Origin: Kitasatospora sp. NBC_01246
GTDB lineage: Bacteria; Actinomycetota; Actinomycetes; Streptomycetales; Streptomycetaceae
NCBI RefSeq assembly: GCF_036226505.1
Contig: NZ_CP108484.1
Location: forward strand, 992,001-1,056,000
DNA: 64,000 bases
Direction of reading: 5' to 3'
This document shows, piece after piece, positions 1 to 64,000 of the stretch. How positions within the stretch are numbered: the first letter of the stretch is position 1; each line of letters starts with the position of its first letter. Under the pieces are notes generated by a model that was given only the letters and a program-made list of their open reading frames with translations, was not told the origin of the DNA and did no database searches. A program made the translations under genes and the position numbers.

Positions 1-680
1 CGGCCGACCCAGGCGTCGACGTCGTAACCGTTGCGCTCCCAGTACCCGGGCTCCACGGTGTCGGTCACGGTGATGCCCGACAGCCACTTCGCCGACTTGT
101 AGAAGTACATCGGCGCCACGTACAGGCGCACCGGTCCGCCGTGGGAGTGGGAGATCGGGGCGTCCTGGAGCTTGAGCGCGACCACCACGTCGTCCCGCCG
201 GGCCTGCTCCAGGGTGAGGCTCTCGGTGTACTCGCCGTCGAAGCAGCTGAACCGGACCGCCCGGGCGCCCGCCGAGACGCCGGCGGCGTCCAGCAGGTGT
301 GCCAGCGGCACGCCCTCGAACGGGGTGTTCGGCACCCGCCAGCCGGTCACGCACTGCACGTCGCGCACGATCCGGCGCTGCGGCATCGCCTGGAGATCGG
401 CCAGCCGGTAGCTGCCGGGGCGCTCCACCAGGCCGTCCACCGTGAGGCTGTAGGTGTCGGGGCCCCGGGAGGGCACCGAGGCCACCACGGAGTAGTACCG
501 GAAGCCGCCGCCGCCCGGCAGCAGGCCGGTGAGCCCGGTCGGGTCCTGGCCGGCCAGGGCGTCCTGGGCGCGTTGGAGAAAGGGTCCGGCCGCCACGCCG
601 GCGGCGCCGAGGCCGACCAGGCCGAGCACCACCCGCCGGCCCACCGGGGTGCCCCGGGATCGCTTCGCTCTACTGTCCAC
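1..680 (-). CDS. Molybdopterin-dependent (sulfite-oxidase-like) oxidoreductase, C-terminus cut by window edge
   Basis: About 226 residues are visible, and the C-terminus runs off the left edge. The GTG start at 680 is followed by a twin-arginine-type leader (GRRVVLGLVG, residues 14-23) and a hydrophobic Ala/Gly stretch, which suggests Tat export. The sulfite-oxidase/YedY fold is recognised from VRDVQCVTGW, whose Cys (about residue 110) should bind the molybdenum, and from the HSHGGPVRL and MYFYKSAKW motifs. The expected role is a periplasm-side redox enzyme with molybdopterin; the substrate is unknown. It lies 53 bases downstream of the glycosyltransferase gene on the same strand. A second molybdoenzyme of the same family, with its own membrane domain, lies at 2235-3413. 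The family call is firm; the partner protein is unknown. Confidence 0.85.
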   Translation of the reverse strand, partial: MDSRAKRSRGTPVGRRVVLGLVGLGAAGVAAGPFLQRAQDALAGQDPTGLTGLLPGGGGFRYYSVVASVPSRGPDTYSLTVDGLVERPGSYRLADLQAMPQRRIVRDVQCVTGWRVPNTPFEGVPLAHLLDAAGVSAGARAVRFSCFDGEYTESLTLEQARRDDVVVALKLQDAPISHSHGGPVRLYVAPMYFYKSAKWLSGITVTDTVEPGYWERNGYDVDAWVG

Positions 681-733
681 GGCTCGATTGGAACAGCCGG
701 CCCGTACCCGCGACCAGCCCCGACGCCGAGCCG

Positions 734-2122
734 TCAGGCTTTCGTCATCTCCCGCGCGCCCGCCGAGGCCCGTTCCCCGGCCGCGCACCGCCGGGCGCGC
801 AGGAGCCCGCGCACCGCCGGCACCCCGAGCACGCAGGCCAGCGCGGCCCCGTACACGGCCTGCTGCGCCGGCCCGCCGCCGACCAGGTAGAGCACCTGCC
901 CGGCGGCCGGGACGGCCAGCCACTCCCAACCGCCGTCGAGCGCGACCAGGGCCACCACCAGCAGGCCGTACCAGGGGTAGGCCGGCGCGACGAGCAGCAG
1001 GGCCGTCCCGGTCACCAGCAGCGCGCCCCGCCACGGGCGGCGGGGGTCGCCGTGCCGCAGCACCCGCCACACCACCGCCGCCAGCACCAGGGCCGCCGCC
1101 CACGGCGCCCAGCGGTCGGGCAGCGCCAGCCGCAGCAGCCCGAACCGGTCCAGGTGCCCCTGCTCGTAGCCCTCCTCCCGCAGGTAGCCCGGCAGGTACC
1201 CGAGCACCGCCGGGCCCGAGGCGGCGACATGGGGCAGGTACGCCAGCCCGAACGCCCCGAGCGCCGCACCGAGGACGGCGACGTCCCGGCGGGTCGGACG
1301 GCGGGCGAGCGCCCCCGACAGTGCACCCGACAGCGCCCCGGGCAGGGCGAGGGCCGGCAGCAGCTTGGTGGCGACCGAGGCGCCGAGCAGCACGCCCCCG
1401 GTGCCGGGCCGGCGGCCGGCCACGCAGCCCAGCCCGACGGTCATCAGCAGCGCGCCGAGGGTGTCGACGTGCGCGTCGTTGACCGCCCACACGGTGATGC
1501 CGGGGCACCACCCCCAGAGCGCCGCCCGCCGGCCGCCCCGCCCGACCACCAGCAGCGCGCCCGTGGTCGCGACCGCCAGCAGCGCGCCGCCCACCTGCAC
1601 CCCGCGCACCCCACCCCCGAAGGGGTGCACGGCGAGGAACCAGGCCTGCGCGACCGGCGGGTAGATGGTGCGCACGGCGGGCCGGTTGATCCGGGTGCAG
1701 TCGCCCGCCGCCGTCCGCCGCTCGTCCCACCCCCTGCAGCCGTCCGTCACCGGAAACAGACCCGGGTCGCGCAACCGGGCCAGCGCCGGGTCGTCCGGGG
1801 CGTGCGCGTAGGGGGAGATGCCGGCCGCCTGCACCCGGCCGTCCCAGACGTACCGGTAGGCGTCGTCGCTGGTCCGGGGCGGTGCGAGCAGTCCGACGGC
1901 GGCGACCGCCACGCTCCCGGCCAGCACCAGCGGCGCCACCCGGCGGGCCGGCACCCGCCGCAGGAGCAGCAGCGCCAGCACGAACAGGCCCGCGTCGAGG
2001 GCGTACCAGCCGTGGAGCGGGCCGCGGTCGGCGAGCGTGCCGCCGCCGGTCACGGTCGTCGCCAGGGCCGCCACCAGGGCGGCGAGGGCGAGCGTGCAGG
2101 GCAGAAGGGTCCGAGTGGCCAC
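734..2122 (-). CDS. GT87-family polyprenol-phosphate-dependent glycosyltransferase, integral membrane
   Basis: A polytopic membrane protein of 462 residues with about ten hydrophobic segments. It resembles GT87 (GT-C) mannosyltransferases: an early SDDAYRYVWDGRV acidic loop after the first helices, then YPPVAQAWF and a long helical C-terminus. Family members take a sugar from a polyprenyl-phosphate donor on the outer face of the membrane. I chose the GTG at 2122 because it directly precedes the first transmembrane helix and has CAGGGTGAG upstream; the frame stays open for 79 more codons, but that part is Arg/Pro/Gly-rich and overlaps the divergent gene. It is divergent from the membrane molybdoenzyme at 2235. 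Acceptor and sugar cannot be read from the sequence. Confidence 0.75.
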   Translation of the reverse strand: MATRTLLPCTLALAALVAALATTVTGGGTLADRGPLHGWYALDAGLFVLALLLLRRVPARRVAPLVLAGSVAVAAVGLLAPPRTSDDAYRYVWDGRVQAAGISPYAHAPDDPALARLRDPGLFPVTDGCRGWDERRTAAGDCTRINRPAVRTIYPPVAQAWFLAVHPFGGGVRGVQVGGALLAVATTGALLVVGRGGRRAALWGWCPGITVWAVNDAHVDTLGALLMTVGLGCVAGRRPGTGGVLLGASVATKLLPALALPGALSGALSGALARRPTRRDVAVLGAALGAFGLAYLPHVAASGPAVLGYLPGYLREEGYEQGHLDRFGLLRLALPDRWAPWAAALVLAAVVWRVLRHGDPRRPWRGALLVTGTALLLVAPAYPWYGLLVVALVALDGGWEWLAVPAAGQVLYLVGGGPAQQAVYGAALACVLGVPAVRGLLRARRCAAGERASAGAREMTKA

Positions 2123-2234
2123 CCGCTCACCCTGCCACCGCGGCGGCGGCGCGAACGGCCGCGGCGGCTCCCGTTCGACTTCCGTAAGCACGTCGTACCC
2201 GCCGCGCGGGGCCGGGTGGCGCTTCGATGGGGGC

Positions 2235-3413
2235 GTGGATTCCAAGCACCCCGGCGCCCGGCGCCGCCCCCGCCTCGCCCTCCCGCCGCCGCCCGCGTCC
2301 CTGCGCCGCGGCCCGTTCCGGGACGGCGTCTTCCGCTCGGCCCTGCACGAGCCGCGCACCGCCGTCGTCCTCGGCCGGTGGCTGGGCGCCGCACTGGTGG
2401 TCTGCTTCCTGACCGGTCTCCTCAGCCACCTGCTCCAGGACCCGACGGGCCGGCTCGCCGGCCTGCTGCCCGCGCGCCCGGTGAACGGCTACCGCGTCAC
2501 CCAGGGACTGCACGTCGCCGGCGGGATCGCCGCCGTCCCGCTGCTCGGGGCCAAGCTCTGGACGGTCTACCCGCGGTTGTTCGAGTGGCCGCCGGCCCGG
2601 AGCGCGGCGCACGCGCTGGAGCGGCTGGGCATCGCCGTCCTGGTGGCCGCCCTGCTGCTGGAACTGTTCACCGGCCTGCTGAACACCCTCCAGTGGTACC
2701 CGTGGCCGTTCCCGTTCCGGCAGACCCACTTCTGGGTCGGCTGGCTGGCCACCGGCGGCCTGCTGGTCCACCTCGCGGCCAAGGCGCCGCTGATCGCCCG
2801 GAACTGGCGCCGGCCCCGGCTCACCGTCCCCGGGCGGCGCGCCTTCCTGACCTCGGTCGCCGCGGCGGTCGGCGCGGTGACGCTCACCACGGCCGGGCAG
2901 AGCGTGCCCTGGCTGCGCCCGCTGAACCTGCTGGCGCCGCGCCGGCCCGACCTGGGCCCGCAGGGGCTCCCGGTGAACCGCACCGCCGCGCAGGCCGGGA
3001 CGGTGGAGGTGCCCGCCGGCTGGCGGCTGCGGGTGGACGGCCCCCGGCCGTACGAGATCGGTCTCGACGAACTGGCCCGGCTCCCCCAGCACGAGGCGGT
3101 CCTGCCGATCGCCTGTGTGGAGGGCTGGAGCGCGAGCGCCCGCTGGGGCGGCGTCCGGGTGGCCGAGCTGATGGCCCGGGCCGGTGCGCCGGCCGGCTCC
3201 GCCGTGCGGGTCACCTCGCTGGAGGAGGAGGGCCCCTACCGGGTGATGGAGATGCCCGCGCAGTACGTCGACGACCCGCTCACCCTGCTCGCCCTCCGGG
3301 TCGACGGCGAGACGCTGGACGCCGACCACGGCTTCCCCGCGCGCGTCATCGCGCCGAACCGCCCCGGCGTGCTGCAGACCAAGTGGGTCGCCCGGCTGGA
3401 GGTGTCCCGATGA
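2235..3413 (+). CDS. Membrane-anchored molybdopterin oxidoreductase with b-type cytochrome-like N-terminal domain
   Basis: A two-part protein of 392 residues. The first ~190 residues hold four hydrophobic segments carrying His at about 65, 93, 165 and 179, a pattern expected for haem b ligation in YedZ/cytochrome b-like modules. A basic GRRAFL motif (200-205) and a further hydrophobic stretch follow. Then comes a sulfite-oxidase-type molybdopterin domain with PIACVEGWSA (Mo-ligand Cys about 294). It probably passes electrons between the quinone pool and a substrate outside the cell. The start is GTG 2235, preceded by GGGGGC; the open frame reaches further upstream but lacks coding character. 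Its stop overlaps the ATG of the next gene (ATGA), so the two are likely translated together. Confidence 0.8.
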   Translation: MDSKHPGARRRPRLALPPPPASLRRGPFRDGVFRSALHEPRTAVVLGRWLGAALVVCFLTGLLSHLLQDPTGRLAGLLPARPVNGYRVTQGLHVAGGIAAVPLLGAKLWTVYPRLFEWPPARSAAHALERLGIAVLVAALLLELFTGLLNTLQWYPWPFPFRQTHFWVGWLATGGLLVHLAAKAPLIARNWRRPRLTVPGRRAFLTSVAAAVGAVTLTTAGQSVPWLRPLNLLAPRRPDLGPQGLPVNRTAAQAGTVEVPAGWRLRVDGPRPYEIGLDELARLPQHEAVLPIACVEGWSASARWGGVRVAELMARAGAPAGSAVRVTSLEEEGPYRVMEMPAQYVDDPLTLLALRVDGETLDADHGFPARVIAPNRPGVLQTKWVARLEVSR

Positions 3414-3841
3414 CCGGCTGGCTCCGCGGCTCCGCCCTCGCCGCCGGTCTCGCCCTGATCGGCTACGGCCTCTACGGCCTGCTGACCGACGTCTACCTCA
3501 CCGCCCCGGCGCAGGTCCTGGTCTGGGGGATCGGGGCGCTGGTCCTGCACGACGGGGTCTGGCTCCCGCTGCTCTGCCTGGTCGGCGCCCACCTGGCCCG
3601 CGGACCGGTGCTGCGCGGCTGGCTGGTCGTGGCCGCCGCCGTGACCGCCGTCGGACTCCCGGCCGTGCTGCGCGCCGACGACGACCACGGCAACTCCTCG
3701 CTGCTGCCGCTGCCCTACCTGCGCAACTGGCTCGCCGTCCTGGCCGCCACCGCCGTACTCGCCCTGCTGATCGGGCTCGTCCGGCGGTGGCGCCGGCCCC
3801 GGCCGGTCAGTCGCCCGGTACGCCGGGAAGACCGGTCGTGA
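3410..3841 (+). CDS. Small four-helix membrane protein
   Basis: 143 residues with about four predicted transmembrane helices (near residues 5-27, 33-55, 60-82 and 105-125) and an Arg-rich C-terminal tail. The ATG overlaps the stop of the molybdoenzyme gene (ATGA), which indicates translational coupling and a role with that enzyme, perhaps as a membrane partner; this is inference. No catalytic motif is visible and I do not recognise a named family. Its 3' end overlaps the convergent MTA phosphorylase gene by 35 bases. Confidence 0.75.
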   Translation: MTGWLRGSALAAGLALIGYGLYGLLTDVYLTAPAQVLVWGIGALVLHDGVWLPLLCLVGAHLARGPVLRGWLVVAAAVTAVGLPAVLRADDDHGNSSLLPLPYLRNWLAVLAATAVLALLIGLVRRWRRPRPVSRPVRREDRS

Positions 3842-4664
3842 GGCCGTCCAGTGCGTGACCGCACGGGCAGGCGCGCTCGGTGGGCAGCAGGCCGATCGTC
3901 TTGAACAGCACCGTGCGCAGCCGCTCGACGTTGCGCGCGAAGACGGCGAGCACCTCCGCGTGGGTGACCCCCTCGCCGCTCTCCACCCCCGCGTCGAGGT
4001 CGGTGACCAGGGCCACCGAGGTGTAGCAGAGGCCGAGTTCGCGCGCCAGGACGGCCTCCGGGTGGCCGGTCATCCCGACCACCGACCAGCCGTTGGCGGT
4101 GAACCACCGGGACTCGGCGCGGGTCGAGAAGCGGGGGCCCTCGATCACCACCAGGGTGCCGCCGTCCACGGGCTCCCAGGCGGCGCCGGCCGCCGCCGAG
4201 AGCGTGGCCCGGCGCCCCTGCGGGCAGTACGGGTCCGCCATCGACACGTGCACCACCTCGGGCACCGAACCGTCCGGCAGCGGCAGTCCGTCGTAGTAGG
4301 TCTGCGCCCGGCCACTGGTCCGGTCCACGAACTGGTCCGGCACCAGCAGCGTCCCCGGTCCGTACTCGGGCCGCAGCCCGCCCACCGCGCAGGGCCCGAG
4401 CACCTGGCGGACGCCGAGCGAGCGCAGCGCCCAGAGGTTGGCCCGGTAGTTGATCCGGTGCGGCGGGAGGCGGTGGCCGCGGCCGTGCCGGGGCAGGAAG
4501 GCGACCCGGCGGCCGGCCACCTCGCCGACGAACAGCGCGTCGCTCGGCTCGCCGTACGGGGTACGGGTCCGCACCTCGACCATGTCGTCCAGCAGCTCGT
4601 AGAGCCCGGAGCCGCCGATCACCCCCACATCCGCGCGGGGCAGGATGATCTGATCGTCCGTCAC
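3807..4664 (-). CDS. mtnP: S-methyl-5'-thioadenosine phosphorylase
   Basis: 285 residues of the purine nucleoside phosphorylase/MTAP family. Visible hallmarks are GVIGGSGLYELLDD near the N-terminus, the FLPRHGRGHRLPPHRINYRANLWAL phosphate- and purine-binding stretch (shown here only by its ends FLPRHG and NYRAN), EGPRFSTRAES, and VGMTGHPEAVLARELG. It should split methylthioadenosine, a by-product of polyamine and acyl-homoserine-type chemistry, into adenine and methylthioribose-1-phosphate. I chose GTG 4664 because GAGGTG lies six bases before it; another GTG nine bases upstream is possible. It is convergent with the small membrane-protein gene and overlaps its end. Confidence 0.88.
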   Translation of the reverse strand: MTDDQIILPRADVGVIGGSGLYELLDDMVEVRTRTPYGEPSDALFVGEVAGRRVAFLPRHGRGHRLPPHRINYRANLWALRSLGVRQVLGPCAVGGLRPEYGPGTLLVPDQFVDRTSGRAQTYYDGLPLPDGSVPEVVHVSMADPYCPQGRRATLSAAAGAAWEPVDGGTLVVIEGPRFSTRAESRWFTANGWSVVGMTGHPEAVLARELGLCYTSVALVTDLDAGVESGEGVTHAEVLAVFARNVERLRTVLFKTIGLLPTERACPCGHALDGLTTGLPGVPGD

Positions 4665-4830
4665 TGAATCCACCTCTCTCGCCTGACTGTGCCGCCACTG
4701 TAGGAGCCGACGCCGGGAGATCCCGCGCGTACGGCCTTACGATCCGCGAACGGCTGCCGGGCGGACCGCGTGAGTGGCGTCGCCGCCAGAAGAGGGCGCG
4801 CCTCCTCGGGCCCGCGACGGGCGGCTGCTC

Positions 4831-4863
4831 CTGCGCCCTCCTGCCCTGCGCCCTCCTGCCCTG
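4831..4863. repeat. 15-bp direct repeat, two copies
   Basis: Two perfect adjacent copies of CTGCGCCCTCCTGCC (4831-4845 and 4846-4860), followed by CTGG, lie in the 296-base divergent region between the MTA phosphorylase and SGNH hydrolase genes. No gene is seen in that region. Confidence 0.8.
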
Positions 4864-4960
4864 GCTCCGGACCCCTCGGGAACGCCAGCCCATATGATCA
4901 ACTTCTCGGGGCGCCGGCCGAGGGCCGCCGCCCGTACATCGAATACAGGGGGATGATCAC

Positions 4961-5566
4961 ATGGTCGAACTGTCCACCGGACCGATGACCTGGGTGATGG
5001 CCGGCGACAGCATCACCCAGGCCGTCCTGCACACGCACGGCGCCCGCGGGTGGGTGGAGCACGTGCACGAACGCGTCGGCTGGCAGCTCGACCGGCTGAC
5101 CGACATCGTGGTCAACACCGGGGTGTCCGCCTGGCGCGCCACCGACGTCCTCGGCGCGTACGACCACCTCATCGGCCGGTTCGCCCCCGACGTGCTGTCC
5201 ATCTCCCTGGGCACCAACGACGCCCGCGCCGGGCTCGACGGACTCGCCGAGTTCCACGCGTCGATGCGCGAGATCATCGCCAGGACCGACGGTGCCCAGA
5301 TCGTGCTGCACACGCCCCTCGTGGTCAGCCGGGCCGGACGCGCCGCCCGCGCCGAACTGCCCGCCTACTGCCAGGCGGTGCGCGAGATCGCCGCGGACAC
5401 CGGGGCCCTGCTGGTCGACCACGAGGCCTACTGGCTCGCCCACTTCCCCGACAGCGAGCCGATCGCCTGGCTCGACGACCCCGCGCACCCCAACGCCGTC
5501 GGCCACCGGCACATGGCCGACCTCACGCTCCGCACCCTGGGCCTGGGCGAACTCACCGAGCTGTGA
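4961..5566 (+). CDS. SGNH/GDSL-family hydrolase
   Basis: 201 residues with all SGNH blocks: block I AGDSITQ (Ser nucleophile, about residue 16), block II NTGVSAW, block III LGTNDAR, and block V DDPAHPN with the catalytic Asp and His. Such enzymes hydrolyse esters or remove acyl groups from lipids, sugars or peptides. No signal peptide or membrane segment is present, so it should be cytoplasmic. The ATG is preceded by AGGGGGA. It is convergent with the DoxX gene. The substrate is not predictable. Confidence 0.88.
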   Translation: MVELSTGPMTWVMAGDSITQAVLHTHGARGWVEHVHERVGWQLDRLTDIVVNTGVSAWRATDVLGAYDHLIGRFAPDVLSISLGTNDARAGLDGLAEFHASMREIIARTDGAQIVLHTPLVVSRAGRAARAELPAYCQAVREIAADTGALLVDHEAYWLAHFPDSEPIAWLDDPAHPNAVGHRHMADLTLRTLGLGELTEL

Positions 5567-5591
5567 CGGCCCCGGGCCACCGGGCGGCCGG

Positions 5592-6020
5592 TCACGGCCG
5601 GCGGGCGAGCAGCCCGACCGTCCCGGCGCGCCGGTTCCAGGCGATGACGGCCAGCGGCACCATGAAGACGAACGGCGTCCCGGCGTTCTCGCCGTGCATC
5701 GCGGTGAGCTGGGTGACGAACGCGAACGCCAGGAAGACGATCAGCGCCATGGCGGCCGGCCCGGCCAGGCGGCGGACCAGCAGGCCGACCGCGCCGGCCA
5801 GTTCCACCAGCCCGGTCAGGTACATGAACCAGTGGCCCGCACCGATCGCGTCGAAGACCTCCGTCGCGGCGGGCAGTGCGAGCAGCTTCGGGAGCGCGCT
5901 GGCCAGGGCGAAGAAGAGGGCGAGCAGCACCCGCAAAGCCAGGACCACACCGGCCATGGCCCTGCCGGACCTCGCGGTGGTCGTCACGTCAGGGGCGGTG
6001 AGGGTGGTGATGTCGGACAT
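5592..6020 (-). CDS. DoxX-family membrane protein
   Basis: 142 residues with four hydrophobic helices in the DoxX pattern: RVLLALFFALASALPKLL, then a GHWFMYLTGLVELAGAVGLL helix pair and AMALIVFLAF. DoxX proteins are small quinone- or thiol-associated membrane proteins whose precise function is often unknown. I placed the start at ATG 6020, with GGGGAGA eight bases upstream; the open frame begins 22 codons earlier without a ribosome site. It is a single gene, convergent with the SGNH hydrolase. Confidence 0.8.
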   Translation of the reverse strand: MSDITTLTAPDVTTTARSGRAMAGVVLALRVLLALFFALASALPKLLALPAATEVFDAIGAGHWFMYLTGLVELAGAVGLLVRRLAGPAAMALIVFLAFAFVTQLTAMHGENAGTPFVFMVPLAVIAWNRRAGTVGLLARRP

Positions 6021-6215
6021 GTCAGGTCTCCCCGGGTAGCGGGCGATGCTTTCCCAGGTTTGACCGCCGCCACCGCGCGAACTCATCGGTCCCGGAAGAA
6101 CTGTTTCGTTCGCCGCCCCGGCAGCCCGCTCATGCCCCCTGACGACCCCGGTGACGAGGACGACCGGCTCCGTGCGGCGCGCGCCCGGGCCGTGGCGGCG
6201 TCGCCGGAGTGCGGG

Positions 6216-6977
6216 TCAGACGAACGGGAAGTACCGCGTGAAGGCCTGCGGAGTGACGGCGAGGAAGCCGTCGAAGGGCGCGTCGAGCTGCTGGATCAGC
6301 AGGATGGTGAAGGCGATCAGCCCGGTCAGACCCATCACCATCACCACGTGGGTGGCGCTGCGCTTGATGCCGAACAGGAACATGAACGCCACCGTGAGTG
6401 TGCCGCCGATGACCAGCCCGACCCAGAGCACCGTGGAGAGGCTGCTCATCGCCGACGCCTCCCGGCCCCGGCGGGCGTCGTCGAGGGTGGTGAGGACGGC
6501 GAGCATCTCCTGCGAGGCGTTCTGCTGCGTGGGCGTGTCGTCCTGCGAGGAGGCCTGACTGACCGTCCGCAGCTGGTTCAGCAGCCCCCAGCCGTCCGGG
6601 CCGAGCGGCTCGCGCGCCGCCATCCGCGGCCACTCGGCGTGCACGACCTGGACGGCGTAGGCGGTGGCCGTGGTGCGCAGCGCGTCGCGGCGGTCCGGCG
6701 GCAGGAGGTCGGCGAGCAGGTAGGTCTGGTGGAGGGCGCCGGCCTCGTCCTGGGAGTGGTTGAGGGCGCCGCTGTGGATCTCCCAGACCGAGACCATCGA
6801 GAGGCCGAGCACCAGCGCGTACAGGACGCCGACCATCATCGCGATGTACTCGGCGACGTCCTCGCGCGGCTCGGCGTCCTCGGGGACGGGGAAGAAGCGC
6901 CCCTTCAGCAGGACGATGGCGGCGGCCACCAGGGCGGCGCCCAGGACGACGGCGAGTGTCTGCAGCAGGTTCGACAC
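6216..6977 (-). CDS. DUF4239/bestrophin-like membrane protein
   Basis: 253 residues with two hydrophobic segments at the N-terminus (VSNLLQTLAVVLGAALVAAA and a helix in MMVGVLYALVLGLSMVSVW), a long soluble helical middle with DEAGALHQTYLL, and two more helices near the C-terminus (WVGLVIGGTLTVAFMFLFG and HVVMVMGLTGLIAFTILLI). This arrangement matches the DUF4239 family of uncharacterised bacterial membrane proteins. The GTG start lies 16 bases after the stop of the surface-protein gene, so the two are probably one transcript. The function is unknown. Confidence 0.75.
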   Translation of the reverse strand: MSNLLQTLAVVLGAALVAAAIVLLKGRFFPVPEDAEPREDVAEYIAMMVGVLYALVLGLSMVSVWEIHSGALNHSQDEAGALHQTYLLADLLPPDRRDALRTTATAYAVQVVHAEWPRMAAREPLGPDGWGLLNQLRTVSQASSQDDTPTQQNASQEMLAVLTTLDDARRGREASAMSSLSTVLWVGLVIGGTLTVAFMFLFGIKRSATHVVMVMGLTGLIAFTILLIQQLDAPFDGFLAVTPQAFTRYFPFV

Positions 6978-6993
6978 GGTGGTTCCCGGGGGT

Positions 6994-8460
6994 TCAGCGG
7001 CGGAAGCGGGAGAGCGCCGCGACCGCGGCGGCGGCGGGCAGCAGGACGACCAGCAGGACGGAGGCGACCGGCAGGGCGTCCGGCGAGCGGCCGCCCGGGC
7101 GCGGGGTGCGACCGGACCCGGCGGCGTGGTGCGGGCCGACCGGGGTGGCGGCGGCGGCGGGGGTGGCGACCTCCACCGAGGGGTTGCGGGTGACCGCGGG
7201 CGACGGGGACGGCTCCGGGGAGGGGGCGGGGACGGTCGGAGCGGAGGGCGCGGGGGTCGCCGCGAGCGCCGCAGGCACCGGGACATCGGCGGGCAGGGCG
7301 GGTAGGGCGGGCACCGCAGGCACGGCGGGCGGCTCGGGGGGTGGCGCGGGAGCCCGGGCCGGGGCGGGAGCAGGGGCGGGAGCGGGAGCGGGAGCAGGGA
7401 CGGGAGCGGGAGCGGGAGCAGGGACGGGAGCAGGGACGGGGGTGGGAGCGGGAGCCGCCGGGGCGGCCGGGGCCGGCACCGCGGCTCCGGGCCCGGGCGG
7501 CGGCACGGCGGGGGCATCCGCCGGGGCCGGTTCGCCCGGTGGGGTCGTCCCGGGCGGCGGTTCGGCCGGCGCCCCCGGCACCGTGGTCCCGCCCGGTGTG
7601 GTCCCGGGCGGGACCACGGGCCCGGGGGCGGTGCCCGGCGGGTTCTCCGGCGGGTTCTCAGACGGGTTCTCCGGCGGGTACTCCGACGGTCCGGCGGCCA
7701 GCGTGACGTCCGTCCCGGCGCGCGCGACCAGCAGCGGCGGCGGCACCGGCTCGCCGCACGGGCCGACCGTGGTGATGCCGTCCGAGCCCGTCACCTCGGC
7801 CGCGCTGCGGTACGTGCCGGGCGGCCGCCGGAGCACCGCCGCGCACCGCACCGTCCGGCCGGGCCCGAGCGCCACCGGCGCCGCCGGGCCGTCGCCGCAG
7901 TCGATCCCGTCCGGCACCAGCACGTCACGCAGCCGCAGGTCGTACAACGGCCGGTCACCCAGGTCGGCCACCGTGTACCGGAGGTCGGCGGTGCCGGATC
8001 CGGGCGCACCGGGGGCGGCGTCGACCGCCAGCCCGAGCGCGCTGACCACGCCGGTGTAGCCGGACGGGGCGGTGGCCGCCACCTCCCTGTCGGAGTGTCC
8101 GGACCGGCCGCGCGCGGTGGCGGTGGTGTCGTGGACACCGGCCTCGGCGGTGAGCCGGAGCGTGCAGACGACGGTGGCGCCGACCGCCAGCGGTTCGGCT
8201 TCGGGGCAGGGCACCGGCCGGCCGGCGTCGGTCACCCGGATCCCCCGCAGGCCGGTCTCCCCGGCGTTGGTGAGCCGGTACTCCTTGACGACGGCCGTGC
8301 CGCCCCGGACGGCGGGGCCGGGCGGTCCGGTGACGGTCACGGTGTTCACCCGGACGGCGAGCGCCAGCCCGGCGCAGTCCCCGTCCCCGGCAGGTGTCGC
8401 CGCCAGGCTCGGCAGTGCCAGCAGGAGGAGGAGCAGGAGCCGACCGCCGTGGCCACCCAT
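6994..8460 (-). CDS. Secreted, membrane-anchored Pro/Ala-rich surface protein
   Basis: 488 residues. A signal peptide (RLLLLLLLALPSLAAT) is followed by about 230 residues of Cys-containing beta-rich domains of DUF11/CARDB type (EYRLTNAGETGLRGIRVTDA; YTVADLGDRPLYDLRLRDV). A low-complexity Pro/Glu/Asn and then Pro-Ala-Pro-Val repeat spacer comes next, and a C-terminal hydrophobic helix (VASVLLVVLLPAAAAVAAL) ends with a basic SRFRR tail. This is the layout of a wall-spanning, membrane-anchored surface protein with no LPXTG sortase motif. ATG 8460 has GAGGGGGC upstream. The spacer DNA around 7340-7460 is a reiterated GGGAGC-type sequence and may vary in length between strains. The partner is unknown. 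Confidence 0.72.
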   Translation of the reverse strand: MGGHGGRLLLLLLLALPSLAATPAGDGDCAGLALAVRVNTVTVTGPPGPAVRGGTAVVKEYRLTNAGETGLRGIRVTDAGRPVPCPEAEPLAVGATVVCTLRLTAEAGVHDTTATARGRSGHSDREVAATAPSGYTGVVSALGLAVDAAPGAPGSGTADLRYTVADLGDRPLYDLRLRDVLVPDGIDCGDGPAAPVALGPGRTVRCAAVLRRPPGTYRSAAEVTGSDGITTVGPCGEPVPPPLLVARAGTDVTLAAGPSEYPPENPSENPPENPPGTAPGPVVPPGTTPGGTTVPGAPAEPPPGTTPPGEPAPADAPAVPPPGPGAAVPAPAAPAAPAPTPVPAPVPAPAPAPVPAPAPAPAPAPAPARAPAPPPEPPAVPAVPALPALPADVPVPAALAATPAPSAPTVPAPSPEPSPSPAVTRNPSVEVATPAAAATPVGPHHAAGSGRTPRPGGRSPDALPVASVLLVVLLPAAAAVAALSRFRR

Positions 8461-8726
8461 CCGTGCCCCCTCGGTACCCGACGATCCGCCAACCCGTTCA
8501 TCCTTGGGTCCGACCATCCTCGGAACCGGTCCGGAACACGCGGCCACCGTCCGACACGCCGCCCGATTCACCCGGCCGGCGCTGCGGGGCGCCCGGGACC
8601 GCTCCGCCCTCAACCGGCGCGGCCGCCGTCCGCCGCACGCCCGCCCCGCGCCCGCACGCCGCCGTGGACCGGAGGCGAGCGGGAGGGAGCGGAATCCGGC
8701 CGGCGACCGCGGGCCGTCCCGTCGGC

Positions 8727-8756
8727 TCTGCCCTCGGCGAATCTGCGGCGGGCAGA
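8727..8756. promoter_or_regulatory. Two abutting PopR-type boxes upstream of clpP pair
   Basis: TCTGCC-CTC-GGCGAA (8727-8741) is followed directly by TCTGCG-GCG-GGCAGA (8742-8756). As I recall it, the PopR operator of Streptomyces clpP3 is TCTGCC-N3-GGCAGA; the left half of the first box and the right half of the second box match exactly. They lie 73 bases before the clpP start in the 368-base region 8461-8828, which otherwise shows no gene. The binding protein is most likely the regulator at 10175-10663. Confidence 0.65.
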
Positions 8757-8828
8757 GAATCGACCTGCGGGGATCCTCCGGGGGCAAGAGTGGGGTCGAC
8801 GGCATCCCGCATCGACAAGGAGATCCCG

Positions 8829-9467
8829 ATGACTCCCCTCACCACCGCCCCGCCCCGCGCGGACGAGGGCTCCCGGCCGCCCAGCCGCTTCGACGACCAC
8901 CTGGCGGCCCAACTGCTCGCCCAGCGGATCGTCCTCCTCGGCACGGAGGTCGACGACGTGTCGGCCAACCGGGTCTGCGCCCAGCTGCTGCTGCTGTCGG
9001 CGGAGGACCCGCGCACCGACATCTGCCTCTACATCAACAGCCCCGGCGGCTCGGTCACCGCGGGCCTCGCCATCTACGACACCATGCGGCTCATCCCGAA
9101 CGACGTCTCCACCCTGGCGATGGGGTTCGCCGCCAGCATGGGCCAGTTCCTGCTCACCGTCGGGACGCCCGGCAAGCGGTTCGCGCTGCCGAACGCGCGG
9201 ATCATGATGCACCAGCCCTCGGCGGGCATCGGCGGCACCGCCGCGGACATCGAGATCCAGGCGGAGAACCTCCAGTTCACCAAGAAGGCCATCGAGCGGA
9301 TCATCGCCGAGCACACCGGGCAGAGCGAGGAGACGATCACCCGGGACGGCGACCGGGACCGCTGGTTCACGGCCGAACAGGCCCGGGAGTACGGGATGGT
9401 GGACCGGGTGCTGGAGTCGCTCGCCGACGTCCGCCCGGCCTCCTCGCGGCCGCGGATGGGGCTCTGA
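8829..9467 (+). CDS. clpP3: ATP-dependent Clp protease proteolytic subunit (ClpP3-like)
   Basis: 212 residues. The Clp serine protease triad is complete: Ser in [11 protein letters not shown], His in [10 protein letters not shown], and Asp in [29 protein letters not shown] is the typical substrate-strand region. It forms the chamber that degrades proteins delivered by Clp ATPases. AAGGAGA lies before the ATG. The second clpP gene starts one base after its stop, so they form one operon. The symbol follows from the arrangement with a second clpP and an adjacent PopR-like regulator, as in Streptomyces clpP3-clpP4-popR. The two PopR-like boxes upstream suggest that it is switched on when PopR is not degraded. 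Confidence 0.88.
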
Positions 9468-9468
9468 C

Positions 9469-10071
9469 ATGGGGTCGTACACGGTTCCCTACGTCATCGA
9501 GCGCACCGCACAGGGCGAGCGGTCCTACGACGTCTTCAGCCGGCTGCTGAACGAGCGGATCATCTTCCTCGGCACCGAGATCGACGACGGTTTCGCCAAC
9601 GTCGTCATCGCCCAGCTCCTGCACCTGGAGTCGGAGAACCCGGAGCGCGAGATCTCGCTCTACCTCAACTCGCCGGGCGGGTCCTTCACTTCACTGATGG
9701 CGATCTACGACACGATGACCTTCGTGCAGGCGCCGATCTCCACGTTCTGCGTCGGACAGGCCGCGTCGACGGCGGCGGTGCTGCTGGCCGGCGGAGACCC
9801 CGGACGGCGGTTCGTGCTCCAGCACGCACGGGTCCTGCTCGGCCAGCCGGCCAGCGGCGGCCGGCAGGGGACCGTCTCCGACCTCAGCCTCGCGGCCAAG
9901 GAGATGGTCCGCATCCGCTCCCAGGTCGAGGAGGTCCTCGCCCGGCACACGCGTCACGACGTGGCGACGCTGCGGGCGGACATGGACCGGGACAAGGTGC
10001 TCAGCGCCGAGGAGGCCGTCACCTACGGGCTCGCCGACGAGGTGCTGAGCCGGCGGAACGCGCTCGTCTGA
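9469..10071 (+). CDS. clpP4: ClpP-family subunit lacking the catalytic His (ClpP4-like)
   Basis: 200 residues with a ClpP fold ([20 protein letters not shown]; Ser in [12 protein letters not shown]; Asp in [13 protein letters not shown]). Where the first subunit has MMHQP, this one reads LLGQPASGG, so the catalytic His appears to be Gly. It would then be a structural or modulating ring partner of the active subunit rather than a protease alone; mixed ClpP rings are known in actinobacteria. The start is ATG 9469, one base after the upstream stop. A strong hairpin follows at 10123-10152. The operon position supports the gene symbol. Confidence 0.82.
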
Positions 10072-10122
10072 TCCCGCCCGGGGCCGTGGGTGCGGGCCGG
10101 TCGGACGGCGAGCGCACGGCGG

Positions 10123-10152
10123 CCGGCCCGGCGGCGTGTGCCGCCGGGCCGG
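10123..10152. terminator. Bidirectional hairpin between clpP operon and regulator
   Basis: A perfect 13-bp stem: CCGGCCCGGCGGC (10123-10135), loop GTGT, GCCGCCGGGCCGG (10140-10152). It lies between convergent genes and has no U-tract, as is usual for high-GC actinobacteria. Confidence 0.7.
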
Positions 10153-10174
10153 TCCGCGCGACGCGCGGTCGCGG

Positions 10175-10663
10175 TCAGGCCGCGAGGCAGAGACCGTCGT
10201 GGCGCGACGGGGACGACACCCGCCCCCGGCCCACCGAGCCGTGACCCACCGAGCCGTGACCCACCGAGCCGTGCGCCACCCGGCCGCGCCCGCCCCGGGC
10301 CAGCTCGCCCCGGGCCAGCTCGTCCTGGGCGAGCGAGAGCAGGTCGGCGAGGCCGAGGCCCAGGGAGCGGGCGGCGGCCGCGAGCACCTCGGAGGAGGCC
10401 TCCTTCCGTCCGCGTTCCAGCTCCGACAGGTACGGCACCGAGATCCGGGCCGCCTCCGCGACGTCCTTCAACGTCCGCTCCTGGGCCAGCCGCTCGCGCC
10501 GCAGCGCGTCGCCGACGAGGTCGCGCCACAGGGGTTCCCGGGGCGCGGGGGTCGGGGGGACCCCCGCCTGCCGATGCGGGGGGCGGGCCGCCGCACCGGG
10601 GCCGGGTGAGACCGGCGGGCGCAGCGGGATGACGCGGGCTTCGTTCGGCGTAGGAGTGCTCAC
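10175..10663 (-). CDS. popR: PopR/ClgR-type XRE regulator with C-terminal Ala-Ala degron
   Basis: 162 residues. A Pro-rich N-terminus precedes a helix-turn-helix (LRRERLAQERTLKDVAEAA and ISVPYLSELERGRKEASS, about residues 54-92), which is characteristic of the ClgR/PopR subfamily of Clp regulators. The C-terminus ends in Leu-Ala-Ala. In Streptomyces, PopR is destroyed through its two last alanines by ClpP1/ClpP2, so clpP3-clpP4 is induced only when those fail; the sequence fits that circuit. The C-terminal part contains the pentapeptide HGSVG three times, encoded by a 15-bp tandem repeat. The GTG start at 10663 has GAAGG very close by, so a slightly different start is possible. Confidence 0.82.
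   Translation of the reverse strand: MSTPTPNEARVIPLRPPVSPGPGAAARPPHRQAGVPPTPAPREPLWRDLVGDALRRERLAQERTLKDVAEAARISVPYLSELERGRKEASSEVLAAAARSLGLGLADLLSLAQDELARGELARGGRGRVAHGSVGHGSVGHGSVGRGRVSSPSRHDGLCLAA
10231..10275. repeat. 15-bp tandem repeat inside the popR-like gene
   Basis: Three copies of CCACCGAGCCGTGAC (the last one ends GCG) encode the repeated HGSVG block just before the C-terminal degron. The repeat is in frame, so changes in copy number would alter only the length of the tail. Confidence 0.85.
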
Positions 10664-10708
10664 ACCTTCAGCCTAGGGATCCCGGGCGCCGGGGGAAGGG
10701 CACGGCGT

Positions 10709-10723
10709 TCTGCCCTGGGTGAA
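10709..10723. promoter_or_regulatory. Possible single PopR-type half-conserved box
   Basis: TCTGCC-CTG-GGTGAA lies 46 bases upstream of the regulator start. The left half is identical to the box upstream of clpP, and the right half is degenerate. It may be an autoregulatory site. Confidence 0.35.
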
Positions 10724-10884
10724 GCCGCGGGGAACCGCGACCGGGCCGCGGCTCCCGCCCGTTGTCCGGGGCGTGTTCGATCGGCCGTCGACCGCTGAGG
10801 CGCCGCGCCGGCGTGGCGAGCCGCCCCGCGCCGGACCCGCCGGCGGGTCAGCTCCTCGGGGGTGCGGCCGGTCCGCGGTGGCGG

Positions 10885-10904
10885 CCGGCCCGGTGCCGGG
10901 CCGG
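10885..10904. terminator. Hairpin after the oxidoreductase gene
   Basis: CCGGCCCGG-TG-CCGGGCCGG is a 9-bp inverted repeat directly downstream of the stop at 10912, on the minus strand. The two-base spacer means the real loop would be larger and the stem shorter. Confidence 0.5.
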
Positions 10905-10911
10905 GGCCGCG

Positions 10912-11892
10912 TCAGTCGACGACGACGACCATCTTCCCCAGGGCCCGGCCCGCCTCCATCACCCGATGGGCCTCGACGATCTCACCGAAGCGGAAGACCC
11001 GGGTCGGGCGGGCCTTCAGGACGCCCGCCTCGACCTCGGCGCAGATCGCCTCCAGGGGCACGTCGGCGAGCGGGAACGCCGGTGTGCCCAGGACGAAGGC
11101 GCTGCCGAAGAAGCTGAGCCCGACCGCACCGGGCAGGTCGGCCATCGGGTCGAAGTCGGCCACCGGTGCGAAGCCGCCGAGGAAGCCGACCTGGCAGACC
11201 CGGCCCCGTGGGCGGACCGCGGCCAGCGAATCGCGCAGCACGCTGTTGCCGACGATGTCGAGCAGGGCGTCGACGACGAGGCCCCGGCGGCCGACCTCCG
11301 CGGCCAGGTTTCCGTCGTCGATGAGCACGTCGACGGCCCCGAGGTCCTTGAGCAGGGGCCCGTGATCCGGGTTGCGCGTGGTGGCCAGCACGTCGGCGCC
11401 GTGCCGGACGGCGAGGTTGACGGCGGCCTGCCCGAGCGAGGAGGTCGCGCCCCGGACCAGCAGCGTCTCCCCCGGCCGGAGGGCGAGGTTGCCGTGCAGG
11501 GCGCTGTGGGCCGTGGCGTACACCTCGGGCACGGCGGCCAGATCGGCCCAGGAGAGCCCGGACTCCACGGCCACCACATGGGTGGCCGGGACGGTGACCA
11601 ATTCGGCGTAGCTGCCGTTGCGGGTCCGCCCCATCCCGCCGAGGATCGCAACCACCCGGGTGCCGACGGGGAGTTCGCCCGAGGGGTCGGCCTCGACGAG
11701 GCCGGCGCACTCGATCCCGGGGACGGCCGCCACCGGGCCCCAGGCCCCGCTGCGCATGTACGCCTCGGCGTGGTTGAGACCGAACGCCTTGACCCGGACG
11801 AGGACCTCGCCGTCGGCGGGTACCGGGTCGGGCAGTTCGGTGACGGCGAGCACCTCGGGGCCGCCGTGGGCGGAGATGACGATGGCCTTCAT
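10912..11892 (-). CDS. Zinc-binding-dehydrogenase-family (quinone oxidoreductase-like) NADPH oxidoreductase
   Basis: 326 residues of the medium-chain dehydrogenase/reductase superfamily. It has a GroES-like N-terminus (VLVRVKAFGLNHAEAYMRSG; PGIECAGLVE) and a Rossmann domain (LLVRGATSSLGQAAVNLA). The zinc-binding Cys residues of alcohol dehydrogenases are absent, so it belongs with the zinc-free quinone oxidoreductases, which reduce quinones or enones with NADPH. The ATG at 11892 has GAGG upstream. A 15-base motif in its leader recurs upstream of the adjacent TetR gene, so that regulator probably controls it. Confidence 0.85.
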   Translation of the reverse strand: MKAIVISAHGGPEVLAVTELPDPVPADGEVLVRVKAFGLNHAEAYMRSGAWGPVAAVPGIECAGLVEADPSGELPVGTRVVAILGGMGRTRNGSYAELVTVPATHVVAVESGLSWADLAAVPEVYATAHSALHGNLALRPGETLLVRGATSSLGQAAVNLAVRHGADVLATTRNPDHGPLLKDLGAVDVLIDDGNLAAEVGRRGLVVDALLDIVGNSVLRDSLAAVRPRGRVCQVGFLGGFAPVADFDPMADLPGAVGLSFFGSAFVLGTPAFPLADVPLEAICAEVEAGVLKARPTRVFRFGEIVEAHRVMEAGRALGKMVVVVD

Positions 11893-11908
11893 GTCCGAAC
11901 CTCATTCT

Positions 11909-11923
11909 TGAGTAGTCATTCAA
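11909..11923. promoter_or_regulatory. Putative TetR operator upstream of the oxidoreductase
   Basis: TGAGTAGTCATTCAA lies 16 bases upstream of the start. The same sequence with three changes (TGAGCGTTCATTCAA) lies at 12579-12593, in front of the TetR gene. The motif is an imperfect inverted repeat around its centre (TGAG.. / ..TTCA). Confidence 0.6.
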
Positions 11924-11978
11924 CTATGGGGCCGAAAAGAGGGCCACCGCGTACGGTGGCCCGGGAACGCCGCGCCCG

Positions 11979-12563
11979 TCAGGAGAGCGCGACGAAGGCG
12001 TTGTCGACGACGGCCCGCAGGACCGCCGCGTCGGGATTGGCCTTGCCGACGACCATCAGCCCCTGGCAGGTCGCCACCAGCAGCTTGGCGCTGCCGGCCG
12101 CGTCGAGCGAGCTCCTGACCTCGCCCCGGCGGACGGCGTTCTCCAGGGCGTGGGTCATGCAGCGCTCCAGGCGCGCCAGATGGCCGCGCACGACGGCCGC
12201 CGCCTCGTCGTCCTCCGCGGCCTTCTCGATGGCGGTGTTGACCAGGAGGCAGCCCTGCCGCCCCTCGGGGCTGAGCAGGTCGCGCACCAGCCCGTCGAAG
12301 TAGCCGCGCACCTGCGCCACCGACGCGGCCGGCGCCTCCAGCTCCCCGAGCTTCTGCGGGACGACCAGCTTCGAATAGCGCTCCAGCGACTTCACGAAGA
12401 GCGCGTGCTTGCCCCCGGGGAACGCGCTGTAGATGCTGCCGGGCTTGACCCCGGTCGCCTTCACCAGATCCTCGATGGAGGTCGCCCGGTAGCCGCGCTC
12501 CCAGAACCGCCGCATCGCCTGATCGAGGACGGCGTCGGGGTCGAACTCACGTGGCCTGGGCAT
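11979..12563 (-). CDS. TetR/AcrR-family repressor
   Basis: 194 residues. The N-terminal HTH is typical: DQAMRRFWERGYRATSIEDL, then ATGVKPGSIYSAF (about 15-50). The helical C-terminal ligand domain resembles the TetR_C subgroup that senses electrophiles or quinones (RQGCLLVNTAIEKA). The start MPRPREFDP at 12563 is chosen as the usual beginning of this subfamily; ATGs up to 12 codons upstream are possible. It lies directly upstream of the oxidoreductase on the same strand. Both genes carry the shared 15-base operator candidate, which suggests autoregulation plus control of the enzyme. Confidence 0.85.
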   Translation of the reverse strand: MPRPREFDPDAVLDQAMRRFWERGYRATSIEDLVKATGVKPGSIYSAFPGGKHALFVKSLERYSKLVVPQKLGELEAPAASVAQVRGYFDGLVRDLLSPEGRQGCLLVNTAIEKAAEDDEAAAVVRGHLARLERCMTHALENAVRRGEVRSSLDAAGSAKLLVATCQGLMVVGKANPDAAVLRAVVDNAFVALS

Positions 12564-12578
12564 GAGGGAAAACATACC

Positions 12579-12593
12579 TGAGCGTTCATTCAA
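12579..12593. promoter_or_regulatory. Putative TetR operator upstream of the TetR gene
   Basis: TGAGCGTTCATTCAA matches 12 of 15 bases with the site at 11909-11923. It lies 15 bases upstream of the chosen TetR start, as expected for autoregulation. Confidence 0.6.
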
Positions 12594-12656
12594 GAACAAG
12601 CCCCGCCCACCCGCCGCGCACGGTGGCCCCGCGGCGGGGCCGAACCCGGCAATTCC

Positions 12657-12899
12657 ATGGTTCCCGACAAACCGTCACCTATCCTGACAGCGCAGGGACT
12701 GACCGCGCTGGGCAACACGCCCACCCACCCCGGCACCGTCGACGCGGCGGTGTCCTCGGACGGGCGCCACCTCTACGCCCGGACCGGGGTCGACGGCGTC
12801 GTGGACGAGTTCGCGGTCGACCCCGACGGCTCGCTCACCGCGCTGGGCTCGCAGACCGTGCCCCAGGGGGTCGGCGGCGAGGGCATCGTCGCCTTCTGA
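12657..12899 (+). pseudogene. C-terminal remnant of a lactonase-family beta-propeller protein
   Basis: 80 codons whose translation (THPGTVDAAVSSDGRHLYAR, then VVDEFAVDPDGSLTALGS and a GGEGIVAF end) matches the last blade of YVTN/6-phosphogluconolactonase-like beta-propellers. Intact members have several hundred residues and a signal peptide. Here the N-terminal blades are missing and the ATG has no convincing ribosome site. It is most likely a deletion remnant. A strong hairpin follows it. Confidence 0.65.
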
Positions 12900-12925
12900 C
12901 GGGCGCGCCCGCGGCTCCCGGAACG

Positions 12926-12962
12926 CCTGTGCTCCGCCGCCCGGTGGGCGGCGGAGCACAGG
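12926..12962. terminator. Perfect 17-bp hairpin between convergent ends
   Basis: CCTGTGCTCCGCCGCCC (12926-12942), loop GGT, GGGCGGCGGAGCACAGG (12946-12962). It separates the lactonase remnant from the convergent subtilisin gene and is the strongest simple hairpin I see in the window. Confidence 0.85.
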
Positions 12963-12988
12963 GCTGTCGGGCGGGACCGGACGCGGGA

Positions 12989-14842
12989 TCAGAAGGTGAG
13001 GTTCCAGGCGTCGATCGTGCCGGTGTCGCCGGAGGCGCCGTCCTTGACCCGGAGCTTCCAGGTGCCGTTCGCCGCGCTCGCGGAGGCGTTCACGGTGTAC
13101 GTCTTGGCGACGTCGTCGGCGCTGTCGCCGTTCGCGAAGTCCTCCAGCAGGTAGACCGTGCCGTTCGGGGCGACCAGGGAGATCACCAGGTCACCGCGGT
13201 AGGTGTGCTTGATGTCCACGCCGACCTTGAGGGCGGCGGGGGCGTTGCCGGTCACGCCGGTGACGGCGATCGGGCTGTCCACCGTGGCGTTGTCGGCGAT
13301 CGCCGCGTCGGTCAGGTTCTCGAAGTACTTGCCGGTCGGCGGCGTGGTGGTGCCGCCGACCGCCTTCAGCGCGTCGACCTGGCCCTCGCCGAAGAAGGCG
13401 TTGTTCGCGGTGGTGCCGGTGCAGCGGCCGTCCGAGCCGGGGCAGGCCACGTCGTTGGCCTGGGTGGCGAGGCGGGCCCGGATGCCGGCCGGGGTGAGCG
13501 TCGGGTCGGCACTGGCGATCAGCGCGGCCACGCCGGTGACGTGCGGGGAGGCCATCGAGGTGCCGCTCTTGGTCCCGTACTTGCCGCCGGGCAGGGTCGA
13601 GTAGACGCCGTTGGCGCCGTCGCCGCCGGGGGCCGCGACGTCGATGACGCCCTTGCCGAAGTTGGAGTAGGAGGCCTTGGCGCTGCCGCTGCCCATGGCG
13701 GCGACGGTGACCACGCCGGGGAGCTCGGTCGGGATGTCCAGGCAGGCGTTGCTGATGGTCCGGGTGACCGGCGTCGAGTCGTTCGGGCTCTCGCTGTCGG
13801 TCGTCTTGTTGGCCAGGTCGTAGTCGGAGTTGCCGGCCGCGGCGACCTGGAGCGAGCCCTTGCCCTCGGCGTACTCCTGGGCGCGCTTGACGCCCTCGAT
13901 GATGGCCGCCTGGTCGACGTTGTCCGGGCAGTTGAACTGCCACGGGTCGGTGTAGTAGCTGTTGTTGGTCACCTTGAAGCCGTGGTCACCGGCCCAGACG
14001 AAGCCGCAGACGGTGTTCTCGGCGTAGAAGAGGGTGCTGGTCGGTTCGGCTATCCGGACGGAGGCTATCCTCACGCCCGGGGCGACGCCGACGACGCCCT
14101 TGCCGTTCTTGGCCGCCGCTATGGTGCCCGCGACGTGGGTGCCGTGGGTGTCGACGTCCCGCCAGGCGCCGGTGCGGGTGTCCGCCTTGCCGTAGGCGCA
14201 GGAGGCCGAGTCGGCGGCGTCGAAGTTCGGCGCGAGGTCCTGGTGCTGGTCGTCCACCCCGGTGTCGAGGACGCCGACCTTGACGGTGGCGGAGCCGGTG
14301 CTGACGGCCCACGCCTGGTCGGCCTTGATCTGGGTCATGTCCCAGCGGTTCGACTCGGTGAGGGTGGTGGCCGCCTGGGCAGGGTTGGCGGGCAGCGCGG
14401 GGTTGTAGGCGTCGGCTGGCACGTCGGAGGTGCGGGTCGCGCCGACCTGCTGGACACCGGCGGCGCCGCGCACCGCGGTCGCGAAACCGGCCGAGGTGGA
14501 GTGGGCCACGATCACGCCGATCGCGTCGTAGCTCGCGAAGACCGTGCCGCCGTTGGCGGTGACGGCGCTCCTGGCGGCCGCGGTGTCGGCGGGTGCGCTG
14601 ATCACCAGGTAGGCGCGCGTCCCGGCGGCCCAGCCGGCGGCGACCTGCGGGGCGGTGGCGGCGGCGGGCGCCGCGGCGGCGATCGGCATACCGGCGGCGG
14701 CGGGCACCCCGGCGGCCGTGGGGGCGGCGGCCGCGAGGGGGGCGGCGGCGGCCGTCACGCCGGGGACGGCCAGCGCCAGGGCCGAGAGGACGGCGAGCGC
14801 GGCGGCCGGGCGACCGAGCCGCCGGGATATCAGGGGTGACAC
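12989..14842 (-). CDS. Secreted S8 subtilisin-like protease with C-terminal P-domain
   Basis: 617 residues. The signal peptide has a basic start and the hydrophobic core AAALAVLSALALAVPGV. An Ala-rich propeptide and an inhibitor-like prodomain follow. The triad is Asp in VGVLDTGVDDQHQDL (about 193), His in DTHGTHVAGTI (about 233), and Ser in SGTSMASPHVTG; the oxyanion Asn is in AAAGNSDYD. The last ~100 residues (FENLTDAAIADNATVDSPI ... GTIDAWNLTF) form a proprotein-convertase P domain. GTG 14842 is chosen for its perfect GGAGG six bases upstream. It is an extracellular nutrient protease, or possibly acts on secreted proteins. A symmetric element lies in its leader. Confidence 0.92.
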   Translation of the reverse strand: MSPLISRRLGRPAAALAVLSALALAVPGVTAAAAPLAAAAPTAAGVPAAAGMPIAAAAPAAATAPQVAAGWAAGTRAYLVISAPADTAAARSAVTANGGTVFASYDAIGVIVAHSTSAGFATAVRGAAGVQQVGATRTSDVPADAYNPALPANPAQAATTLTESNRWDMTQIKADQAWAVSTGSATVKVGVLDTGVDDQHQDLAPNFDAADSASCAYGKADTRTGAWRDVDTHGTHVAGTIAAAKNGKGVVGVAPGVRIASVRIAEPTSTLFYAENTVCGFVWAGDHGFKVTNNSYYTDPWQFNCPDNVDQAAIIEGVKRAQEYAEGKGSLQVAAAGNSDYDLANKTTDSESPNDSTPVTRTISNACLDIPTELPGVVTVAAMGSGSAKASYSNFGKGVIDVAAPGGDGANGVYSTLPGGKYGTKSGTSMASPHVTGVAALIASADPTLTPAGIRARLATQANDVACPGSDGRCTGTTANNAFFGEGQVDALKAVGGTTTPPTGKYFENLTDAAIADNATVDSPIAVTGVTGNAPAALKVGVDIKHTYRGDLVISLVAPNGTVYLLEDFANGDSADDVAKTYTVNASASAANGTWKLRVKDGASGDTGTIDAWNLTF

Positions 14843-14934
14843 GTGTGTCCTCCGATCGGCCCGTGCGTGAGGGGTTCGCACGGAGTTTGAACGCAACATG
14901 CCAGATCGGTGAGCACTTGGGGAAGGCTTTACGC

Positions 14935-14949
14935 GTGACAGCTTGTCAC
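14935..14949. promoter_or_regulatory. Inverted repeat in the protease leader
   Basis: GTGACA-GCT-TGTCAC, perfect 6-bp arms with a 3-base spacer, lies 93 bases upstream of the protease start. On the minus strand it is close to a TTGACA-like hexamer (14954-14960), so it could be an operator over the promoter. Confidence 0.4.
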
Positions 14950-15065
14950 AAGCGTGTCAACTTTTGGTGTCGCCCGGGGGCGCCGCCCGCGGGCCGCGTC
15001 GCCCGGCGCCCCCGGAGCAGGGCTCGTTCGTGCACGAGCCCGACTCCCCCCGCCGCTGGGGCCGT

Positions 15066-15818
15066 TCACCCCCGGAGCCGCGCGGTCACCACCTCCAGCA
15101 CCGCGTCCCGCTGTTCGGCCAAGTAGAAATGGCCGCCCGGGAACACCTCCAGCTCGAAGGCGCCGGTGGTGTGGCGGGCCCAGCCGCCGGCCTCGTCCAG
15201 CGAGACCCGCGGGTCCGCGTCCCCGGTCAGCGCGGTCACCGGCGGCGACACCACGGCGTCCGGCGCGCACCGGTACGTCTCGATCGCGGTGTAGTCGCTG
15301 CGCAGCGCCGGCAGGATGACGGCCCGCAGCTCCGGGTCGGCGAGGACCCGTGCGTCGGTGCCGCCGAGCTCGGACACCTCGGCGAGCAGCTCGTCGTCCG
15401 GGAGCCGGTACACCGCCGACTCCCGGGGCCGGGAGGGCGCGCGGCTGCCGGAGACGAACAGGTGGGCCGGGCCGGCCGCGCCGGCCGCTTCGAAGCGGCG
15501 CGCCACCTCGAAGCAGACGGCCGCGCCCATGCTGTGCCCGAAGAAGGTCAGCGGCAGGTCGGTCCAGGGCAGCAGTGCCTCGTACACCCGGTCGGCGAGA
15601 CCGGTGACGGAGTCGATCCCGGGCTCGCCGAAGCGGTCCTGCCGGCCGGGGTACTGGACGGCGAGCACGTCGGCGTACGGCGCGAGGGCGGTCGCGTAGT
15701 CGAGGAAGTAGCTCGCCGACCCGCCCGCGTGCGGGAAGCAGACGACCCGGGCGGGCGCCGTGTCGTGGGAGTGGAACCGGCGGAACCACGGGCTCTCGGT
15801 GGCGGTACTGCGGGCCAT
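15066..15818 (-). CDS. Type II thioesterase (alpha/beta hydrolase)
   Basis: 250 residues of the GrsT/RifR family: VCFPHAGGSASYFLDYA, FFGHSMGAAVCFE (catalytic Ser), GDADPRVS (Asp) and FPGGHFYLAEQ (His). Such free-standing enzymes clear wrong acyl groups from carrier proteins of polyketide or peptide synthases. No carrier protein lies within 30 kb on this side, so it may serve the cluster at 43-63 kb or one elsewhere. ATG 15818 with GGGAGG upstream is preferred over an upstream in-frame start. Confidence 0.87.
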   Translation of the reverse strand: MARSTATESPWFRRFHSHDTAPARVVCFPHAGGSASYFLDYATALAPYADVLAVQYPGRQDRFGEPGIDSVTGLADRVYEALLPWTDLPLTFFGHSMGAAVCFEVARRFEAAGAAGPAHLFVSGSRAPSRPRESAVYRLPDDELLAEVSELGGTDARVLADPELRAVILPALRSDYTAIETYRCAPDAVVSPPVTALTGDADPRVSLDEAGGWARHTTGAFELEVFPGGHFYLAEQRDAVLEVVTARLRG

Positions 15819-15949
15819 GCGGGACGACCTCCCTGAAGACGGGTCAGCTGCTGCGCTACCTCCCCAGTGTCCCCTGCCGCCCCACCGCGCACCACGGGCC
15901 ACCCGGCACCCGGCACCCGCGACCGGTCCGTCGCCGCGGCGGAGCCGCG

Positions 15950-16642
15950 CTACCGGGCCGGCTCGGCCGGGCCGAAGCGGACGGCCTCCGCGCGTTCCCG
16001 GGAGACCCGGTCCAGCAGCAGCACCGAGGCGGCCTCCGGGGTGGGCGTGCCGGCCGCGCCCGCGGCGTGCCGGGTGAAGGCCGCCAGCAACCGGTCGAGG
16101 CCCCGGCGGTGGCGGGCGAAGGCCCGGCGCGGGGCCCAGCGCCCGCGCTCCCGCTGACCGGCGAGCGCGGTGACGGCGCCGACGTCCAGCAGGACGAGGT
16201 GCAGTTCACGGCCCTGACGGGCGGCGACGCCGGACAACCAGCGGCGCATCCAGGCCCGGCTGCCGCAGTCGTGCACCAGCAGCGGACCGCCCCGGCGGAC
16301 GGAGGCGCGCAGCAGGCGGAAGTGCTCGATCCGGGCCCACGGCCGGTAGACCGCGTACGGCAGGGCGGCCGGCATCACCGCCGCGCAGGCCTCGTGCACG
16401 GCCCGGGGATCGACGGTGGCGGCCGCCCCGCTCCGGTCCGACCAGCGGCGCAGCAGGGTGCTCTTGCCGCTGCCGGGGAGTCCGGAGACCACCACGACCG
16501 CGCCCGGCGGGTAGCGGACGGTGAAGGACTCACCGGCCGCGTCCCTGAGATCGACCAGGCCCCGCGGTTCCATCGCTGTCTGCGCCCCCTGCCGTACCGC
16601 GGTCCGCCCGCCCGGCGTGGTCGGCCTGTCCATGGTGCTCAC
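15950..16642 (-). CDS. P-loop ATP-binding protein, kinase-like
   Basis: 230 residues with one clear Walker A, VVVVSGLPGSGKSTLLRRWS (about 50-69), and LLVHDCGSRAW and LHLVLLDVG strands that could act as Walker B. The size and motif fit the small AAA_33/zeta-toxin-like NTP kinases common in Streptomyces. The substrate is unknown. The GTG start has GGGGA upstream, and an ATG three codons later is an alternative. It is divergent from the acyl-CoA ligase at 16813. Confidence 0.72.
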   Translation of the reverse strand: MSTMDRPTTPGGRTAVRQGAQTAMEPRGLVDLRDAAGESFTVRYPPGAVVVVSGLPGSGKSTLLRRWSDRSGAAATVDPRAVHEACAAVMPAALPYAVYRPWARIEHFRLLRASVRRGGPLLVHDCGSRAWMRRWLSGVAARQGRELHLVLLDVGAVTALAGQRERGRWAPRRAFARHRRGLDRLLAAFTRHAAGAAGTPTPEAASVLLLDRVSRERAEAVRFGPAEPAR

Positions 16643-16812
16643 TCATCCCCGTCGGTGCCCGACCTGGAACGATAACAACACCGACCGCCCTCCGGACCGC
16701 ACGGTCCCCGGCCCGGCCCCCGGGACCGCTCCCCCGACCCGGCCGCCGGACGGCGGGGTGATGTGATGGACTGTCAGATCGGACGCGGGTATCGAGAGTC
16801 GGGAGACGGCGC

Positions 16813-18414
16813 GTGGCGAGGACGCGGACGGCGGGGCGGGCGGCGGGCACCGGGACGGCCACGCACACCGGGCTGGTCCTCGACGGGCTGGCCCGCGATC
16901 CGGCCCGGGTCGCGCTGCGGTACGGCGAGTCGTCGCTGACGGCGCAGGAGTGTCTGGACGACGTGCACCGGTTCGCCCGCGCGCTGGCCGCCACCGGTCT
17001 CGGGCGCGGCGACGGCGTCACCGTGCTGGCCGGGAACCGGCCGGAGGCGGTGCTGGTGCGCCTGGCGGCGAACCTGATCGGCTGCCGGGTGGCGATGCTG
17101 CCCACCGACCGGTCGGTGGCGGACCAGGTCGCGATGGCCGAGGAGGCGCGGACCGCCGCCTTCGTCTTCGCCCCGGAGCGGTTCACCGCGACCGCGCGGC
17201 AGCTCGCCGGGGCGCTCCCCGCCGCGCTGCCGCTGGCCCTCGGCCCCACCCCGGTCGGGGCGGACCTCACCGCCCTGGCCGCGCCGCTCCCGCCCGTCCC
17301 GCCGGCACCCCGCTGGCGGCCGGACGACGTGATGGCGATCCGGTTCACCGGCGGCTCGACCGGCCGGCCGAAGGGAGTGCTGCGCCGCTTCGCCCGGCCG
17401 CCCCGGCCGGAGCTGGTGGCGGCGTCCACCTTCCTGCTCTGCACGGCCCTGTGCCACGGCGGAGGCACTACGGCCGACCTGGCCCTCGCGGCGGGCGGCA
17501 CGGTGGTGCTCCAGGACGGCTTCGAGGCCGAGGCGGTCCTGGCGGCCGTCGAGCGGTACCGGGTGTCACGGGTGTACCTGCCGCCGCACCTGCTCTACCG
17601 GGTGCTCGACCACCCCGCACTCTCCCGGACCGACACCGGCAGCCTGCGCCGGGTGACGTACACCGGGTCCCCGGCCGCCCCGGAACGGCTGGCGGAGGCG
17701 ACCCGCCGGATCGGCCGGGTGCTGCACCAGACGTACAGCCTGACGGAGTGCGGGCCGGTCACCCGGCTCACCCCGGACGAGCACCTCGATCCGAGGCTGC
17801 TCACCACCGCCGGGCGGCCGCTCCCGGACACCGAGGTCCGGATCGTGGACGAGGCGGGCGCGCCGCTGCCGGTCGGCCGGACCGGGGAGATCCGCGTGCG
17901 GACGCCGACGGTGATGTCCGGCTACTGGCGTGATCCGGCGCTGACGGCCCGGGTGCTGCGCGGCGGCTGGCTGCACACCGGGGACCTGGGCAGCCTGGAC
18001 GCGGCCGGGTACCTGACGGTGGCCGGGCGGCGGGGGCCGATGGCGATCGTGGACGCGCACAACGTCTTCCCGCGCGATGTCGAGCGGCCGCTGCTGGCGC
18101 ATCCGGCGGTGCGGGAGGCGGTGATGTTCGCGACCACCGGCCCGGACCGGCTGGAGCGGGTGCACGCCGCGGTCACCACCCGGCCCGGGGCGGGGGTGAC
18201 GGCGCGGCAGCTGCACCGGTGGGCGCGTGAGCGCGGCGGTCCGCACGGTGATCCGTCGACGATCCTGGTGCTGCCGGAGCTGCCGCTGAGCGCGACCGGG
18301 AAGCCGGACTTCGACGCCCTGCGGACCCTGCTGGCGCAGGCGGGACCGGAGGAGGGACGGGAGGCCCCGGAGGCGGCCGACGGGGTCACGGGCGGCCGGG
18401 TCACGGGCGGCTGA
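16813..18414 (+). CDS. AMP-forming acyl-CoA ligase/synthetase
   Basis: 533 residues of the ANL superfamily. Core motif A3 is AIRFTGGSTGRPKGVLRRF (about 175-193); A5 is HQTYSLTECGP; A7 is GWLHTGDLGSLDAAGYL; A10 is LPLSATGKPDFDAL with the catalytic Lys. It activates a carboxylic acid as the acyl-AMP and then probably the CoA or carrier thioester. Its neighbours give no substrate clue. The last codons fall in a 14-bp tandem repeat that adds a Gly/Val/Thr-rich tail. The start is GTG 16813. Confidence 0.85.
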   Translation: MARTRTAGRAAGTGTATHTGLVLDGLARDPARVALRYGESSLTAQECLDDVHRFARALAATGLGRGDGVTVLAGNRPEAVLVRLAANLIGCRVAMLPTDRSVADQVAMAEEARTAAFVFAPERFTATARQLAGALPAALPLALGPTPVGADLTALAAPLPPVPPAPRWRPDDVMAIRFTGGSTGRPKGVLRRFARPPRPELVAASTFLLCTALCHGGGTTADLALAAGGTVVLQDGFEAEAVLAAVERYRVSRVYLPPHLLYRVLDHPALSRTDTGSLRRVTYTGSPAAPERLAEATRRIGRVLHQTYSLTECGPVTRLTPDEHLDPRLLTTAGRPLPDTEVRIVDEAGAPLPVGRTGEIRVRTPTVMSGYWRDPALTARVLRGGWLHTGDLGSLDAAGYLTVAGRRGPMAIVDAHNVFPRDVERPLLAHPAVREAVMFATTGPDRLERVHAAVTTRPGAGVTARQLHRWARERGGPHGDPSTILVLPELPLSATGKPDFDALRTLLAQAGPEEGREAPEAADGVTGGRVTGG

Positions 18415-18459
18415 CGGGATCGCGGGGGCGGGGTCACGGGCGGCGGGGTCACGGGCGGC
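18384..18459. repeat. Four copies of a ~14-bp repeat (GGGTCACGGGCGGC) at the ligase 3' end
   Basis: Copies begin at 18384, 18398, 18431 and 18445. The first two encode the C-terminal GVTGGRVTGG of the ligase; the others are past its stop at 18414, so the repeat may have shifted the stop codon. Confidence 0.8.
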
Positions 18460-18655
18460 CGACGGGGGCGCGCAAAGGCTCCGGGGGCGCGTATCGAGGA
18501 GCACCGCGCGCCGCCGACGCTTCGAGTGCCCGCGCGTGCTCCCGGTGCTGCGGCGGATGTCCCACGGAACCGCCCGTGGACACTCGATCCTACGGCGCGT
18601 CCTGCCGATATCCCCGGCACAACTCCCGTCGCACCGCCCACCGGAGGCATCTGCC

Positions 18656-18841
18656 GTGACCTGGCTCCGCGTCCTCACCGCGCTCGGCATCCTCGCCGTG
18701 GCGGCCAGCGCCGTACTCGTCTTCGCGCTCTGCACCGCCGCCGCCCGGGGCGACCGCGGCAGGCGCGGCGAGCCGGAGCGGGACCTCCGCTCCGAGGCCG
18801 AGCGCAGCGGGCTGATCCGACGCGTCGGCGACGACGGCTGA
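18656..18841 (+). CDS. Small single-helix membrane protein
   Basis: 61 residues. One transmembrane helix (LTALGILAVAASAVLVFALC, about 8-27) is followed by an Arg/Glu-rich cytoplasmic tail. The GTG start has GGAGG eight bases upstream (18643-18647), which is why I accept this short gene. It stands alone between the acyl-CoA ligase and the aldolase operon. The function is unknown. Confidence 0.6.
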   Translation: MTWLRVLTALGILAVAASAVLVFALCTAAARGDRGRRGEPERDLRSEAERSGLIRRVGDDG

Positions 18842-18969
18842 GCCTGCCCCGGAAGCCCCAACACCTCTGATCAGCAGGGCTGTTGCCGGGAAGCGGGGGT
18901 AGTAGGTGGCGGGCAGCGGGTAGCGGCCGTGGCTTCGGGCCCACCCGTAGCGGGCACGCTATCGACGCC

Positions 18970-19005
18970 AGGACACAAGGTGTCCTAGGGTGAACAACGT
19001 GTCCT
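18970..19005. promoter_or_regulatory. Operator-like inverted repeat upstream of the aldolase operon
   Basis: AGGACAC-AAG-GTGTCCT (18970-18986) is a perfect 7-bp inverted repeat, followed by an isolated GTGTCCT half-site at 18999-19005. The position, 93-129 bases before the aldolase start, suggests a repressor or activator site; the XRE-cupin protein at 20805 is one candidate binder. Confidence 0.55.
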
Positions 19006-19098
19006 CGCCCGTCGCTCCCGGCGGGCGGCACGGCGGCCACGCCTGCCCAACGGCCCCGCCGCGCCCGGGCGTTCCCCTACGAAGGAGAAGCACAGCCG

Positions 19099-19908
19099 AT
19101 GGCAGAGACCCTCACGGCCACCAAGGCGGAGCTGGTGGACCTCGCCCACCGCAGAATGCAGAGCGCCATCCCCGACAACGGCTGGACCACCCGGCAGAAG
19201 CTCGCGCTCACCTGCCGGATCCTGTTCGACGCCGGACACGACTCCGGCCTGGCCGGCCAGATCACCGCCCGCGCCGAGGAACCCGGCACCTACTACACCC
19301 AGCGGCTCGGCCTGGGCTTCGACGAGATCACCGAGTCCAACCTGCTGCTGGTGGACGAGGACCTCAACGTCCTGGCGGGCGAGGGGATGGCCAACCCCGC
19401 CAACCGCTTCCACAGCTGGGTCTACCGGGCCCGCCCGGACGTCGAGTGCATCATCCACACCCACCCGCTGCACATCTCCGCGCTGTCGATGCTGGAGAAG
19501 CCGCTGATCGTCTCGCACATGGACCTCTGCCCGCTCTACGACGACTGCGCTTTCCTGGAGAAGTGGCCCGGCATCCCGGTCGGCAACGAGGAGGGCGAGA
19601 TCATCACGGCCGCGCTCGGCGACAAGCGCGCCCTGCTCCTCGCCCACCACGGACAGCTGGTGGCCACCGGCACCGTCGAGGAGTCCTGCGTCCTCGCGGT
19701 GCTGTTCGAGCGGGCCGCCCGGCTCCAGCTGCTGGCCTCGGCCGCCGGACGGATCCAGGAGATCCCCGAGCTGCTGGCCCGCGAGGCGCACGACTGGATC
19801 TCCACCCCCAAGCGCGGCCAGGCGTCCTTCGCCTACTACGCCCGCCGCGCCCTGCGCGCCGGCCACGGCGACGCACTCGACTCCCTCACCCCGGAAGGCG
19901 GTCGCTGA
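19099..19908 (+). CDS. Class II aldolase/adducin-family protein
   Basis: 269 residues. The zinc-binding pattern of the L-fuculose-phosphate aldolase family is visible: IIHTHPLHISAL (two His) and ALLLAHHGQLVATG (third His), and VDEDLNVLAGEGMANPANRFHSWVYR is shown here by its ends VDEDLN and SWVYR. Family members cleave or epimerise sugar phosphates or decarboxylate keto acids. AAGGAG lies well before the ATG. The DHDPS-family gene follows after one base, so the two act in one pathway, perhaps breakdown of a sugar acid or hydroxy acid to pyruvate and an aldehyde (inference). Confidence 0.85.
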   Translation: MAETLTATKAELVDLAHRRMQSAIPDNGWTTRQKLALTCRILFDAGHDSGLAGQITARAEEPGTYYTQRLGLGFDEITESNLLLVDEDLNVLAGEGMANPANRFHSWVYRARPDVECIIHTHPLHISALSMLEKPLIVSHMDLCPLYDDCAFLEKWPGIPVGNEEGEIITAALGDKRALLLAHHGQLVATGTVEESCVLAVLFERAARLQLLASAAGRIQEIPELLAREAHDWISTPKRGQASFAYYARRALRAGHGDALDSLTPEGGR

Positions 19909-19909
19909 C

Positions 19910-20797
19910 ATGGCCGGTCCGACCCTGGAAGGGATCATCGCCTACCCGGTGACCCCGTTCTCCCCCACCGACGGCGGTCTCGACACCGCACGCCTGGGCA
20001 CCCTGATCGACCGGCTGGTCGAGGCCGGCTGCCACGCCGTCGCCCCGCTCGGCTCGACCGGGGAGAGCGCCTACCTCGACGACCAGGAGTGGTTCACCGC
20101 CGCCGAGGCCTCGGTGGCGGCGGTGGCCGGGCGGGTGCCCACCGTGGTGGGCATCGCGGAGCTCACCACCCGCAAGGCCGTCCGCCGGGCCCGGTTCGCC
20201 GAACAGGTCGGCGCCGACGCCGTGATGGTCCTGCCGCTGTCGTACTGGAAGCTGGACGAACGCGAGATCGTCCGCCACTTCACCGAGGTCGCGGGCGCCG
20301 TCTCCGTCCCCGTGATGATCTACAACAACCCGGCCACCAGCGGCGTCGACCTCTCCCCCGAGCTGATGGTCTCGCTGGTCGAACGGGTCGAGAACATCAC
20401 CATGGTGAAGGAGAGCAGCGGCGACGTGCAGCGGATGCACCGGCTCAGCCAGCTCACCGGCGGCGAGCTGCCGTTCTTCAACGGCAGCAACCCGCTGGCC
20501 CTGGAGGCGTTCGCCGCCGGCGCCGCCGGCTGGTGCACCGCCGCGCCCGGCCTGATACCCGAGGCGGTGCTCGAACTCCACCGGGCGGTGCGGGTCGGCG
20601 ACCTGGACGCCGCCCGGCAGTCCTTCTACCGCCAGCTGCCGCTCCTGCAGTTCATCCTGCGGGGCGGCCTGCCCACCACCGTGAAGGCCGGCCTGGCCCT
20701 GCGCGGGCTGGACGTCGGCGAGCCGCGCCGACCGCTGCTGCCGCTGGACGACGAACGCACCCGCCACCTGGCAGAGTTGCTCGCGACACTGGATTGA
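19910..20797 (+). CDS. Dihydrodipicolinate synthase/N-acetylneuraminate lyase-family enzyme
   Basis: 295 residues with the full class I aldolase set: APLGSTGESAYL (carboxylate-binding), VMIYNNPATSGVDL (catalytic Tyr) and ITMVKESSGDVQRM (Schiff-base Lys). It forms or splits a pyruvate aldol adduct. A second-copy, catabolic role is more likely than lysine biosynthesis, because it is paired one base behind a class II aldolase and opposite an XRE-cupin regulator. The exact substrate is unknown. Confidence 0.87.
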   Translation: MAGPTLEGIIAYPVTPFSPTDGGLDTARLGTLIDRLVEAGCHAVAPLGSTGESAYLDDQEWFTAAEASVAAVAGRVPTVVGIAELTTRKAVRRARFAEQVGADAVMVLPLSYWKLDEREIVRHFTEVAGAVSVPVMIYNNPATSGVDLSPELMVSLVERVENITMVKESSGDVQRMHRLSQLTGGELPFFNGSNPLALEAFAAGAAGWCTAAPGLIPEAVLELHRAVRVGDLDAARQSFYRQLPLLQFILRGGLPTTVKAGLALRGLDVGEPRRPLLPLDDERTRHLAELLATLD

Positions 20798-20804
20798 CGA
20801 GGCG

Positions 20805-21380
20805 TCAGGGCAGGCTGGGAACCCGGTCCGACGGGCCGGCCGGATCGTCGTGGATCACCACGAGGATCGCGGCCGGCTCCGGACCGGTGCTCCGGCAGCG
20901 GTGCGGCAGCGCCGAGTTGAAGTAGACGCTGTCCCCCGGGGCGAGCCGGACCGTCCGCTCGGGGAACTCCAGCTCGACCGCCCCGGCGTGGACGAAGAAG
21001 AACTCCTCACCCGCGTGCGACTTGAAGGGCGAGTCGCCCAGCTCCAGCGGCGGGTACATCATGAACGGCACCATCCGCTTGCCGCTGAGACCGGTCGCGA
21101 TGCCCTCGTAGTGCGGGGCGCCGGGGCCCGTGCCGCCGGCCATCGGCGTCCGCTCGCCGGCCCGGACCACCGTGATCAGCTCGGGCTCCACGTCCTCCGC
21201 GAACAGGCGGCCGACGTCGACCTTCAGCGCGTGCGCCAGCTTGAGCGCGGTCGAGATGGAGGGGTCGCTGAGCCCCCGCTCCACCTTGGAGAGGTAGCTC
21301 TTGGTCACCCCGACCTGGGCCGCCAGCGCCTCCAGGCTCAGCCGGTTCTGCTTTCTCAGCACTCTCACGCGGCTGCTCAT
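20805..21380 (-). CDS. XRE-family regulator with C-terminal cupin domain
   Basis: 191 residues. The N-terminal HTH_3 domain (LRKQNRLSLEALAAQVGVTK and SYLSKVERGLSDPS, about 8-41) and a C-terminal cupin_2 barrel (HAGEEFFFVHAGAVELEFPE; LAPGDSVYFNSALPHRCRS) form the common PuuR/HipB-like design in which a small molecule in the cupin tunes DNA binding. It is convergent with the aldolase-DHDPS operon and eight bases from it, so it likely senses a metabolite of that pathway (inference). Confidence 0.85.
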   Translation of the reverse strand: MSSRVRVLRKQNRLSLEALAAQVGVTKSYLSKVERGLSDPSISTALKLAHALKVDVGRLFAEDVEPELITVVRAGERTPMAGGTGPGAPHYEGIATGLSGKRMVPFMMYPPLELGDSPFKSHAGEEFFFVHAGAVELEFPERTVRLAPGDSVYFNSALPHRCRSTGPEPAAILVVIHDDPAGPSDRVPSLP

Positions 21381-21446
21381 GCGGTACCTCTCGCCCCGGA
21401 ACGTCCGGTCCAGTATCCCATCGCGCCCGGCCCCGCCGCCCCGGGG

Positions 21447-21488
21447 CCGGGCGGCGGGTGCGGCCGGGCGGCGGGTGCGGCCGGGCGG
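21447..21488. repeat. 17-bp tandem repeat
   Basis: CCGGGCGGCGGGTGCGG is present twice in full and once in part, between the XRE-cupin start and the end of the ABC ATPase gene. Confidence 0.8.
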
Positions 21489-21493
21489 ACGCG

Positions 21494-22483
21494 TCAGTGG
21501 CCCGCGATGTCGTCCGGGCGGACGGCGATGTGGTCGGCGCCCAGGTCCACCGCGACCCGGTGCTCCATCCCCAGCGCCTCCAGGAACTTGACCGGCAGCT
21601 GCACCCGGCCGGTCCGGTCGAGCATCACGTACTCGGTCTCGTTCACCGACTCCTCGCCGTACTCGTCGGTCACCGTCCGCCGCAGCACCTCACTGCTGGT
21701 ACGGCCGTCCCGGATCGCGACCGTGCGGCGCACCTCACCGGCGACCATCGGGTCGTGGGTGACGATGACGACGGTGGCACCCAGCTCGCGGTTGACCGTG
21801 CGGAAGGTCTCGAAGATCCCCGCCGCGGTCTCGGAGTCGAGCTCACCGGTCGGCTCGTCGGCGAGCAGGACGGGCGGGTTGTTGGCCATGCCGACGGCGA
21901 TCGCCACCCGCTGCTGCTGGCCGCCGGAGAGCTCACCCGGGCGCCGGTGCGCGAGGTCGCCCAGCTCCATCGCCTCCAGGAGCTCGGCGACCCGGGCCGC
22001 CTGCTGCCGGGAGCGGGCCGCGCCGCCGCCGCGGCCCCGCAGCTGCATCGGCAGCGCGATGTTCTCGGCCGCGGTGAGGAACGGCAGCAGGTTGCGGGCG
22101 GTCTGCTGCCAGATGAACCCCACCACCTCGCGCCGGTACCGCAGCCGCTCCCGCGCCGACATCTCCAGCAGGTCGCAGCCCGCCACGGTGGCCGTCCCCG
22201 CGGTCGGCATGTCCAGCCCCGCCAGGATCGTCAGCAGCGTCGACTTCCCGCTGCCCGACGCGCCCACCAGGGCCACCAGGTCGCCCTGACGGATCGTCAG
22301 CTCAAGGCCCTGGAGCGCCTGCACCTCCACACCCTCGGCGCTGAAGATCCGCACCAGGCGCTCGCAGACGATCGCCGCGTCCCCCGCGACCACCCGCGGC
22401 GCCGAGGCCGCCAGCGCCCGCTCCCGCAACTCGTCGAGCGTCGGGCCCTCGACGACCGCCCCGCCCTCGGACACACTGCTCAC
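21494..22483 (-). CDS. ABC transporter ATPase (MacB/LolD-type) with AbrB-like C-terminal extension
   Basis: 329 residues. ATPase motifs: Walker A LVGASGSGKSTLL, Q-loop VGFIWQQTARN, signature LSGGQQQRVA, Walker B VLLADEPTGELDSE and H-loop VIVTHD. The last ~45 residues (EYVMLDRTGRVQLPVKFLEA ... HIAVRPDD) look like an AbrB/SpoVT swapped-hairpin domain, which normally binds DNA or mediates dimerisation. The start is one of two GTGs at 22486 or 22483; AGGAG favours the latter. The small gene upstream overlaps the start, and the two FtsX permeases lie further upstream, so this is the ATPase of that exporter. Confidence 0.87.
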   Translation of the reverse strand: MSSVSEGGAVVEGPTLDELRERALAASAPRVVAGDAAIVCERLVRIFSAEGVEVQALQGLELTIRQGDLVALVGASGSGKSTLLTILAGLDMPTAGTATVAGCDLLEMSARERLRYRREVVGFIWQQTARNLLPFLTAAENIALPMQLRGRGGGAARSRQQAARVAELLEAMELGDLAHRRPGELSGGQQQRVAIAVGMANNPPVLLADEPTGELDSETAAGIFETFRTVNRELGATVVIVTHDPMVAGEVRRTVAIRDGRTSSEVLRRTVTDEYGEESVNETEYVMLDRTGRVQLPVKFLEALGMEHRVAVDLGADHIAVRPDDIAGH

Positions 22484-22650
22484 CACTGATCTCCTGTCGC
22501 CGCTGCTGCGCCTGGGTGCGCTCCTGGTCGCGATCGCCACGTGCTGGTTCCCCTGCCGAACGCCCGGCCGGGGGCTCCGCCACCGCCGAACGCGCCGCTG
22601 CCGAACGCCCCGCCGTCGGCCGGTGGCCGCGCGGGCCGGGTGACGGTCAT
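22480..22650 (-). CDS. Small Gly/Arg-rich ORF bridging permease and ATPase genes
   Basis: 56 codons. Its ATG overlaps the permease stop (ATGA), and its TGA overlaps the ATPase start, so it fills exactly the space between them. The product is Gly-, Ala- and Arg-rich (GGAFGSGAFGGGG) with no recognised domain. It could be a real accessory peptide, a coupling device that carries ribosomes from one gene to the next, or simply the decayed end of the permease frame. Confidence as a protein gene is low. Confidence 0.35.
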   Translation of the reverse strand: MTVTRPARPPADGGAFGSGAFGGGGAPGRAFGRGTSTWRSRPGAHPGAAAATGDQW

Positions 22651-25520
22651 CGCTGGTCCCCCGCCCGCAGTTCGGTGCTGATCTGGCGCCGGCCGGAGAT
22701 CAGCGCCTCGGCCAGCACACCCGCGGTGACCAGCGCCGCCAGACCGAGGACCTGGAACAGCACCGGCAGCGGCGCCGGCCGCAGCCCGGTCGGAACCGGT
22801 GCGCCGACCAACGCGGACAGGTCGATCGCCGGACCGAGCAGGGCGACCGCGATCCACGCCACCACGCCGCCGCCGACGGCCGCGACCAGGGTCTGCGGCA
22901 GCGTCTCGGCCACGATCAACGCGAGCCCCTGCCGGGGCCGCAGCCCCATGGTGCGCAGCCGTGCCAGCACGGCCGCCCGCTCCGGAGCCGCCCGGAGCAG
23001 CGTCAGCAGGACGGCGAGCAGCGCGAACCCGGCAGCGCCGATCACCGCCGCCCAGAACAGCCGGGCCGCCGAGTGCTGCAACGGGTCGTTCGCCAGCTCG
23101 GCGGAGCGGGCGGCACTGGTGCGGACCAGGTACCCGGTCGGCACCGCGTCGGCGTCGGACTCGGCCGGTGCCTGGGCCGCCGGGGCGGTCCCGGACGGCG
23201 AAGGCGCGGCGGTCGGCCCGGGCGTCGACGCCGAGGCCGAGGCCGACACCGCGGCGCCCTCCGGGGAGCCGTCGCGCGGCTGCACCGGTGCCAGCTCGCG
23301 CATCAGCCCCTTCAGCTGCCGCTCGTCGATGTCGCCGGTGGCGAACCACAGGTTGGCACGCTTGAGTTCGGGAAAGCGCGCGGTCGAGGGGCCGGCCGGG
23401 AGCACCACGAAGCGTCGGGTGGAGCTCTCAAGTGCCGGGGTGCCGTCGAGGGTACCGGCCGACCTGGCGAGCAGCTCCCACCCGTTGGGCATCCGCAGCC
23501 GGTAGCCCCCGTCACCGATCCTCCGCGCGAGTTCGGTGCTGAACAGGGCCGGTACGGGGGTGTCGATCCCGCCGTCGTCACCCGCGAGGACGGCCGGGTC
23601 GAAGGCGCCGCGACCGACGGCCCGGGACAGCTCGGCGTACGTCCCCGGGTCCACGACCAGGGTGCTGACCCGGATCGGCCCGGCGTCGCTGCCCAGCAGG
23701 AACACGTCGTTGTCCCACCACACGGCGGTGGCCGTCCGCACCCCGGGCAGCGCGCCGGCCGCCGTGAGGAAGCCGGGCGGGAGCACGGCGCCGGTCGGTG
23801 CTCCGACGACCGCGTCGCCACCGACCGCGCTCCGGACGGCCTGCGCCCGGCCACGGTCGACGGCGTCCAGCACGGTGGCGCCGAAGCCGGCCGTCGTGAC
23901 CGCCAGCATCAGCGCGAACACCGGCAGCACCGACGGACGCGGCCGGCCGCCCGATCCCCGCGCGGCCCGCGCCAGGCCCAGGAAGCCGACCACCCCCGAA
24001 CCCCGGCCCGCCGCCCGCGCCAACAGGCCAACCAGCACGGGCTGCACCCGGGCCAGCACCAGCCCACCCGTCAGCGCCAACAGCAACGGCGCCGCCACCA
24101 GCAACGGGTCCAGCCCGTCGCCGGGCGGCACCACACCCCGGCGCCGGACCTCCAGCACCGCCGCGACCGTCACCGCCCCGACCACCAGCTCACCCACCAG
24201 CCGGCGCCAGCCACCCGGCGCACGCCGCGCCGACCACAGCAGCGCCGCCCGGACCGGCAGACCCAGCGCCGCGAGCAGCAGCACCACCAGCGCCGCGACC
24301 ATCGATCCCCACCACCGGGGGGTCGGCAGCCACCACCACACCAGTCCGGTCGCCACCACCGCGGCCGGCACCACGGTCACCGCGCCCTCGCCGAGCAACC
24401 GCCGCACCACCCCGCCCCGCGAACCGCCGCGGGCCTGCAGCAGCGCCAGCTCACCGTGCCGCCGGTCCCCGGCCAGCCCCGCCGCCAGGCAGAGCACCAC
24501 CACGGCCACCCCGGCCAGCCCGGCCGGACCGACCGCCGCCAACGGCGCCGCCGCGTCACGGCGCGCCACCGCCTGCCCGAACAGCTCGGGCAGCTCCGAG
24601 CCGACCCGCAGGTCCTCGCGGCCGGTCAGCGTGGTGAGGCGCAGCGCCGTGGAGCCGGCGAGGTAGGAGGAGATCTCCTCCTTGGTCCGGTCCAGCTGGT
24701 CGGCGCGCAGGGCGGCGGTGTCGACCGGCAGCCGCCAGAAGTCCGTCGCGCCGCCGCCCCACGGGGCGATCCGGTCCGTCGCGCCGGGGGAGACCACACC
24801 GCCGGTGCGCCATTTGACCTTGGCGGTGGCCTCCCGACAGGCCCGCTCGGGGCACGGCAGGCCCACCCAGTACGGGTCGTCGGGGTCGTTGGCCACGTAG
24901 ACGCCGACCACATCGGCCCGGACCGGCTCGCCGGTGAGCGAGGATCCGGCGTCGACGAGGTCGCCGAGGTGCATGCCGATGGTGTCGGCGGCGGCCTTGC
25001 TGATCGCGATCGGCACCGGGCCGTCGCCACCGCCGGCGCCGGGCCACTGGCCGGCCACCAGGGTGACCCGGTCGGTGAGGCCGTGCAGCGAGACCAGGTC
25101 GAGCTGGGGCGGCACCTCGTCGGGGCGTGCGTACCCGGTGTTGAGCATCGGGCGCGACTTGTTGCTGCGCGTTCCGTAGACCGGGCCGCTCGCCGCGAAC
25201 CGGAAGGTCTCGTTCGGGTAGGAGGCGAGCTTCGCCGCCACCCTGTCCAGGTCGGCGGCGTCGTACTGGTGGCGCCCGGTGGCCAGCAGGCTGGTCCAGG
25301 ACGGGCCTCGGTCGTGCAGGAACTCGCGCAGCGCGTCGTCGGTGCCCCGGTCGACGGCGCGCGGGAAGGCGGCGGCCAGCAGGACGGTGACGAAGGCCAG
25401 CGCGGCCATCAGCGCGGCGGCCAGCGGCGCCGTCCGCAGCCTGGTCCGCACCCAGGGCGCGGGGCGGTGCTCCGGCCTCGGCGCAGGGCGGGGGGTACCG
25501 GTGTCGGCCGGGGTGGTCAC
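22647..25520 (-). CDS. FtsX-like ABC transporter permease (large)
   Basis: 957 residues. An N-terminal helix (APLAAALMAALAFVTVLLAA) is followed by a large extracellular MacB-PCD-like domain, and two groups of transmembrane helices are typical of duplicated FtsX permeases; one lies near PAGLAGVAVVVLCLAAG and one at the C-terminus. A Ser/Pro-rich linker (SASASTPGPTAAPSPS) interrupts the second extracellular domain. The GTG start overlaps the stop of the second permease (GTGA). With the neighbour permease and the ATPase it should form a mechanotransmission-type exporter for a lipid, peptide or antibiotic. Confidence 0.82.
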   Translation of the reverse strand: MTTPADTGTPRPAPRPEHRPAPWVRTRLRTAPLAAALMAALAFVTVLLAAAFPRAVDRGTDDALREFLHDRGPSWTSLLATGRHQYDAADLDRVAAKLASYPNETFRFAASGPVYGTRSNKSRPMLNTGYARPDEVPPQLDLVSLHGLTDRVTLVAGQWPGAGGGDGPVPIAISKAAADTIGMHLGDLVDAGSSLTGEPVRADVVGVYVANDPDDPYWVGLPCPERACREATAKVKWRTGGVVSPGATDRIAPWGGGATDFWRLPVDTAALRADQLDRTKEEISSYLAGSTALRLTTLTGREDLRVGSELPELFGQAVARRDAAAPLAAVGPAGLAGVAVVVLCLAAGLAGDRRHGELALLQARGGSRGGVVRRLLGEGAVTVVPAAVVATGLVWWWLPTPRWWGSMVAALVVLLLAALGLPVRAALLWSARRAPGGWRRLVGELVVGAVTVAAVLEVRRRGVVPPGDGLDPLLVAAPLLLALTGGLVLARVQPVLVGLLARAAGRGSGVVGFLGLARAARGSGGRPRPSVLPVFALMLAVTTAGFGATVLDAVDRGRAQAVRSAVGGDAVVGAPTGAVLPPGFLTAAGALPGVRTATAVWWDNDVFLLGSDAGPIRVSTLVVDPGTYAELSRAVGRGAFDPAVLAGDDGGIDTPVPALFSTELARRIGDGGYRLRMPNGWELLARSAGTLDGTPALESSTRRFVVLPAGPSTARFPELKRANLWFATGDIDERQLKGLMRELAPVQPRDGSPEGAAVSASASASTPGPTAAPSPSGTAPAAQAPAESDADAVPTGYLVRTSAARSAELANDPLQHSAARLFWAAVIGAAGFALLAVLLTLLRAAPERAAVLARLRTMGLRPRQGLALIVAETLPQTLVAAVGGGVVAWIAVALLGPAIDLSALVGAPVPTGLRPAPLPVLFQVLGLAALVTAGVLAEALISGRRQISTELRAGDQR

Positions 25521-28500
25521 ATCTCCTCCACGTACCGCAGCCGGGCGGCCACGTCTCGACGGCGGCGGCGCCCACTCAGGGAGGCCGACAGCAGGGCAAC
25601 GGCCGTGATCGCGGCCGCGAGCAGCAGGGCCGGGCCCAACGGCAGGTCGACCAGCACCTCGGGCACCGGACGGTGGGCGGACGGGGTGAGCACCACCAGC
25701 GGCACCACCAGGTGGACGGTCAGGGCGCCCAGGGCCAGCCCGACCAAGCTGCCCAGCGCGACCAGCACGCCCTGCTCGGCGGCGACCGTCCGGCTCAGCC
25801 GGCGCCGCGGGGTGCCGAGCGCGAGCAGCACGGTGAACTCCCCCGCGCGTTCGCGGGCCGAGGCCGCCGCCGCCGCGGCGAAGCCGATCGCCGCCAGCAC
25901 GGCGCTGACCAGGGCGATCGCGGCGAGCGCGTTCTGCGGCGCGGCACCGATCGGGTCCGCGAGCAGCTCAGCCGCCACCTCGTCGCGGACCACCAGCTGC
26001 TGCCCCCCCGGTTCGGCGCGCAGCTTCGCGGCGGCCGCGGCCGGCACCCCGTCCCCCGGCCCGGTGGCGGGCAGCCACCACTCGGAGACGGCCGGCAGCT
26101 GCCGGCCGCCCGCGCCGATCTGCCGCGCGACGGTGGCCAGGTCGACGACGACCGCCCGGTCCCCGACCACCGGCAGCGACTCGACCACGCCCGTCACCTC
26201 GACCTGCAGCGTGACGCTCGCGAACGGCACCTGGACGAGGTCGCCGACCGCCGCTCCCACCGCGGTCAGATAGGCGCGGGTGGCGACCCCGGAGATCCCC
26301 TTCGGAGCCGGGGCGCCGGCGGGGGCGACGATGGCCTCCGCGCTGTTCCTGCCGCCGTGCCCCTTCTCGTAGTGGAGCTTGAGCAGCTGCCGCTCGCGCT
26401 CGCCCTCCGCCACCGGTAGGACCGCGGAGGAGGACAGCTCGTCGTCCGAGGCGGCGACGGTGGTCCAGGCGAGGCCGGCCGGGGCGGCGACGGGGGTGGC
26501 CGGTCCGGTGGCGCTGTCGGCGAGGCCGATCCGCCCGACGGTCAGCGTGCCGCTGAGCGGGACGACGCGGTCCGAGCCGAACACCACGACCAGCCCGGCC
26601 ATCGTGAGCGGCGCGGCGGCGGAGCCGACCGGCGCGCCGGTCAGCGCCGAGAGGTCGGCGGTGGCCACCGCGCCGCCCTGCTCGGGGACCCCGGCCAGCG
26701 GGGCCCGGAAGGTGGCGCCGAACCGGTCGCGCAGCATCAGCCAGACCTCGGGGCGCGCGTCTGCCTGGGCGGCCGGCACATTGGTGAGCTCGACGTCGAT
26801 GCGCCGGGGGCTGCCCGGCAGCGGGAGCCCGGCCTGCGCCCCGGTCGGGGCCGGCCCGGCCAGCGGCGCGAACACCTCCCGGGCGCTCTGCCCGCCCAGC
26901 AGGTCCGCCCGCACCGGCACCCGGTCCGCGAACCCGGCGGCGTCCAGCGCCAGCAGCTGACCCGCCGCACCGCCCGGCAGCGAACTCTCCTGCCGGACCA
27001 CCGGAACCAGCCGCTCACCGCCCGGCAGCGCCCCGTACCGGCCGCCCTGCCCCATCGACGCCGTCGCCGACCCGAAGATCCGCAGACCGCCCGCCGACAC
27101 GAAGTCCGCCTGGTCCCGCTGCGATCCCGACCAGCTGGCATGCTGACCCAGCGCCAGCACCCCCGTCGACACCGCCAGCACCAGCAGCAGCACCGGCCCC
27201 GCGGCGCGCCCGGGCCGGCGTGCCAGCTGCCACCCCGCCAGGGCCGGCGCCAGGCCCCGGCCCCGCGCCGCCAGCCTGCCGCCCAGCCGGGCGGCGAACG
27301 GCAGCAGCCGCAGCACCAGCAGGGTGCCGGCGCACAGCAGCAGCGTCGGAGCCGCCACCAGCACCGGGTCCAGGCCCAGCTCGCCGTCGGAATCCGCCGA
27401 CAGCCCGCCGCTGTAACGCGCCAGCTGGAAGTAGGCCAGCACCGCCAGCGCCACCACCGCGAGGTCGGCACCCGAGCGCACCGCGCCCGCCACCAGCGCC
27501 TGCCGGCGCCCCGCCCGGCGCAGCACCGCGCCACCCGCGCCGCGGAACACCGCCGGAGCCGCCGTCAGCACCACACAGGCCAGCGCGCACACACCCGCGA
27601 CCGGCCACAAGGTCCAGCTCAGACCGGTGTCCAGCGGCACCCGGGACAACGCGCCGAACCGGGTCAGCGCCCGCAGCAGCACCGGGACCAGCAACGGCGC
27701 CAGCACCGCCGCCGGCAGCGCCAGCAGCACCGACTCCGCCGCCGAGAACGCGCCCAGCCGCACACCCGAGGCACCGCGCGCCGCGAGCAGGGCGTTCTCC
27801 CCCACCTGCCGGGCCGCCATCAGGTGCACCACCAGCAGCAGCACCGCGGCGGCGAGCACCACCAGTTGCAGCGCGCCGATCAGCAGGGTGGAGCGGGCGA
27901 CCAGCGCGCTGGAGTCCAGTTCCTGGAGGAACAGCGGCAGTTCGGTCGAGACCTGGAGGCCGGCCGAGGTGCCGAGCTCCGCGGCGAGGCCCGCGGCACG
28001 GTCCCGGACGGCGTCGGCCTCGGCGGCGCGGACGGTGGAGAAGTCGGCGCCGAGCAGCCAGCTCCGGCCGTTCTGCGGAACGCCGGCGGCGGTGAAGGCG
28101 CTGTCGTCGACCAGCAGCGGCCCGTAGGTGGTGAAGCCGCCGACCAGGATCTCGCGGCCGCCCACCGGGTCCAACCGCCAGTACGGGTCGGCGAGATCGG
28201 TGGCGCGGTAGACGCCCGTGAGCCGGACGGTGAGAAGCGCGCCGCTCAGGCGGTCGTCCAGCCGGACCTCGGCGGGCAGCGCCCCGGCGCTCAGGCCCAG
28301 CCTCGCGAGCGCCGCCTGTGGCACGGCCGCCTGGACCGGCCCGGCCCCGGACGCGGCCGCCGCCGGCCACGCGCCCGCCACCAGGGTGACCCGGTCGTGG
28401 TCGAGCGTGGCGAGCAGGGTGAGATCGGTCTGCTTCGCGGCGGCCTGGCCGGCGGCGGGAGCGGCGGCGGTGGCGGCGGCCGGAAGGCCGTAGGAGCGGC

Positions 28501-28795
28501 TGCGGGTCAGGCTCTCGTGGTGCACGGGCAGTCCGCCGAAGAGCCGGCCGGCGTAGCCGGCGACCGCCGCGTCGTCGGCGGCCCGCTTGTCCTGGCCGTG
28601 CTCGGCCTTGACCAGAACGGTGGTCCGGGCGGCCTGGCCGGGTGCCTGGAGCGCCTGCCGCAGCCCCGCCTCCCCCACGGTGCGGTTGAAGGCCACCAGC
28701 GCGGTGAGCACCGCCGTGGTGATCAGCACCGTGAGCAGGACGGCGCCGGCCAACGGCAACCGCCCGCGCAGACGGCGCACGACGAAGCCGAGCAT
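25517..28795 (-). CDS. FtsX-like ABC transporter permease (large), first gene of operon
   Basis: 1092 residues. Start ATG 28795 with GGGGGAGG; the N-terminus MLGFVVRRLRGRLPLAGAVL is a typical permease leader helix. Two large extracellular segments and about ten helices are seen (for example LVVLAAAVLLLVVHLMAARQ and ALLLAAAITAVALLSASLSG). It is homologous in layout to the downstream permease, so the operon probably encodes a heterodimer. It is divergent from the second ATPase gene at 29152, which may also serve it. Confidence 0.82.
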   Translation of the reverse strand: MLGFVVRRLRGRLPLAGAVLLTVLITTAVLTALVAFNRTVGEAGLRQALQAPGQAARTTVLVKAEHGQDKRAADDAAVAGYAGRLFGGLPVHHESLTRSRSYGLPAAATAAAPAAGQAAAKQTDLTLLATLDHDRVTLVAGAWPAAAASGAGPVQAAVPQAALARLGLSAGALPAEVRLDDRLSGALLTVRLTGVYRATDLADPYWRLDPVGGREILVGGFTTYGPLLVDDSAFTAAGVPQNGRSWLLGADFSTVRAAEADAVRDRAAGLAAELGTSAGLQVSTELPLFLQELDSSALVARSTLLIGALQLVVLAAAVLLLVVHLMAARQVGENALLAARGASGVRLGAFSAAESVLLALPAAVLAPLLVPVLLRALTRFGALSRVPLDTGLSWTLWPVAGVCALACVVLTAAPAVFRGAGGAVLRRAGRRQALVAGAVRSGADLAVVALAVLAYFQLARYSGGLSADSDGELGLDPVLVAAPTLLLCAGTLLVLRLLPFAARLGGRLAARGRGLAPALAGWQLARRPGRAAGPVLLLVLAVSTGVLALGQHASWSGSQRDQADFVSAGGLRIFGSATASMGQGGRYGALPGGERLVPVVRQESSLPGGAAGQLLALDAAGFADRVPVRADLLGGQSAREVFAPLAGPAPTGAQAGLPLPGSPRRIDVELTNVPAAQADARPEVWLMLRDRFGATFRAPLAGVPEQGGAVATADLSALTGAPVGSAAAPLTMAGLVVVFGSDRVVPLSGTLTVGRIGLADSATGPATPVAAPAGLAWTTVAASDDELSSSAVLPVAEGERERQLLKLHYEKGHGGRNSAEAIVAPAGAPAPKGISGVATRAYLTAVGAAVGDLVQVPFASVTLQVEVTGVVESLPVVGDRAVVVDLATVARQIGAGGRQLPAVSEWWLPATGPGDGVPAAAAAKLRAEPGGQQLVVRDEVAAELLADPIGAAPQNALAAIALVSAVLAAIGFAAAAAASARERAGEFTVLLALGTPRRRLSRTVAAEQGVLVALGSLVGLALGALTVHLVVPLVVLTPSAHRPVPEVLVDLPLGPALLLAAAITAVALLSASLSGRRRRRDVAARLRYVEEM

Positions 28796-29151
28796 CCTGT
28801 TGCCTCCCCCGGAACATCCCGGTCGCGCCCGGCGCCGCCGTCCGGGCACTCTCCAGCCACGGGATGGACGCCTGTTACGCACCGCTACGGTGATCACCGG
28901 CGCTTGATCACCGGATAGCGGACGATGCTGTCAGATTCGCTCTTCAAACGGAAGGGACTTGCGCGAATCATGTAACTAGTGAGCAAATTCTCCGCGTTGG
29001 CAGTACATCGGACCCCCACCCGGCGAGACAGGAACAACGGGCCGGCCGTGGCACGCGGTTCAGCGTTCGATCAGAATGCCATGCACACCTCAGCTTGAAC
29101 GCCCGTCATCAGTACTTCACTTCAGTCGAGGAACACCCAGGGGGACGCCCA
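28796..29151. promoter_or_regulatory. Divergent promoter region of the ABC transporter genes
   Basis: 356 bases without a gene. 28915-29000 is clearly richer in A/T than its surroundings (for example AATCATGTAACTAGTGAGC), which suggests the promoters of both divergent transcripts. I see no strong inverted repeat. Confidence 0.45.
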
Positions 29152-29862
29152 ATGACGCAGCAACCGGCCGCCACCGTCACCACCGACATGGTCACCGTCA
29201 CCGACCTCACCCACAGCTTCGGCACCGGCGACCGCACCGTCCACGCCCTGCGCGGCGTCTCCTTCACCGCACGGCGCGGCGAACTCACCGCCCTCAAGGG
29301 CCGCTCCGGCTCCGGGAAGACCACCCTCCTCAACCTCGTCGGCGGCCTCGACACCCCCACCGGCGGCACCATCACCCTCGACGGCACCGACCTCGCCGGC
29401 CTCGACGAGAACCAGCGGCTCGCCCTGCGCCGCGACCGCATCGGCTTCGTGTTCCAGTCCTTCGGCCTCATCCCCGTCCTCACCGCGAGCGAGAACGTCG
29501 GGATCCCGATGCGCCTGCGCAACGTCCCGACCCCCCAGCGCGAGGAGCGCGCCCGCACCCTCCTCGCCCTCGTCGGCCTGAGCGACCACGCCAACCAGCG
29601 CCCCGCCGAACTCTCCGGCGGACAGCAGCAACGCGTCGCCATCGCCCGGGCCCTGGCCAACCAGCCCGACCTCATCATCGCCGACGAACCCACCGGCCAA
29701 CTCGACTCCGAGACCGGCCGCGCCATCATGGAACTGCTGCGCGCCGTCGTCCGCAGCGAAGGCGTCACCGCCCTCGTCGCCACCCACGACCCCACCCTCA
29801 TGGAACTCGCCGACCACGTGATCGAACTCCACGACGGCCGGATCACCGAACCCACCCCCTGA
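29152..29862 (+). CDS. ABC transporter ATPase (MacB/LolD-type)
   Basis: 236 residues. Walker A LKGRSGSGKTTLLNL, Q-loop IGFVFQSFGLIP, signature LSGGQQQRVAIA, Walker B LIIADEPTGQLDSE and H-loop ATHDP are all intact. It is the usual length for a LolD/MacB ATPase and lacks the AbrB-like tail of the gene at 21494. ATG 29152 has AGGGGGA upstream. It is divergent from the permease operon and is followed by a strong hairpin, so it is a single-gene transcript that may share the permeases. Confidence 0.87.
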   Translation: MTQQPAATVTTDMVTVTDLTHSFGTGDRTVHALRGVSFTARRGELTALKGRSGSGKTTLLNLVGGLDTPTGGTITLDGTDLAGLDENQRLALRRDRIGFVFQSFGLIPVLTASENVGIPMRLRNVPTPQREERARTLLALVGLSDHANQRPAELSGGQQQRVAIARALANQPDLIIADEPTGQLDSETGRAIMELLRAVVRSEGVTALVATHDPTLMELADHVIELHDGRITEPTP

Positions 29863-29883
29863 CCCCGTGGGTCGGCCCTTTCG

Positions 29884-29923
29884 GGGCAGCGGACCGTGCC
29901 CGGAGAGGCACGGCCCGCTGCCC
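29884..29923 (+). terminator. Hairpin terminator after ABC ATPase
   Basis: GGGCAGCGGACCGTGCC (29884-29900), loop CGGAGA, GGCACGGCCCGCTGCCC (29907-29923): a 17-bp stem with a single A-C mismatch, 21 bases past the stop. Confidence 0.8.
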
Positions 29924-29960
29924 GGCCGGCCCCGGTCCACCCGCTCAGAGCGCCCTGAAC

Positions 29961-30236
29961 TCAGAGCACCCTGAGCGCGGACTCGCAGGCGCGGCACCGA
30001 CGGGTCCGCTGGGACGGCGGGTACCAGGGCTGTCCCGGTCCGGACGGCCGGTAGTTCTCGCGCTCCAGGTCGCCCGTGCCGATCCCGCAGAACGTGACCG
30101 GCCCCGGGTCCTCCGGCACCTCCGGGTCGGCCGGGGCCGCGTGCACCCAGCGGATCCGGGCGCCCACGTCGACCTCTCCCGCGTCCAGCACCTCCGTGGA
30201 CGGCTCCAGCTCGACCAGTACGATCACTCCGCTCAT
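29961..30236 (-). CDS. Small hypothetical protein with C-terminal Cys motif
   Basis: 91 residues starting MSGVIVLVELEPSTEVLDAG. The middle is acidic and Pro-rich (ADPEVPEDPGP), and the end has RTRRCRACESALRVL with a CxxC that could bind zinc together with the Cys of TFCGIG. No family is recognised. GAGG lies almost directly before the ATG, which weakens the start; GTG three codons in is an alternative. The nearest gene on the same strand is the decayed reading frame at 30568. Confidence 0.45.
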   Translation of the reverse strand: MSGVIVLVELEPSTEVLDAGEVDVGARIRWVHAAPADPEVPEDPGPVTFCGIGTGDLERENYRPSGPGQPWYPPSQRTRRCRACESALRVL

Positions 30237-30567
30237 ACCTCGACCCTGCCCCCGCCCCGCACCGGCCGCATCCCGACCGCCGGGGCGGCGCCCGGAATCC
30301 CCGCCGGAGCGAATACCGGAATCCGGAGCCGGACCCGCCGGGATCCGCCCCGCACCGGAATTCCCGCGGGCCCGGACAAGGCGGAGCGCATTCCGAAGTA
30401 CGGCGGCTTGCAATTCCCGACCCGCACCGCCGAGCGGCCGAAATCCCCCCGCCACCAGGGCCTCACCGCGGAACACCCGATCCGTCGCCGGGAATCACCC
30501 CTGCCCCGGGAATACGCTTCCCCGGACGGGAGCGCGGGGCGCCGGGCGGCGGCGGACTGGGCATTCC
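30237..30567. other. Intergenic stretch, no gene recognised
   Basis: 331 bases between the small Cys protein and a decayed coding region. It is rich in CCGGAAT-type motifs (GGAATCC, CGGAATT). I see no convincing reading frame, hairpin or RNA. Confidence 0.5.
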
Positions 30568-30836
30568 TCAGGCGCGCTGCCGGTCGATCTCGGCCTGGGC
30601 CTGCCTGGCCGCGTCGGCGAGGATCTGCGCCGCGTCTCCCCCGCCGACGACCTTGACGGCGGCCGCCGCGAACAGGGTGTTCACCGTGCGATGTCGCTGG
30701 TCGCGGGCGGGCCGCTGATCCAGGTGGCCGGCCGCACCGGGTCGAGCAGACCCATCGCGTCGGGAACGATCTGGTCGGCACGGTCGGCCGCCTCCCGCTC
30801 GCCGCCGCCGTGCTCCCGGACGGGCCCCGCGGGTGA
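30568..30836 (-). pseudogene. Frameshifted C-terminal remnant, possibly an ABC solute-binding protein
   Basis: Reading down the minus strand, ADQIVPDAMGLLDPVRPATW and ISGPPATSDIA run into a stop, while the next frame continues TVNTLFAAAAVKVVGGG and ILADAARQAQAEIDRQRA to a stop at 30568. Joined, they look like the end of a sugar-type solute-binding lipoprotein, with one base lost near 30686. The N-terminal part is absent. The family call is tentative; the frame break is seen directly. Confidence 0.45.
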
Positions 30837-30859
30837 CGCTCGCTCGCTCGGCGGCGGCA

Positions 30860-31402
30860 TCACCGCTCCGGGATGCGGCCGCACATCACGTTGCCGGGCT
30901 CCGCCGGGTCGGCGCTGATCCAGAACTGCGCCCACAGGAGCGCGAAGTCGGCCCGGCTGAGGTACCCGTCACCGTCCAGGTCGAGCAGCTCGAAGACGTC
31001 GTCGGTCGCCACGCTCCGGCCGTGCCAGGTGTCGACCAGACTGCGGTGCTCGGCGCGCGAGATGCGGCCGTCCCCGTTCTCGTCCACGGCGTCGAAGACG
31101 GTGTCGGCCGTCGCCGTGACGACTTCGCGCAGGGCGGGGAGCCGGTCGACGAGCGCCAGGAACTCGTCCATGTCGACCGTGCCGTCGTGGTCGGTGTCGG
31201 CGACCGTGCGCAGGTGGTCCCACCAGCCCGTCATGAGCGCCTCGACCCTGGCCCTCAGCCCCGCGTCCCGCTGGACGGCCGGCAGTCGGCTCCACCGCTC
31301 CGCCAGGGCCCCGAAGTCGCTCTGCCGCAGGCAGCCGTCCCCGTCCGTGTCGAACGCGGCGAAGACGTTGCGGAGCTTGCGCTGCTGGAACTCGCTGGCC
31401 AT
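30860..31402 (-). CDS. EF-hand calcium-binding protein (four motifs)
   Basis: 180 residues with four canonical EF-hand loops: DTDGDGCLRQSDF, DTDHDGTVDMDEF, DENGDGRISRAEH and DLDGDGYLSRADF. All keep the Asp/Asn ligands at positions 1, 3 and 5 and the Gly at 6; the third ends in His where Glu or Asp is usual. It resembles calerythrin-type sarcoplasmic calcium-binding proteins of actinomycetes, which act as cytoplasmic calcium buffers or sensors. ATG 31402 has GGGGGAGG upstream. It is divergent from the unknown gene at 31663. Confidence 0.9.
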   Translation of the reverse strand: MASEFQQRKLRNVFAAFDTDGDGCLRQSDFGALAERWSRLPAVQRDAGLRARVEALMTGWWDHLRTVADTDHDGTVDMDEFLALVDRLPALREVVTATADTVFDAVDENGDGRISRAEHRSLVDTWHGRSVATDDVFELLDLDGDGYLSRADFALLWAQFWISADPAEPGNVMCGRIPER

Positions 31403-31662
31403 CGACGGGCCTCCCCCGTGCCGAACCGCTGCCGTACCGAAACCACTGCCGTACCGGACCGCTGCGCCACCACGCGTGGCGACAGGATGGTGACGATAAG
31501 CGGCCGAAGCGGGCACCCGCCGGACTTCGGCGAAGAACGGGAGAATCCCGCCAGATCCGCCGCCACCTGTGCTAGAAGCCGCCCCACCCGGGGAGTTGGG
31601 CGACCCTGCGGCCGGGGTACGTGCCGGGGACGGCGCTCGGCCGGGCGGGGAAGGAGCAGACT

Positions 31663-33012
31663 GTGTCGGAGCAACGGCGGTCCGTCCTGCGGTACACCTG
31701 GCGCGGGAGCGAACGGGTGGCGACCGAGGTCGTCGCCTACGGCGTCGAGGGCGAGCCGCTGCCCGGCCGCCCGGGTGTGCCCCCGTGGGAGGCCGTCGGG
31801 GGGCGCACCACCGACCGGGTGCGCCTGACGGTGACGGACGACGAGGTGCGCCGCTGGCAGGACGCGCTCGCCGCCTACGTCCGCGCGGTCGATTCGGCCT
31901 CCGCCCGGCTCAGGGAGGTCTGGGCGAAGGTTTCCCGCCGGGGCGCGCTCAGGAGGGTTCCGGGAGCCCGTCGGCGCGGGGCGGTGCGCCTGGGCCGCGC
32001 CGAGGAGGTGTACACCGCCCACCTGGCGGCCGCCACCCTGGCCTACCGTCCGGTGCGTCAGGAGGTCGAGGCACGCGTCGCGGTGGCGCGGGAGGAGGAA
32101 CGAGCGGTCCGCGCTCGCGAGCGGGACCGCGCGGAGGCCGCACGGCCGGCCCACATCGCCGCCCTGCGGCAGTGGAAGCAGCGGTGGACCGACCTCGCCC
32201 GGGCGGCGGACCTCCGGACGTGGACCTGGCGCTACGAGGAGCAGACCCTCCTCGTCCTTCCCCAGGACGCCGGCCGGCCCGGGCAAGCGGCGCTGACCGC
32301 GCGCGAGGTGGCGAAGCTCCTCGTCGTACTGGCCGGACGCGGGTGCACCCGGGTGGAGTGGGAGCGGGAGGCCCGCCGCTCGGTGGAGGAGATCGTCGGC
32401 CCCGGACAGTTCCCCGCATGGTGGCGGGACGTGCTGAGCGCGACGGTGAACACCCGGACCCGGGAGGCGGCGGAGCAGGAGATCACGTCCACGGCCGAAC
32501 GGCTGGGCGCCGCCCTCGACACGGCCGGCCGACCCGGCATGCGGGTCTTCACCGTGGGCAGCCAGCAGTCCGTGTCCGGCTGGCACCTCGCCCTCGACCG
32601 GCCGCCGCGCCTCACCCGGCCGGGCGTCGAGCTGCCGGTCGTCCCCTCGGAGCCCGCCAATCGCGGCTGGAGACTCTGGAACTACGACGGCAGGGTCCTC
32701 CCCTACGACACGCTGACCCTGACGCTCGACCGGTCGCGGCGCGATCCGGTCGGCTTCGCCGAGGTGACGAAGGAGATCGTCTACAGCACCTTCACGCGCT
32801 CGGTGTGGTACCGCCGGACCCCGGCTCAGTTCGCCCGGTCGTTCCTCGACGACGAGGCCAGGCACTACAGCCCCTGGCACGAGAACGACCTGAGCTTCCG
32901 CCTCGCCGACCACGCGGACGCCCGCGAGTTCGTGCCCTACGTCATGGCGCTCGCAGGCATGGTGACGTCCGCCCTCCTCGGCGTCGCCCAGCACCACGGT
33001 GTGGCGCTCTGA
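31663..33012 (+). CDS. Conserved-looking hypothetical protein with coiled-coil segment
   Basis: 449 residues, not recognised. The GTG start has AAGGAG seven bases upstream. Residues about 130-180 are rich in Glu/Arg/Ala with heptad character (VRQEVEARVAVAREEERAVR), which suggests a coiled coil. The rest is globular with many Trp (RTWTWRYEEQT; WHENDLSFRLADH) and no transmembrane segment or catalytic motif I can name. It is a single gene between the EF-hand gene and the terpene-cyclase remnant. Codon use is like that of its neighbours. Confidence 0.7.
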   Translation: MSEQRRSVLRYTWRGSERVATEVVAYGVEGEPLPGRPGVPPWEAVGGRTTDRVRLTVTDDEVRRWQDALAAYVRAVDSASARLREVWAKVSRRGALRRVPGARRRGAVRLGRAEEVYTAHLAAATLAYRPVRQEVEARVAVAREEERAVRARERDRAEAARPAHIAALRQWKQRWTDLARAADLRTWTWRYEEQTLLVLPQDAGRPGQAALTAREVAKLLVVLAGRGCTRVEWEREARRSVEEIVGPGQFPAWWRDVLSATVNTRTREAAEQEITSTAERLGAALDTAGRPGMRVFTVGSQQSVSGWHLALDRPPRLTRPGVELPVVPSEPANRGWRLWNYDGRVLPYDTLTLTLDRSRRDPVGFAEVTKEIVYSTFTRSVWYRRTPAQFARSFLDDEARHYSPWHENDLSFRLADHADAREFVPYVMALAGMVTSALLGVAQHHGVAL

Positions 33013-33160
33013 CCGGCTTCAGGCCGGTGGACTCGGCGAAGGCCACGGCGCCGGCGCCGACCGCCGGGACCGGCGTGGCCGGCCGTCGGTCGGGGCCCGC
33101 CAGGCGGCGCGGAGTCACGCGCCGACGGCGTACCGGCGGGTCTGCGGGTACCTGGCGTGA

Positions 33161-33466
33161 TCACCCGCCAGCCAGTCCGTCGTCCGCGCAGGCCGGCAGC
33201 GCCCGGTGGGCGTCCGGGGTGTTGCCGTCGCGTTCGACCTCGCTCTCCTGGCGGTGGGAGTAGAGGTCGTTGCGCAGGTCCAGGTTGTCCGCGAAGGCGT
33301 CGATGAGTGCCTGCACGGTGGGATGGCCGGGCAGTTCCGCCGGGAGGTCCCGCCCGTGGGCGTAGCGGGGCAGGATCGTGGAGAGCGAGGTCCCGGCGGG
33401 TCGGCGGCGCGTCCGGAGGTACTCCACCGGGTCGGGGACGCGGCCGTGGAGGGTGTTCGACAGCGG
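33161..33466 (-). pseudogene. Remnant of a terpene cyclase (geosmin/methylisoborneol-synthase-like)
   Basis: About 100 codons. VPDPVEYLRTRRRPAGTSLS matches the helix before the active site of class I bacterial terpene cyclases, and LRNDLYSHRQESEVERDGN matches their second metal-binding (NSE) motif, usually NDxxSxxxE. A Pro/Asp tail then ends the frame. The first metal-binding (aspartate-rich) half and the rest of the enzyme are missing. It directly follows the rho gene on the same strand. It is a genuine fragment but cannot be active alone. Confidence 0.65.
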
Positions 33467-33498
33467 TAGGCCGTCAGCGGTCCGCGGGTGTCTTCGGT

Positions 33499-34881
<1,383 letters not shown>

Positions 34882-35429
34882 GAGAAGGTACTCCTGTGCT
34901 GTCGGATGATGGCGAAGGGTGAGGGGCGCCGGGCGGCCCCGGTGGGGCGGCAGGAACCGGCGACGAGCTGTTCGGCCCGGCGGGGCGCCCGGAGCGGGCT
35001 GCGGCGGTGCTCGGGCGGGACACGCGGCCCCGGCGCGGCCACGAAGGGGCCGGGCACACGAAGGGGCTGAACAGGGGAAGTTGGCTGCCTGCCGGGCGGG
35101 CACCAGTCGGGTGCCGGCGATGCGTCGGGCAGGAGACCGCCGGAGGAAGCGGTTGGTATGACGGGATCCGGGCCGCTACGGCGGGGACTTCGGTGTGCAG
35201 TGCGCCTGGTTCCCGCACCCTGAGGGTGGGCTTCCAGCATCGCCATAGGCAGGGTAGCACCTCGGGGTCTCGGCGTGACGCGGCATTTCCGTGCCACCCG
35301 GCCCCGGTGCCGGCACCGGGGTACCCGCTGCCGCCCGCCCCTGCCCGGGGTACCAGCTGTCCCCGCCCCTGCGCGGACGGGTGCGGTGAGCGGGGCGCGC
35401 CGGCGTACCACCCACCCCTCGCCCCTCTG
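34882..35429. other. Long gene-free leader upstream of rho
   Basis: About 550 bases between the rho start and the promoter of the divergent phospholipase gene. Reading frames exist on both strands, but none has a ribosome site or recognisable protein. On the minus strand it may be a long 5' leader of rho. No clear attenuator hairpin was found by eye. Confidence 0.45.
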
Positions 35430-35462
35430 TTGACCGGCTCATGATCACTCTTAATGATCATG
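35430..35462 (+). promoter_or_regulatory. Promoter with overlapping operator for the phospholipase D-like gene
   Basis: TTGACC (35430-35435), 16-base spacer, TAATGA (35452-35457) is a good vegetative promoter. The perfect inverted repeat CATGATCA-CTCTTAA-TGATCATG (35440-35462) covers the -10 region, as a repressor site would. The gene starts 50 bases downstream. Confidence 0.65.
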
Positions 35463-35511
35463 GGCAGTACAGTGACCTCCTGTATCGATGTGTCGACAGA
35501 GGGGGATACAG

Positions 35512-36771
35512 ATGAAGGTCCGTACGACGGCGGGGCTGGCGGCGCTGGTCGTGGGCGCGTCGCTGCTCGGGGTGCCGATGGCAGCGGCCGAGGACACGCC
35601 GGTGGCGCTCACCACCACGTTCAACAACCCGGCGGGGCCGGCCGCCTCCCAGGACGCCATCCGCAACCAGCTGATCTCCCTGATCAAGCGCACGCCGACC
35701 GGAGCCGAGATCAACGGCTCGATGTACCTGTTCACCGACGGCGGTGTCAGCGCCGCGCTGATCGCGGCCAAGCAGCGCGGCGTGAAGGTCAGGCTCGTCG
35801 TGGACGGGGACGCCGTGCCGGCCTACGAGCCCGGCAGCAACCCGCCCAAGGCCACCGGGTCCGAGTACGCGACGCTCGCCGCGCCGACCGGCCTGGGCAC
35901 CGACCAGAACGCCGACTCCTGGGTGCTGGCCTGTCCGGACACCCGCGGTTGCATCGGCAACCGGGCGCTGAACGACGACGACGACGGCGCGATCAACCAC
36001 AACAAGTTCTTCCTGTTCTCCAAGGTCGGCAGCACCGAGAACGTGGTGTTCCAGACCTCTGCGAACCTCACCACCAGCCAGCGCAAGAACCTCTTCAACA
36101 ACGCCGTCACCGTCCCCGACGCCGGCTCCGGCCTCTACGCCGCCTACCGGACGTACTGGCAGGACCTCGTGACGTACGGCTCCTCCGGCAACGGCCTGGC
36201 GACGAACTACCTGAGCCAGCAGGCCGGCCCGTACAAGACGTACTTCTTCCCCCGCCAGGAGAGCGCGGGGACGGCCTACAACGACGACGCGTCCACCGAC
36301 ACCGTCGTCTCCCTGCTCGGCAACACGGACTGCGCGGGCGGCGCCACCCGGATCCGGATCGCCATGTACGCCTTCACCCGGGTCCAGGTCGCCGACAAGC
36401 TGGTCGAGCTGAAGAAGGCCGGCTGCCAGGTGGAGCTGCTGCACAACGGGGAGAGCGGCAACCTCGGCACCACCGTGAAGAACGCGCTGGCCGGCAAGCT
36501 CGACCTGGCCGCCCGCTGCTGGGGCACCGCGCCGAACGGCGACGGCACCACCCGGTCGATCGGCATCCACTCCAAGTACCTGCTGATCGAGGGCACCTAC
36601 CTGGGCGCCGCCAACCGCAAGCTGGTGTTCACCGGGAGCCACAACTACACCTACCCGAACCTGCGGTCCCACGACGAGACCCTGCTGAAGATCGACGACC
36701 CGGCCGTCCACGACGCCTTCAAGGCGAACTTCGAGGCGATCAGGACGAGCGGAGCCTGCACCGCCTGGTGA
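35512..36771 (+). CDS. Secreted phospholipase D-like protein
   Basis: 419 residues. The signal peptide AGLAALVVGASLLGVPMAAA ends at an Ala-Ala-Ala-Glu site. Two HxK phosphodiesterase motifs are visible, AINHNKFFLFS and IGIHSKYLLIEG, each followed by the usual Asn/Ser strand (QTSANLT; FTGSHNYT). Enzymes of this type hydrolyse phosphodiesters in lipids or nucleic acids outside the cell. AGAGGGGGA precedes ATG 35512. Even numbers of Cys (DCAGG, AGCQVE, ARCWG, GACTAW and others) suggest disulfides. Its own promoter, operator-like repeat and terminator make it a single-gene unit. Confidence 0.87.
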   Translation: MKVRTTAGLAALVVGASLLGVPMAAAEDTPVALTTTFNNPAGPAASQDAIRNQLISLIKRTPTGAEINGSMYLFTDGGVSAALIAAKQRGVKVRLVVDGDAVPAYEPGSNPPKATGSEYATLAAPTGLGTDQNADSWVLACPDTRGCIGNRALNDDDDGAINHNKFFLFSKVGSTENVVFQTSANLTTSQRKNLFNNAVTVPDAGSGLYAAYRTYWQDLVTYGSSGNGLATNYLSQQAGPYKTYFFPRQESAGTAYNDDASTDTVVSLLGNTDCAGGATRIRIAMYAFTRVQVADKLVELKKAGCQVELLHNGESGNLGTTVKNALAGKLDLAARCWGTAPNGDGTTRSIGIHSKYLLIEGTYLGAANRKLVFTGSHNYTYPNLRSHDETLLKIDDPAVHDAFKANFEAIRTSGACTAW

Positions 36772-36778
36772 CCTGCCG

Positions 36779-36829
36779 CCGCACCGGCCGGCCGCGGGCA
36801 GCCAGGAGCGGCCGAGCCGGCCGGTGCGG
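36779..36829 (+). terminator. Hairpin after the phospholipase D-like gene
   Basis: A perfect 14-bp stem, CCGCACCGGCCGGC (36779-36792) and GCCGGCCGGTGCGG (36816-36829), with a 23-base loop. It begins 8 bases past the stop. The remaining 36830-37091 has no gene. Confidence 0.7.
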
Positions 36830-37091
36830 CCGGGTCTGCTGAGCGGTCGGTAGCCCCCCGGCCGCACCGCGAAGGCAGCCGACCGGAATGTCCGACGGTG
36901 GGTCGACCGCGAACCTCGGTGCTCGGCGAAGAGCTCCACCGAGGTGGGACAGCCCACGCACGGACGGCTTCGGCCAGGGTGCTGCCAGGACCCCTGTGAC
37001 CGCACTCACCCCGCTCGTTCCGCCCCCACCGCCCGCCGCTGATAATCCGTCACTTGTACGCTGTCGGCACCGGAAGTCAACGGAGGGGGCG

Positions 37092-37592
37092 ATGATGACC
37101 AATCTGCCGACCACGGTCGACGGACTCGGAGGTCTTGCCGAGGAGGGCGCCATCGTTCTCGCCGGTGCCCTGGCCACGGGTGCGTTCGGTGTGGCCCGCG
37201 CGAGGATCGCCGCGATGTTCGGACGGCTGGGCCCGAACCACGAGGCGGGCGTGGAGACACAGTTGGACGCCGACCAGGAGCTCGTCCGCGACGCGGCCCC
37301 GGAGGAGCAGGACGAGGTCCGCCAGGACATCGCGCCCGTCTGGCGGGGCAGGCTCGCCCGTCTGCTCAGGGACTGCCCCGAGGTCGAGCCGGAGCTGCGC
37401 GACCTGCTCGCCGCGCTCCGCGAGGCGCTGCCCGAGGAGCGCCGGGGCTGGGTGCAGACGATCGTGGCCCGCGACAACGCCACGGTCTACGGCGCGCAGG
37501 GCGGGAACGTCATCCACTACCAGGGCGCCCACGCCCGCGAGGTGCCACCCCCGGACGGCGCTGCCGCGGACGGCGGGCAGGCCGAGGCGTGA
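37092..37592 (+). CDS. Small partner protein of the STAND-TPR gene
   Basis: 166 residues, not a named family. A possible membrane-associated helix lies near the N-terminus (EEGAIVLAGALATGAFGVAR), followed by an acidic helical middle (DADQELVRDAAPEEQDEVRQ) and a C-terminal beta-like stretch ARDNATVYGAQGGNVIHYQG. A similar phrase (FAYGAVGADIHVFGDGTPVY) begins the next protein, which suggests that the two touch through it. Two ATGs (37092, 37095) follow GGAGGGGG. The stop overlaps the next start (GTGA). I infer an effector or adaptor of the NTPase. Confidence 0.65.
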   Translation: MMTNLPTTVDGLGGLAEEGAIVLAGALATGAFGVARARIAAMFGRLGPNHEAGVETQLDADQELVRDAAPEEQDEVRQDIAPVWRGRLARLLRDCPEVEPELRDLLAALREALPEERRGWVQTIVARDNATVYGAQGGNVIHYQGAHAREVPPPDGAAADGGQAEA

Positions 37593-40500
37593 GCGACGCC
37601 CGTACGGGACGCGCCGACGGGACCCCGCCCGACCGACAACAGGCCACACCGCCCGTGCCGGCCCCACCAGCCGGGCCGGCCCCACAGGCCCCACCCGCCC
37701 AGCGGGCCCAGGGGGCCCGGCACGTCCAACACGTCCGTGCCGAGGGCGGCTTCGCCTACGGTGCCGTCGGCGCCGACATCCACGTGTTCGGTGACGGTAC
37801 GCCGGTCTACCTGCTGCTGCGCCACCGGCGCCCGGCCGGTCCCGACCCGGCCTGGCTCAGGTCGCAGCCCAGCCGACTGCTGGACGCGCGTGCCGAGGTC
37901 GTCGACTTCACCGGCCGCGACACCGAGACGGCGGAGCTGCTGGCCTGGCGTGACGCCGAACCGAGGTTCGCGGTGCGGTGGCTGCACGGGGAAGGCGGCC
38001 AGGGCAAGACCCGGCTGGCCGGGCGGCTGGCCGAGGAGTCCGAGCGGGCCGGCTGGGTGGTCGCGGAGGCCGTCCACGGGACGGACACCCATCCGCCGGC
38101 CGACGGCAGCCAGGATCTGCGTCTCGACGGGAGCGCCGGGGTACTGGTGCTGGTCGACTACGCCGACCGGTGGCCGCTGTCCGACCTGAGCTGGCTGTTC
38201 CACAACATGATGCTCCGGCAGCCGGTCCCCGCGCGGGTGCTGCTCATCGGCCGGTCGGCGGGACAGTGGCCCGCGCTACGGGGCAAGCTGGACCGGCTGC
38301 GGGAGAGCATCCACACCTCCGACCAGCTGCTGCGGCCGCTCGCCGACGACGGACAGCTCCGGGGCGCTATGTTCGACGCGGCCAGGGAGTGCTTCGTCCG
38401 CCACTACCCCGAACTCGGCGCCCCGGCCCCGATCCGGCCGCCCCGGGACCTGCGTCACGCCGACTTCGGGCTGACGCTGGCCCTGCACATGGCCGCCCTC
38501 GTCGCGGTGGACGCGGCGGCCTGCGGCCGCACGCCACCGACGGACATGATCGGCCTCACCACCTACCTGCTGGACCGCGAGCGCGAGAACTGGAGCCAGC
38601 TCCAGGAGAACAGCGGGCGGGGCCTGGACTACGGCACGCCCGACGAGGTGATGGCGCGGACGGTGTTCACGGCGATCCTCTCCGGGCCGGTCGCCCGCGC
38701 GAGAGCCGTGACCGTCCTGGAGCGGGTCATGCCCGGCGTGCCCGTCGACCGGGCCCTGGCCGACCACGCCGTCTGCTACCCGCCGTCCGACCGCGGCACC
38801 GCGCTGGAGCCGCTGTTACCCGACCGGCTGGCCGAGGACTTCCTCGCCCTGCTCCTGCCGGGCCACCCCGTCACCGGCTTTCCCACGGACGCCTGGGCCA
38901 CCACTGTCCCCGCACGGCTGCTCACCGACGAACGCACGGCGTTCTGCGCGCCCCGCGCCGTCGCCTTCCTGGCCGCCGCGGCCGACCGGTGGCCGCATGT
39001 GGGCGGCACCGTGCTCTACCCCGTGCTGCGGAACCGGCCCGACCTCGCGCTCCGAGCGGGCAGCGCGGCCCTGAGCGGCCTCTCCGCCATCGGCGCCGAC
39101 AGCGCCGACGGCGCCCACGGCCGCCCGATCGACCCGGAGCTGCTCACGGTGCTGGAGCACGTGGAGCCGCTGCTGCCCGAGGGCGAGCACATCGACCTGG
39201 ACGCCGGCGCCCTGGCCGTGGTCGAGCGGCTGACCGCGCACCGCCTGGACGGCAGCACGGACCCGGCCGAACGGGCCGGGCTGTACGGGACGCTGGGCAG
39301 GCGCCGGACCAACGCCGGCAAGTGGGGGCCCGCCCTGGCGGCGGCGGAGGAGGCCGCCAGGCTCAACCGCTGGCAGGCCGGGAACGACCCCCGGCACCGG
39401 GCCCGGCTGGCGGACTCGCTGACCGAACTCGGCAACGCCCTCGCCCGGCACGGGCGCTGGAGCGAGGCGCTGTCGCAGTCCCAGGGCGCCACCGCCCTCC
39501 TGCGCGAGCTGGCCGAGCACGACCCTGGCCACCGCCCCGCCCTGGCCCGGTCGTTGACGGACCTCGGAGGACGGTTCGCCGACTGCGGCCGGGCGCGCGA
39601 AGCCCTCGACGCCGCCGAGGAGGCGACGGCCCTGCGCCGGCGACTCGCGGCCGAGGACCCCGAGCGACAGTCGGCCCAGCTGGCCCGGGTCCTCAGCGGC
39701 CTGGGCGCCCTGCGCCTGCGACAGGGCCACCGGGACGAGGCCGTGGATGCGGCGGAGGAGGCGGTCGCCGTGCTGCGCGGGCTGGCCGCGGTCCGGCCGG
39801 GCGACCACCTCGGGGATCTGGCACGGGCACTGGGCAGCCTGGGGCGGGTGCGGCTGGAAGCCGGACGCCGCGAGCGGGCCGTCGAGGCGGCGCAGGAGGC
39901 GGTCGGCCTGTTCCGGCGCCTGGCCGGGGCCAATCCGGCCGTACACCGGCCGCATCTGGTGACCTCCCTGGTCCACCTGAGCGCGACGCTCCCCCGCCGG
40001 ACCGAACACGGCGACCGGACCTCCGGGCCTGCCCTGACCGCGGCCGAGGAGGCCGTGGTCCTGGCGAGGGAACTCGCCGAGGTCGATCCCGCGATCCACC
40101 GGCGCGGCCTGGGCCGGGCCCTGGAGGCGCACGGCGACCGGCTGGCCGAACTCGGCCGGCGGGACGAGGCCGTCACGGTGCTGCGCGAAGCCGCCGACCT
40201 CTATCAGGCACTGGGCTCCGGCGGCAGCACGGCACCCTGGGAACTCACCGGCCTGCTACGGCGGTTGGCGGCCCTGTACGGCGAGTCCGGGGCGGCCGGC
40301 GACAAGGCGCACATGCTCCTCAACCTGAGCGCCCTGCCCTTCGGCGCGCCCGAGGAGCGCGTCGAGGCGGCCCGGCAGGCCGTCGAGCTGTACGCCGGGA
40401 CGGACGAACGCGCCGCCGAGGCCGCCGCGCTGCTCAATCTGGGCACGGCGCTGGCCCGGGCCCGGCGGTACGAGGAGGCCGTGTCCGTCGGCCGGCGCGC

Positions 40501-42661
40501 CCTCGGGACCTCCCGCGAACTGGGCTTCCGGGAGTTCGAGGCCGTGTCGCTCAGCAACCTGGCGGACCACCTGCGGCGCGCCGGGCGGTACGGGGAGGCG
40601 GTCGAGGCCGCCGACGCCGCCTGCGCCCTCGACGAGGAACTCGGCCGGGAGCACGGCCACCCCTTCTACACCCGCGGTGAGGCCCTCCTCCAACTGGGCC
40701 GGAACGAGGAGGCGGTGGTCGCCCTGGAGCGGGCCGCCGACCTCTACGAGCGCACGGGCAGGCGGGAGTACGAGGACAGCGGCGATCCCCTGGAAGAGGT
40801 CGACGCCCGGCACAGCCTCGGAACGGCGCTGTCGCGGAGCGGGCGACTCGCCGAGGCGACCACCGCGCTGCGACGTGCGGTGGCGCTCTACGAGGCCGCC
40901 GGAGAGCCCCGCCGGGCCAGGCAGGCCTCGCTCACCCTCTGCGCCAACCTGGTCGGTTCGGGGCGACTGGACCAGGCCCTCCCCCTCGCCGAGCGACTGC
41001 TCGCCCGCTGCCGGGCGGCGGGCGACCGGGAGCAGGAGGCCGTGGCACTCTCCCAGTACGGCGCCGCCCTCCTGGAAGCGGGCCGGGTCGACGAAGCCCT
41101 CCCGCTGTGCCGCGAGGCGGCGGCGGCGCTGAACGGCCCGACCAGGCCGGACGATCCCCGCCACCCGGCGGCGGCCTGGCACAACCTGGGCCGGGCCCTG
41201 GAGCGCTCCGGGCGGCCGTCGGAGGCCGTCGCACCGTGGCGCGAGGCCGCGCGGATGTGGGCGGAGCTCGGCGACCGCCGGTACGAGCGGGACGCCTGCT
41301 ACGGGCTCGGCGTCGCCTGCTTCGCCCTCCACGACCAGGCGGAGGCCGTAGACGCCTTCGAGCGGGCCGTGCGGCTGAGCCGGCGCACGGCCGACCGGTC
41401 GAGCGAGGCCGGGGCCCTGCTCGGCCTCACCGGCGCGCTGGTGGAAGCGGAGGAGTTCGCCGAAGCGGTCGACGCCGGGCGCCTTGCCGTCGAACTGCTG
41501 AGGGAGTTGGGCGAGCACGGCAGCGAAGGACTGGCGCTCGGTCAGCTGCACGACGCACTCACCCGGCTCGGCCGACCGGACGAGGCCACCGCCACACTGG
41601 AGCAGGCGGCCGCCGCCCACCGCGCCGATCGCGACGCACGTGGCGAGGCCGCGGCACTCGTGCGGCTGAGCAACAGCCGGATTCGGGCGGGCCGTCCCGA
41701 CGAGGCGATCAGCGGTGCCCGGCGTGCCGTCGATCTCTACGCGGCGGCCGGCGACCGGCTGGGCGAGGGGTCGGCGCTCCACAGTCTCGGCACCGCGCTG
41801 TCGGACGGCCGGCGCTTCGAGGAGGCCGCGGCGGTCAACGGCCGCTGCGCCGACCTGATGCGGGACCTCGGTGAGCTCTGGCACGAGGGGTCGGCCCTGC
41901 TCAATCAGTGCTCCGCGCTCCAGGAGACGCAGCGGTTCGACGCCGTGGCCGACGTGGCGGACCGGGCTGCGGCCGTCCATCGGACGATCGGCGACCGGCC
42001 CGGGGAGGTCAAGGCGCTGATCCTGCTGGCCATGGCGTCGCGGGAGACCGGCCGGGCCGAGGAGCGCCTCGCCGCCGCCGGCCGGGCCACGACGGTGCCG
42101 CTGGAGCTCGGCGACCCGCTCCGGGCGATGGCCTGGTTCGAGTTCGGCGCGGCGCTCCATCAGGCCGGGCAGCAGGAGCGGGCGGCCGGAGCCTTCACCG
42201 AGGCCGCCGCGTCGTACCGGGCCTCGGGCAACCCGCGCTCGGCCGCGACAGCGTGGCTGAACGCGGGCGAGATGCATCTGCGGATCGAGCAGTGGCCCCG
42301 GGCGGTCGAACCCTGCCGACAGGCCGCCACCCTCTTCGCGGCTCCCCCCGCCGACCACGGGAACGAGCTCACCGCCCAGGTCTCGCTCGGCAAAGCCCTG
42401 CTGGGAGCCGGTCACTACGTCGAGTCGTCCCCGGTGTGGCGGCGGGCGGTCGATCTCGCCCGGGCCCTGGGAGCGCGCGAGACCGAGGGCACCGCCCTGT
42501 TCATGCTCGGCGCGGTCCTGGTCGACCTCGGAGAACTGCAGGAGGGCATCACCGTCAGCCGCGAGGCCGCGGCGCTCCTCCAGGCCTGCGGTCTGCGCTC
42601 CCAGGCCGAAGGGGCGATCCGCAACATGCGGGTGGGACTGGGAAAGCTGCGCGGCGGGTGA
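37589..42661 (+). CDS. STAND/NACHT-like NTPase with very long TPR tail
   Basis: 1690 residues. After a Pro-rich start and the FAYGAVGADIHVFG segment comes a P-loop NTPase: Walker A LHGEGGQGKTRLA (about 132-144) of the GxGGxGKT STAND type, Walker B VLVLVDYADRW and sensor LLIGRSAGQW. From about residue 560 to the end the protein is a run of TPR units (for example LADSLTELGNALARHGRWSE and AVSLSNLADHLRRAGRYGEA). This is the architecture of signalling NTPases that sense a ligand through repeats and then switch on an effector; several are antiphage sensors. The effector is probably the small overlapping upstream gene. There is no signal peptide. Confidence 0.85.
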   Translation: MSDARTGRADGTPPDRQQATPPVPAPPAGPAPQAPPAQRAQGARHVQHVRAEGGFAYGAVGADIHVFGDGTPVYLLLRHRRPAGPDPAWLRSQPSRLLDARAEVVDFTGRDTETAELLAWRDAEPRFAVRWLHGEGGQGKTRLAGRLAEESERAGWVVAEAVHGTDTHPPADGSQDLRLDGSAGVLVLVDYADRWPLSDLSWLFHNMMLRQPVPARVLLIGRSAGQWPALRGKLDRLRESIHTSDQLLRPLADDGQLRGAMFDAARECFVRHYPELGAPAPIRPPRDLRHADFGLTLALHMAALVAVDAAACGRTPPTDMIGLTTYLLDRERENWSQLQENSGRGLDYGTPDEVMARTVFTAILSGPVARARAVTVLERVMPGVPVDRALADHAVCYPPSDRGTALEPLLPDRLAEDFLALLLPGHPVTGFPTDAWATTVPARLLTDERTAFCAPRAVAFLAAAADRWPHVGGTVLYPVLRNRPDLALRAGSAALSGLSAIGADSADGAHGRPIDPELLTVLEHVEPLLPEGEHIDLDAGALAVVERLTAHRLDGSTDPAERAGLYGTLGRRRTNAGKWGPALAAAEEAARLNRWQAGNDPRHRARLADSLTELGNALARHGRWSEALSQSQGATALLRELAEHDPGHRPALARSLTDLGGRFADCGRAREALDAAEEATALRRRLAAEDPERQSAQLARVLSGLGALRLRQGHRDEAVDAAEEAVAVLRGLAAVRPGDHLGDLARALGSLGRVRLEAGRRERAVEAAQEAVGLFRRLAGANPAVHRPHLVTSLVHLSATLPRRTEHGDRTSGPALTAAEEAVVLARELAEVDPAIHRRGLGRALEAHGDRLAELGRRDEAVTVLREAADLYQALGSGGSTAPWELTGLLRRLAALYGESGAAGDKAHMLLNLSALPFGAPEERVEAARQAVELYAGTDERAAEAAALLNLGTALARARRYEEAVSVGRRALGTSRELGFREFEAVSLSNLADHLRRAGRYGEAVEAADAACALDEELGREHGHPFYTRGEALLQLGRNEEAVVALERAADLYERTGRREYEDSGDPLEEVDARHSLGTALSRSGRLAEATTALRRAVALYEAAGEPRRARQASLTLCANLVGSGRLDQALPLAERLLARCRAAGDREQEAVALSQYGAALLEAGRVDEALPLCREAAAALNGPTRPDDPRHPAAAWHNLGRALERSGRPSEAVAPWREAARMWAELGDRRYERDACYGLGVACFALHDQAEAVDAFERAVRLSRRTADRSSEAGALLGLTGALVEAEEFAEAVDAGRLAVELLRELGEHGSEGLALGQLHDALTRLGRPDEATATLEQAAAAHRADRDARGEAAALVRLSNSRIRAGRPDEAISGARRAVDLYAAAGDRLGEGSALHSLGTALSDGRRFEEAAAVNGRCADLMRDLGELWHEGSALLNQCSALQETQRFDAVADVADRAAAVHRTIGDRPGEVKALILLAMASRETGRAEERLAAAGRATTVPLELGDPLRAMAWFEFGAALHQAGQQERAAGAFTEAAASYRASGNPRSAATAWLNAGEMHLRIEQWPRAVEPCRQAATLFAAPPADHGNELTAQVSLGKALLGAGHYVESSPVWRRAVDLARALGARETEGTALFMLGAVLVDLGELQEGITVSREAAALLQACGLRSQAEGAIRNMRVGLGKLRGG

Positions 42662-42694
42662 CCGAAGCAGCTGACTGCGGCGTGCGGGCCCGGC

Positions 42695-42825
42695 GGTGTC
42701 GGTGAGCCGCGGCGTCGGGGAGCCGCGGTGTTGGTGAGCCCGCGGCGTCGGGGAGCCGCGGTGTTGGTGAGCCCGCGGCGTCGGGGAGCCGCGGTGTTGG
42801 TGAGCCCGCGGCGTCGGGGAGCCGC
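42695..42825. repeat. 33-bp tandem repeat, four copies
   Basis: Units start at 42695 (32 bp, one base short), 42727, 42760 and 42793; the last three are identical. Each unit begins GGTGTTGGTGAGCCC and ends GTCGGGGAGCCGC. There are no unique spacers, so it is not a CRISPR. It lies 33 bases past the STAND gene stop, between convergent genes. Confidence 0.88.
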
Positions 42826-42870
42826 GCGCGGCCGGAGAAGCGGCAGGGGAACCGGGCAACGCGGCGGGGC

Positions 42871-43866
42871 TCACGCCGGTCGGCGGTCGCCTCGTCGGCC
42901 GGCACCGTTGGACGTCAGGTCCGGGTCTGCCGACAGGTGGGCGCGGACGTAGGGGATGGCGACAGTCTCCACGGGCCGGTCGGGGTTGAAGGCAGGGTGG
43001 ACGTTCACTTCGAAGACGACACCGCCGCTCTGCGCGGCGAGGTCGACGCCGGCGAAGGGCAGTCCGACGGACGCGGTGGCGGCCACCGCGAGTTCGGCGA
43101 GCCTCGGGGGAAGCCGGTCGGGGCCCAACACGGTGGTGCCGGCCCCCTGGGAGACGTTGCACGGCCGGTCCGGGTCACTCTGGTGGCGTTCGAAGGCGTG
43201 GACGACCTTTCCGTTCAGCACGATCACGCGGTGCTGGTTGCGGCGGCCGTCGGCCGTGAAGTTCCCCGCATCGCGGGAGATGAGCCAGCCCTGCCCGGTG
43301 CTCCGGTAGAAGGCAGCGGCGGCCTTCAGCTGCTCGGTGCCGGTGACGTGGAAGACGTCCGCTCCGCCCATGCCGAGTACGGGCCGTGCCCACACGTCCC
43401 GGCCCAGGCGGCGGAACGCGCTCAGCATGTCGTGCCAGGAGCCGTTCATTCGCAGAGTCTCCATCTGCGCGACGGAGTCCCGGCTGAACCGCTCGACCAT
43501 CAGGGACTTGTCCGTCGCGACCCGCCACGCCTCGGGATCCGCCGCGAGCGTCCGCGCTCCGAACCGACGCAGCAGGTCCTGGAATCCTTCGAGGTGGCGT
43601 CTGCGGTGGGGAGGTATCTCGAAGACCACGACCACCGGTTCGACGGCCACCGGGGCGCGGCCCGGCCGGCGGACCGTGAGGAGGCCTCCGGCCCGCTCAA
43701 GGCCTGCCGTCACGGGCCCGTCGTCGTACAGGAGCCGCGCGTCCAGCCGCACCGGACCCAGGCCCGTCACCCGGGCGATGGCGTCGGCGAGGATCTCGCG
43801 GCTGCCCTCCTTGGACCCGTGGTCGGTCACCAACAACAACGGCATCATGGTCTCAGTCAACACCAT
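42871..43866 (-). CDS. RimK-like ATP-grasp ligase
   Basis: 331 residues. The middle and C-terminus follow the RimK-type ATP-grasp: the lid Lys region in WRVATDKSLMVERFSRD, an ATP-binding strand GRDVWARPVLGMGGADVFHV, SRDAGNFTADGRRNQHRVIV, and the metal site GVVFEVNVHPAFN. Such enzymes join a carboxylate to an amine with ATP, for example adding an amino acid. The start is uncertain: ATG 43866, 43848 and 43845 are all possible, with poor ribosome sites. It follows the asparagine-synthetase-like gene on the same strand but is separated by a hairpin, so it may or may not belong to the cluster. Confidence 0.72.
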   Translation of the reverse strand: MVLTETMMPLLLVTDHGSKEGSREILADAIARVTGLGPVRLDARLLYDDGPVTAGLERAGGLLTVRRPGRAPVAVEPVVVVFEIPPHRRRHLEGFQDLLRRFGARTLAADPEAWRVATDKSLMVERFSRDSVAQMETLRMNGSWHDMLSAFRRLGRDVWARPVLGMGGADVFHVTGTEQLKAAAAFYRSTGQGWLISRDAGNFTADGRRNQHRVIVLNGKVVHAFERHQSDPDRPCNVSQGAGTTVLGPDRLPPRLAELAVAATASVGLPFAGVDLAAQSGGVVFEVNVHPAFNPDRPVETVAIPYVRAHLSADPDLTSNGAGRRGDRRPA

Positions 43867-44001
43867 CGCGGCGCCAATTCCGAGCGAGAGAACACGAATT
43901 GGGCGGCAATCAGTTCCTGGTGGCATCCCTGTCCGGGTCTTCTGCCCGAGGCGTTCGCCGTTCGCGGACCGCCGGGGATCGCGACCCGCCCGGAGACCGG
44001 G

Positions 44002-44037
44002 GAGAGCGGGTACCTGGTGTCCCGAGTACCCGCTCTC
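44002..44037 (-). terminator. Hairpin between amidotransferase and ATP-grasp genes
   Basis: A perfect 12-bp stem, GAGAGCGGGTAC (44002-44013) and GTACCCGCTCTC (44026-44037), with a 12-base loop, lies 111 bases past the amidotransferase stop. It probably ends the MFS-asnB transcript. Confidence 0.65.
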
Positions 44038-44100
44038 ACAGGCGGCTCGACGGTCGCCGATGGTCCCGGCGGCGCCCTGGCCGGGTACCGGTGCCGGACG

Positions 44101-44160
44101 GTCACGCGTCACGCGGTCACGCGTCACGCGGTCACGCGGTCAGGCCGTCACGCGGTCAGG
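44101..44160. repeat. Degenerate GTCACGC(G) heptamer/octamer array
   Basis: About eight units of GTCACGC or GTCACGCG, two of them GTCAGGC-like. The array overlaps the last codons and stop of the amidotransferase gene at 44148. Confidence 0.8.
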
Positions 44161-46025
44161 AGGCCGTCGTCGAGCCGGACGTCGTGGAGCCTGAGCCAGG
44201 CGTCCAGCCGGACCGGGGGCTCGGTGTACACCGATCGCTGCATCATGGAGTAGGCGTTCTCGACTGGCGCGGCGAGGTGGGACCGGACGGCGTCGAGGTT
44301 CAGCAGCGGCCGCGCCGGGGCGTCCCGGTCGCCGGCGATCCGGGCGAGCTCGCGGTTGATGGCCCGGTCGTAGCCGAGGTCCTGGGTCGAGGGGTAGGGG
44401 GCCTTTCGGCGCTGTGCGATCGACCGCGGCAGCAGGTCCTTGGTGGCGTGGCGCAGCAGGCTCTTCTCCCGCCCGTCGAAGGTCTTGAACGCCCACGGCG
44501 TGTTGTAGACGTACTCGACGAGCCGGTGGTCGCAGAACGGCACCCGGACCTCCAGGCCGGTCGCCATGCTCATCCGGTCCTTGCGGTCGAGCATCATCTG
44601 GAGGAAGCGGGTGATGTTGAGGTGGCTGGCGAGGCGCATCCGGCGTTCGAGGTCGCTGTCCCCGGGCAGGTGGGTGACCTGGCCGACGGCGGTGCGGTAC
44701 TCGTCGGCGACGTACTCGGCCAGGTTGAGGGACTTGACCAGGCCGGGGTCGAGGAAGCTGGTCGCCTGCTCGCTCACCGGGACCCGGTTGATGGCGTGCC
44801 ACGGGAAGGTGTCGGCCTGCGAGGCCACCGGGTCGTGGAACCAGAGGTACCCGCCGAAGACCTCGTCGGCCGACTCGCCGGAGAGGGCGACGGTCGAGCT
44901 CTCGCGGACCGCCTTGAACAGCAGGTAGAGCGAGGGGTCGTGGTCGCCGATGCCGTAGGGCAGGTCCCAGGCCCGCAGCACGGTGTCGCGGACGCCGGGG
45001 TCGACGAGCTGGGCGGTGTCGAGGAGGATCTCGCGGTGCTCGGTGCCGACGTGGCGGACGAGTTCGGCGGCGAACGGGGCGTCCGGCGCGTCCCGGAACT
45101 GCTCGGGCTTGAACTCCCCGGCCAGTCCGACGAAGTCGACGGAGAAGGTGCGGACCCGGCTGCCGTCCTTGGCGTCGAGCGAGCGCTGGGCCAGCGCGGT
45201 GAGGGCGCTGGAGTCGAGGCCGCCGGAGAGCAGCGCGCAGAGCGGTACGTCGGAGACCATCTGCCGGCTCACCGCGTCCTCGATGAGCTCGCGGACGGTG
45301 GCGACGGTGGTGTCGAGGTCGTCGGTGTGCGGGCGGGTCTCCAGCGACCAGTAGCGCTCCTCGCGCAGCCCGTCGCGGCCGACCCGCAGGATGTGGCCCG
45401 GCCGTACCTCGTAGAGGTTCTTCAACGGGGTCCGGCCGGGCACCCGGGCGAGGGCGAGGGCATCGCGCAGCCCGTCCAGGTCGAGCGTCGCGGTGCTCCG
45501 CGGGTTGGCGAGGATGGCCTTGGGCTCGGACCCGAAGAGCACGCCGCCGTCGATCGGGTAGTAGAAGAGCGGCTTGACGCCGAGGCGGTCGCGGACCAGG
45601 AGCAGCTCCTGCGTCCGGGTGTCCCAGATCGCCAGGCCGAACATGCCGTTGAAGCGGTGGACGAACTCGCTCCCCCACTGGAGGTACGAGCGCAGCACCA
45701 CCTCGGTGTCGCTCCTGGTGAGGAAGCGGTGGCCGAGCAGGACCAGTTCCTCGCGGATCTCCTGGAAGTTGTAGACCTCGCCGCTGTAGCTCAGGACCAC
45801 GAGCGGCCGGCCGTCCGGACCGGTCTCCGGGGTGGTCATCGGCTGGGCGCCGCCCTCGATGTCGATCACCGCGAGCCTGCGGTGGCCGAGCATCGCGTGC
45901 GGGGCGGTCCAGACGCCTTCGGCGTCGGGCCCCCGGCAGGCCATGGTGTCCGTCATGGCCTGCGCGGTCGCTCCCTCCCTGGTCAGGTCGCGACCGAAGT
46001 CCACCCAGCCGACTATTCCACACAT
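44148..46025 (-). CDS. asnB: Asparagine-synthetase-like glutamine amidotransferase
   Basis: 625 residues. The chosen start MCGIVGWVDFG puts the catalytic Cys at position 2, as the N-terminal glutaminase domain requires, and AAAGGG lies nine bases upstream; another ATG lies three codons earlier. The synthetase domain has the PPi loop ALLSGGLDSSALTALA and SGESADEVFGGYLWF. It makes an amide from a carboxylate using glutamine and ATP. In natural-product clusters such enzymes amidate an intermediate rather than make asparagine. It starts 36 bases behind the MFS exporter gene, so the two are one transcript, which supports a cluster role (inference). Confidence 0.9.
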   Translation of the reverse strand: MCGIVGWVDFGRDLTREGATAQAMTDTMACRGPDAEGVWTAPHAMLGHRRLAVIDIEGGAQPMTTPETGPDGRPLVVLSYSGEVYNFQEIREELVLLGHRFLTRSDTEVVLRSYLQWGSEFVHRFNGMFGLAIWDTRTQELLLVRDRLGVKPLFYYPIDGGVLFGSEPKAILANPRSTATLDLDGLRDALALARVPGRTPLKNLYEVRPGHILRVGRDGLREERYWSLETRPHTDDLDTTVATVRELIEDAVSRQMVSDVPLCALLSGGLDSSALTALAQRSLDAKDGSRVRTFSVDFVGLAGEFKPEQFRDAPDAPFAAELVRHVGTEHREILLDTAQLVDPGVRDTVLRAWDLPYGIGDHDPSLYLLFKAVRESSTVALSGESADEVFGGYLWFHDPVASQADTFPWHAINRVPVSEQATSFLDPGLVKSLNLAEYVADEYRTAVGQVTHLPGDSDLERRMRLASHLNITRFLQMMLDRKDRMSMATGLEVRVPFCDHRLVEYVYNTPWAFKTFDGREKSLLRHATKDLLPRSIAQRRKAPYPSTQDLGYDRAINRELARIAGDRDAPARPLLNLDAVRSHLAAPVENAYSMMQRSVYTEPPVRLDAWLRLHDVRLDDGLLTA

Positions 46026-46061
46026 CTCGGACATCCCTTTCGTCGAGTGATCGAGCGCGTT

Positions 46062-47321
46062 TCAGTGGTACGTATCGACCTTCGACGGCTCCGCCGCCGG
46101 GGTACGCGAGGACAACCGGTGCGCCAGCTCGGACAGGCCGAGGGCGGCCACCGCCAGCCCCGCTCCGATGAAGCTGATCCGGTCCGCGCCGATCGAGCTC
46201 ATGCCGACCGCCCCGATGACGCCGGAGAAGGCGATGGCGAGGTAGAGGAAGGCCGCGTTGAGCGAGATCAGCAGGGGCGCGGACTCGGGTTCGAGGGTGA
46301 TCAGACGGGTCTGCTGGGGGGCCGTGATGGCCCAGGCCGCGACACCGTACGCCACGATGACGACCAGCGCGGCCGGGTAGGAGCCGGTGGTCAGCGGGAG
46401 GACGACGAGACTGAGGGCCAGCAGCACGATGGCGCCGCCCACCACCGGCCGGGCACCGATCCGGTCGACCAGCGCGCCGGCGTAGAAGTTGCCGACCGTC
46501 CCGGTCAGACCGAAGGCGAACATCAGGACCGCCAGCCTGGTGCCGCTGCCGCCGGTCGCGTCGGAGAACACCTCGGCCATGTAGGTGTAGACGATGTAGG
46601 CGGCGGTGAAGGCGACCAGCGTGGTCGCGAGCACGGTGACCACCCGGCGGTCGCCGAGCGGGGCGAGCCGCTGGCGCAGCCCGCCGGGGGCCGGCACGGA
46701 CACCCGGGGCACCAGGGCCAGCACGCCGATCAGGCCCAGCGCCGTCAGCGCCGTGATGAACCACATCGTCGCCCGCCAGCCGAGGACGCTGCCGACCACG
46801 GTGCCGATCGGCGCGCCCAGGGCCGTCGCCGCCGTCAGCCCGGTGGTCACCGCGGCGATGGCCCGGCCCCGGCGTTCGGGTTCGACCAGACTGGCGGCCG
46901 TGACGCTGGCCGCGGGGATGTAGAGGCCGGCGCCCGCCGCGGCGATCATCTGCGCGACCAGGACGACCGCGAAGGACGGGGCGAGCCCGGTCGCGATCAC
47001 GCCCGCCATGTAGAGCAGGACGGCGAGCTTGAGCACCCGGTGGCGGGGCCAGCCGGCGGTCAGGGTGCCGAGGACCGGCGACATCACGGCGCAGGTCAGC
47101 GCGAACACCGTGACGGTCTGGCCGGCGGTGGCGATCGAGACGTCCAGGGACTTGCTGAACTCGGGCAGCACCCCGGCGAGCACGAACTCGTCGGTACCGA
47201 GCGCGAAGGTGCCGAAGCCGAGCATCAGGACGGCTCGCCACGCACTCCTCGCCGATACCGCCTCGGGTTCGTCCTCGGCCATCAGCGCTGTTCCCGTGCC
47301 GGAATCGGTCAGCCGGGCCAT
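46062..47321 (-). CDS. MFS transporter (DHA1 drug-efflux type)
   Basis: 419 residues, 12 helices. The family motif region FALGTDEFVLAGVLPEFSKS and the motif C-like GAPIGTVVGSVLGWRATMW are typical of Cml/AraJ-type drug exporters. The start is ATG 47321 with GAAGGAGG upstream. It is divergent from a TetR gene, with two operator-like boxes between them, and cotranscribed with the amidotransferase. It probably exports the cluster product under TetR control. It resembles the second MFS at 61019 closely in motif and layout (FAVGTDAFVIAGLLPDIAGS), so the two may be paralogues. Confidence 0.88.
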   Translation of the reverse strand: MARLTDSGTGTALMAEDEPEAVSARSAWRAVLMLGFGTFALGTDEFVLAGVLPEFSKSLDVSIATAGQTVTVFALTCAVMSPVLGTLTAGWPRHRVLKLAVLLYMAGVIATGLAPSFAVVLVAQMIAAAGAGLYIPAASVTAASLVEPERRGRAIAAVTTGLTAATALGAPIGTVVGSVLGWRATMWFITALTALGLIGVLALVPRVSVPAPGGLRQRLAPLGDRRVVTVLATTLVAFTAAYIVYTYMAEVFSDATGGSGTRLAVLMFAFGLTGTVGNFYAGALVDRIGARPVVGGAIVLLALSLVVLPLTTGSYPAALVVIVAYGVAAWAITAPQQTRLITLEPESAPLLISLNAAFLYLAIAFSGVIGAVGMSSIGADRISFIGAGLAVAALGLSELAHRLSSRTPAAEPSKVDTYH

Positions 47322-47336
47322 GGGCCCTCCTTCATT

Positions 47337-47380
47337 CGGTACCGATCGGTTCTGTTTATGAGGACGGTACCGCTCGGTGC
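47337..47380. promoter_or_regulatory. Twin operator between divergent MFS and TetR genes
   Basis: CGGTACCGATCGGTTC (47337-47352) and CGGTACCGCTCGGTGC (47365-47380) are copies of one 16-base motif containing the palindrome ACCGATCGGT or its near match. Their starts are 28 bases apart. The TetR protein at 47413 is the likely binder. Confidence 0.75.
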
Positions 47381-47412
47381 CGTTTGGGGTCAAGATCCGC
47401 TACCGTGGACCC

Positions 47413-47952
47413 ATGGCGACCCATGCACGCGACCGCCTCCTCCAGACCGCGGAGGAGCTCTTCTACGCCGAGGGGATCCACGCCGTCGGCGTGGAGAGAC
47501 TGCTGGCCGTCTCCGGGGTCGGCCGGGCGTCCTTCTACCGGCACTTCACCGGCAAGGACGCCCTGGTGGCGGCCGTCCTGACCCGTCGGGACGAGAGCTG
47601 GCGCGCCTGGCTCGAAGACGCCGTGGACGCCCGCGGGGGCGGACCGCTCGCGGTCTTCGACGCCCTCGCGGAGGGGGCGGCGGACGTCAACTTCCACGGC
47701 TGCGCGTTCATCAACGCCATGGCGGAGGTGTCCGACCCCGCCAGCGAGGTGTACCGGCTGGCGGCAGCGCACAAACAGGCGGTGACCGACTTCCTCGACC
47801 GCCTGCTCGAAGCCGCCGGGCACAGCCGGCACTCCGAACTCGCGCCGCAGTTCGCCCTGCTGATGGACGGCGCCATCGTCACCGCGATGCGCGAGCGCAA
47901 CGCCGCACCGGCCCTGCTGGCCCGCCGGATGGCGGAGCGGCTCCTCGGCTGA
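47413..47952 (+). CDS. TetR-family repressor of the MFS-asnB operon
   Basis: 179 residues. HTH: LLQTAEELFYAEGIHAVGVE, then VSGVGRASFYRHFTGKDALV (about 9-50). The C-terminal domain contains FHGCAFINAMAEVSDP, seen in TetR regulators of small efflux systems. ATG 47413 lies 33 bases after the second operator box, with a weak ribosome site, so an upstream ATG at 47377 cannot be excluded. It most likely releases the exporter when the product or an intermediate builds up. Confidence 0.88.
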   Translation: MATHARDRLLQTAEELFYAEGIHAVGVERLLAVSGVGRASFYRHFTGKDALVAAVLTRRDESWRAWLEDAVDARGGGPLAVFDALAEGAADVNFHGCAFINAMAEVSDPASEVYRLAAAHKQAVTDFLDRLLEAAGHSRHSELAPQFALLMDGAIVTAMRERNAAPALLARRMAERLLG

Positions 47953-48092
47953 GCGCCGCCCCCGTCCCGGGAGGGCCGGCGCGGCCCCGGCGGCCCCCGC
48001 GTCGGGCGGGCGGCGGCACGGCCCGGGGCGGGCGGCGTCTGCGGCGGTCGTGGCACGGGCTCTCCCCCTCTCTCGACTGTCCGGTTCGTCGG

Positions 48093-48515
48093 TCAGGGCC
48101 GGTGCCCGCCCCGGGCCACCGGCGGTGCGTCCGCCGCGGCCCGGCCCGGTGTCCCGATGGCGGCGGCGATGACCAGACCCCGCTTGTGCGTGATCGAGAC
48201 CCCAATGGCCGCGATGCCGCGCTCCCGGGCCCTCAGCGCGGCCTCGCCGCCGAGCCGGACCACCGGCGCCCCGCCGTCGGCGCGCAGGACGCTCACCTGC
48301 CGGGGGGTCACTCCCCCGCCGAAGCCCGTGCCGATCACCTTCAGCACGGCCTCCTTGGCCGCGAACCGGCCGGTGAGGAACTCCCGGGCCCGCTCCGCCC
48401 CGTAGGAGTCCGCGATCTCCAGCTCCGCCGGCGCGTAGGCGTACACCCGGAACCAGGGCCGGCCGAGCAGCGCCGCCAGCTCGCCCTCCTGGAGGACGTC
48501 GACACCGATCCACAC
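48093..48515 (-). CDS. AcpS-type holo-ACP synthase (phosphopantetheinyl transferase)
   Basis: 140 residues: VWIGVDVLQE (metal Asp at 6) and GRFAAKEAVLKVIGTG (metal Glu about 55), then IGVSITHKRGLVIAAAIG near the end. It transfers 4'-phosphopantetheine from CoA to a carrier-protein Ser. Being the last gene of the core operon, it probably activates the two carrier proteins encoded at 51252 and 56228. It is distinct from a housekeeping AcpS in its unusual middle (RPWFRVYAYAPAELEIADSY). The GTG 48515 start gives the shortest AcpS-like N-terminus. Confidence 0.82.
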   Translation of the reverse strand: MWIGVDVLQEGELAALLGRPWFRVYAYAPAELEIADSYGAERAREFLTGRFAAKEAVLKVIGTGFGGGVTPRQVSVLRADGGAPVVRLGGEAALRARERGIAAIGVSITHKRGLVIAAAIGTPGRAAADAPPVARGGHRP

Positions 48516-48600
48516 GGTCAGCGCACCCCCCGCCGAGGCGGCCGGACGACGCCGGCCCGGACGGCGGGTACGGCGCGGACGACGCCGGCACGGACCGGGC

Positions 48601-49761
48601 TCACCGGAGGAACGTGCCCTTGAGCACGCCCTGGAAGACGGCCAACCGCTGGATGTGCCCGGTGCCCTCCATGAACTCGAAGGCCCGCGCGTCCCGGTAC
48701 AGCTTGTCGAGCAGCGGATCCGCCAGCAGGGCGCCCGGGCCCAGCAGTTCGGCGGCGGCCAGGGTGCTGCGCTCGGCGAGCTCGGCGGCACGCGTCTTGA
48801 CCCCGGCGATCCGGTCCGCTCCCGTCCGGCCCGCGTCGATCGCGGCGGCCACCTCGTAGTTCCGGTGCCGCAGCGCGGCGAGGGCGTCCACCAGCTCGTC
48901 CAGCCGCAACCGGTCCGTACCGGTGAGCCCCGGACGCTCCTCCCGCACGTGGTCCAGCACCGCGCGGACCAGCCCCAGCGCCGTCCCGGCGAGCACCGGA
49001 CGGAACCGCTGCAAGGTCCGGATGGCGCCGACCAGCCCGCGCCGGCTGGGCTTGAGCGTCTCGTAGCCGAGGATCTGCTCGCGCTCCACCCGGACGTCCT
49101 CGAACCGGATCGCGGAGATCCGCGCGCCGCGCAGGCCGACGGTCGGGATCAGCTCGGCCCGCAGGCCAGGCGCCGTGGTGTCCAGCAGCACCGCCTCGAT
49201 GCCGAGCGGTCCCGGTGCCCGGCGGCAGAACACCACGCCCAGCTGGGCGAAGGCGGCGTTGCCCACGTAGCGCTTGGCGCCGTTCAGCCGGAAGCCGTCC
49301 CCGTCCGGGGTGAGCGCCGTCTCCAGTTCGGCGGCGGCGGACCCCTTCTCGGGCTCGGTCAGTCCGAAGAAGGTCCAGGTCGATCCGGGGGCCGCCACCC
49401 GCTCGTAGTAGGCCTGCCGCTGCTTGTCGTCACCCAGCGCGGCGACCGCCACGCCGGACATCAGCGGGCCGGGGCAGGCGAGCATGAAGCCCGCGTCTCC
49501 ATAGCTCAACTCCTCGATGGCAATCGAGTGCTCGAGACAGGAGCTCATGTCGTAGGTGTGTCCGTCGATGCGCAGCGGCCGCTCCAGGTACTCCACCGGG
49601 ACGGTGGCCTTGCGCATGATGTCCACCACGGGGAGGTGCAGCCAGCGGTCGATCGCCTCCGGGTCGCGGTCGATCTCCAGACCGATCCCGCGCAGCTCTC
49701 CCGCGGACTCGCGGATGTGGGACCTGAGCGCGGCTGTCCGGTGCGGGTCCGGCTCACTCAT
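48601..49761 (-). CDS. Acyl-CoA dehydrogenase-family flavoenzyme
   Basis: 386 residues with the three ACAD domains: N-terminal helices, a beta domain TFFGLTEPEKGSAAAELETAL for FAD/substrate binding, and C-terminal helices ending DARAFEFMEGTGHIQRLAVF. The typical catalytic base region is present. It would introduce a 2,3-double bond into an acyl thioester, probably carrier-bound. The start overlaps the shorter ACAD-like gene by eight bases. In small-molecule clusters, ACADs also dehydrogenate amino-acyl carriers or act as N-hydroxylase-like oxidases, so the exact reaction is open. Confidence 0.85.
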   Translation of the reverse strand: MSEPDPHRTAALRSHIRESAGELRGIGLEIDRDPEAIDRWLHLPVVDIMRKATVPVEYLERPLRIDGHTYDMSSCLEHSIAIEELSYGDAGFMLACPGPLMSGVAVAALGDDKQRQAYYERVAAPGSTWTFFGLTEPEKGSAAAELETALTPDGDGFRLNGAKRYVGNAAFAQLGVVFCRRAPGPLGIEAVLLDTTAPGLRAELIPTVGLRGARISAIRFEDVRVEREQILGYETLKPSRRGLVGAIRTLQRFRPVLAGTALGLVRAVLDHVREERPGLTGTDRLRLDELVDALAALRHRNYEVAAAIDAGRTGADRIAGVKTRAAELAERSTLAAAELLGPGALLADPLLDKLYRDARAFEFMEGTGHIQRLAVFQGVLKGTFLR

Positions 49762-50395
49762 TCCCGTCCTCGTCTCGTTCTCGGCGGTCCGGCAGGAGGT
49801 AGGTGTTGCCCAGCAGTTCGGCGAGGTACAGCAGCCGGCCGGGGCCGTCGGCCACGAAGCCGCTCGCGCCGTACAGCTTGATCGCGACGCGGCCCGCGTC
49901 CACCAGCCCGCAGTGGATCCGGTGGCGGCGCGCGGCGGTGCGGTCGGGGATCGCCAGCAGGTCGGCCGCCTCGGTGAGGGCCAGCGCGACGTCGGCCACC
50001 GCGCTCCGCACCAGTTGACGGTTGAGCAGGGTGGCGCCCTCCGAGATGCGGTCGTTGAGCCGGACCACGACGGCGTCGAGCAGCCCGCGGAGCAGCTCCC
50101 GGTGGAGCCGGAGCAGCCCGTCGGCGAACAGCTCCCGGGCCCGGTCCGGCGACGGCGCCCCGGGGCCGGTCACGGCGAGCGCGTCGAAGCCGCCCGGCAC
50201 CGGGGTGCCCTCCGGCAGGCGCCCGGCCGAGGCGACGGCCCAGCCGCCGGTCGAGCTGACCAGCGCGCCCGGGCCTGCCAGCTCGTGGCAGGCGTCGAGC
50301 GCGGCGGCGAAGTTCCGCAGGGCCGCCGCGGCCCCGGCGCTACCGGTGCCGACGCCGCCGGGCGCCGTCCAGGGCGGGGTGTCGACCGGCGGCAT
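49754..50395 (-). CDS. Truncated acyl-CoA-dehydrogenase-like subunit
   Basis: 213 residues, about half of a normal ACAD. RLNDRISEGATLLNRQLVRS, ALALTEAADLLAI and KLYGASGFVADGPGRLLYLA resemble the C-terminal helical domain of ACADs, but the N-terminal and beta domains are missing. It overlaps the full-length ACAD gene by eight bases and its upstream gene by one. I infer a heteromeric ACAD in which this protein is a non-catalytic or second half, as known for some steroid-pathway enzymes of actinobacteria. Confidence 0.6.
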   Translation of the reverse strand: MPPVDTPPWTAPGGVGTGSAGAAAALRNFAAALDACHELAGPGALVSSTGGWAVASAGRLPEGTPVPGGFDALAVTGPGAPSPDRARELFADGLLRLHRELLRGLLDAVVVRLNDRISEGATLLNRQLVRSAVADVALALTEAADLLAIPDRTAARRHRIHCGLVDAGRVAIKLYGASGFVADGPGRLLYLAELLGNTYLLPDRRERDEDGNE

Positions 50396-51240
50396 CAGAG
50401 CGCTCCCCTGCCGGAGGCCGCGGTCCCGGCGGAGTCCGAGGCCAGCACGGCCAGGTGGCTCTCGCCGGAGCGCGGGTCGGTGTCGCAGAGCAGCACCGTG
50501 GCGTACCGGTGCTGCCAGGAGCGCCAGTTCCGGGCCAGTGCCAGCCAGACGCTGGTGCAGTAGCTGCCGGGCTCCACCCGGTGCCGGGGGCCGTCCTGGT
50601 CCAGCCCCCGCCGGTCGAACCAGGACCCGGTGACCACCAGCGTGCCCGCCGGGTCCTTGGCGGCCAGCTCCCCGAGGCGGTCGAGGGGCGACTCGGTGGC
50701 GGGGATCGTCTCGACCCCCGCCACCCGGGGTCCGCCGGTGGTTCCGAGGACCAGCACCACCCCGGAGTCGACCAGGCCGTTGTCGTGGACCAGGGGGAAC
50801 CGGGTCGGCAGGGTGGTCTGTTCGAGGACGGCGAGCACCGCCGTCCGGCTCCGGCCCGCCCGCTGGAAGGCGGAGACGACCCGCAGCGCGGTGAACGGTG
50901 CGGCCAGGCCCTGCTGGCCGATGCCGAGGTTGTTGGCGGACCCGCCGCCGAGCAGCCGGTCGAGGTAGGGCGCGATGGCGACGAACGGCGTCACGTCCGG
51001 CAGCGCCTGCGCCACGATCACCAGGTCGGGCGCGCTGTCCCGGACGCCCTCGATCGCCGCGAGCCGGTCGACCAGGTCGCGGTGGGTGACGTTCGGCGCG
51101 GCGCGCAGCAGGTCCGGCGCCACCTCCAGGCCGAAGGGCTCGACCAGGTCGCGGTAGTAGGAGAGCGTCGCCGGGTCCTCGTCGTACGGCCGGCGCGGCG
51201 GGGAGACCACCGCGCCGGCGCCCTGGAGGGTCGTGGACAT
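50395..51240 (-). CDS. Ketosynthase-III-like protein with Gln in place of catalytic Cys
   Basis: 281 residues. The first half follows a KAS III/thiolase fold: PDLVIVAQALPDVTPFVAIA, then SANNLGIGQQGLAAPFTALR, where the catalytic Cys of ACSG is replaced by Gln (about 109-110), and AVLAVLEQTTLP. The second half (WFDRRGLDQDGPRHRVEPG; WRSWQHRYATVLLCD) does not show the KAS III His and Asn sites. It cannot condense in the normal way; a Gln there recalls KSQ decarboxylases, but a purely structural or partner role is equally possible. ATG 51240 has GGGAG six bases upstream; 11 bases separate it from the carrier-protein stop. Confidence 0.6.
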   Translation of the reverse strand: MSTTLQGAGAVVSPPRRPYDEDPATLSYYRDLVEPFGLEVAPDLLRAAPNVTHRDLVDRLAAIEGVRDSAPDLVIVAQALPDVTPFVAIAPYLDRLLGGGSANNLGIGQQGLAAPFTALRVVSAFQRAGRSRTAVLAVLEQTTLPTRFPLVHDNGLVDSGVVLVLGTTGGPRVAGVETIPATESPLDRLGELAAKDPAGTLVVTGSWFDRRGLDQDGPRHRVEPGSYCTSVWLALARNWRSWQHRYATVLLCDTDPRSGESHLAVLASDSAGTAASGRGAL

Positions 51241-51251
51241 CGCGGTCTCCC

Positions 51252-51506
51252 TCATGCCCCGTCGGCCTGGGCCAGGACGTAGTCGGTGAGGGTGCCCACC
51301 GACTTGAAGTCGTCCATGTCCAGGGCTTCCGGGTCCACCGAGATCTCGACCGTGTCCTCCAGGACCATCAGCAGTTCCAGGACGGAGGTGGAGTCCAGGT
51401 GCAGGTCCTCGAAGAGCCGGGCGTCCTCGGTGATACCGGTGACGGCCCGCTCCAGGACCTCGCTGAGAGCGGCCTCCACCGCGGACACCACGTTCTGACG
51501 TTCCAT
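51252..51506 (-). CDS. Free-standing acyl/peptidyl carrier protein 1
   Basis: 84 residues, acidic, with the carrier signature DLHLDSTSVLELLMVLEDTV; the phosphopantetheine Ser is about residue 39. ATG 51506 is preferred because AGGAG lies ten bases upstream. It lies just after the PLP decarboxylase and ATP-grasp genes (with a repeat-filled gap), the same partners that load and decarboxylate glutamate on BtrI in butirosin biosynthesis. I therefore infer it carries an amino acid and its decarboxylated form. Confidence 0.87.
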   Translation of the reverse strand: MERQNVVSAVEAALSEVLERAVTGITEDARLFEDLHLDSTSVLELLMVLEDTVEISVDPEALDMDDFKSVGTLTDYVLAQADGA

Positions 51507-51540
51507 GTTCCGGTTCACTCCTCTGTGCCGGGGCTGTCGG

Positions 51541-51702
51541 GGCCTGTCTGGGCTGGGCTGGGCTTGGCTGGGCTTGGCTGGGCTGGGCTGGGCTGGGCTG
51601 TCAGGGCTGTCGGGGCTGTCGGGGCTGTCGGGGCTGTCGGTGGCTCTGTCACGGTCGCGCGGTCGGGGACTTCGCGGCTGCCGGGGCTGCCGGGGCTGCC
51701 GG
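51541..51702. repeat. GGCTG pentamer and GGGCTGTCGG decamer arrays
   Basis: 51547-51600 is a run of GGCTG/GGCTT pentamers, 51601-51643 a run of GGGCTGTCGG decamers, and 51674-51702 three copies of CGGGGCTGC. Together they fill the gap between carrier protein 1 and the PLP decarboxylase. Confidence 0.85.
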
Positions 51703-51719
51703 GAACGGCCGCCGACCGG

Positions 51720-52994
51720 TCAGTCGAAGTCGACGAGGTGCTGCTTGGCGAGGATCTCCTCGCGGCGGTCCCGCTCCCGGACCAGGTGCGCGGCACCGTT
51801 GTGGACCAGGACCTCGGCGGGGAATCCGTGGCTGAGGAAGAGCCCGGGGGAGGCGGTCGGCCCGTAGGCGCCGGAGCGCTCGACGCCCAGCAGGTCGCCG
51901 GCCTCGACCGGCGGCAGGGCGACCTTCTTGCCGATGACGTCGTTGGGCGTGCAGAGCGGCCCGGTGACGGTGTACGTGTCGCTGGGCTCGTCCCGGTACC
52001 TGGTCAGCGAGCGGATCGGGAAGTTGCGCTTGACGAAGCTGCCGACGCCGACCGCCGCCATGTGGTGGTTGGTGCCGCCGTCGGCGACCACGAAGCGTTC
52101 GCCGAGGGACTCCTTCACGTACAGCGCGCGCACCACGTACGTACCGGCGTGCGCGGTCAGGTAGCGGCCGAGCTCGTTGATCAGCCGGCAACCGGGGTGC
52201 GCCCGGACGAAGGGCTCGACGACCTCGTTGATGCCGGCGAGGACGGCCCCCAGGTCGAGGTCCTTCTCGTTGTCGAAGTAGGCGACGCCGAAGCCGCCGC
52301 CGAAGTCGACGGTCTCCAGCGGGATGCCGAGCGTCTGCGACAGTTCCTCGGCGATCACCAGGATCTGCCGGGTGTTGTGCACCAGGTCGTCGGCGTTCAG
52401 GAACCGGGTGCCCATGTAGGCGTGGAAGCCGCGGACCCGGACCCGGCGCAGTGCGTCGATCACCGGGCGGGAGCGGCGCAGCAGTTCCGCGTCGATGCCG
52501 AACTGGCGCGGCTTGCCGCTCATGGCGAGGCCCGAGCCCTTGGTGTGGAAGTCGGGGTTGACCCGGAGCAGGACCGGCACCTCCGCCCGCCCGGCCTGTT
52601 CGGCGATCTCCTCCAGGAGGCGCAGCTCGTCCAGCGACTCGCAGACGATGGCGTGCAGGTTCGCCGCGACGCACGCCTCCAGCTCGGCGCGGGTCTTGCC
52701 CGGCCCCAGGAAGATCACGTTCTCCGGCGCGATGCCGGCCCGCTGGACGGTCATCAGCTCGACCAGGGAGGAGATCTCGGCGCCGGCGCCGAGCGAGCCG
52801 AGGTAGCCGCAGACGGCGACGTTGGGGTTGGCCTTGAGCGAGAGGAAGACGTCCACCGCGGGGTGGAGCCCCTCGCGCAGCGACTGGTAGACGGTGCGCA
52901 GCACCTCGGCGTCGTAGACGAACAGCGGGGTGCCGAACTGCTCGGCGATCCGCGAGACCGGTACCCCCTGCACCCTCAGTTCGCTGGTGTTCAT
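51720..52994 (-). CDS. PLP-dependent decarboxylase, DAP/ornithine-decarboxylase fold III (BtrK-like)
   Basis: 424 residues. PLP Lys in VFLSLKANPNVAVCGYLGSL (about 54), phosphate-binding VDFGGGFGVAYFD, and active-site CTPND and GAYGPTAS motifs. This fold decarboxylates D-stereocentres of DAP or carrier-bound acidic amino acids; BtrK removes the carboxylate of glutamyl-carrier to give GABA-carrier. Overlap with the ATP-grasp gene (ATGA) and the following carrier protein make a BtrJ-BtrK-BtrI-like trio. By analogy it should yield an omega-amino acyl thioester. The real substrate is not shown by the sequence. Confidence 0.82.
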   Translation of the reverse strand: MNTSELRVQGVPVSRIAEQFGTPLFVYDAEVLRTVYQSLREGLHPAVDVFLSLKANPNVAVCGYLGSLGAGAEISSLVELMTVQRAGIAPENVIFLGPGKTRAELEACVAANLHAIVCESLDELRLLEEIAEQAGRAEVPVLLRVNPDFHTKGSGLAMSGKPRQFGIDAELLRRSRPVIDALRRVRVRGFHAYMGTRFLNADDLVHNTRQILVIAEELSQTLGIPLETVDFGGGFGVAYFDNEKDLDLGAVLAGINEVVEPFVRAHPGCRLINELGRYLTAHAGTYVVRALYVKESLGERFVVADGGTNHHMAAVGVGSFVKRNFPIRSLTRYRDEPSDTYTVTGPLCTPNDVIGKKVALPPVEAGDLLGVERSGAYGPTASPGLFLSHGFPAEVLVHNGAAHLVRERDRREEILAKQHLVDFD

Positions 52995-54358
52995 GGCGTC
53001 CTTTCGGTGGTGCCGAGACGGTGGAGCGCCTCGGTGGTCCGGCGGTCGAGGTCGCCGAGGCCGTGCCGGTCGGCGGCGAAGAGCAGGGTGTAGAGCCGGC
53101 CGTCGAACGGGAGGGAGGTGCCGGCCTGCGCGTTGACCGTGCCGAAACAGGTGACGACCAGCCCGGTGCCGTCGACGGGCGGCCGGGCGAGGTCCCCGAG
53201 GGCGTGGGCCACCTCGTCGAAGGAGACCGGGGCGGAGATCCGCAGTGGGTAGTGCTTCGCCAGCGCGGCCCCGCCCGGGGCGAGGAAGCGCTCGGTGACC
53301 TGCCCCTGGTAACTGGACATGTTCAGACGGGCGTTGATCTCCAGGACGGGGTACACCAGATCGTCCCGCCCGAGCAGCGCGTCCACGCCGACCACGCCGA
53401 AGAAGCCGTCCTCGAAGAGCCGGGCACCCAGCCGCTCGGCGGCGGCGACGAGGCTCTCGTGCTGGACGGGCGAGAGCGCGGCGGGCATGACGTGCCCGAG
53501 GTGGACGCCGCCGGAGGTCAGGGCCTCCTTCGCGAAGTCGAACCTCACCCGCCCGTCCCGGGCGATGGTGAACTGGTAGTTGAGATCGAACCGCTTGGGC
53601 AGGAACCGCTCGACGACGACGTGGATCGCGTCGTCCCCGCTGCTCCGCGCGCGGCGGTCGACCATGCGCAGCAGCCGGTCGGCCTTCTTGCGGCTGTCGA
53701 GCACGATCAGGCCCTTGCCGGAGACGCCGTAGGCGTCCTTGACGATCACCGGCCCGCCGTCGCGCAGCGAGTCGTCGAGCGCCCGGTGGAGCTCGCCCAC
53801 CGTCTCGCAGGTGAAGCCGGGGATCGCCCGCAGGCCGAGCTCCTCGGTCAGCCGGCGGCTGTAGATCTTGCTGTTGACCCGCGCCGAGGTCTCCGGACCG
53901 GGCACCGCGGGGCGCAGCCCGGTCCGCCGGCAGATCTCCTGCTCAAGGGGGGAGTTGCCCATCGGCATGAGATAGGCGCCGCCGCCCGCGAGCACCCGCA
54001 GCCGGTCCAGCAGCTCCGGGGAGTCGAGGACGGCCCCGCTGGTGCCGTCCTCGCCGGCCGGCGCCCGGGTGATCAGTTCGGTGGGCGCGCCGAGCCCGGT
54101 CTTCTCCGCGTACGCGCGGTAGCCGGGATCGAGCGGGCGGTCGAGCAGCAGGTGGTCGGTCGGCTCGGCGAGCAGGGCGCCGAGCTCCTCCATCCGCTGC
54201 ACGGTCGCGGCGGTGGTGGTGATCCGCGCCGCCGGGAGCCCGGTGTGGCCGCGCGCCCACTGGTTCTCCACCTCGAAGTTGCAGAGCCAGACGAACCGCG
54301 CTTCGCGGTCGCCGGTCAGCGCCTCCTTGAGGTCCGCCGTGTAGGCGGTGCCGGTCAT
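52991..54358 (-). CDS. ATP-grasp ligase, BtrJ/peptide-ligase type
   Basis: 455 residues. N-terminal half of unknown fold, then an ATP-grasp: GGPVIVKDAYGVSGKGLIVL (lid Lys and Gly-rich loop), DAIHVVVERFLP, and the metal-binding VVGVDALLGRDDLVYPVLEI with NARLNMSSY. It activates a carboxylate as the acyl phosphate and passes it to a thiol or amine. Position between the KAS III and PLP decarboxylase genes, with ATGA overlaps on both sides, suggests loading of an amino acid on a carrier as BtrJ does; peptide-bond formation like PGM1 is the alternative. ATG 54358 has GGGAGG upstream. Confidence 0.78.
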   Translation of the reverse strand: MTGTAYTADLKEALTGDREARFVWLCNFEVENQWARGHTGLPAARITTTAATVQRMEELGALLAEPTDHLLLDRPLDPGYRAYAEKTGLGAPTELITRAPAGEDGTSGAVLDSPELLDRLRVLAGGGAYLMPMGNSPLEQEICRRTGLRPAVPGPETSARVNSKIYSRRLTEELGLRAIPGFTCETVGELHRALDDSLRDGGPVIVKDAYGVSGKGLIVLDSRKKADRLLRMVDRRARSSGDDAIHVVVERFLPKRFDLNYQFTIARDGRVRFDFAKEALTSGGVHLGHVMPAALSPVQHESLVAAAERLGARLFEDGFFGVVGVDALLGRDDLVYPVLEINARLNMSSYQGQVTERFLAPGGAALAKHYPLRISAPVSFDEVAHALGDLARPPVDGTGLVVTCFGTVNAQAGTSLPFDGRLYTLLFAADRHGLGDLDRRTTEALHRLGTTERTP

Positions 54359-55314
54359 GGGGTGCCTCCCTCGCGGTGAGTGATGACCATGGCGCCGAAG
54401 GTGGCGCCCAGGCCGACCGAGACCAGGACGTAGTGGCCGCCGTCGACCAGCCGGCCCCGCTCGCGCAGGGTGGTGTAGTTGAGGAACACGTCCGAGGCGA
54501 AGCAGTGGCTGTAGAGCGGGATGTTGTCCAGGAAGAAGCGGTCCGGGTCGGCGCCCATCCGCTGGATGGTGTGGCGCCAGGAGACGGCGTTGACGTTGTG
54601 CGGGATGACCAGGTCGATCTCGTCGAAGCTCAGGCCGGCCCGGCGGACGGACTCCTCGATCACCTCGCCGAGCACGGTGGCGTAGTCCTGGCCGAAGGCG
54701 CTGATCTCCTGCGGGGTCATCTCCAGGCCCGCCGCGTAGGCGCCGAGGGTGCGGGTCAGGTACGAGCGCACCTCGTCGCCGGGGCCGCCGACGGTCAGCA
54801 GGCAGGCGGAGGCCGCGTCCGCCATCACCGCGCTGTTCGGGATCAGCTGGACCTTCGGGGAGTACGCCCGCTCCCCCGTGACCATCAGCGCGTACGCGCC
54901 CTCGGGCGCCTCGGCCCGCAGCAGCTCGCCGGCCAGGTCGATGGCGCCGAGGCTGCTGACGCACGCCTGCTGGGTGAGGGCGAAGGCCTCGGCGTCGTGC
55001 AGCCCCAGCTTCGCCCGGATGACCCGGGCGGCGTCGATGTGCGGCGGGGCGAGCGTCTGCATGGTGTGCGCGTAGATGACGTAGTCGACCCGCCGTCCTG
55101 CGGGAAGCGCCGCCAGGGCACGGCGGGCCGCGGGAAGCACCAGGTCGAAGAGGCCGGTGCCGGGATCGAACCGCAGCCGGTCGAGGCCGTAGATCTTCCG
55201 GAACACCCCCACTTCGGCGCGGCGCAGCCCCAGGCTTCCGGCGAGGTCGTCGATCCGCACGCTCCGTTCGGGGAGGAACGACTCGATCCTCTCCAGTGTG
55301 GTCACGCCACCCAT
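54355..55314 (-). CDS. KAS III-like ketoacyl synthase with Cys-His-His site
   Basis: 319 residues. Cys 118 in FALTQQACVSSLGAID and His 239 in LVIPHNVNAVSWRHTIQRMG are clear. At the position of the third catalytic residue, normally Asn in an NTSAAS-like motif, LYSHCFASDVFLNY gives His 270. It should condense an acyl starter with a malonyl or other extender, or form an ester or amide like some KAS III relatives; His in the third place resembles the KAS I/II triad. GGGAG lies before the start. It is the only full condensing enzyme in the core operon. The stop overlaps the ATP-grasp start. Confidence 0.85.
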   Translation of the reverse strand: MGGVTTLERIESFLPERSVRIDDLAGSLGLRRAEVGVFRKIYGLDRLRFDPGTGLFDLVLPAARRALAALPAGRRVDYVIYAHTMQTLAPPHIDAARVIRAKLGLHDAEAFALTQQACVSSLGAIDLAGELLRAEAPEGAYALMVTGERAYSPKVQLIPNSAVMADAASACLLTVGGPGDEVRSYLTRTLGAYAAGLEMTPQEISAFGQDYATVLGEVIEESVRRAGLSFDEIDLVIPHNVNAVSWRHTIQRMGADPDRFFLDNIPLYSHCFASDVFLNYTTLRERGRLVDGGHYVLVSVGLGATFGAMVITHREGGTP

Positions 55315-55325
55315 CCGGGTACTCC

Positions 55326-55385
55326 CCTCATCCGCCCGCTCCTCATCCGCTCCCTCCTCATCCGCCCGCTCCTCATCCGCCCGCT
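55326..55385. repeat. 15-bp tandem repeat, four copies, between methyltransferase and KAS III genes
   Basis: CCTCATCCGCCCGCT repeats at 55326, 55341 (one unit variant TCCCT), 55356 and 55371. On the coding strand each unit contains GGATGAGGAG-like text, a ribosome-site look-alike with an ATG, placed between the methyltransferase stop (55388) and the KAS III start (55314). Confidence 0.88.
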
Positions 55386-55387
55386 CC

Positions 55388-56215
55388 TCAGCGGCCGGCG
55401 AACTCGGCGCGGACCAGCCAGCTGCGCGCCACGCCCCGGCGGTCGCGGGGCTGCACCTCGTACGGCCAGCGCCCCTGGCCCGCGCCGGGCTCGCCGGGCT
55501 CGCGCAGCTCGCGGACCTTCCAGCCGGTACCGGCCAGGAACTCCTCCGGCTCGTCGGTGCCGAAGAGCCAGGGCGTGCCGTCCTCGCGCAGGCCGGCCAG
55601 GAATGCCCTGGAGAAGGGGCTGCGCAGCAGCGCCCGGCTGGCGAAGTCGACGGCCAGCCGGCTGCCGGGGGCCGAGACCGAGCCGAGCACGCCGAGCAGG
55701 TGGGAGGCCTGCTCCTCGGTGAGGAAGAACATCAGCCCTTCGGCGACCCAGAGCGTGGGCAGTTCCGGGTCGAAGCCGGCGCGGTGCAGGGCGGGCAGCC
55801 ACTCCGTGGCGAGGTCGGCCGACACCTCGCGGCGCTCCACCGTGGGCTCCGCCCCGAGCGCGGCCAGCCGGGCACGCTTCTCGTCGATGAGGCCGCCGTG
55901 GTCGACCTCGTACACCGTGCTGCCGGGCGGCCAGGCCAGCCGGAACGCCCGGGTGTCCATCCCGGCGGCGACCAGGACCACCTGCCGGATGCCGCTGTCC
56001 GCCAGCAGCGCCTCGATGCTGTCGTCGAGGTACTTGGTGCGGATGGCGATGAACGGGATCAGGCCGCCGCCGCCGTACTTGTCGAGGAGCTCGAAGCCGC
56101 GCGGGGCCGCGAGATCGCGCGCAAACCTGTCCTGGAACATGGCGTCACCGGGGCGCTCGGACTCGACGGCGCGGGCCGCGGCGGTCCACTGGGCCGTGTA
56201 CGAGACAGCTTCCAT
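55388..56215 (-). CDS. LCM-family SAM-dependent O-methyltransferase
   Basis: 275 residues of the leucine-carboxyl-methyltransferase/TIGR00027 type: VVLVAAGMDTRAFRLAWPPG (SAM site), VYEVDHGGLIDEKRARLAAL and LPTLWVAEGLMFFLTEEQA. Bacterial members methylate carboxylates or acidic hydroxyls of small molecules. ATG 56215 has AGGAGG upstream. Placed between carrier protein 2 and the KAS III gene, it should methylate an oxygen of a cluster intermediate; an oxime, N-hydroxy or nitronate oxygen created by the N-oxygenase is one candidate (inference). Confidence 0.85.
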   Translation of the reverse strand: MEAVSYTAQWTAAARAVESERPGDAMFQDRFARDLAAPRGFELLDKYGGGGLIPFIAIRTKYLDDSIEALLADSGIRQVVLVAAGMDTRAFRLAWPPGSTVYEVDHGGLIDEKRARLAALGAEPTVERREVSADLATEWLPALHRAGFDPELPTLWVAEGLMFFLTEEQASHLLGVLGSVSAPGSRLAVDFASRALLRSPFSRAFLAGLREDGTPWLFGTDEPEEFLAGTGWKVRELREPGEPGAGQGRWPYEVQPRDRRGVARSWLVRAEFAGR

Positions 56216-56227
56216 GGGGATGGCCTC

Positions 56228-56476
56228 CTACGGGAGTCGGGCCGGGGTGAAGAAGGCCTTCTCGATCGACGAGAGGGTCTGGAGGTCCTGCATGTCGATG
56301 CTGTCGAAGTCGATCTCGACGCCGCTGGCGCTCTCGATCGTGTAGACCAGCTCCACGAAGGAGAGCGAGTCGACGAGGCGGCTCTCGATGAGGTTCTCGT
56401 CGGGCTCGATGGATTCCCGGTCCGGGTGCCTGGCCAGGATCCACTCGCGGACCTGGTCGATTCCTGCCGAAGCCAT
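56228..56476 (-). CDS. Free-standing carrier protein 2
   Basis: 82 residues with NLIESRLVDSLSFVELVYTI; phosphopantetheine Ser about 37. ATG 56476 has GAGGAG five bases upstream. Followed after 12 bases by the methyltransferase gene and preceded by the amino-acid:carrier ligase. In known ligases of that type the cognate carrier is encoded next to the ligase, so this is the most likely partner. It is less acidic and differs in sequence from carrier 1, so the two probably hold different substrates. Confidence 0.87.
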   Translation of the reverse strand: MASAGIDQVREWILARHPDRESIEPDENLIESRLVDSLSFVELVYTIESASGVEIDFDSIDMQDLQTLSSIEKAFFTPARLP

Positions 56477-56592
56477 TGCCACTCCTCGGGTGTTGGGGCG
56501 ATAGGGGGATAGGGCGATCCGGGCATGCTCGGGCCGTGCTGGATGCGTCGGGACGTACGCACTCCACGCAGCCCGTGCCGGATGCGCTCGGG

Positions 56593-56633
56593 CCGGTGCG
56601 GGATCTACGCGGCCCGGTGCGGGATCTACGCGG
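56593..56633. repeat. 20-bp direct repeat
   Basis: CCGGTGCGGGATCTACGCGG occurs at 56593-56612 and 56614-56633, one base apart, in the 169-base gap between the ligase stop and carrier protein 2. Confidence 0.85.
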
Positions 56634-56645
56634 AGGCTCCGCGGC

Positions 56646-57491
56646 TCAGGCGAGCTGCCGGACCGCGGTCCGCACCGCGTCCAGGGCCTCGACCGCGTCG
56701 CCGTGGTGCAGGTCGACCAGGACGGAGAGCCACCGCTCCAGGCCGAACGCCACGCAGCTGGTGAAGACGAACTCGTTCTCCGGCCCGCGGATGTCGCAGC
56801 GCTCGCCGAAGAAGTTGCGGTGCGTGTTGACGGAGGAGACGGCCAGGTCGCCGACCTGGAACTCGTACTTGACCGGGCTGAGCTTCTGGAGCAGGGCTCG
56901 GGCGCCGTCGGCCCGGAAGAACGGGTCGAAGGCGGGCACCTTCTCCAGCCGCAGGGACAGCGCGTCGGCGAACGCAGCGATCCGCTCGGCGAAGGACCCG
57001 AGGACCTGCTGCGTGTGCTCGTACGAGCCGAGTGCGACGACCTCGCGCATCTGGAAGCTGAGCAGCCGCCGCAGGCCCTCGTACCGCTCCTCGTTGCGGA
57101 AGCAGCGGTTGACCAGGGTGATCAGCGCGTCCGCCGCCACGACGGAGTTCTCGTAGTACAGGAAGGCGCTGTAGCAGGTCGCGTGGGGCAGGCCGACCTG
57201 TGCGCCGCGCAGTGCGGCGGGCGCGAACCGGCCGTCGACGGGCTTGTTCTCGCCGCTCTCCAGGTCGAGTCCGGCACCGACGAGGGCGAGGTGCGGGAAG
57301 TTGACGTAGACGTCGAACTTCTCCAGGTCCGACACCGGGTACAGCGGCGGCGGGAGGATCTCGCGGGCTCCGGCGGAGCGGCCCCAGCCGGCGAACGTAC
57401 GGTCGAGTTCGAGGAGCAGGTCGGTCTGGTCCGGGTCGAGGATGACCAGTCCGCCGGCGGGGCCGGTGGTTCGGGGGGCGGTGCCGGCCAT
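56646..57491 (-). CDS. Class II aaRS-like amino acid:[carrier protein] ligase
   Basis: 281 residues, similar to the catalytic core of atypical seryl-tRNA synthetases but without a tRNA-binding domain. Putative zinc ligands Cys 106 (ATCYSAFLYY), Glu 150 (SFQMREVV) and Cys 246 (FTSCVAFG); motif 2-like FRNEERYEGLRRLLSFQ; motif 3 GLERW (250-254). VNTHRNFFGERCDI is typical of this family. Known homologues activate glycine or alanine and load it on a free-standing carrier protein, not tRNA. The ATG overlaps the N-oxygenase stop (TGATG). The partner carrier is probably at 56228. Confidence 0.83.
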   Translation of the reverse strand: MAGTAPRTTGPAGGLVILDPDQTDLLLELDRTFAGWGRSAGAREILPPPLYPVSDLEKFDVYVNFPHLALVGAGLDLESGENKPVDGRFAPAALRGAQVGLPHATCYSAFLYYENSVVAADALITLVNRCFRNEERYEGLRRLLSFQMREVVALGSYEHTQQVLGSFAERIAAFADALSLRLEKVPAFDPFFRADGARALLQKLSPVKYEFQVGDLAVSSVNTHRNFFGERCDIRGPENEFVFTSCVAFGLERWLSVLVDLHHGDAVEALDAVRTAVRQLA

Positions 57492-58357
57492 CAGATGAGC
57501 CCCGTCCTCTCGAGGTACTTGGCGGTCTTGCGGTAGACGCTCTGCTCGAACTCGGCGCGCTGCGGGGATTCGAGGAGCTGCCGGCGCAGGCCGTGCGGGT
57601 CCTTGATGCCCGCGTCCCGGTACACCTGCGGGCTGTAGAGCGTCTCGAAGCTGTAGGTCATGTAGCGCCGGATGTAGCCGGCGATGTCCCGCATCTCCTC
57701 CTCGGTGGAGGTCTGCCGGACGTCGGCGGCCAGCGCGGTGACCAGTTCACGGCCGAAGGCGATGTGCCGCGACTCGTCCTGGTGGTGGATCCGGTTGATC
57801 CCGCGGATCGTCTCGTGCAGGCGGTCGTCCAGCGCCATCCGGGAGTTGAAGTGGTCCACCAGCTCCTCGAAGATCAGGATCCGGGCGAAGACCAGCAGGC
57901 TCTCCACGTTCGAGCGGGGGATCTCGACGTTCGCACCGGCCGGCTGCCGGTAGATCTTCCTGCCGTAGCGCAGGCAGAACTCGGCGAAGAACCACATGTG
58001 CTCGTTCTCCTCACCGATGAAGTGGTGGAAGAAGTCCGAGGGCGTCTCGAAGCCGGTGGTGTGAATCCGCTTGGTGACCTCGATGAGAAGTTCCCGAATT
58101 CCGTGCACATTGAGGCTGTAGAAGTTGATGCTCTCGTACCGCGACAGTGCGTGGAGCTCCTTTTCGGTGAGCCGCCGGGCAGCCTCGGTACCGTGGGTGG
58201 TGGTGAGTTCGGGGCTCATCCACCACATCTCCTCGGGCAGGCTGTCCGGCCATTCGAAGAGTTTGTAGGGGTTGTAGTAGTCATCGATCGACTTCGTGGT
58301 CAGACGGTCGAGTATTTCCAGGAACCGGCCGTCCTGGTCGATCAGTTTGCTGACCAT
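57491..58357 (-). CDS. AurF-like diiron N-oxygenase
   Basis: 288 residues of the AurF/CmlI-type ferritin-like superfamily. Candidate iron ligands: Glu 75, Glu 116/117 with His 120 (FIGEENEHMWFF), Glu 164/165 with His 169 (IFEELVDHF), and His 191, Glu 195, His 198 (RIHHQDESRH). Relatives oxidise aromatic amines to hydroxylamines, nitroso or nitro groups. ATG 58357 has GGAGG upstream; the frame is open 48 codons further but without support. It is the first gene of the core operon and is coupled to the amino acid:carrier ligase (TGATG), so its substrate may be a carrier-bound amino acid, which would be unusual. Confidence 0.82.
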   Translation of the reverse strand: MVSKLIDQDGRFLEILDRLTTKSIDDYYNPYKLFEWPDSLPEEMWWMSPELTTTHGTEAARRLTEKELHALSRYESINFYSLNVHGIRELLIEVTKRIHTTGFETPSDFFHHFIGEENEHMWFFAEFCLRYGRKIYRQPAGANVEIPRSNVESLLVFARILIFEELVDHFNSRMALDDRLHETIRGINRIHHQDESRHIAFGRELVTALAADVRQTSTEEEMRDIAGYIRRYMTYSFETLYSPQVYRDAGIKDPHGLRRQLLESPQRAEFEQSVYRKTAKYLERTGLI

Positions 58358-58450
58358 GCTGGCGTTGACCTCCGAGTTTCCCCGGCCGCCTCGTGGTGAC
58401 CGGCGGCTCCAATGCCGTGCCGTTTTCCGGCACTCTTCGAAGGTAGGGAA

Positions 58451-58527
58451 GTCCCGGCGGGCGCCGCAATGACCTGATGTGGTGTGGCCACATACGGCCA
58501 TATCGAAGCGGCGACGCCCGCCGGGAC
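58451..58527. promoter_or_regulatory. Nested inverted repeats upstream of the N-oxygenase operon
   Basis: Inner: ATGTGG-TGTGG-CCACAT (58477-58493), which also holds the perfect palindrome TGTGGCCACA. Outer: GTCCCGGCGGGCG (58451-58463) and CGCCCGCCGGGAC (58515-58527), perfect 13-bp arms around it. The inner site lies 120 bases from the N-oxygenase start and could bind the LuxR-type regulator; the outer arms could form a terminator for the regulator gene. Confidence 0.6.
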
Positions 58528-58544
58528 CGACGGCACCGGGCCGG

Positions 58545-59543
58545 TCAGCCGGCGGCGCCCCGGACCGGCAGGAGTCCGGCCTGGACGGCGGCCGCGCCCG
58601 CCTGGAACCGGCTCTCGGCGTTCAACTCGTCCATGATGGTGGCGAGGTGACGGCGGAAGGTCCGCGAGGACATGCCGATGCGCCGGGCCACCACCTCGTC
58701 CTTGAGCCCCGAGGCGAGCAGTTCCAGGATGGCGCAGCGGACCTCGTCCAGGGTCTCGCCGTACCTGACCACGTTCGAGTCGATGTCCGTCCCGGACGCC
58801 CAGGCGTGCTCGTAGGAGCGCACCAGCCGGGCGACGATGGCCTGCTCGTAGACGACGGTGACGCCCGCGTCGTCGCCCCCGGGGTCGGCCAGGAAGGCCA
58901 CCTCGCCACCCACGATGACCAGGCGCTCGAAGGCCTGGGTCGAGGTGCGGACCCGCGCGCTCGCCTCGGCCAGCGTCCGCAGGCTGCCGCGTGAGGCCAG
59001 GCTGCTGCGGGCGGTGTGCGGGTACAGGACCTGAATCGGGACCCCGGGCGGCAGCGCCGACAGGCCCAGCACGTGCGAGTCCTGCCCCTGGACCGGGGCG
59101 AACGGCTCCATGACGAGGATCTCGGACGGGCGGTCGCGCAGGGCGTCCGCCATCCGCAACCCGGTCTGCTCCCGGTCCAGCCCGCTGAGCACCGGCTCCC
59201 TCCGCAGCCGGGTGCGCTGGAGGCTGCTGTAGGTGTCGGCGAACGAGCCCAGCGTGTCCTGGAAGTCCGTCAGTTCACGGCGCTTCTCGCGGATCGCCTG
59301 CTCCAGCGGCATGAGCAGTTCCAGTTGGGCGATCTCGGGGCTGCGCGCCACGAAGCGCCCCTGCTCCTGGCAGTACCTGACGAGCTTCAGGCAGCGCAGG
59401 GCGGAGAGCGCCTGTTCCGCCCGCTCGGCCGTGATGCCCAGGTCGGTGGCGAGCTCCGGGAGGGTCACCCCCTTGGCCACCAGCAGCCGCTCGTAGACCC
59501 GGACCGCCAGCTCCTCGTCGATCGAGCACAGTCCCCGCTTCAC
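58545..59543 (-). CDS. TrmB-like/LuxR-type pathway regulator
   Basis: 332 residues. An N-terminal winged HTH (YERLLVAKGVTLPELATDLG, about 15-60) precedes a middle sensor part (REPVLSGLDREQTGLRMADA; VLYPHTARSSLASRGSLRTL), and a C-terminal LuxR HTH (ELLASGLKDEVVARRIGMSS, then RTFRRHLATIMDEL). This design is common among cluster-situated regulators in streptomycetes. GTG 59543 overlaps the thioesterase stop (GTGA), GGAG seven bases upstream. It probably switches on the operon that begins 187 bases downstream. Confidence 0.85.
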   Translation of the reverse strand: MKRGLCSIDEELAVRVYERLLVAKGVTLPELATDLGITAERAEQALSALRCLKLVRYCQEQGRFVARSPEIAQLELLMPLEQAIREKRRELTDFQDTLGSFADTYSSLQRTRLRREPVLSGLDREQTGLRMADALRDRPSEILVMEPFAPVQGQDSHVLGLSALPPGVPIQVLYPHTARSSLASRGSLRTLAEASARVRTSTQAFERLVIVGGEVAFLADPGGDDAGVTVVYEQAIVARLVRSYEHAWASGTDIDSNVVRYGETLDEVRCAILELLASGLKDEVVARRIGMSSRTFRRHLATIMDELNAESRFQAGAAAVQAGLLPVRGAAG

Positions 59544-60322
59544 GCTCTGTCTCCGTCCGCTCGTCCGGTGGATCCGACACCCAGATCCGCGGTGATCGTC
59601 GCGACCACCGCGGCCAACTGCTGATCGAGGAAGAAGTGGCCACCGGGGAAGGAGGTGAGCCGGAACTCCCCTGTGGTGTGGCCCTTCCAGCCGAGCGCCG
59701 CCGCCGGGTCGAGATACGGGTCGGCGTCCGCGAACAGGAAGGTGACCGGACAGGTCACGGTGGTGTCGGGCCGGGCGGTGTAACGGGAGTTGGCCCGGTA
59801 GTCGTTGCGGATGACGGTCAGGATCGACTCGCGGTACTTCGGGCGGTCCAGCAGCCTCGCCGGGATCCCGCCCAGCTCCCGGAGTTCGTCCAGGACCTCG
59901 TCGTCGCCCCGGGGGATGTTCAGGCCGAGCCCGGCGGACGGCGAGCGGCGGCCCGAGACGAACAGCCGCACCGGCGCCCGCCCGGCCGCCTCCAGCCGGC
60001 GGGTCACCTCGAAGGCGACGACCGAGCCCATGCTGTGGCCCAGGACGGCCAACGGCAGGTCGTCGAAGCCGAGCAGTTCGGCGCCGATCCGGTCGGCCAG
60101 CGCGCCGATGTCGTCGATCCCGCGCTCCCCGGAACGGCCGCGCCGCCCGGGGTACTGGACCGACAGCGCCTCGACGTCGCCGGGAAGGGCGGCCGAGAGC
60201 CGGCGGTAGGTGCCCGCCGAGGCCCCGGCGTGCGGGCAACAGACCAGGCGCAGCCCGGCCTTCGGTGCGGGGTCGAATATCTGGATCCATCCCGTGTTAT
60301 TGGTCAAGCCTTGTTCTTCCAT
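59540..60322 (-). CDS. Type II thioesterase of the cluster
   Basis: 260 residues: RLVCCPHAGASAGTYRRLSA, VLGHSMGSVVAFEV (Ser), FADADPYLDPA (Asp) and FPGGHFFLDQQL (His). It frees wrongly loaded or stalled acyl groups from carrier proteins, or could release the product. Overlap with the regulator gene means that its expression is tied to pathway control. It is closely similar in motifs to the thioesterase at 15066 (GHSMG, PGGHF). The ribosome site is weak. Confidence 0.87.
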   Translation of the reverse strand: MEEQGLTNNTGWIQIFDPAPKAGLRLVCCPHAGASAGTYRRLSAALPGDVEALSVQYPGRRGRSGERGIDDIGALADRIGAELLGFDDLPLAVLGHSMGSVVAFEVTRRLEAAGRAPVRLFVSGRRSPSAGLGLNIPRGDDEVLDELRELGGIPARLLDRPKYRESILTVIRNDYRANSRYTARPDTTVTCPVTFLFADADPYLDPAAALGWKGHTTGEFRLTSFPGGHFFLDQQLAAVVATITADLGVGSTGRADGDRA

Positions 60323-60625
60323 CCCAGTTGTCCCGTCCTATCCGATCACTGGGCAGCGGAGACGCAAATGATTGACGCAGGCGTGGAAGTTCTTCGGTGA
60401 GGAGAGTCGGCAGAAGGCAGGTGCGGCGCTTTCCTCGGGCCGTGATCGCCGTCGGGGCGGAGTCGACGGCGGCAACTCGCGTTCTCCATGGTGAGGGCCG
60501 CAACACGGTTCGCGGCCACAGCAGTTGCCAGGACGTCAGCTTACCTTGCGCCACTTTCATGTCAACCAATCAGAGTCCGTGTGCGACGTGTTCCCCGTGG
60601 GACTGCTGGTGAGGATTGGAAGGCC
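60323..60625. other. Gene-free region upstream of the thioesterase
   Basis: 303 bases between the thioesterase start and a decayed HTH gene. 60530-60600 is richer in A/T (TCATGTCAACCAATCAGAG) than the neighbours, which suggests promoter elements. No RNA or inverted repeat is recognised. Confidence 0.4.
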
Positions 60626-60960
60626 ATGAAGGAACACGCGCCATCCTGCCCGGACGCACCCGGGAGGCGCCTCGACCACCTCTTTTGCGACCGCCCGCCC
60701 CCGGGATCGCGGTCCGTACCGCAACGAAGCGGTGGCGAAGGCCATTCACCTCTATGACAGAGATATCTCGACGGTGCACATCGCATATCCGCGGAACGGC
60801 CCCGCGAAAGTCCGTCCCTGCACCACCCGGAGGCCCTCACGGGCTTCTTCGGCGTCAAGCCCGCGTACTTCTTCGGTGACGAGGTCGCAAAGGAGGCCGA
60901 TTCGACGCCGTCGAGGAGGCTCCGCCGGTCGGCCCTGTCGGCACTGTCGTCAGCGGCGGC
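60626..60960 (+). pseudogene. Twice-frameshifted small HTH regulator (EspR/XRE-like)
   Basis: ATG 60626 with GGAAGG upstream reads RRLDHLFCDRPPPGS. From 60711 a second frame continues GPYRNEAVAKAIHLYDRDIS and TVHIAYPRNGPA, and from 60806 a third frame continues SPSLHHPEALTGFFGVKPAY and FFGDEVAKEAD. Joined in order, they match small Streptomyces HTH proteins of the type LDHLF...NPSLxHLxALxxFFGVxPAYFF. Two one-base shifts break it, so no product is expected. The end is not defined; the convergent MFS gene ends at 61019. Confidence 0.7.
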
Positions 60961-61018
60961 AGCGGCGGCAGCGGCAGCGCCGAGGCAGCGGCGGCCTCCC
61001 GCCGCTGCCCCGGCGGCC

Positions 61019-62251
61019 TCACTCCGAGGCCGAGGACACCGGCGCGGCAGGGGGCTCGGCGGGCGCCGTGCGGCCGTCCGCCCGGCCCGAGGTCCAGGCG
61101 AGGCCGGCCGCCGACACGGCGAAGGCCGCCCCGACCGGGAGCAGGTGCCCGGCGGAGCCGAGGGCCTTCAGGCCGATCGCCCCGAGGACGCTGGACAGCG
61201 AGACCGCCAGGTACAGCACGGCCGCGTTGAGCGAGACGACGAGGGACTCGGAGCCCGCCGGGGCGAGCGCGATGATCCGCTGCTGCTGCGGCGCGGTCAG
61301 CGACCAGGAGGCCACCCCGCAGAACGCCACCGACACCAGCGCGGCCGCGAACGAGCCCCGGGCTTCCAGCATCGCCAGGAAGACGGCCGCCAGCCCCAGG
61401 GTCGCGGTGATCACCACCTTGCGCGGCCCGTACCGGTCGGCGAGGTGCCCGGCCATCAGGTTCCCGGCGGTGCCGGCCACCCCGAAGACCAGCAGCAGCA
61501 GCGAAACCCGCCCACCGTGTCCCCCGACGGCCGGCGCGAAGACGGAGCTGATGTACGTGTAGGGGAGGTAGACGCCGACGAAGGCCAGCAGGGTGCAGGC
61601 GAGCACGCCGGCCACCCGCCGATCGGTGAGCGGGGACAGGCGCCGGTGCAGCCCGGCCGCGGTGCCGAGCCTGATCTCGGGCAGGCGCAACGCGATCACG
61701 GCGGCGACCGGGACCGCCAGGGCGGTGACGACCCACATCGTCGCCCGCCAGCCGATCGCCTCACCGAGAGCGGTGCCCAGCGGCGCGCCGAGGGCGAGCG
61801 AGGCGGTCAGGCCCACGGTCACGATGGCGATCGCCCGGCCGCGGTGGCGCTCACCGGCGAGCGCCGCCGCCGTGGCGCCCGCGTTCGGGGTGAACATCGC
61901 CGCACCGGCCGCCGCGATCACCCGCGAGGCCAGCACCAGCCCGTAGCCGGGGGCGACCGCCGTCACCACGTTGCCCACCCCGAACACCAGCAGCGCCGTG
62001 ACCAGCACGGTACGCCGTGACCAGGTGCCGGTCAGCGCCGCCAGGACCGGGGAGAGCACCGCGTAGGCGAGGGCGAAGACACTGACCAGCTGGCCCGCCG
62101 CGGCGACATCGACGTGCAGTGAGCCGGCGATGTCGGGGAGCAGGCCCGCGATGACGAAGGCGTCGGTGCCCACGGCGAAGGTACCGAGGGCCAGGAGCAT
62201 CGCGGCGGGTCCCCAGGGGGCCGCCGGGGACGCGTCGGCGGGGTCGGTCAC
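61019..62251 (-). CDS. MFS transporter (DHA1 drug-efflux type)
   Basis: 410 residues with 12 helices. FAVGTDAFVIAGLLPDIAGS, GAPLGTALGEAIGWRATMW and the mid-loop RLSPLTDRRVAGVLACTLLA match the exporter at 46062 closely. GTG 62251 is chosen because GGGAG lies seven bases upstream; an ATG 15 codons earlier would fall inside an operator-like repeat. Divergent from an ArsR-type regulator. It probably gives self-resistance or exports the product. Confidence 0.87.
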   Translation of the reverse strand: MTDPADASPAAPWGPAAMLLALGTFAVGTDAFVIAGLLPDIAGSLHVDVAAAGQLVSVFALAYAVLSPVLAALTGTWSRRTVLVTALLVFGVGNVVTAVAPGYGLVLASRVIAAAGAAMFTPNAGATAAALAGERHRGRAIAIVTVGLTASLALGAPLGTALGEAIGWRATMWVVTALAVPVAAVIALRLPEIRLGTAAGLHRRLSPLTDRRVAGVLACTLLAFVGVYLPYTYISSVFAPAVGGHGGRVSLLLLVFGVAGTAGNLMAGHLADRYGPRKVVITATLGLAAVFLAMLEARGSFAAALVSVAFCGVASWSLTAPQQQRIIALAPAGSESLVVSLNAAVLYLAVSLSSVLGAIGLKALGSAGHLLPVGAAFAVSAAGLAWTSGRADGRTAPAEPPAAPVSSASE

Positions 62252-62282
62252 GGTGCGACTCCCGGTTCGATGATCGGCGTCT

Positions 62283-62302
62283 GTTACGACCGGCATCGTA
62301 AC
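62283..62302. promoter_or_regulatory. Perfect inverted repeat upstream of the second MFS gene
   Basis: GTTACGA-CCGGCA-TCGTAAC, 7-bp arms and a 6-base spacer, lies 32 bases before the chosen MFS start. It is in the 333-base divergent region 62252-62584, which otherwise shows no gene. The ArsR-type protein at 62585 is the natural candidate to bind it. Confidence 0.6.
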
Positions 62303-62584
62303 GGCAGGGGCCTCCCCCACTGGTGTCGACAGCGCGGCCGACCGTCGGGTTCCGGCCAAATGCCCGTCGGAGAAGTTCCGTTGGAGCCTTCGACGGCCGA
62401 CGACCCTGCGGCGACGCCGGTCCCCCGCAATTCCCCCGCGGCGGCCGAAAGACGTCAGAAAGGTCGATGTCCATCGGACAAGACGACTACTATCGAAGCA
62501 CGGAGAGCCTCCTGCCGAGCGGCCCGGGCGGATGGGTATCGTCGGCACCGGTGCACGGCCGCACCGACGAGCAGGGTGGAGCGG

Positions 62585-62932
62585 ATGCACGCGATCGAGG
62601 AGACCTGGCTGCCACAGCCCGACCTTGCGGCGGTGGACATCGGCACCGTGCTCCAGGCACTGGCCGATCCGGTGCGCCTGCAGATCCTCCGGGCGCTCGA
62701 CGCCTCCGCCGAGGAGTCGTGCACGTCGCTGGACCTGCCCGTCAAGCGCTCGACCGTCTCGCACCACCTGCGCACCCTGCGCGAGGCCGGTGTCGTGGCG
62801 ACCAGGCTGGTCGGCAACAGTCGGCTCAGCCGGCTGCGCCGGGACGACCTCGAAGCCCGTTTCCCCGGACTCCTGACCTCGATCCTCACGGCCGCCCCGG
62901 CGACCGCCCCACCGGCCGTCCCGACCGGCTGA
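62585..62932 (+). CDS. ArsR-family winged-helix repressor
   Basis: 115 residues. LQALADPVRLQILRALDASA, LDLPVKRSTVSHHLRTLREA and RDDLEARFPGLL show the ArsR winged helix with recognition helix KRSTVSHHLRTLRE. No Cys-rich metal site is seen (one ESCTS Cys), so it may sense a small organic molecule. ATG 62585 has AGGGTGGAG upstream, and a GTG three codons earlier is possible. It is divergent from the MFS gene with the inverted repeat between them. Confidence 0.85.
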   Translation: MHAIEETWLPQPDLAAVDIGTVLQALADPVRLQILRALDASAEESCTSLDLPVKRSTVSHHLRTLREAGVVATRLVGNSRLSRLRRDDLEARFPGLLTSILTAAPATAPPAVPTG

Positions 62933-63019
62933 CCCGGCGGGCCCGGTGATCCGGACCGCCACCGCACCGCCGCGCCATCGCGTCCACCCAACCGCCCCAC
63001 CGGCGAGAAGGAGCACAGC

Positions 63020-63646
63020 ATGGGCCGCTACGCCCACCTGGCGTACACCGACGAGGTGCGCCTGGTCCAAAGGGAACAGGGAAGCGAGTTGTCGGCCATC
63101 CGCCAGCTCGCGCACGGCGACGAGCCCGAGGAGCTGACGGACGCCGAGGCCGACTTCATCCAGTCCCGCGACGGGTTCTACCTGGCCAGCGTCAGCGAGA
63201 CCGGGTGGCCGTACGTCCAGTTCCGCGGCGGCCCGCCCGGCTTCGCCCAGGTCGTCGACGAGCGGACGATCGCCTTCGCCGAGGTGCGCGGCAATCGCCA
63301 GTACATCAGCACCGGCAACATCCGCGCGGACGGCCGGGTGGCGCTGTTCTTCATGGACTACGCCCGCCAGGCCCGGCTGAAGCTCTTCGGCCGGGCCTCG
63401 GTGCAGGACCTGGAGGAGAATCCGGAGCTCGACCGGCGCCTGCTCGCCACCCGGACCGGGGGCCGGGTGGAACGCCTGATGACCATCCACGTCGAGGGCT
63501 TCAACTGGAACTGCCCCCAGCACATCACCCCGCGCTTCTCCGAGGCCGAACTCCGGCCCCACCTCGACCAGTTGCAGGACCGGCTGGCCGCATTGGAGGA
63601 GGAGAACCGCCTACTGCGAACGCAACTGGAGCAGCGGGCCGGGTAG
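63020..63646 (+). CDS. Pyridoxamine-5'-phosphate-oxidase-family (flavin) protein
   Basis: 208 residues with a split-barrel flavin-binding core: DFIQSRDGFYLASVSETGWP, VQFRGGPPGFAQVVDERTIA and GNIRADGRVALFFMDYARQ. The C-terminus forms a heptad helix (LDQLQDRLAALEEENRLLR) likely to dimerise. Family members reduce F420- or FMN-dependent substrates, or simply bind flavin. AAGGAG precedes the ATG. It may be under control of the upstream ArsR gene, 87 bases away. Link to the cluster is unproven. Confidence 0.82.
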   Translation: MGRYAHLAYTDEVRLVQREQGSELSAIRQLAHGDEPEELTDAEADFIQSRDGFYLASVSETGWPYVQFRGGPPGFAQVVDERTIAFAEVRGNRQYISTGNIRADGRVALFFMDYARQARLKLFGRASVQDLEENPELDRRLLATRTGGRVERLMTIHVEGFNWNCPQHITPRFSEAELRPHLDQLQDRLAALEEENRLLRTQLEQRAG

Positions 63647-63756
63647 ACCGGCCTGAAGGTGCGCGGACCTGAGAACGCCGCCCCTCCTTTACTCCGGCGC
63701 CTTTCACCTCCATCTCATCTGCTGACCGGATGGCCGGCATGGCTCCGTGTGTGCGG

Positions 63757-64000
63757 TCAGGACGGCAAGGTGACCGACTGGGCGTGGTGGAAGACGTTCT
63801 TCTCGTCCCAGGTCTTCTTGGCCTTCCGCAGTCGGGCGTAGTTCTGCTTGTAGTAGAGGCGCTGGTAGGCCGGGTGCTTCTGGTCGGCCGTTCCGAGGTC
63901 GACGTCGGGGTAGTTCACATAGGCGCCGTCGGTGTCCGTGTCGATCTCCGGGATGCCGTTGGTGGCCTTGTAGACCGCTTGGTAGAGCCCGCTGAGGTAG
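63757..64000 (-). CDS. FAD-linked oxidase (berberine-bridge-like), C-terminus only
   Basis: 81 residues of C-terminus; the start lies beyond the right edge. DGAYVNYPDVDLGTADQKHP, then LYYKQNYARLRKAKKTWDEK and NVFHHAQSV are the typical BBE domain end of FAD-dependent oxidases with a vanillyl-alcohol-oxidase fold. The visible part looks intact to its stop. Such enzymes oxidise alcohols, sugars or alkaloid-type amines; the substrate is unknown. Confidence 0.82.
   Translation of the reverse strand, partial: YLSGLYQAVYKATNGIPEIDTDTDGAYVNYPDVDLGTADQKHPAYQRLYYKQNYARLRKAKKTWDEKNVFHHAQSVTLPS

Follow-up and report, generated by a model that had tools for sequence, protein, structure and literature searches.

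A non-modular gene cluster of Kitasatospora sp. NBC_01246 that probably directs the synthesis of an enteromycin-type antibiotic

Results

We assign, with a probability of about 85%, a locus of Kitasatospora sp. NBC_01246 to the biosynthesis of an antibiotic of the enteromycin type, for which enteromycin carboxamide is the most likely candidate. The enteromycin product is the O-methyl nitronate of a nitroacetyl-amino-acrylic acid or its amide, with a C3 acyl part. The assignment rests on which genes are present and in what order, on the families to which they belong, on the conservation of catalytic residues, and on co-inheritance, all of which were computed for a 64,000-nucleotide stretch of the chromosome (here, the window) and for related genomes. 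Since the enteromycin kind is already known, the cluster described here is most likely a further member of it; what appears to be new is a split between clusters with and without an AsnB gene, and the occurrence of the second biosynthetic cassette alone in other genomes.

Layout of the locus

All the genes named in an earlier note on this DNA were present in the minus-strand operon (58357-48093) and among its neighbors. The note had called the operon tightly overlapping, which is true of 6 of the 11 junctions between the AurF-type and AcpS genes, but gaps of 163 bp and 201 bp separate the aaRS-like ligase from carrier protein 1 and the decarboxylase from carrier protein 2, respectively (the start positions of the AurF-type and AcpS genes were chosen). 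No match to an adenylation, condensation, or PKS module domain was found in the proteins scanned from 44148-60322, in agreement with the non-modular, free-carrier logic proposed earlier. The operon ends with an AcpS-type phosphopantetheinyl transferase (48093..48521, minus strand; PF01648, 6.1e-11). On its other side lie, all on the minus strand, a 332-aa regulator with a C-terminal LuxR-type HTH (58545..59543; HTH_23, 5.9e-7; GerE, 3.8e-6), a type II thioesterase (59540..60322; PF00975, 3.5e-44), and MFS exporter 2 (approximately 61019..62300, inside the ORF 61019-63562; MFS_1, 1.3e-40, the best stretch being residues 457-673 of the 847-aa ORF). Beyond AcpS, a TetR regulator (47377..47952, plus strand; TetR_N, 7.5e-13) diverges from MFS exporter 1 (46062..47393, minus strand; MFS_1, 4.8e-38), which is followed by an AsnB-type glutamine amidotransferase (44148..46034, minus strand; TIGR01536, 3.4e-145; asparagine synthase, 1.5e-90).

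Two further genes were considered as cluster members and rejected: a RimK-like ATP-grasp gene (42871-44127) adjoining AsnB, with no homologue at an E value of 1e-3 beside AsnB in four other AsnB-linked loci, and a Rho homologue (33499-35103), with no copy near the cluster in the six related genomes checked. In S. eurythermus, a weak 28% stretch matching the RimK-like protein is located some 3 kb past AsnB.

The same gene order in other genomes

A search for the same gene order in other genomes, which the earlier note had put forward as a check, found it in 14 other loci, 13 of them seen from AurF to ACAD and one cut by a contig end. The statement that no family has all of these genes together can thus no longer be upheld. 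The grouping is not due to chance, as the gene order recurs and dozens of homologues retain the catalytic residues. The 19 foreign loci compared were those with the best aaRS matches rather than the full set. The conservation counts given below as aligned rows omit homologues covering <60% of the query and include the window and repeated contigs or species (e.g., L037/L061, L060/L085, and L063/L087/L105).

S. albireticuli, which we take to be the first enteromycin producer but do not count as evidence, also carries the cluster (L061); our literature search found no paper linking enteromycin with this species. Another same-order locus (L062) belongs to Streptomyces achromogenes subsp. achromogenes NRRL B-2120, and its proteins are mostly 70 to 82% identical to those of the window (56% for the ACAD-like partner). 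Its contig ends inside the TetR gene, so that the AsnB region lies outside the sequence, and the operon-end AcpS was matched only as a 25-residue piece. A passage of PMC11035981 states that in S. achromogenes var. streptozoticus NRRL 3125 an O-methylated nitronate goes into enteromycin. Both subspecies are one species in the NCBI taxonomy, and the orthologous gene set is thus present in the named producer species, NRRL B-2120 being another subspecies and strain than the producer. The earlier suggestion of N-oxidation and methylation leading to an enteromycin-type O-methyl nitronate gains support from this shared gene set.

The flanking genes recur as well. Homologues of the regulator lie beside the cluster in other loci, the thioesterase is an operon neighbor there too, and a homologue of MFS exporter 2 is found near the thioesterase in many loci. 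TetR homologues of 62 to 72% occur near the clusters of G235, S-31, S. eurythermus, S. achromogenes, and K. mediocidica and in L040. SAM synthetase genes are near the cluster in L048, L050, L062, and L063. In both S. achromogenes and S. eurythermus they directly flank the operon, as does a PfkB kinase gene in these two and in NRRL S-31; we count these neighbors in favor of the assignment.

The second cassette

The second half of the operon (all on the minus strand) begins with a KAS III (54355..55314; PF08541, C-terminal domain, 2.3e-15; PDB KAS III 4dfe, 1.1e-9). Its catalytic Cys is kept in 50 of 50 rows and the His in 48, while the position of the FabH Asn is occupied by His in all 50. It is followed by a 455-aa ATP-grasp ligase (52991..54358; PF18604, pre-ATP-grasp, 1.2e-13; CPSase_L_D2, 3.9e-8; alignment A1), whose solved relatives are weak matches from which the substrate is not readable, and by a BtrK-like PLP decarboxylase (51720..52994; PLP decarboxylase family, 1.2e-39; PDB 7ru7, 2.9e-90, and 2j66 [BtrK], 4.6e-90). 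The decarboxylase, whose predicted substrate is an amino acid bound to a carrier, keeps Lys54 and Cys348 in 44/44 rows. Carrier protein 2 (88 aa; 51252..51518; PF00550, 7.7e-9) keeps Ser43 in 51/51 rows.

The next two proteins, of 286 aa (50395..51255) and 213 aa (49754..50395), gave no Pfam match at an E value of 0.01 and no NCBIfam match at 0.001, and were assigned from AlphaFold2 models and fold searches. The former, described earlier as KS-like, is predicted to have a KAS III-like fold (pLDDT 84; Foldseek to FabH, E value of 9e-12; VIA Z of 20.8 to AbyA1 and 19.3 to PqsBC, with a tie at Z 19-21 among many proteins of the ketosynthase/KAS III/type III PKS superfamily). Cys is absent from its catalytic column in 47/47 rows, and we read the protein as a Cys-less KAS III-like partner. 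The latter had been taken as half of an ACAD pair. Its neighbor is indeed a full acyl-CoA-dehydrogenase-type desaturase (ACAD, 386 aa; 48601..49761; PF02770, 1.2e-18; PDB 5ol2_C, 1.3e-28), in which Glu365, presumably the catalytic residue, is kept in 36/37 rows and replaced by Asp in the remaining one. The small protein itself appears only weakly ACAD-like in its model (pLDDT 81): its best Foldseek match is an acyl-CoA dehydrogenase at a nonsignificant E value of 0.033, nearly all of the 50 matches listed belong to the ACAD superfamily, and, in those same-order loci that were seen that far, its gene adjoins the one for the full ACAD.

The components of a dehydro-beta-alanine (enamide) cassette, i.e., a free carrier, a BtrK-like decarboxylase, a KAS III, and an ACAD, are therefore all present. 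A similar block lacking AurF and LCM was found in L107-L122, and ATP-grasp homologues occur in 27 of 392 Streptomyces genomes and in 23 of 70 same-genus genomes (16 of the 41 lower-scoring places from these surveys were inspected). We tentatively propose, at somewhat less than even odds, that this half (KAS III, ATP-grasp ligase, decarboxylase, carrier 2, the Cys-less partner, and the ACAD pair) is a portable enamide machine spread through Streptomycetaceae, in which a heterodimer of KAS III and the Cys-less KAS III-like protein would link two carrier-bound pieces by an amide in place of an NRPS condensation domain, and of which enteromycin would be the simplest product.

The decarboxylase is closest to BtrK, whose PDB name is L-glutamyl-[BtrI] decarboxylase, and the weak ATP-grasp matches do not reveal a substrate. 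Glutamate on carrier 2 would yield a GABA-carrier and then an N-acyl-4-aminocrotonyl (vinylogous) product, an enteromycin relative one carbon longer. We consider this improbable, since the same cassette is found in S. achromogenes, one subspecies of which makes enteromycin with its C3 acyl part. Moreover, a BtrK-like enzyme has been proposed, in the part of PMC7756342 on bolagladin, to serve aspartate.

The first cassette

The first half, also on the minus strand, opens with a 288-aa AurF-type diiron protein (57491..58357; PF11583, 6e-29), a predicted glycyl-carrier N-oxygenase. The residues of its E...ExxH...E...HxxxExxH pattern, which we take to be the metal ligands, are kept in 38/38 rows; a phmmer search of the PDB gave no match at an E value of 0.001. 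Next come a 281-aa class-II aaRS-like amino acid:carrier protein ligase (56646..57491; NF005479, 7.5e-26; PDB 3mey [Bll0957], 1.8e-15), the predicted glycine loader, with Cys106, Glu150, and Cys246 kept in 40/40 rows, and carrier protein 1 (84 aa; 56228..56482; PF00550, 1.4e-5), with its attachment Ser39 in 40/40 rows. The AurF-type oxygenase thus has both an amino acid activator and a carrier as neighbors, as is characteristic of an enteromycin-type cluster. The LCM-family SAM methyltransferase (55388..56215; PF04072, 1.4e-48; nearest solved relatives Rv0731c and ML2640, 9e-36) is co-conserved with the cluster in other loci, and the nitronate is its predicted substrate.

An AurF gene lies ≤1 kb from the ligase gene at 60 of 94 ligase places (matches with an E value of ≤4.7e-49, weaker ones such as two broken pieces in G246 being excluded) and at 60 of 64 AurF places, the count covering 76 of the 84 matching genomes. 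Since 34 of the 94 ligase places have no AurF nearby, the ligase alone is no marker of nitronate chemistry.

An oxime or O-methyl oxime, resembling the end state of akazaoxime or althiomycin, could be formed instead of a nitronate, and one Micromonospora cluster is proposed, in a passage of PMC9967187, to give both an aldoxime and a nitronate. We regard such a product as very unlikely, as the sole named species found with both the gene set and a reported product points to enteromycin. Slighter still is the chance that the nitronate is a denitrification intermediate releasing nitrite and not an antibiotic precursor: a nitronate monooxygenase accompanies AurF and aaRS at 14 of the 94 ligase places, including a second locus of the same genome, but family-model scans found none among the cluster proteins, where the LCM enzyme takes its place, and none lies within 1.5 kb at the 13 closest aaRS places (62 to 100% identity, window included). 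That second locus (L035), with an AurF-aaRS pair, a monooxygenase, and a carrier, represents the other published fate of a glycine-derived nitronate and as such accords with the main assignment.

Proposed pathway to an enteromycin-type product

The earlier note placed all steps on a single amino acid. The presence of two carriers and two independent ligases, in cassettes that are also found separately, argues for two building blocks joined by an amide: likely glycine, N-oxidized and O-methylated, and aspartate, decarboxylated and later desaturated. Which substrates are used, which reactions they undergo, whether acylation precedes desaturation, how KAS III is paired, and what AsnB does are inferred as follows. 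The aaRS-like ligase would load glycine onto carrier 1, the AurF-type enzyme would convert the amine of the bound glycine to a nitronate, and the LCM enzyme would O-methylate it. In parallel, the ATP-grasp ligase would attach aspartate, via its side-chain carboxyl, to carrier 2, and the BtrK-like enzyme would decarboxylate it to a beta-alanyl-carrier. The O-methylnitronoacetyl group would be accepted by KAS III, which probably works as a pair with the Cys-less protein, and passed on to the beta-alanyl amine on carrier 2, forming a C-N bond with no decarboxylation. The ACAD pair would then turn the N-acyl-beta-alanyl thioester into the enamide (dehydro-beta-alanine), the thioesterase would free the acid, AsnB would amidate it, and the MFS exporters would pump the product out.

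AsnB and the carboxamide

An amidotransferase does adjoin the operon here, as noted earlier, but together with its exporter it is linked to a subset of the clusters only. Counting the window, 5 of 15 strains have an AsnB orthologue next to exporter 1; none was found in 9, and in 1 the region is absent from the sequence. In the four other genomes, orthologues of 81 to 97% lie beside MFS exporter 1, whose homologues (73 to 91%) directly precede AsnB; in CBMA156, AsnB is on a different contig from the cluster. The best AsnB copies were 58 to 60% in seven searched genomes whose clusters lack it; in G659 and G368, AsnB was sought in the cluster flanks only. These strains rule out AsnB as a gene of all the clusters. 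Nor do the AsnB-positive clusters form one lineage, as they are not one clade in a quick tree built with FastTree from five concatenated proteins, and the trait must have been gained or lost more than once. Because AsnB adjoins the exporter in 5 of 15 strains, this one included, the product is more likely the carboxamide (C6H9N3O4) than enteromycin itself; the cluster-linked orthologue is the predicted amide-forming enzyme expected of the carboxamide subtype. The split amounts to a genetic prediction of carboxamide versus acid producers.

Discussion

The assignment links a rare O-methyl nitronate antibiotic with a free-standing pathway that has no modules and combines two carrier cassettes. 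The second cassette, alone elsewhere, can guide the search for further enamide compounds, and through the KAS III and its Cys-less partner the question of C-N bond formation comes within reach of a system of just two carriers and two small proteins.

Each cassette has relatives in known systems. The amino acid:[carrier protein] ligase of B. japonicum (PDB 3mey) is of the same family and shares the conserved Cys/Glu/Cys, whereas the ligase described here lies inside an antibiotic cluster, beside AurF. In the BtrI/BtrJ/BtrK machinery for the butirosin side chain, a free carrier is loaded by ATP-grasp chemistry and serves PLP decarboxylation by BtrK; the present cluster shares this logic but adds desaturation and amide capping, and its amino acid is probably aspartate. 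For bolagladin, sections of PMC7756342 report that bolN and bolQ deletions support decarboxylation of an isoaspartyl-ACP and ACAD desaturation to dehydro-beta-alanine, with a KAS III proposed for N-acylation. The BtrK-like decarboxylase, free ACP, KAS III, ACAD, and N-acyl dehydro-beta-alanine are shared, but there the carrier is loaded by a VinN-like adenylating enzyme, and here by an ATP-grasp ligase; in addition, the acyl group proposed here is O-methylnitronoacetyl and no NRPS is involved. The dehydro-beta-alanine cassette of autucedine is likened to these by the title of a cited paper. The akazaoxime/A-76356 cluster of Micromonospora, as proposed in a passage of PMC9967187, shares the diiron oxygenase and nitronate O-methyltransferase acting on carrier-bound glycine, but is a modular NRPS/PKS cluster, unlike the window's.

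The closest likeness is to the enteromycin carboxamide pathway of NRRL 3125, with carrier-bound glycine, a diiron oxygenase yielding the nitronate, and a nitronate O-methyltransferase. PMC12183544 gives the order as carrier-bound glycine, diiron oxygenase, and methyltransferase, and PMC9967187 cites He and Ryan 2021 for the two enzymes of enteromycin carboxamide. This comparison uses species identity as a proxy, as L062 is NRRL B-2120 and the producer is NRRL 3125. Compared with L062, neither the window nor its sister CBMA156 has an AcpS gene between the aaRS and carrier 1 genes, and the window lacks a SAM synthetase or PfkB gene between the AcpS and exporter genes.

Gene order of the operon and its recurrence in other genomes

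The window, whose DNA is high in GC and comes from a genome of 8.9 Mb in three contigs, carries on the minus strand the 12-gene operon that the earlier note had claimed, and the whole set from AurF (start at 58357) to AcpS (end at 48093) was found to be present. Six of its 11 junctions overlap, and its neighbors are a regulator, a thioesterase, two MFS exporters, a TetR gene, and the predicted amidotransferase AsnB. None of the scanned proteins of 44148-60322 matched an NRPS or PKS domain. Most of the gap that separates the genes for the decarboxylase and carrier 2 is taken up, at 51529-51703, by GC-rich short tandem repeats with periods of 5, 9, and 10. Elsewhere in the window lie a second copy of a Rho terminator homologue (33499-35103, minus strand; the other copy, at G000:C1:5507472 of the same genome, matches it at 65%), of which six related genomes checked show no copy close to the cluster, two large adjoining ORFs with FtsX-like permease C-termini (22647-28897, minus strand), and a TPR-rich ORF of 1690 aa (37589-42661, plus strand), about 1.5 kb from the AsnB end.

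The window proteins were then compared by tblastn with 19 foreign loci, none longer than 20 kb, chosen from the best aaRS-like matches. AurF adjoined the aaRS-like ligase in all 19 (as a piece only, at a contig end, in L049), and the operon set was complete in three (L036, L037, and L038). A scan of genome contigs with an alignment of the ATP-grasp ligase gave 15 loci. In 10 of them, the genes from AurF through the KAS III-like partner were arranged as in the window; nine continued to ACAD, and the locus of strain CBMA156 (ATP-grasp, 94%) was broken off at a contig end before it. Five others (L064-L068) held ATP-grasp, decarboxylase, carrier 2, KAS III-like partner, AcpS, and KAS III, with AurF, aaRS, and LCM absent. 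The earlier note had proposed a search of genome databases for AurF-like, aaRS-like ligase, and carrier genes in this order; with G235, G253, G368, and G659 added, the search came to 14 distinct foreign loci, in 13 of which the order was seen from AurF to ACAD. The regulator, thioesterase, and exporter genes lie upstream of the operon in some loci and downstream in others, and a gene matching DUF6545 stands between exporter and thioesterase in L091 and L096. A further cluster, in G576 (L089-L090), has lost AurF and the part of the aaRS gene that encodes the N-terminal half, and it keeps the second cassette, which may reflect decay or re-use.

Two arms of the proposed pathway

The first arm (AurF, aaRS-like ligase, carrier 1, and LCM methyltransferase) would convert glycine to an O-methyl nitronate. 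The AurF ligand-pattern residues are kept in 38 of 38 aligned sequences, and the Cys, Glu, and Cys of the aaRS-like ligase, which align with those of the solved relative PDB 3mey and which we take to be zinc binding, in 40 of 40. Bll0957, the protein of that structure, uses glycine. In a survey of 76 genomes, 60 of 94 ligase places (E ≤ 4.7e-49) have AurF no more than 1 kb away, and the ligase stands beside 60 of 64 AurF places; 30 of the 34 ligase places without AurF belong to the most distant group. SAM synthetase genes adjoin some clusters and cassettes (L062, L063, L048, and L050) and a PfkB kinase gene is found at L059, L062, and L063, neighbors that fit a SAM-consuming step. In seven loci (L041-L047), KAS III, the Cys-less partner, and a second carrier accompany the glycine-nitronate cassette, and tblastn with the window proteins gave no match to ATP-grasp, decarboxylase, or ACAD; these loci probably specify a further, related product. 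A polysaccharide-deacetylase-family gene occurs in L041 and L045, the first of which also has a free condensation domain.

The second arm would lead to dehydro-beta-alanine. The bolagladin paper (PMC7756342) proposes that the BtrK-like BolN, a free ACP, KAS III proteins, and the ACAD BolQ convert aspartate to N-acyl-dehydro-beta-alanine, a scheme that deletions of bolN and bolQ support. The window decarboxylase is nearest in the PDB to BtrK (E of 5e-90 or better). KAS III has its Cys in 50 of 50 aligned sequences and its His in 48 of 50, and the position of the FabH Asn is a His in all 50. In the KS-like protein, a Cys occupies the KAS III catalytic column in 0 of 47 aligned sequences, and the predicted model folds like a KAS III; its many tied matches include PqsBC, which is a two-protein enzyme, and ketosynthase/chain-length-factor chains. 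From alignment and model, we read this protein as a putative non-catalytic partner, in the fashion of a chain-length factor. The ACAD Glu is kept in 36 of 37 aligned sequences, and the 213-aa ACAD partner is only weakly ACAD-like in its model.

ATP-grasp homologues (E of 1e-60) were found in 27 of 392 Streptomyces genomes and 23 of 70 Kitasatospora genomes, with matches above 800 bits in five and six, respectively. A lower-scoring group comprised 41 places (about 370 to 460 bits), and 16 of these were fetched as loci (L107-L122). All 16 held ATP-grasp and decarboxylase, 15 each held KAS III, carrier 2, and ACAD, and the KAS III-like partner was detectable in 12. AurF or LCM was found in none of the 16, and a distant aaRS-like stretch (27%) only in L119. 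Since the second, enamide-type cassette thus stands alone elsewhere, the window cluster is a union of two cassettes. In the two loci scanned for neighbors (L109 and L113), these included MFS, MMPL, ketosynthase, and ketoreductase genes.

The probable enteromycin link and the predicted carboxamide

One of the 14 foreign loci (L062) is that of Streptomyces achromogenes subsp. achromogenes NRRL B-2120. Its identity to the window is 78% for AurF, 70% for aaRS, 80% for LCM, 82% for KAS III, 74% for ATP-grasp, 79% for the decarboxylase, 71% for the KAS III-like partner, 78% for ACAD, and 56% for the ACAD-like partner; of the operon-end AcpS, a 25-residue piece was matched and no more. According to PMC11035981, the strain S. 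achromogenes var. streptozoticus NRRL 3125 either incorporates an O-methylated nitronate into enteromycin or denitrifies the nitronate with a nitronate monooxygenase; glycine is first activated on a carrier, as stated in PMC12183544, and an enteromycin cluster is named in a MIBiG-using network analysis (PMC11205464). The two subspecies are one species in the NCBI taxonomy. We consider the window cluster to be enteromycin-type with a probability of about 0.85.

AsnB orthologues (81 to 97%) directly follow MFS exporter 1, as in the window, in CBMA156, G235, Streptomyces eurythermus, and NRRL S-31; that of CBMA156 is on a different contig from its broken-off cluster. A linked AsnB is absent in seven cluster-bearing genomes, where the best copies elsewhere reach 58 to 60%, and none was found in the fetched flanks of the G659 and G368 clusters. 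The S. achromogenes locus ends inside TetR, short of where MFS exporter 1 and AsnB would be expected, and its layout up to there is that of S. eurythermus. On a quick core tree, the AsnB-plus clusters are scattered, a pattern that speaks for gain or loss on more than one occasion. AsnB-plus strains are predicted to make the carboxamide and the remaining strains the acid; the former would be C6H9N3O4, with a calculated [M+H]+ of 188.067, and the latter C6H8N2O5, at 189.051. That the window product in particular is the carboxamide seems reasonably likely.

Comparison with known systems

Neither the class of compound nor the first arm is new. Three points appear to be new in the literature searched: the AsnB split, the two-cassette anatomy in which KAS III has a Cys-less, KAS III-like partner, and the wide occurrence of the second cassette; all three may already stand in other papers, for instance He and Ryan 2021 and the autucedine paper that PMC11204786 cites. 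The same genome has, outside the window, a second AurF and aaRS-like pair (L035, G000:C1:7603000-7622999), accompanied by a nitronate monooxygenase, another O-methyltransferase, a carrier, an isochorismatase-family gene, and a free condensation domain. In the same 76 genomes, this monooxygenase has matches at 15 places (E of 1e-40), every one of them no more than 3 kb from an AurF homologue. L035 appears to be the branch of this nitronate chemistry that leads to denitrification. With the window cluster and this pair together, a single genome seems to encode the two fates that have been published for the glycine nitronate.
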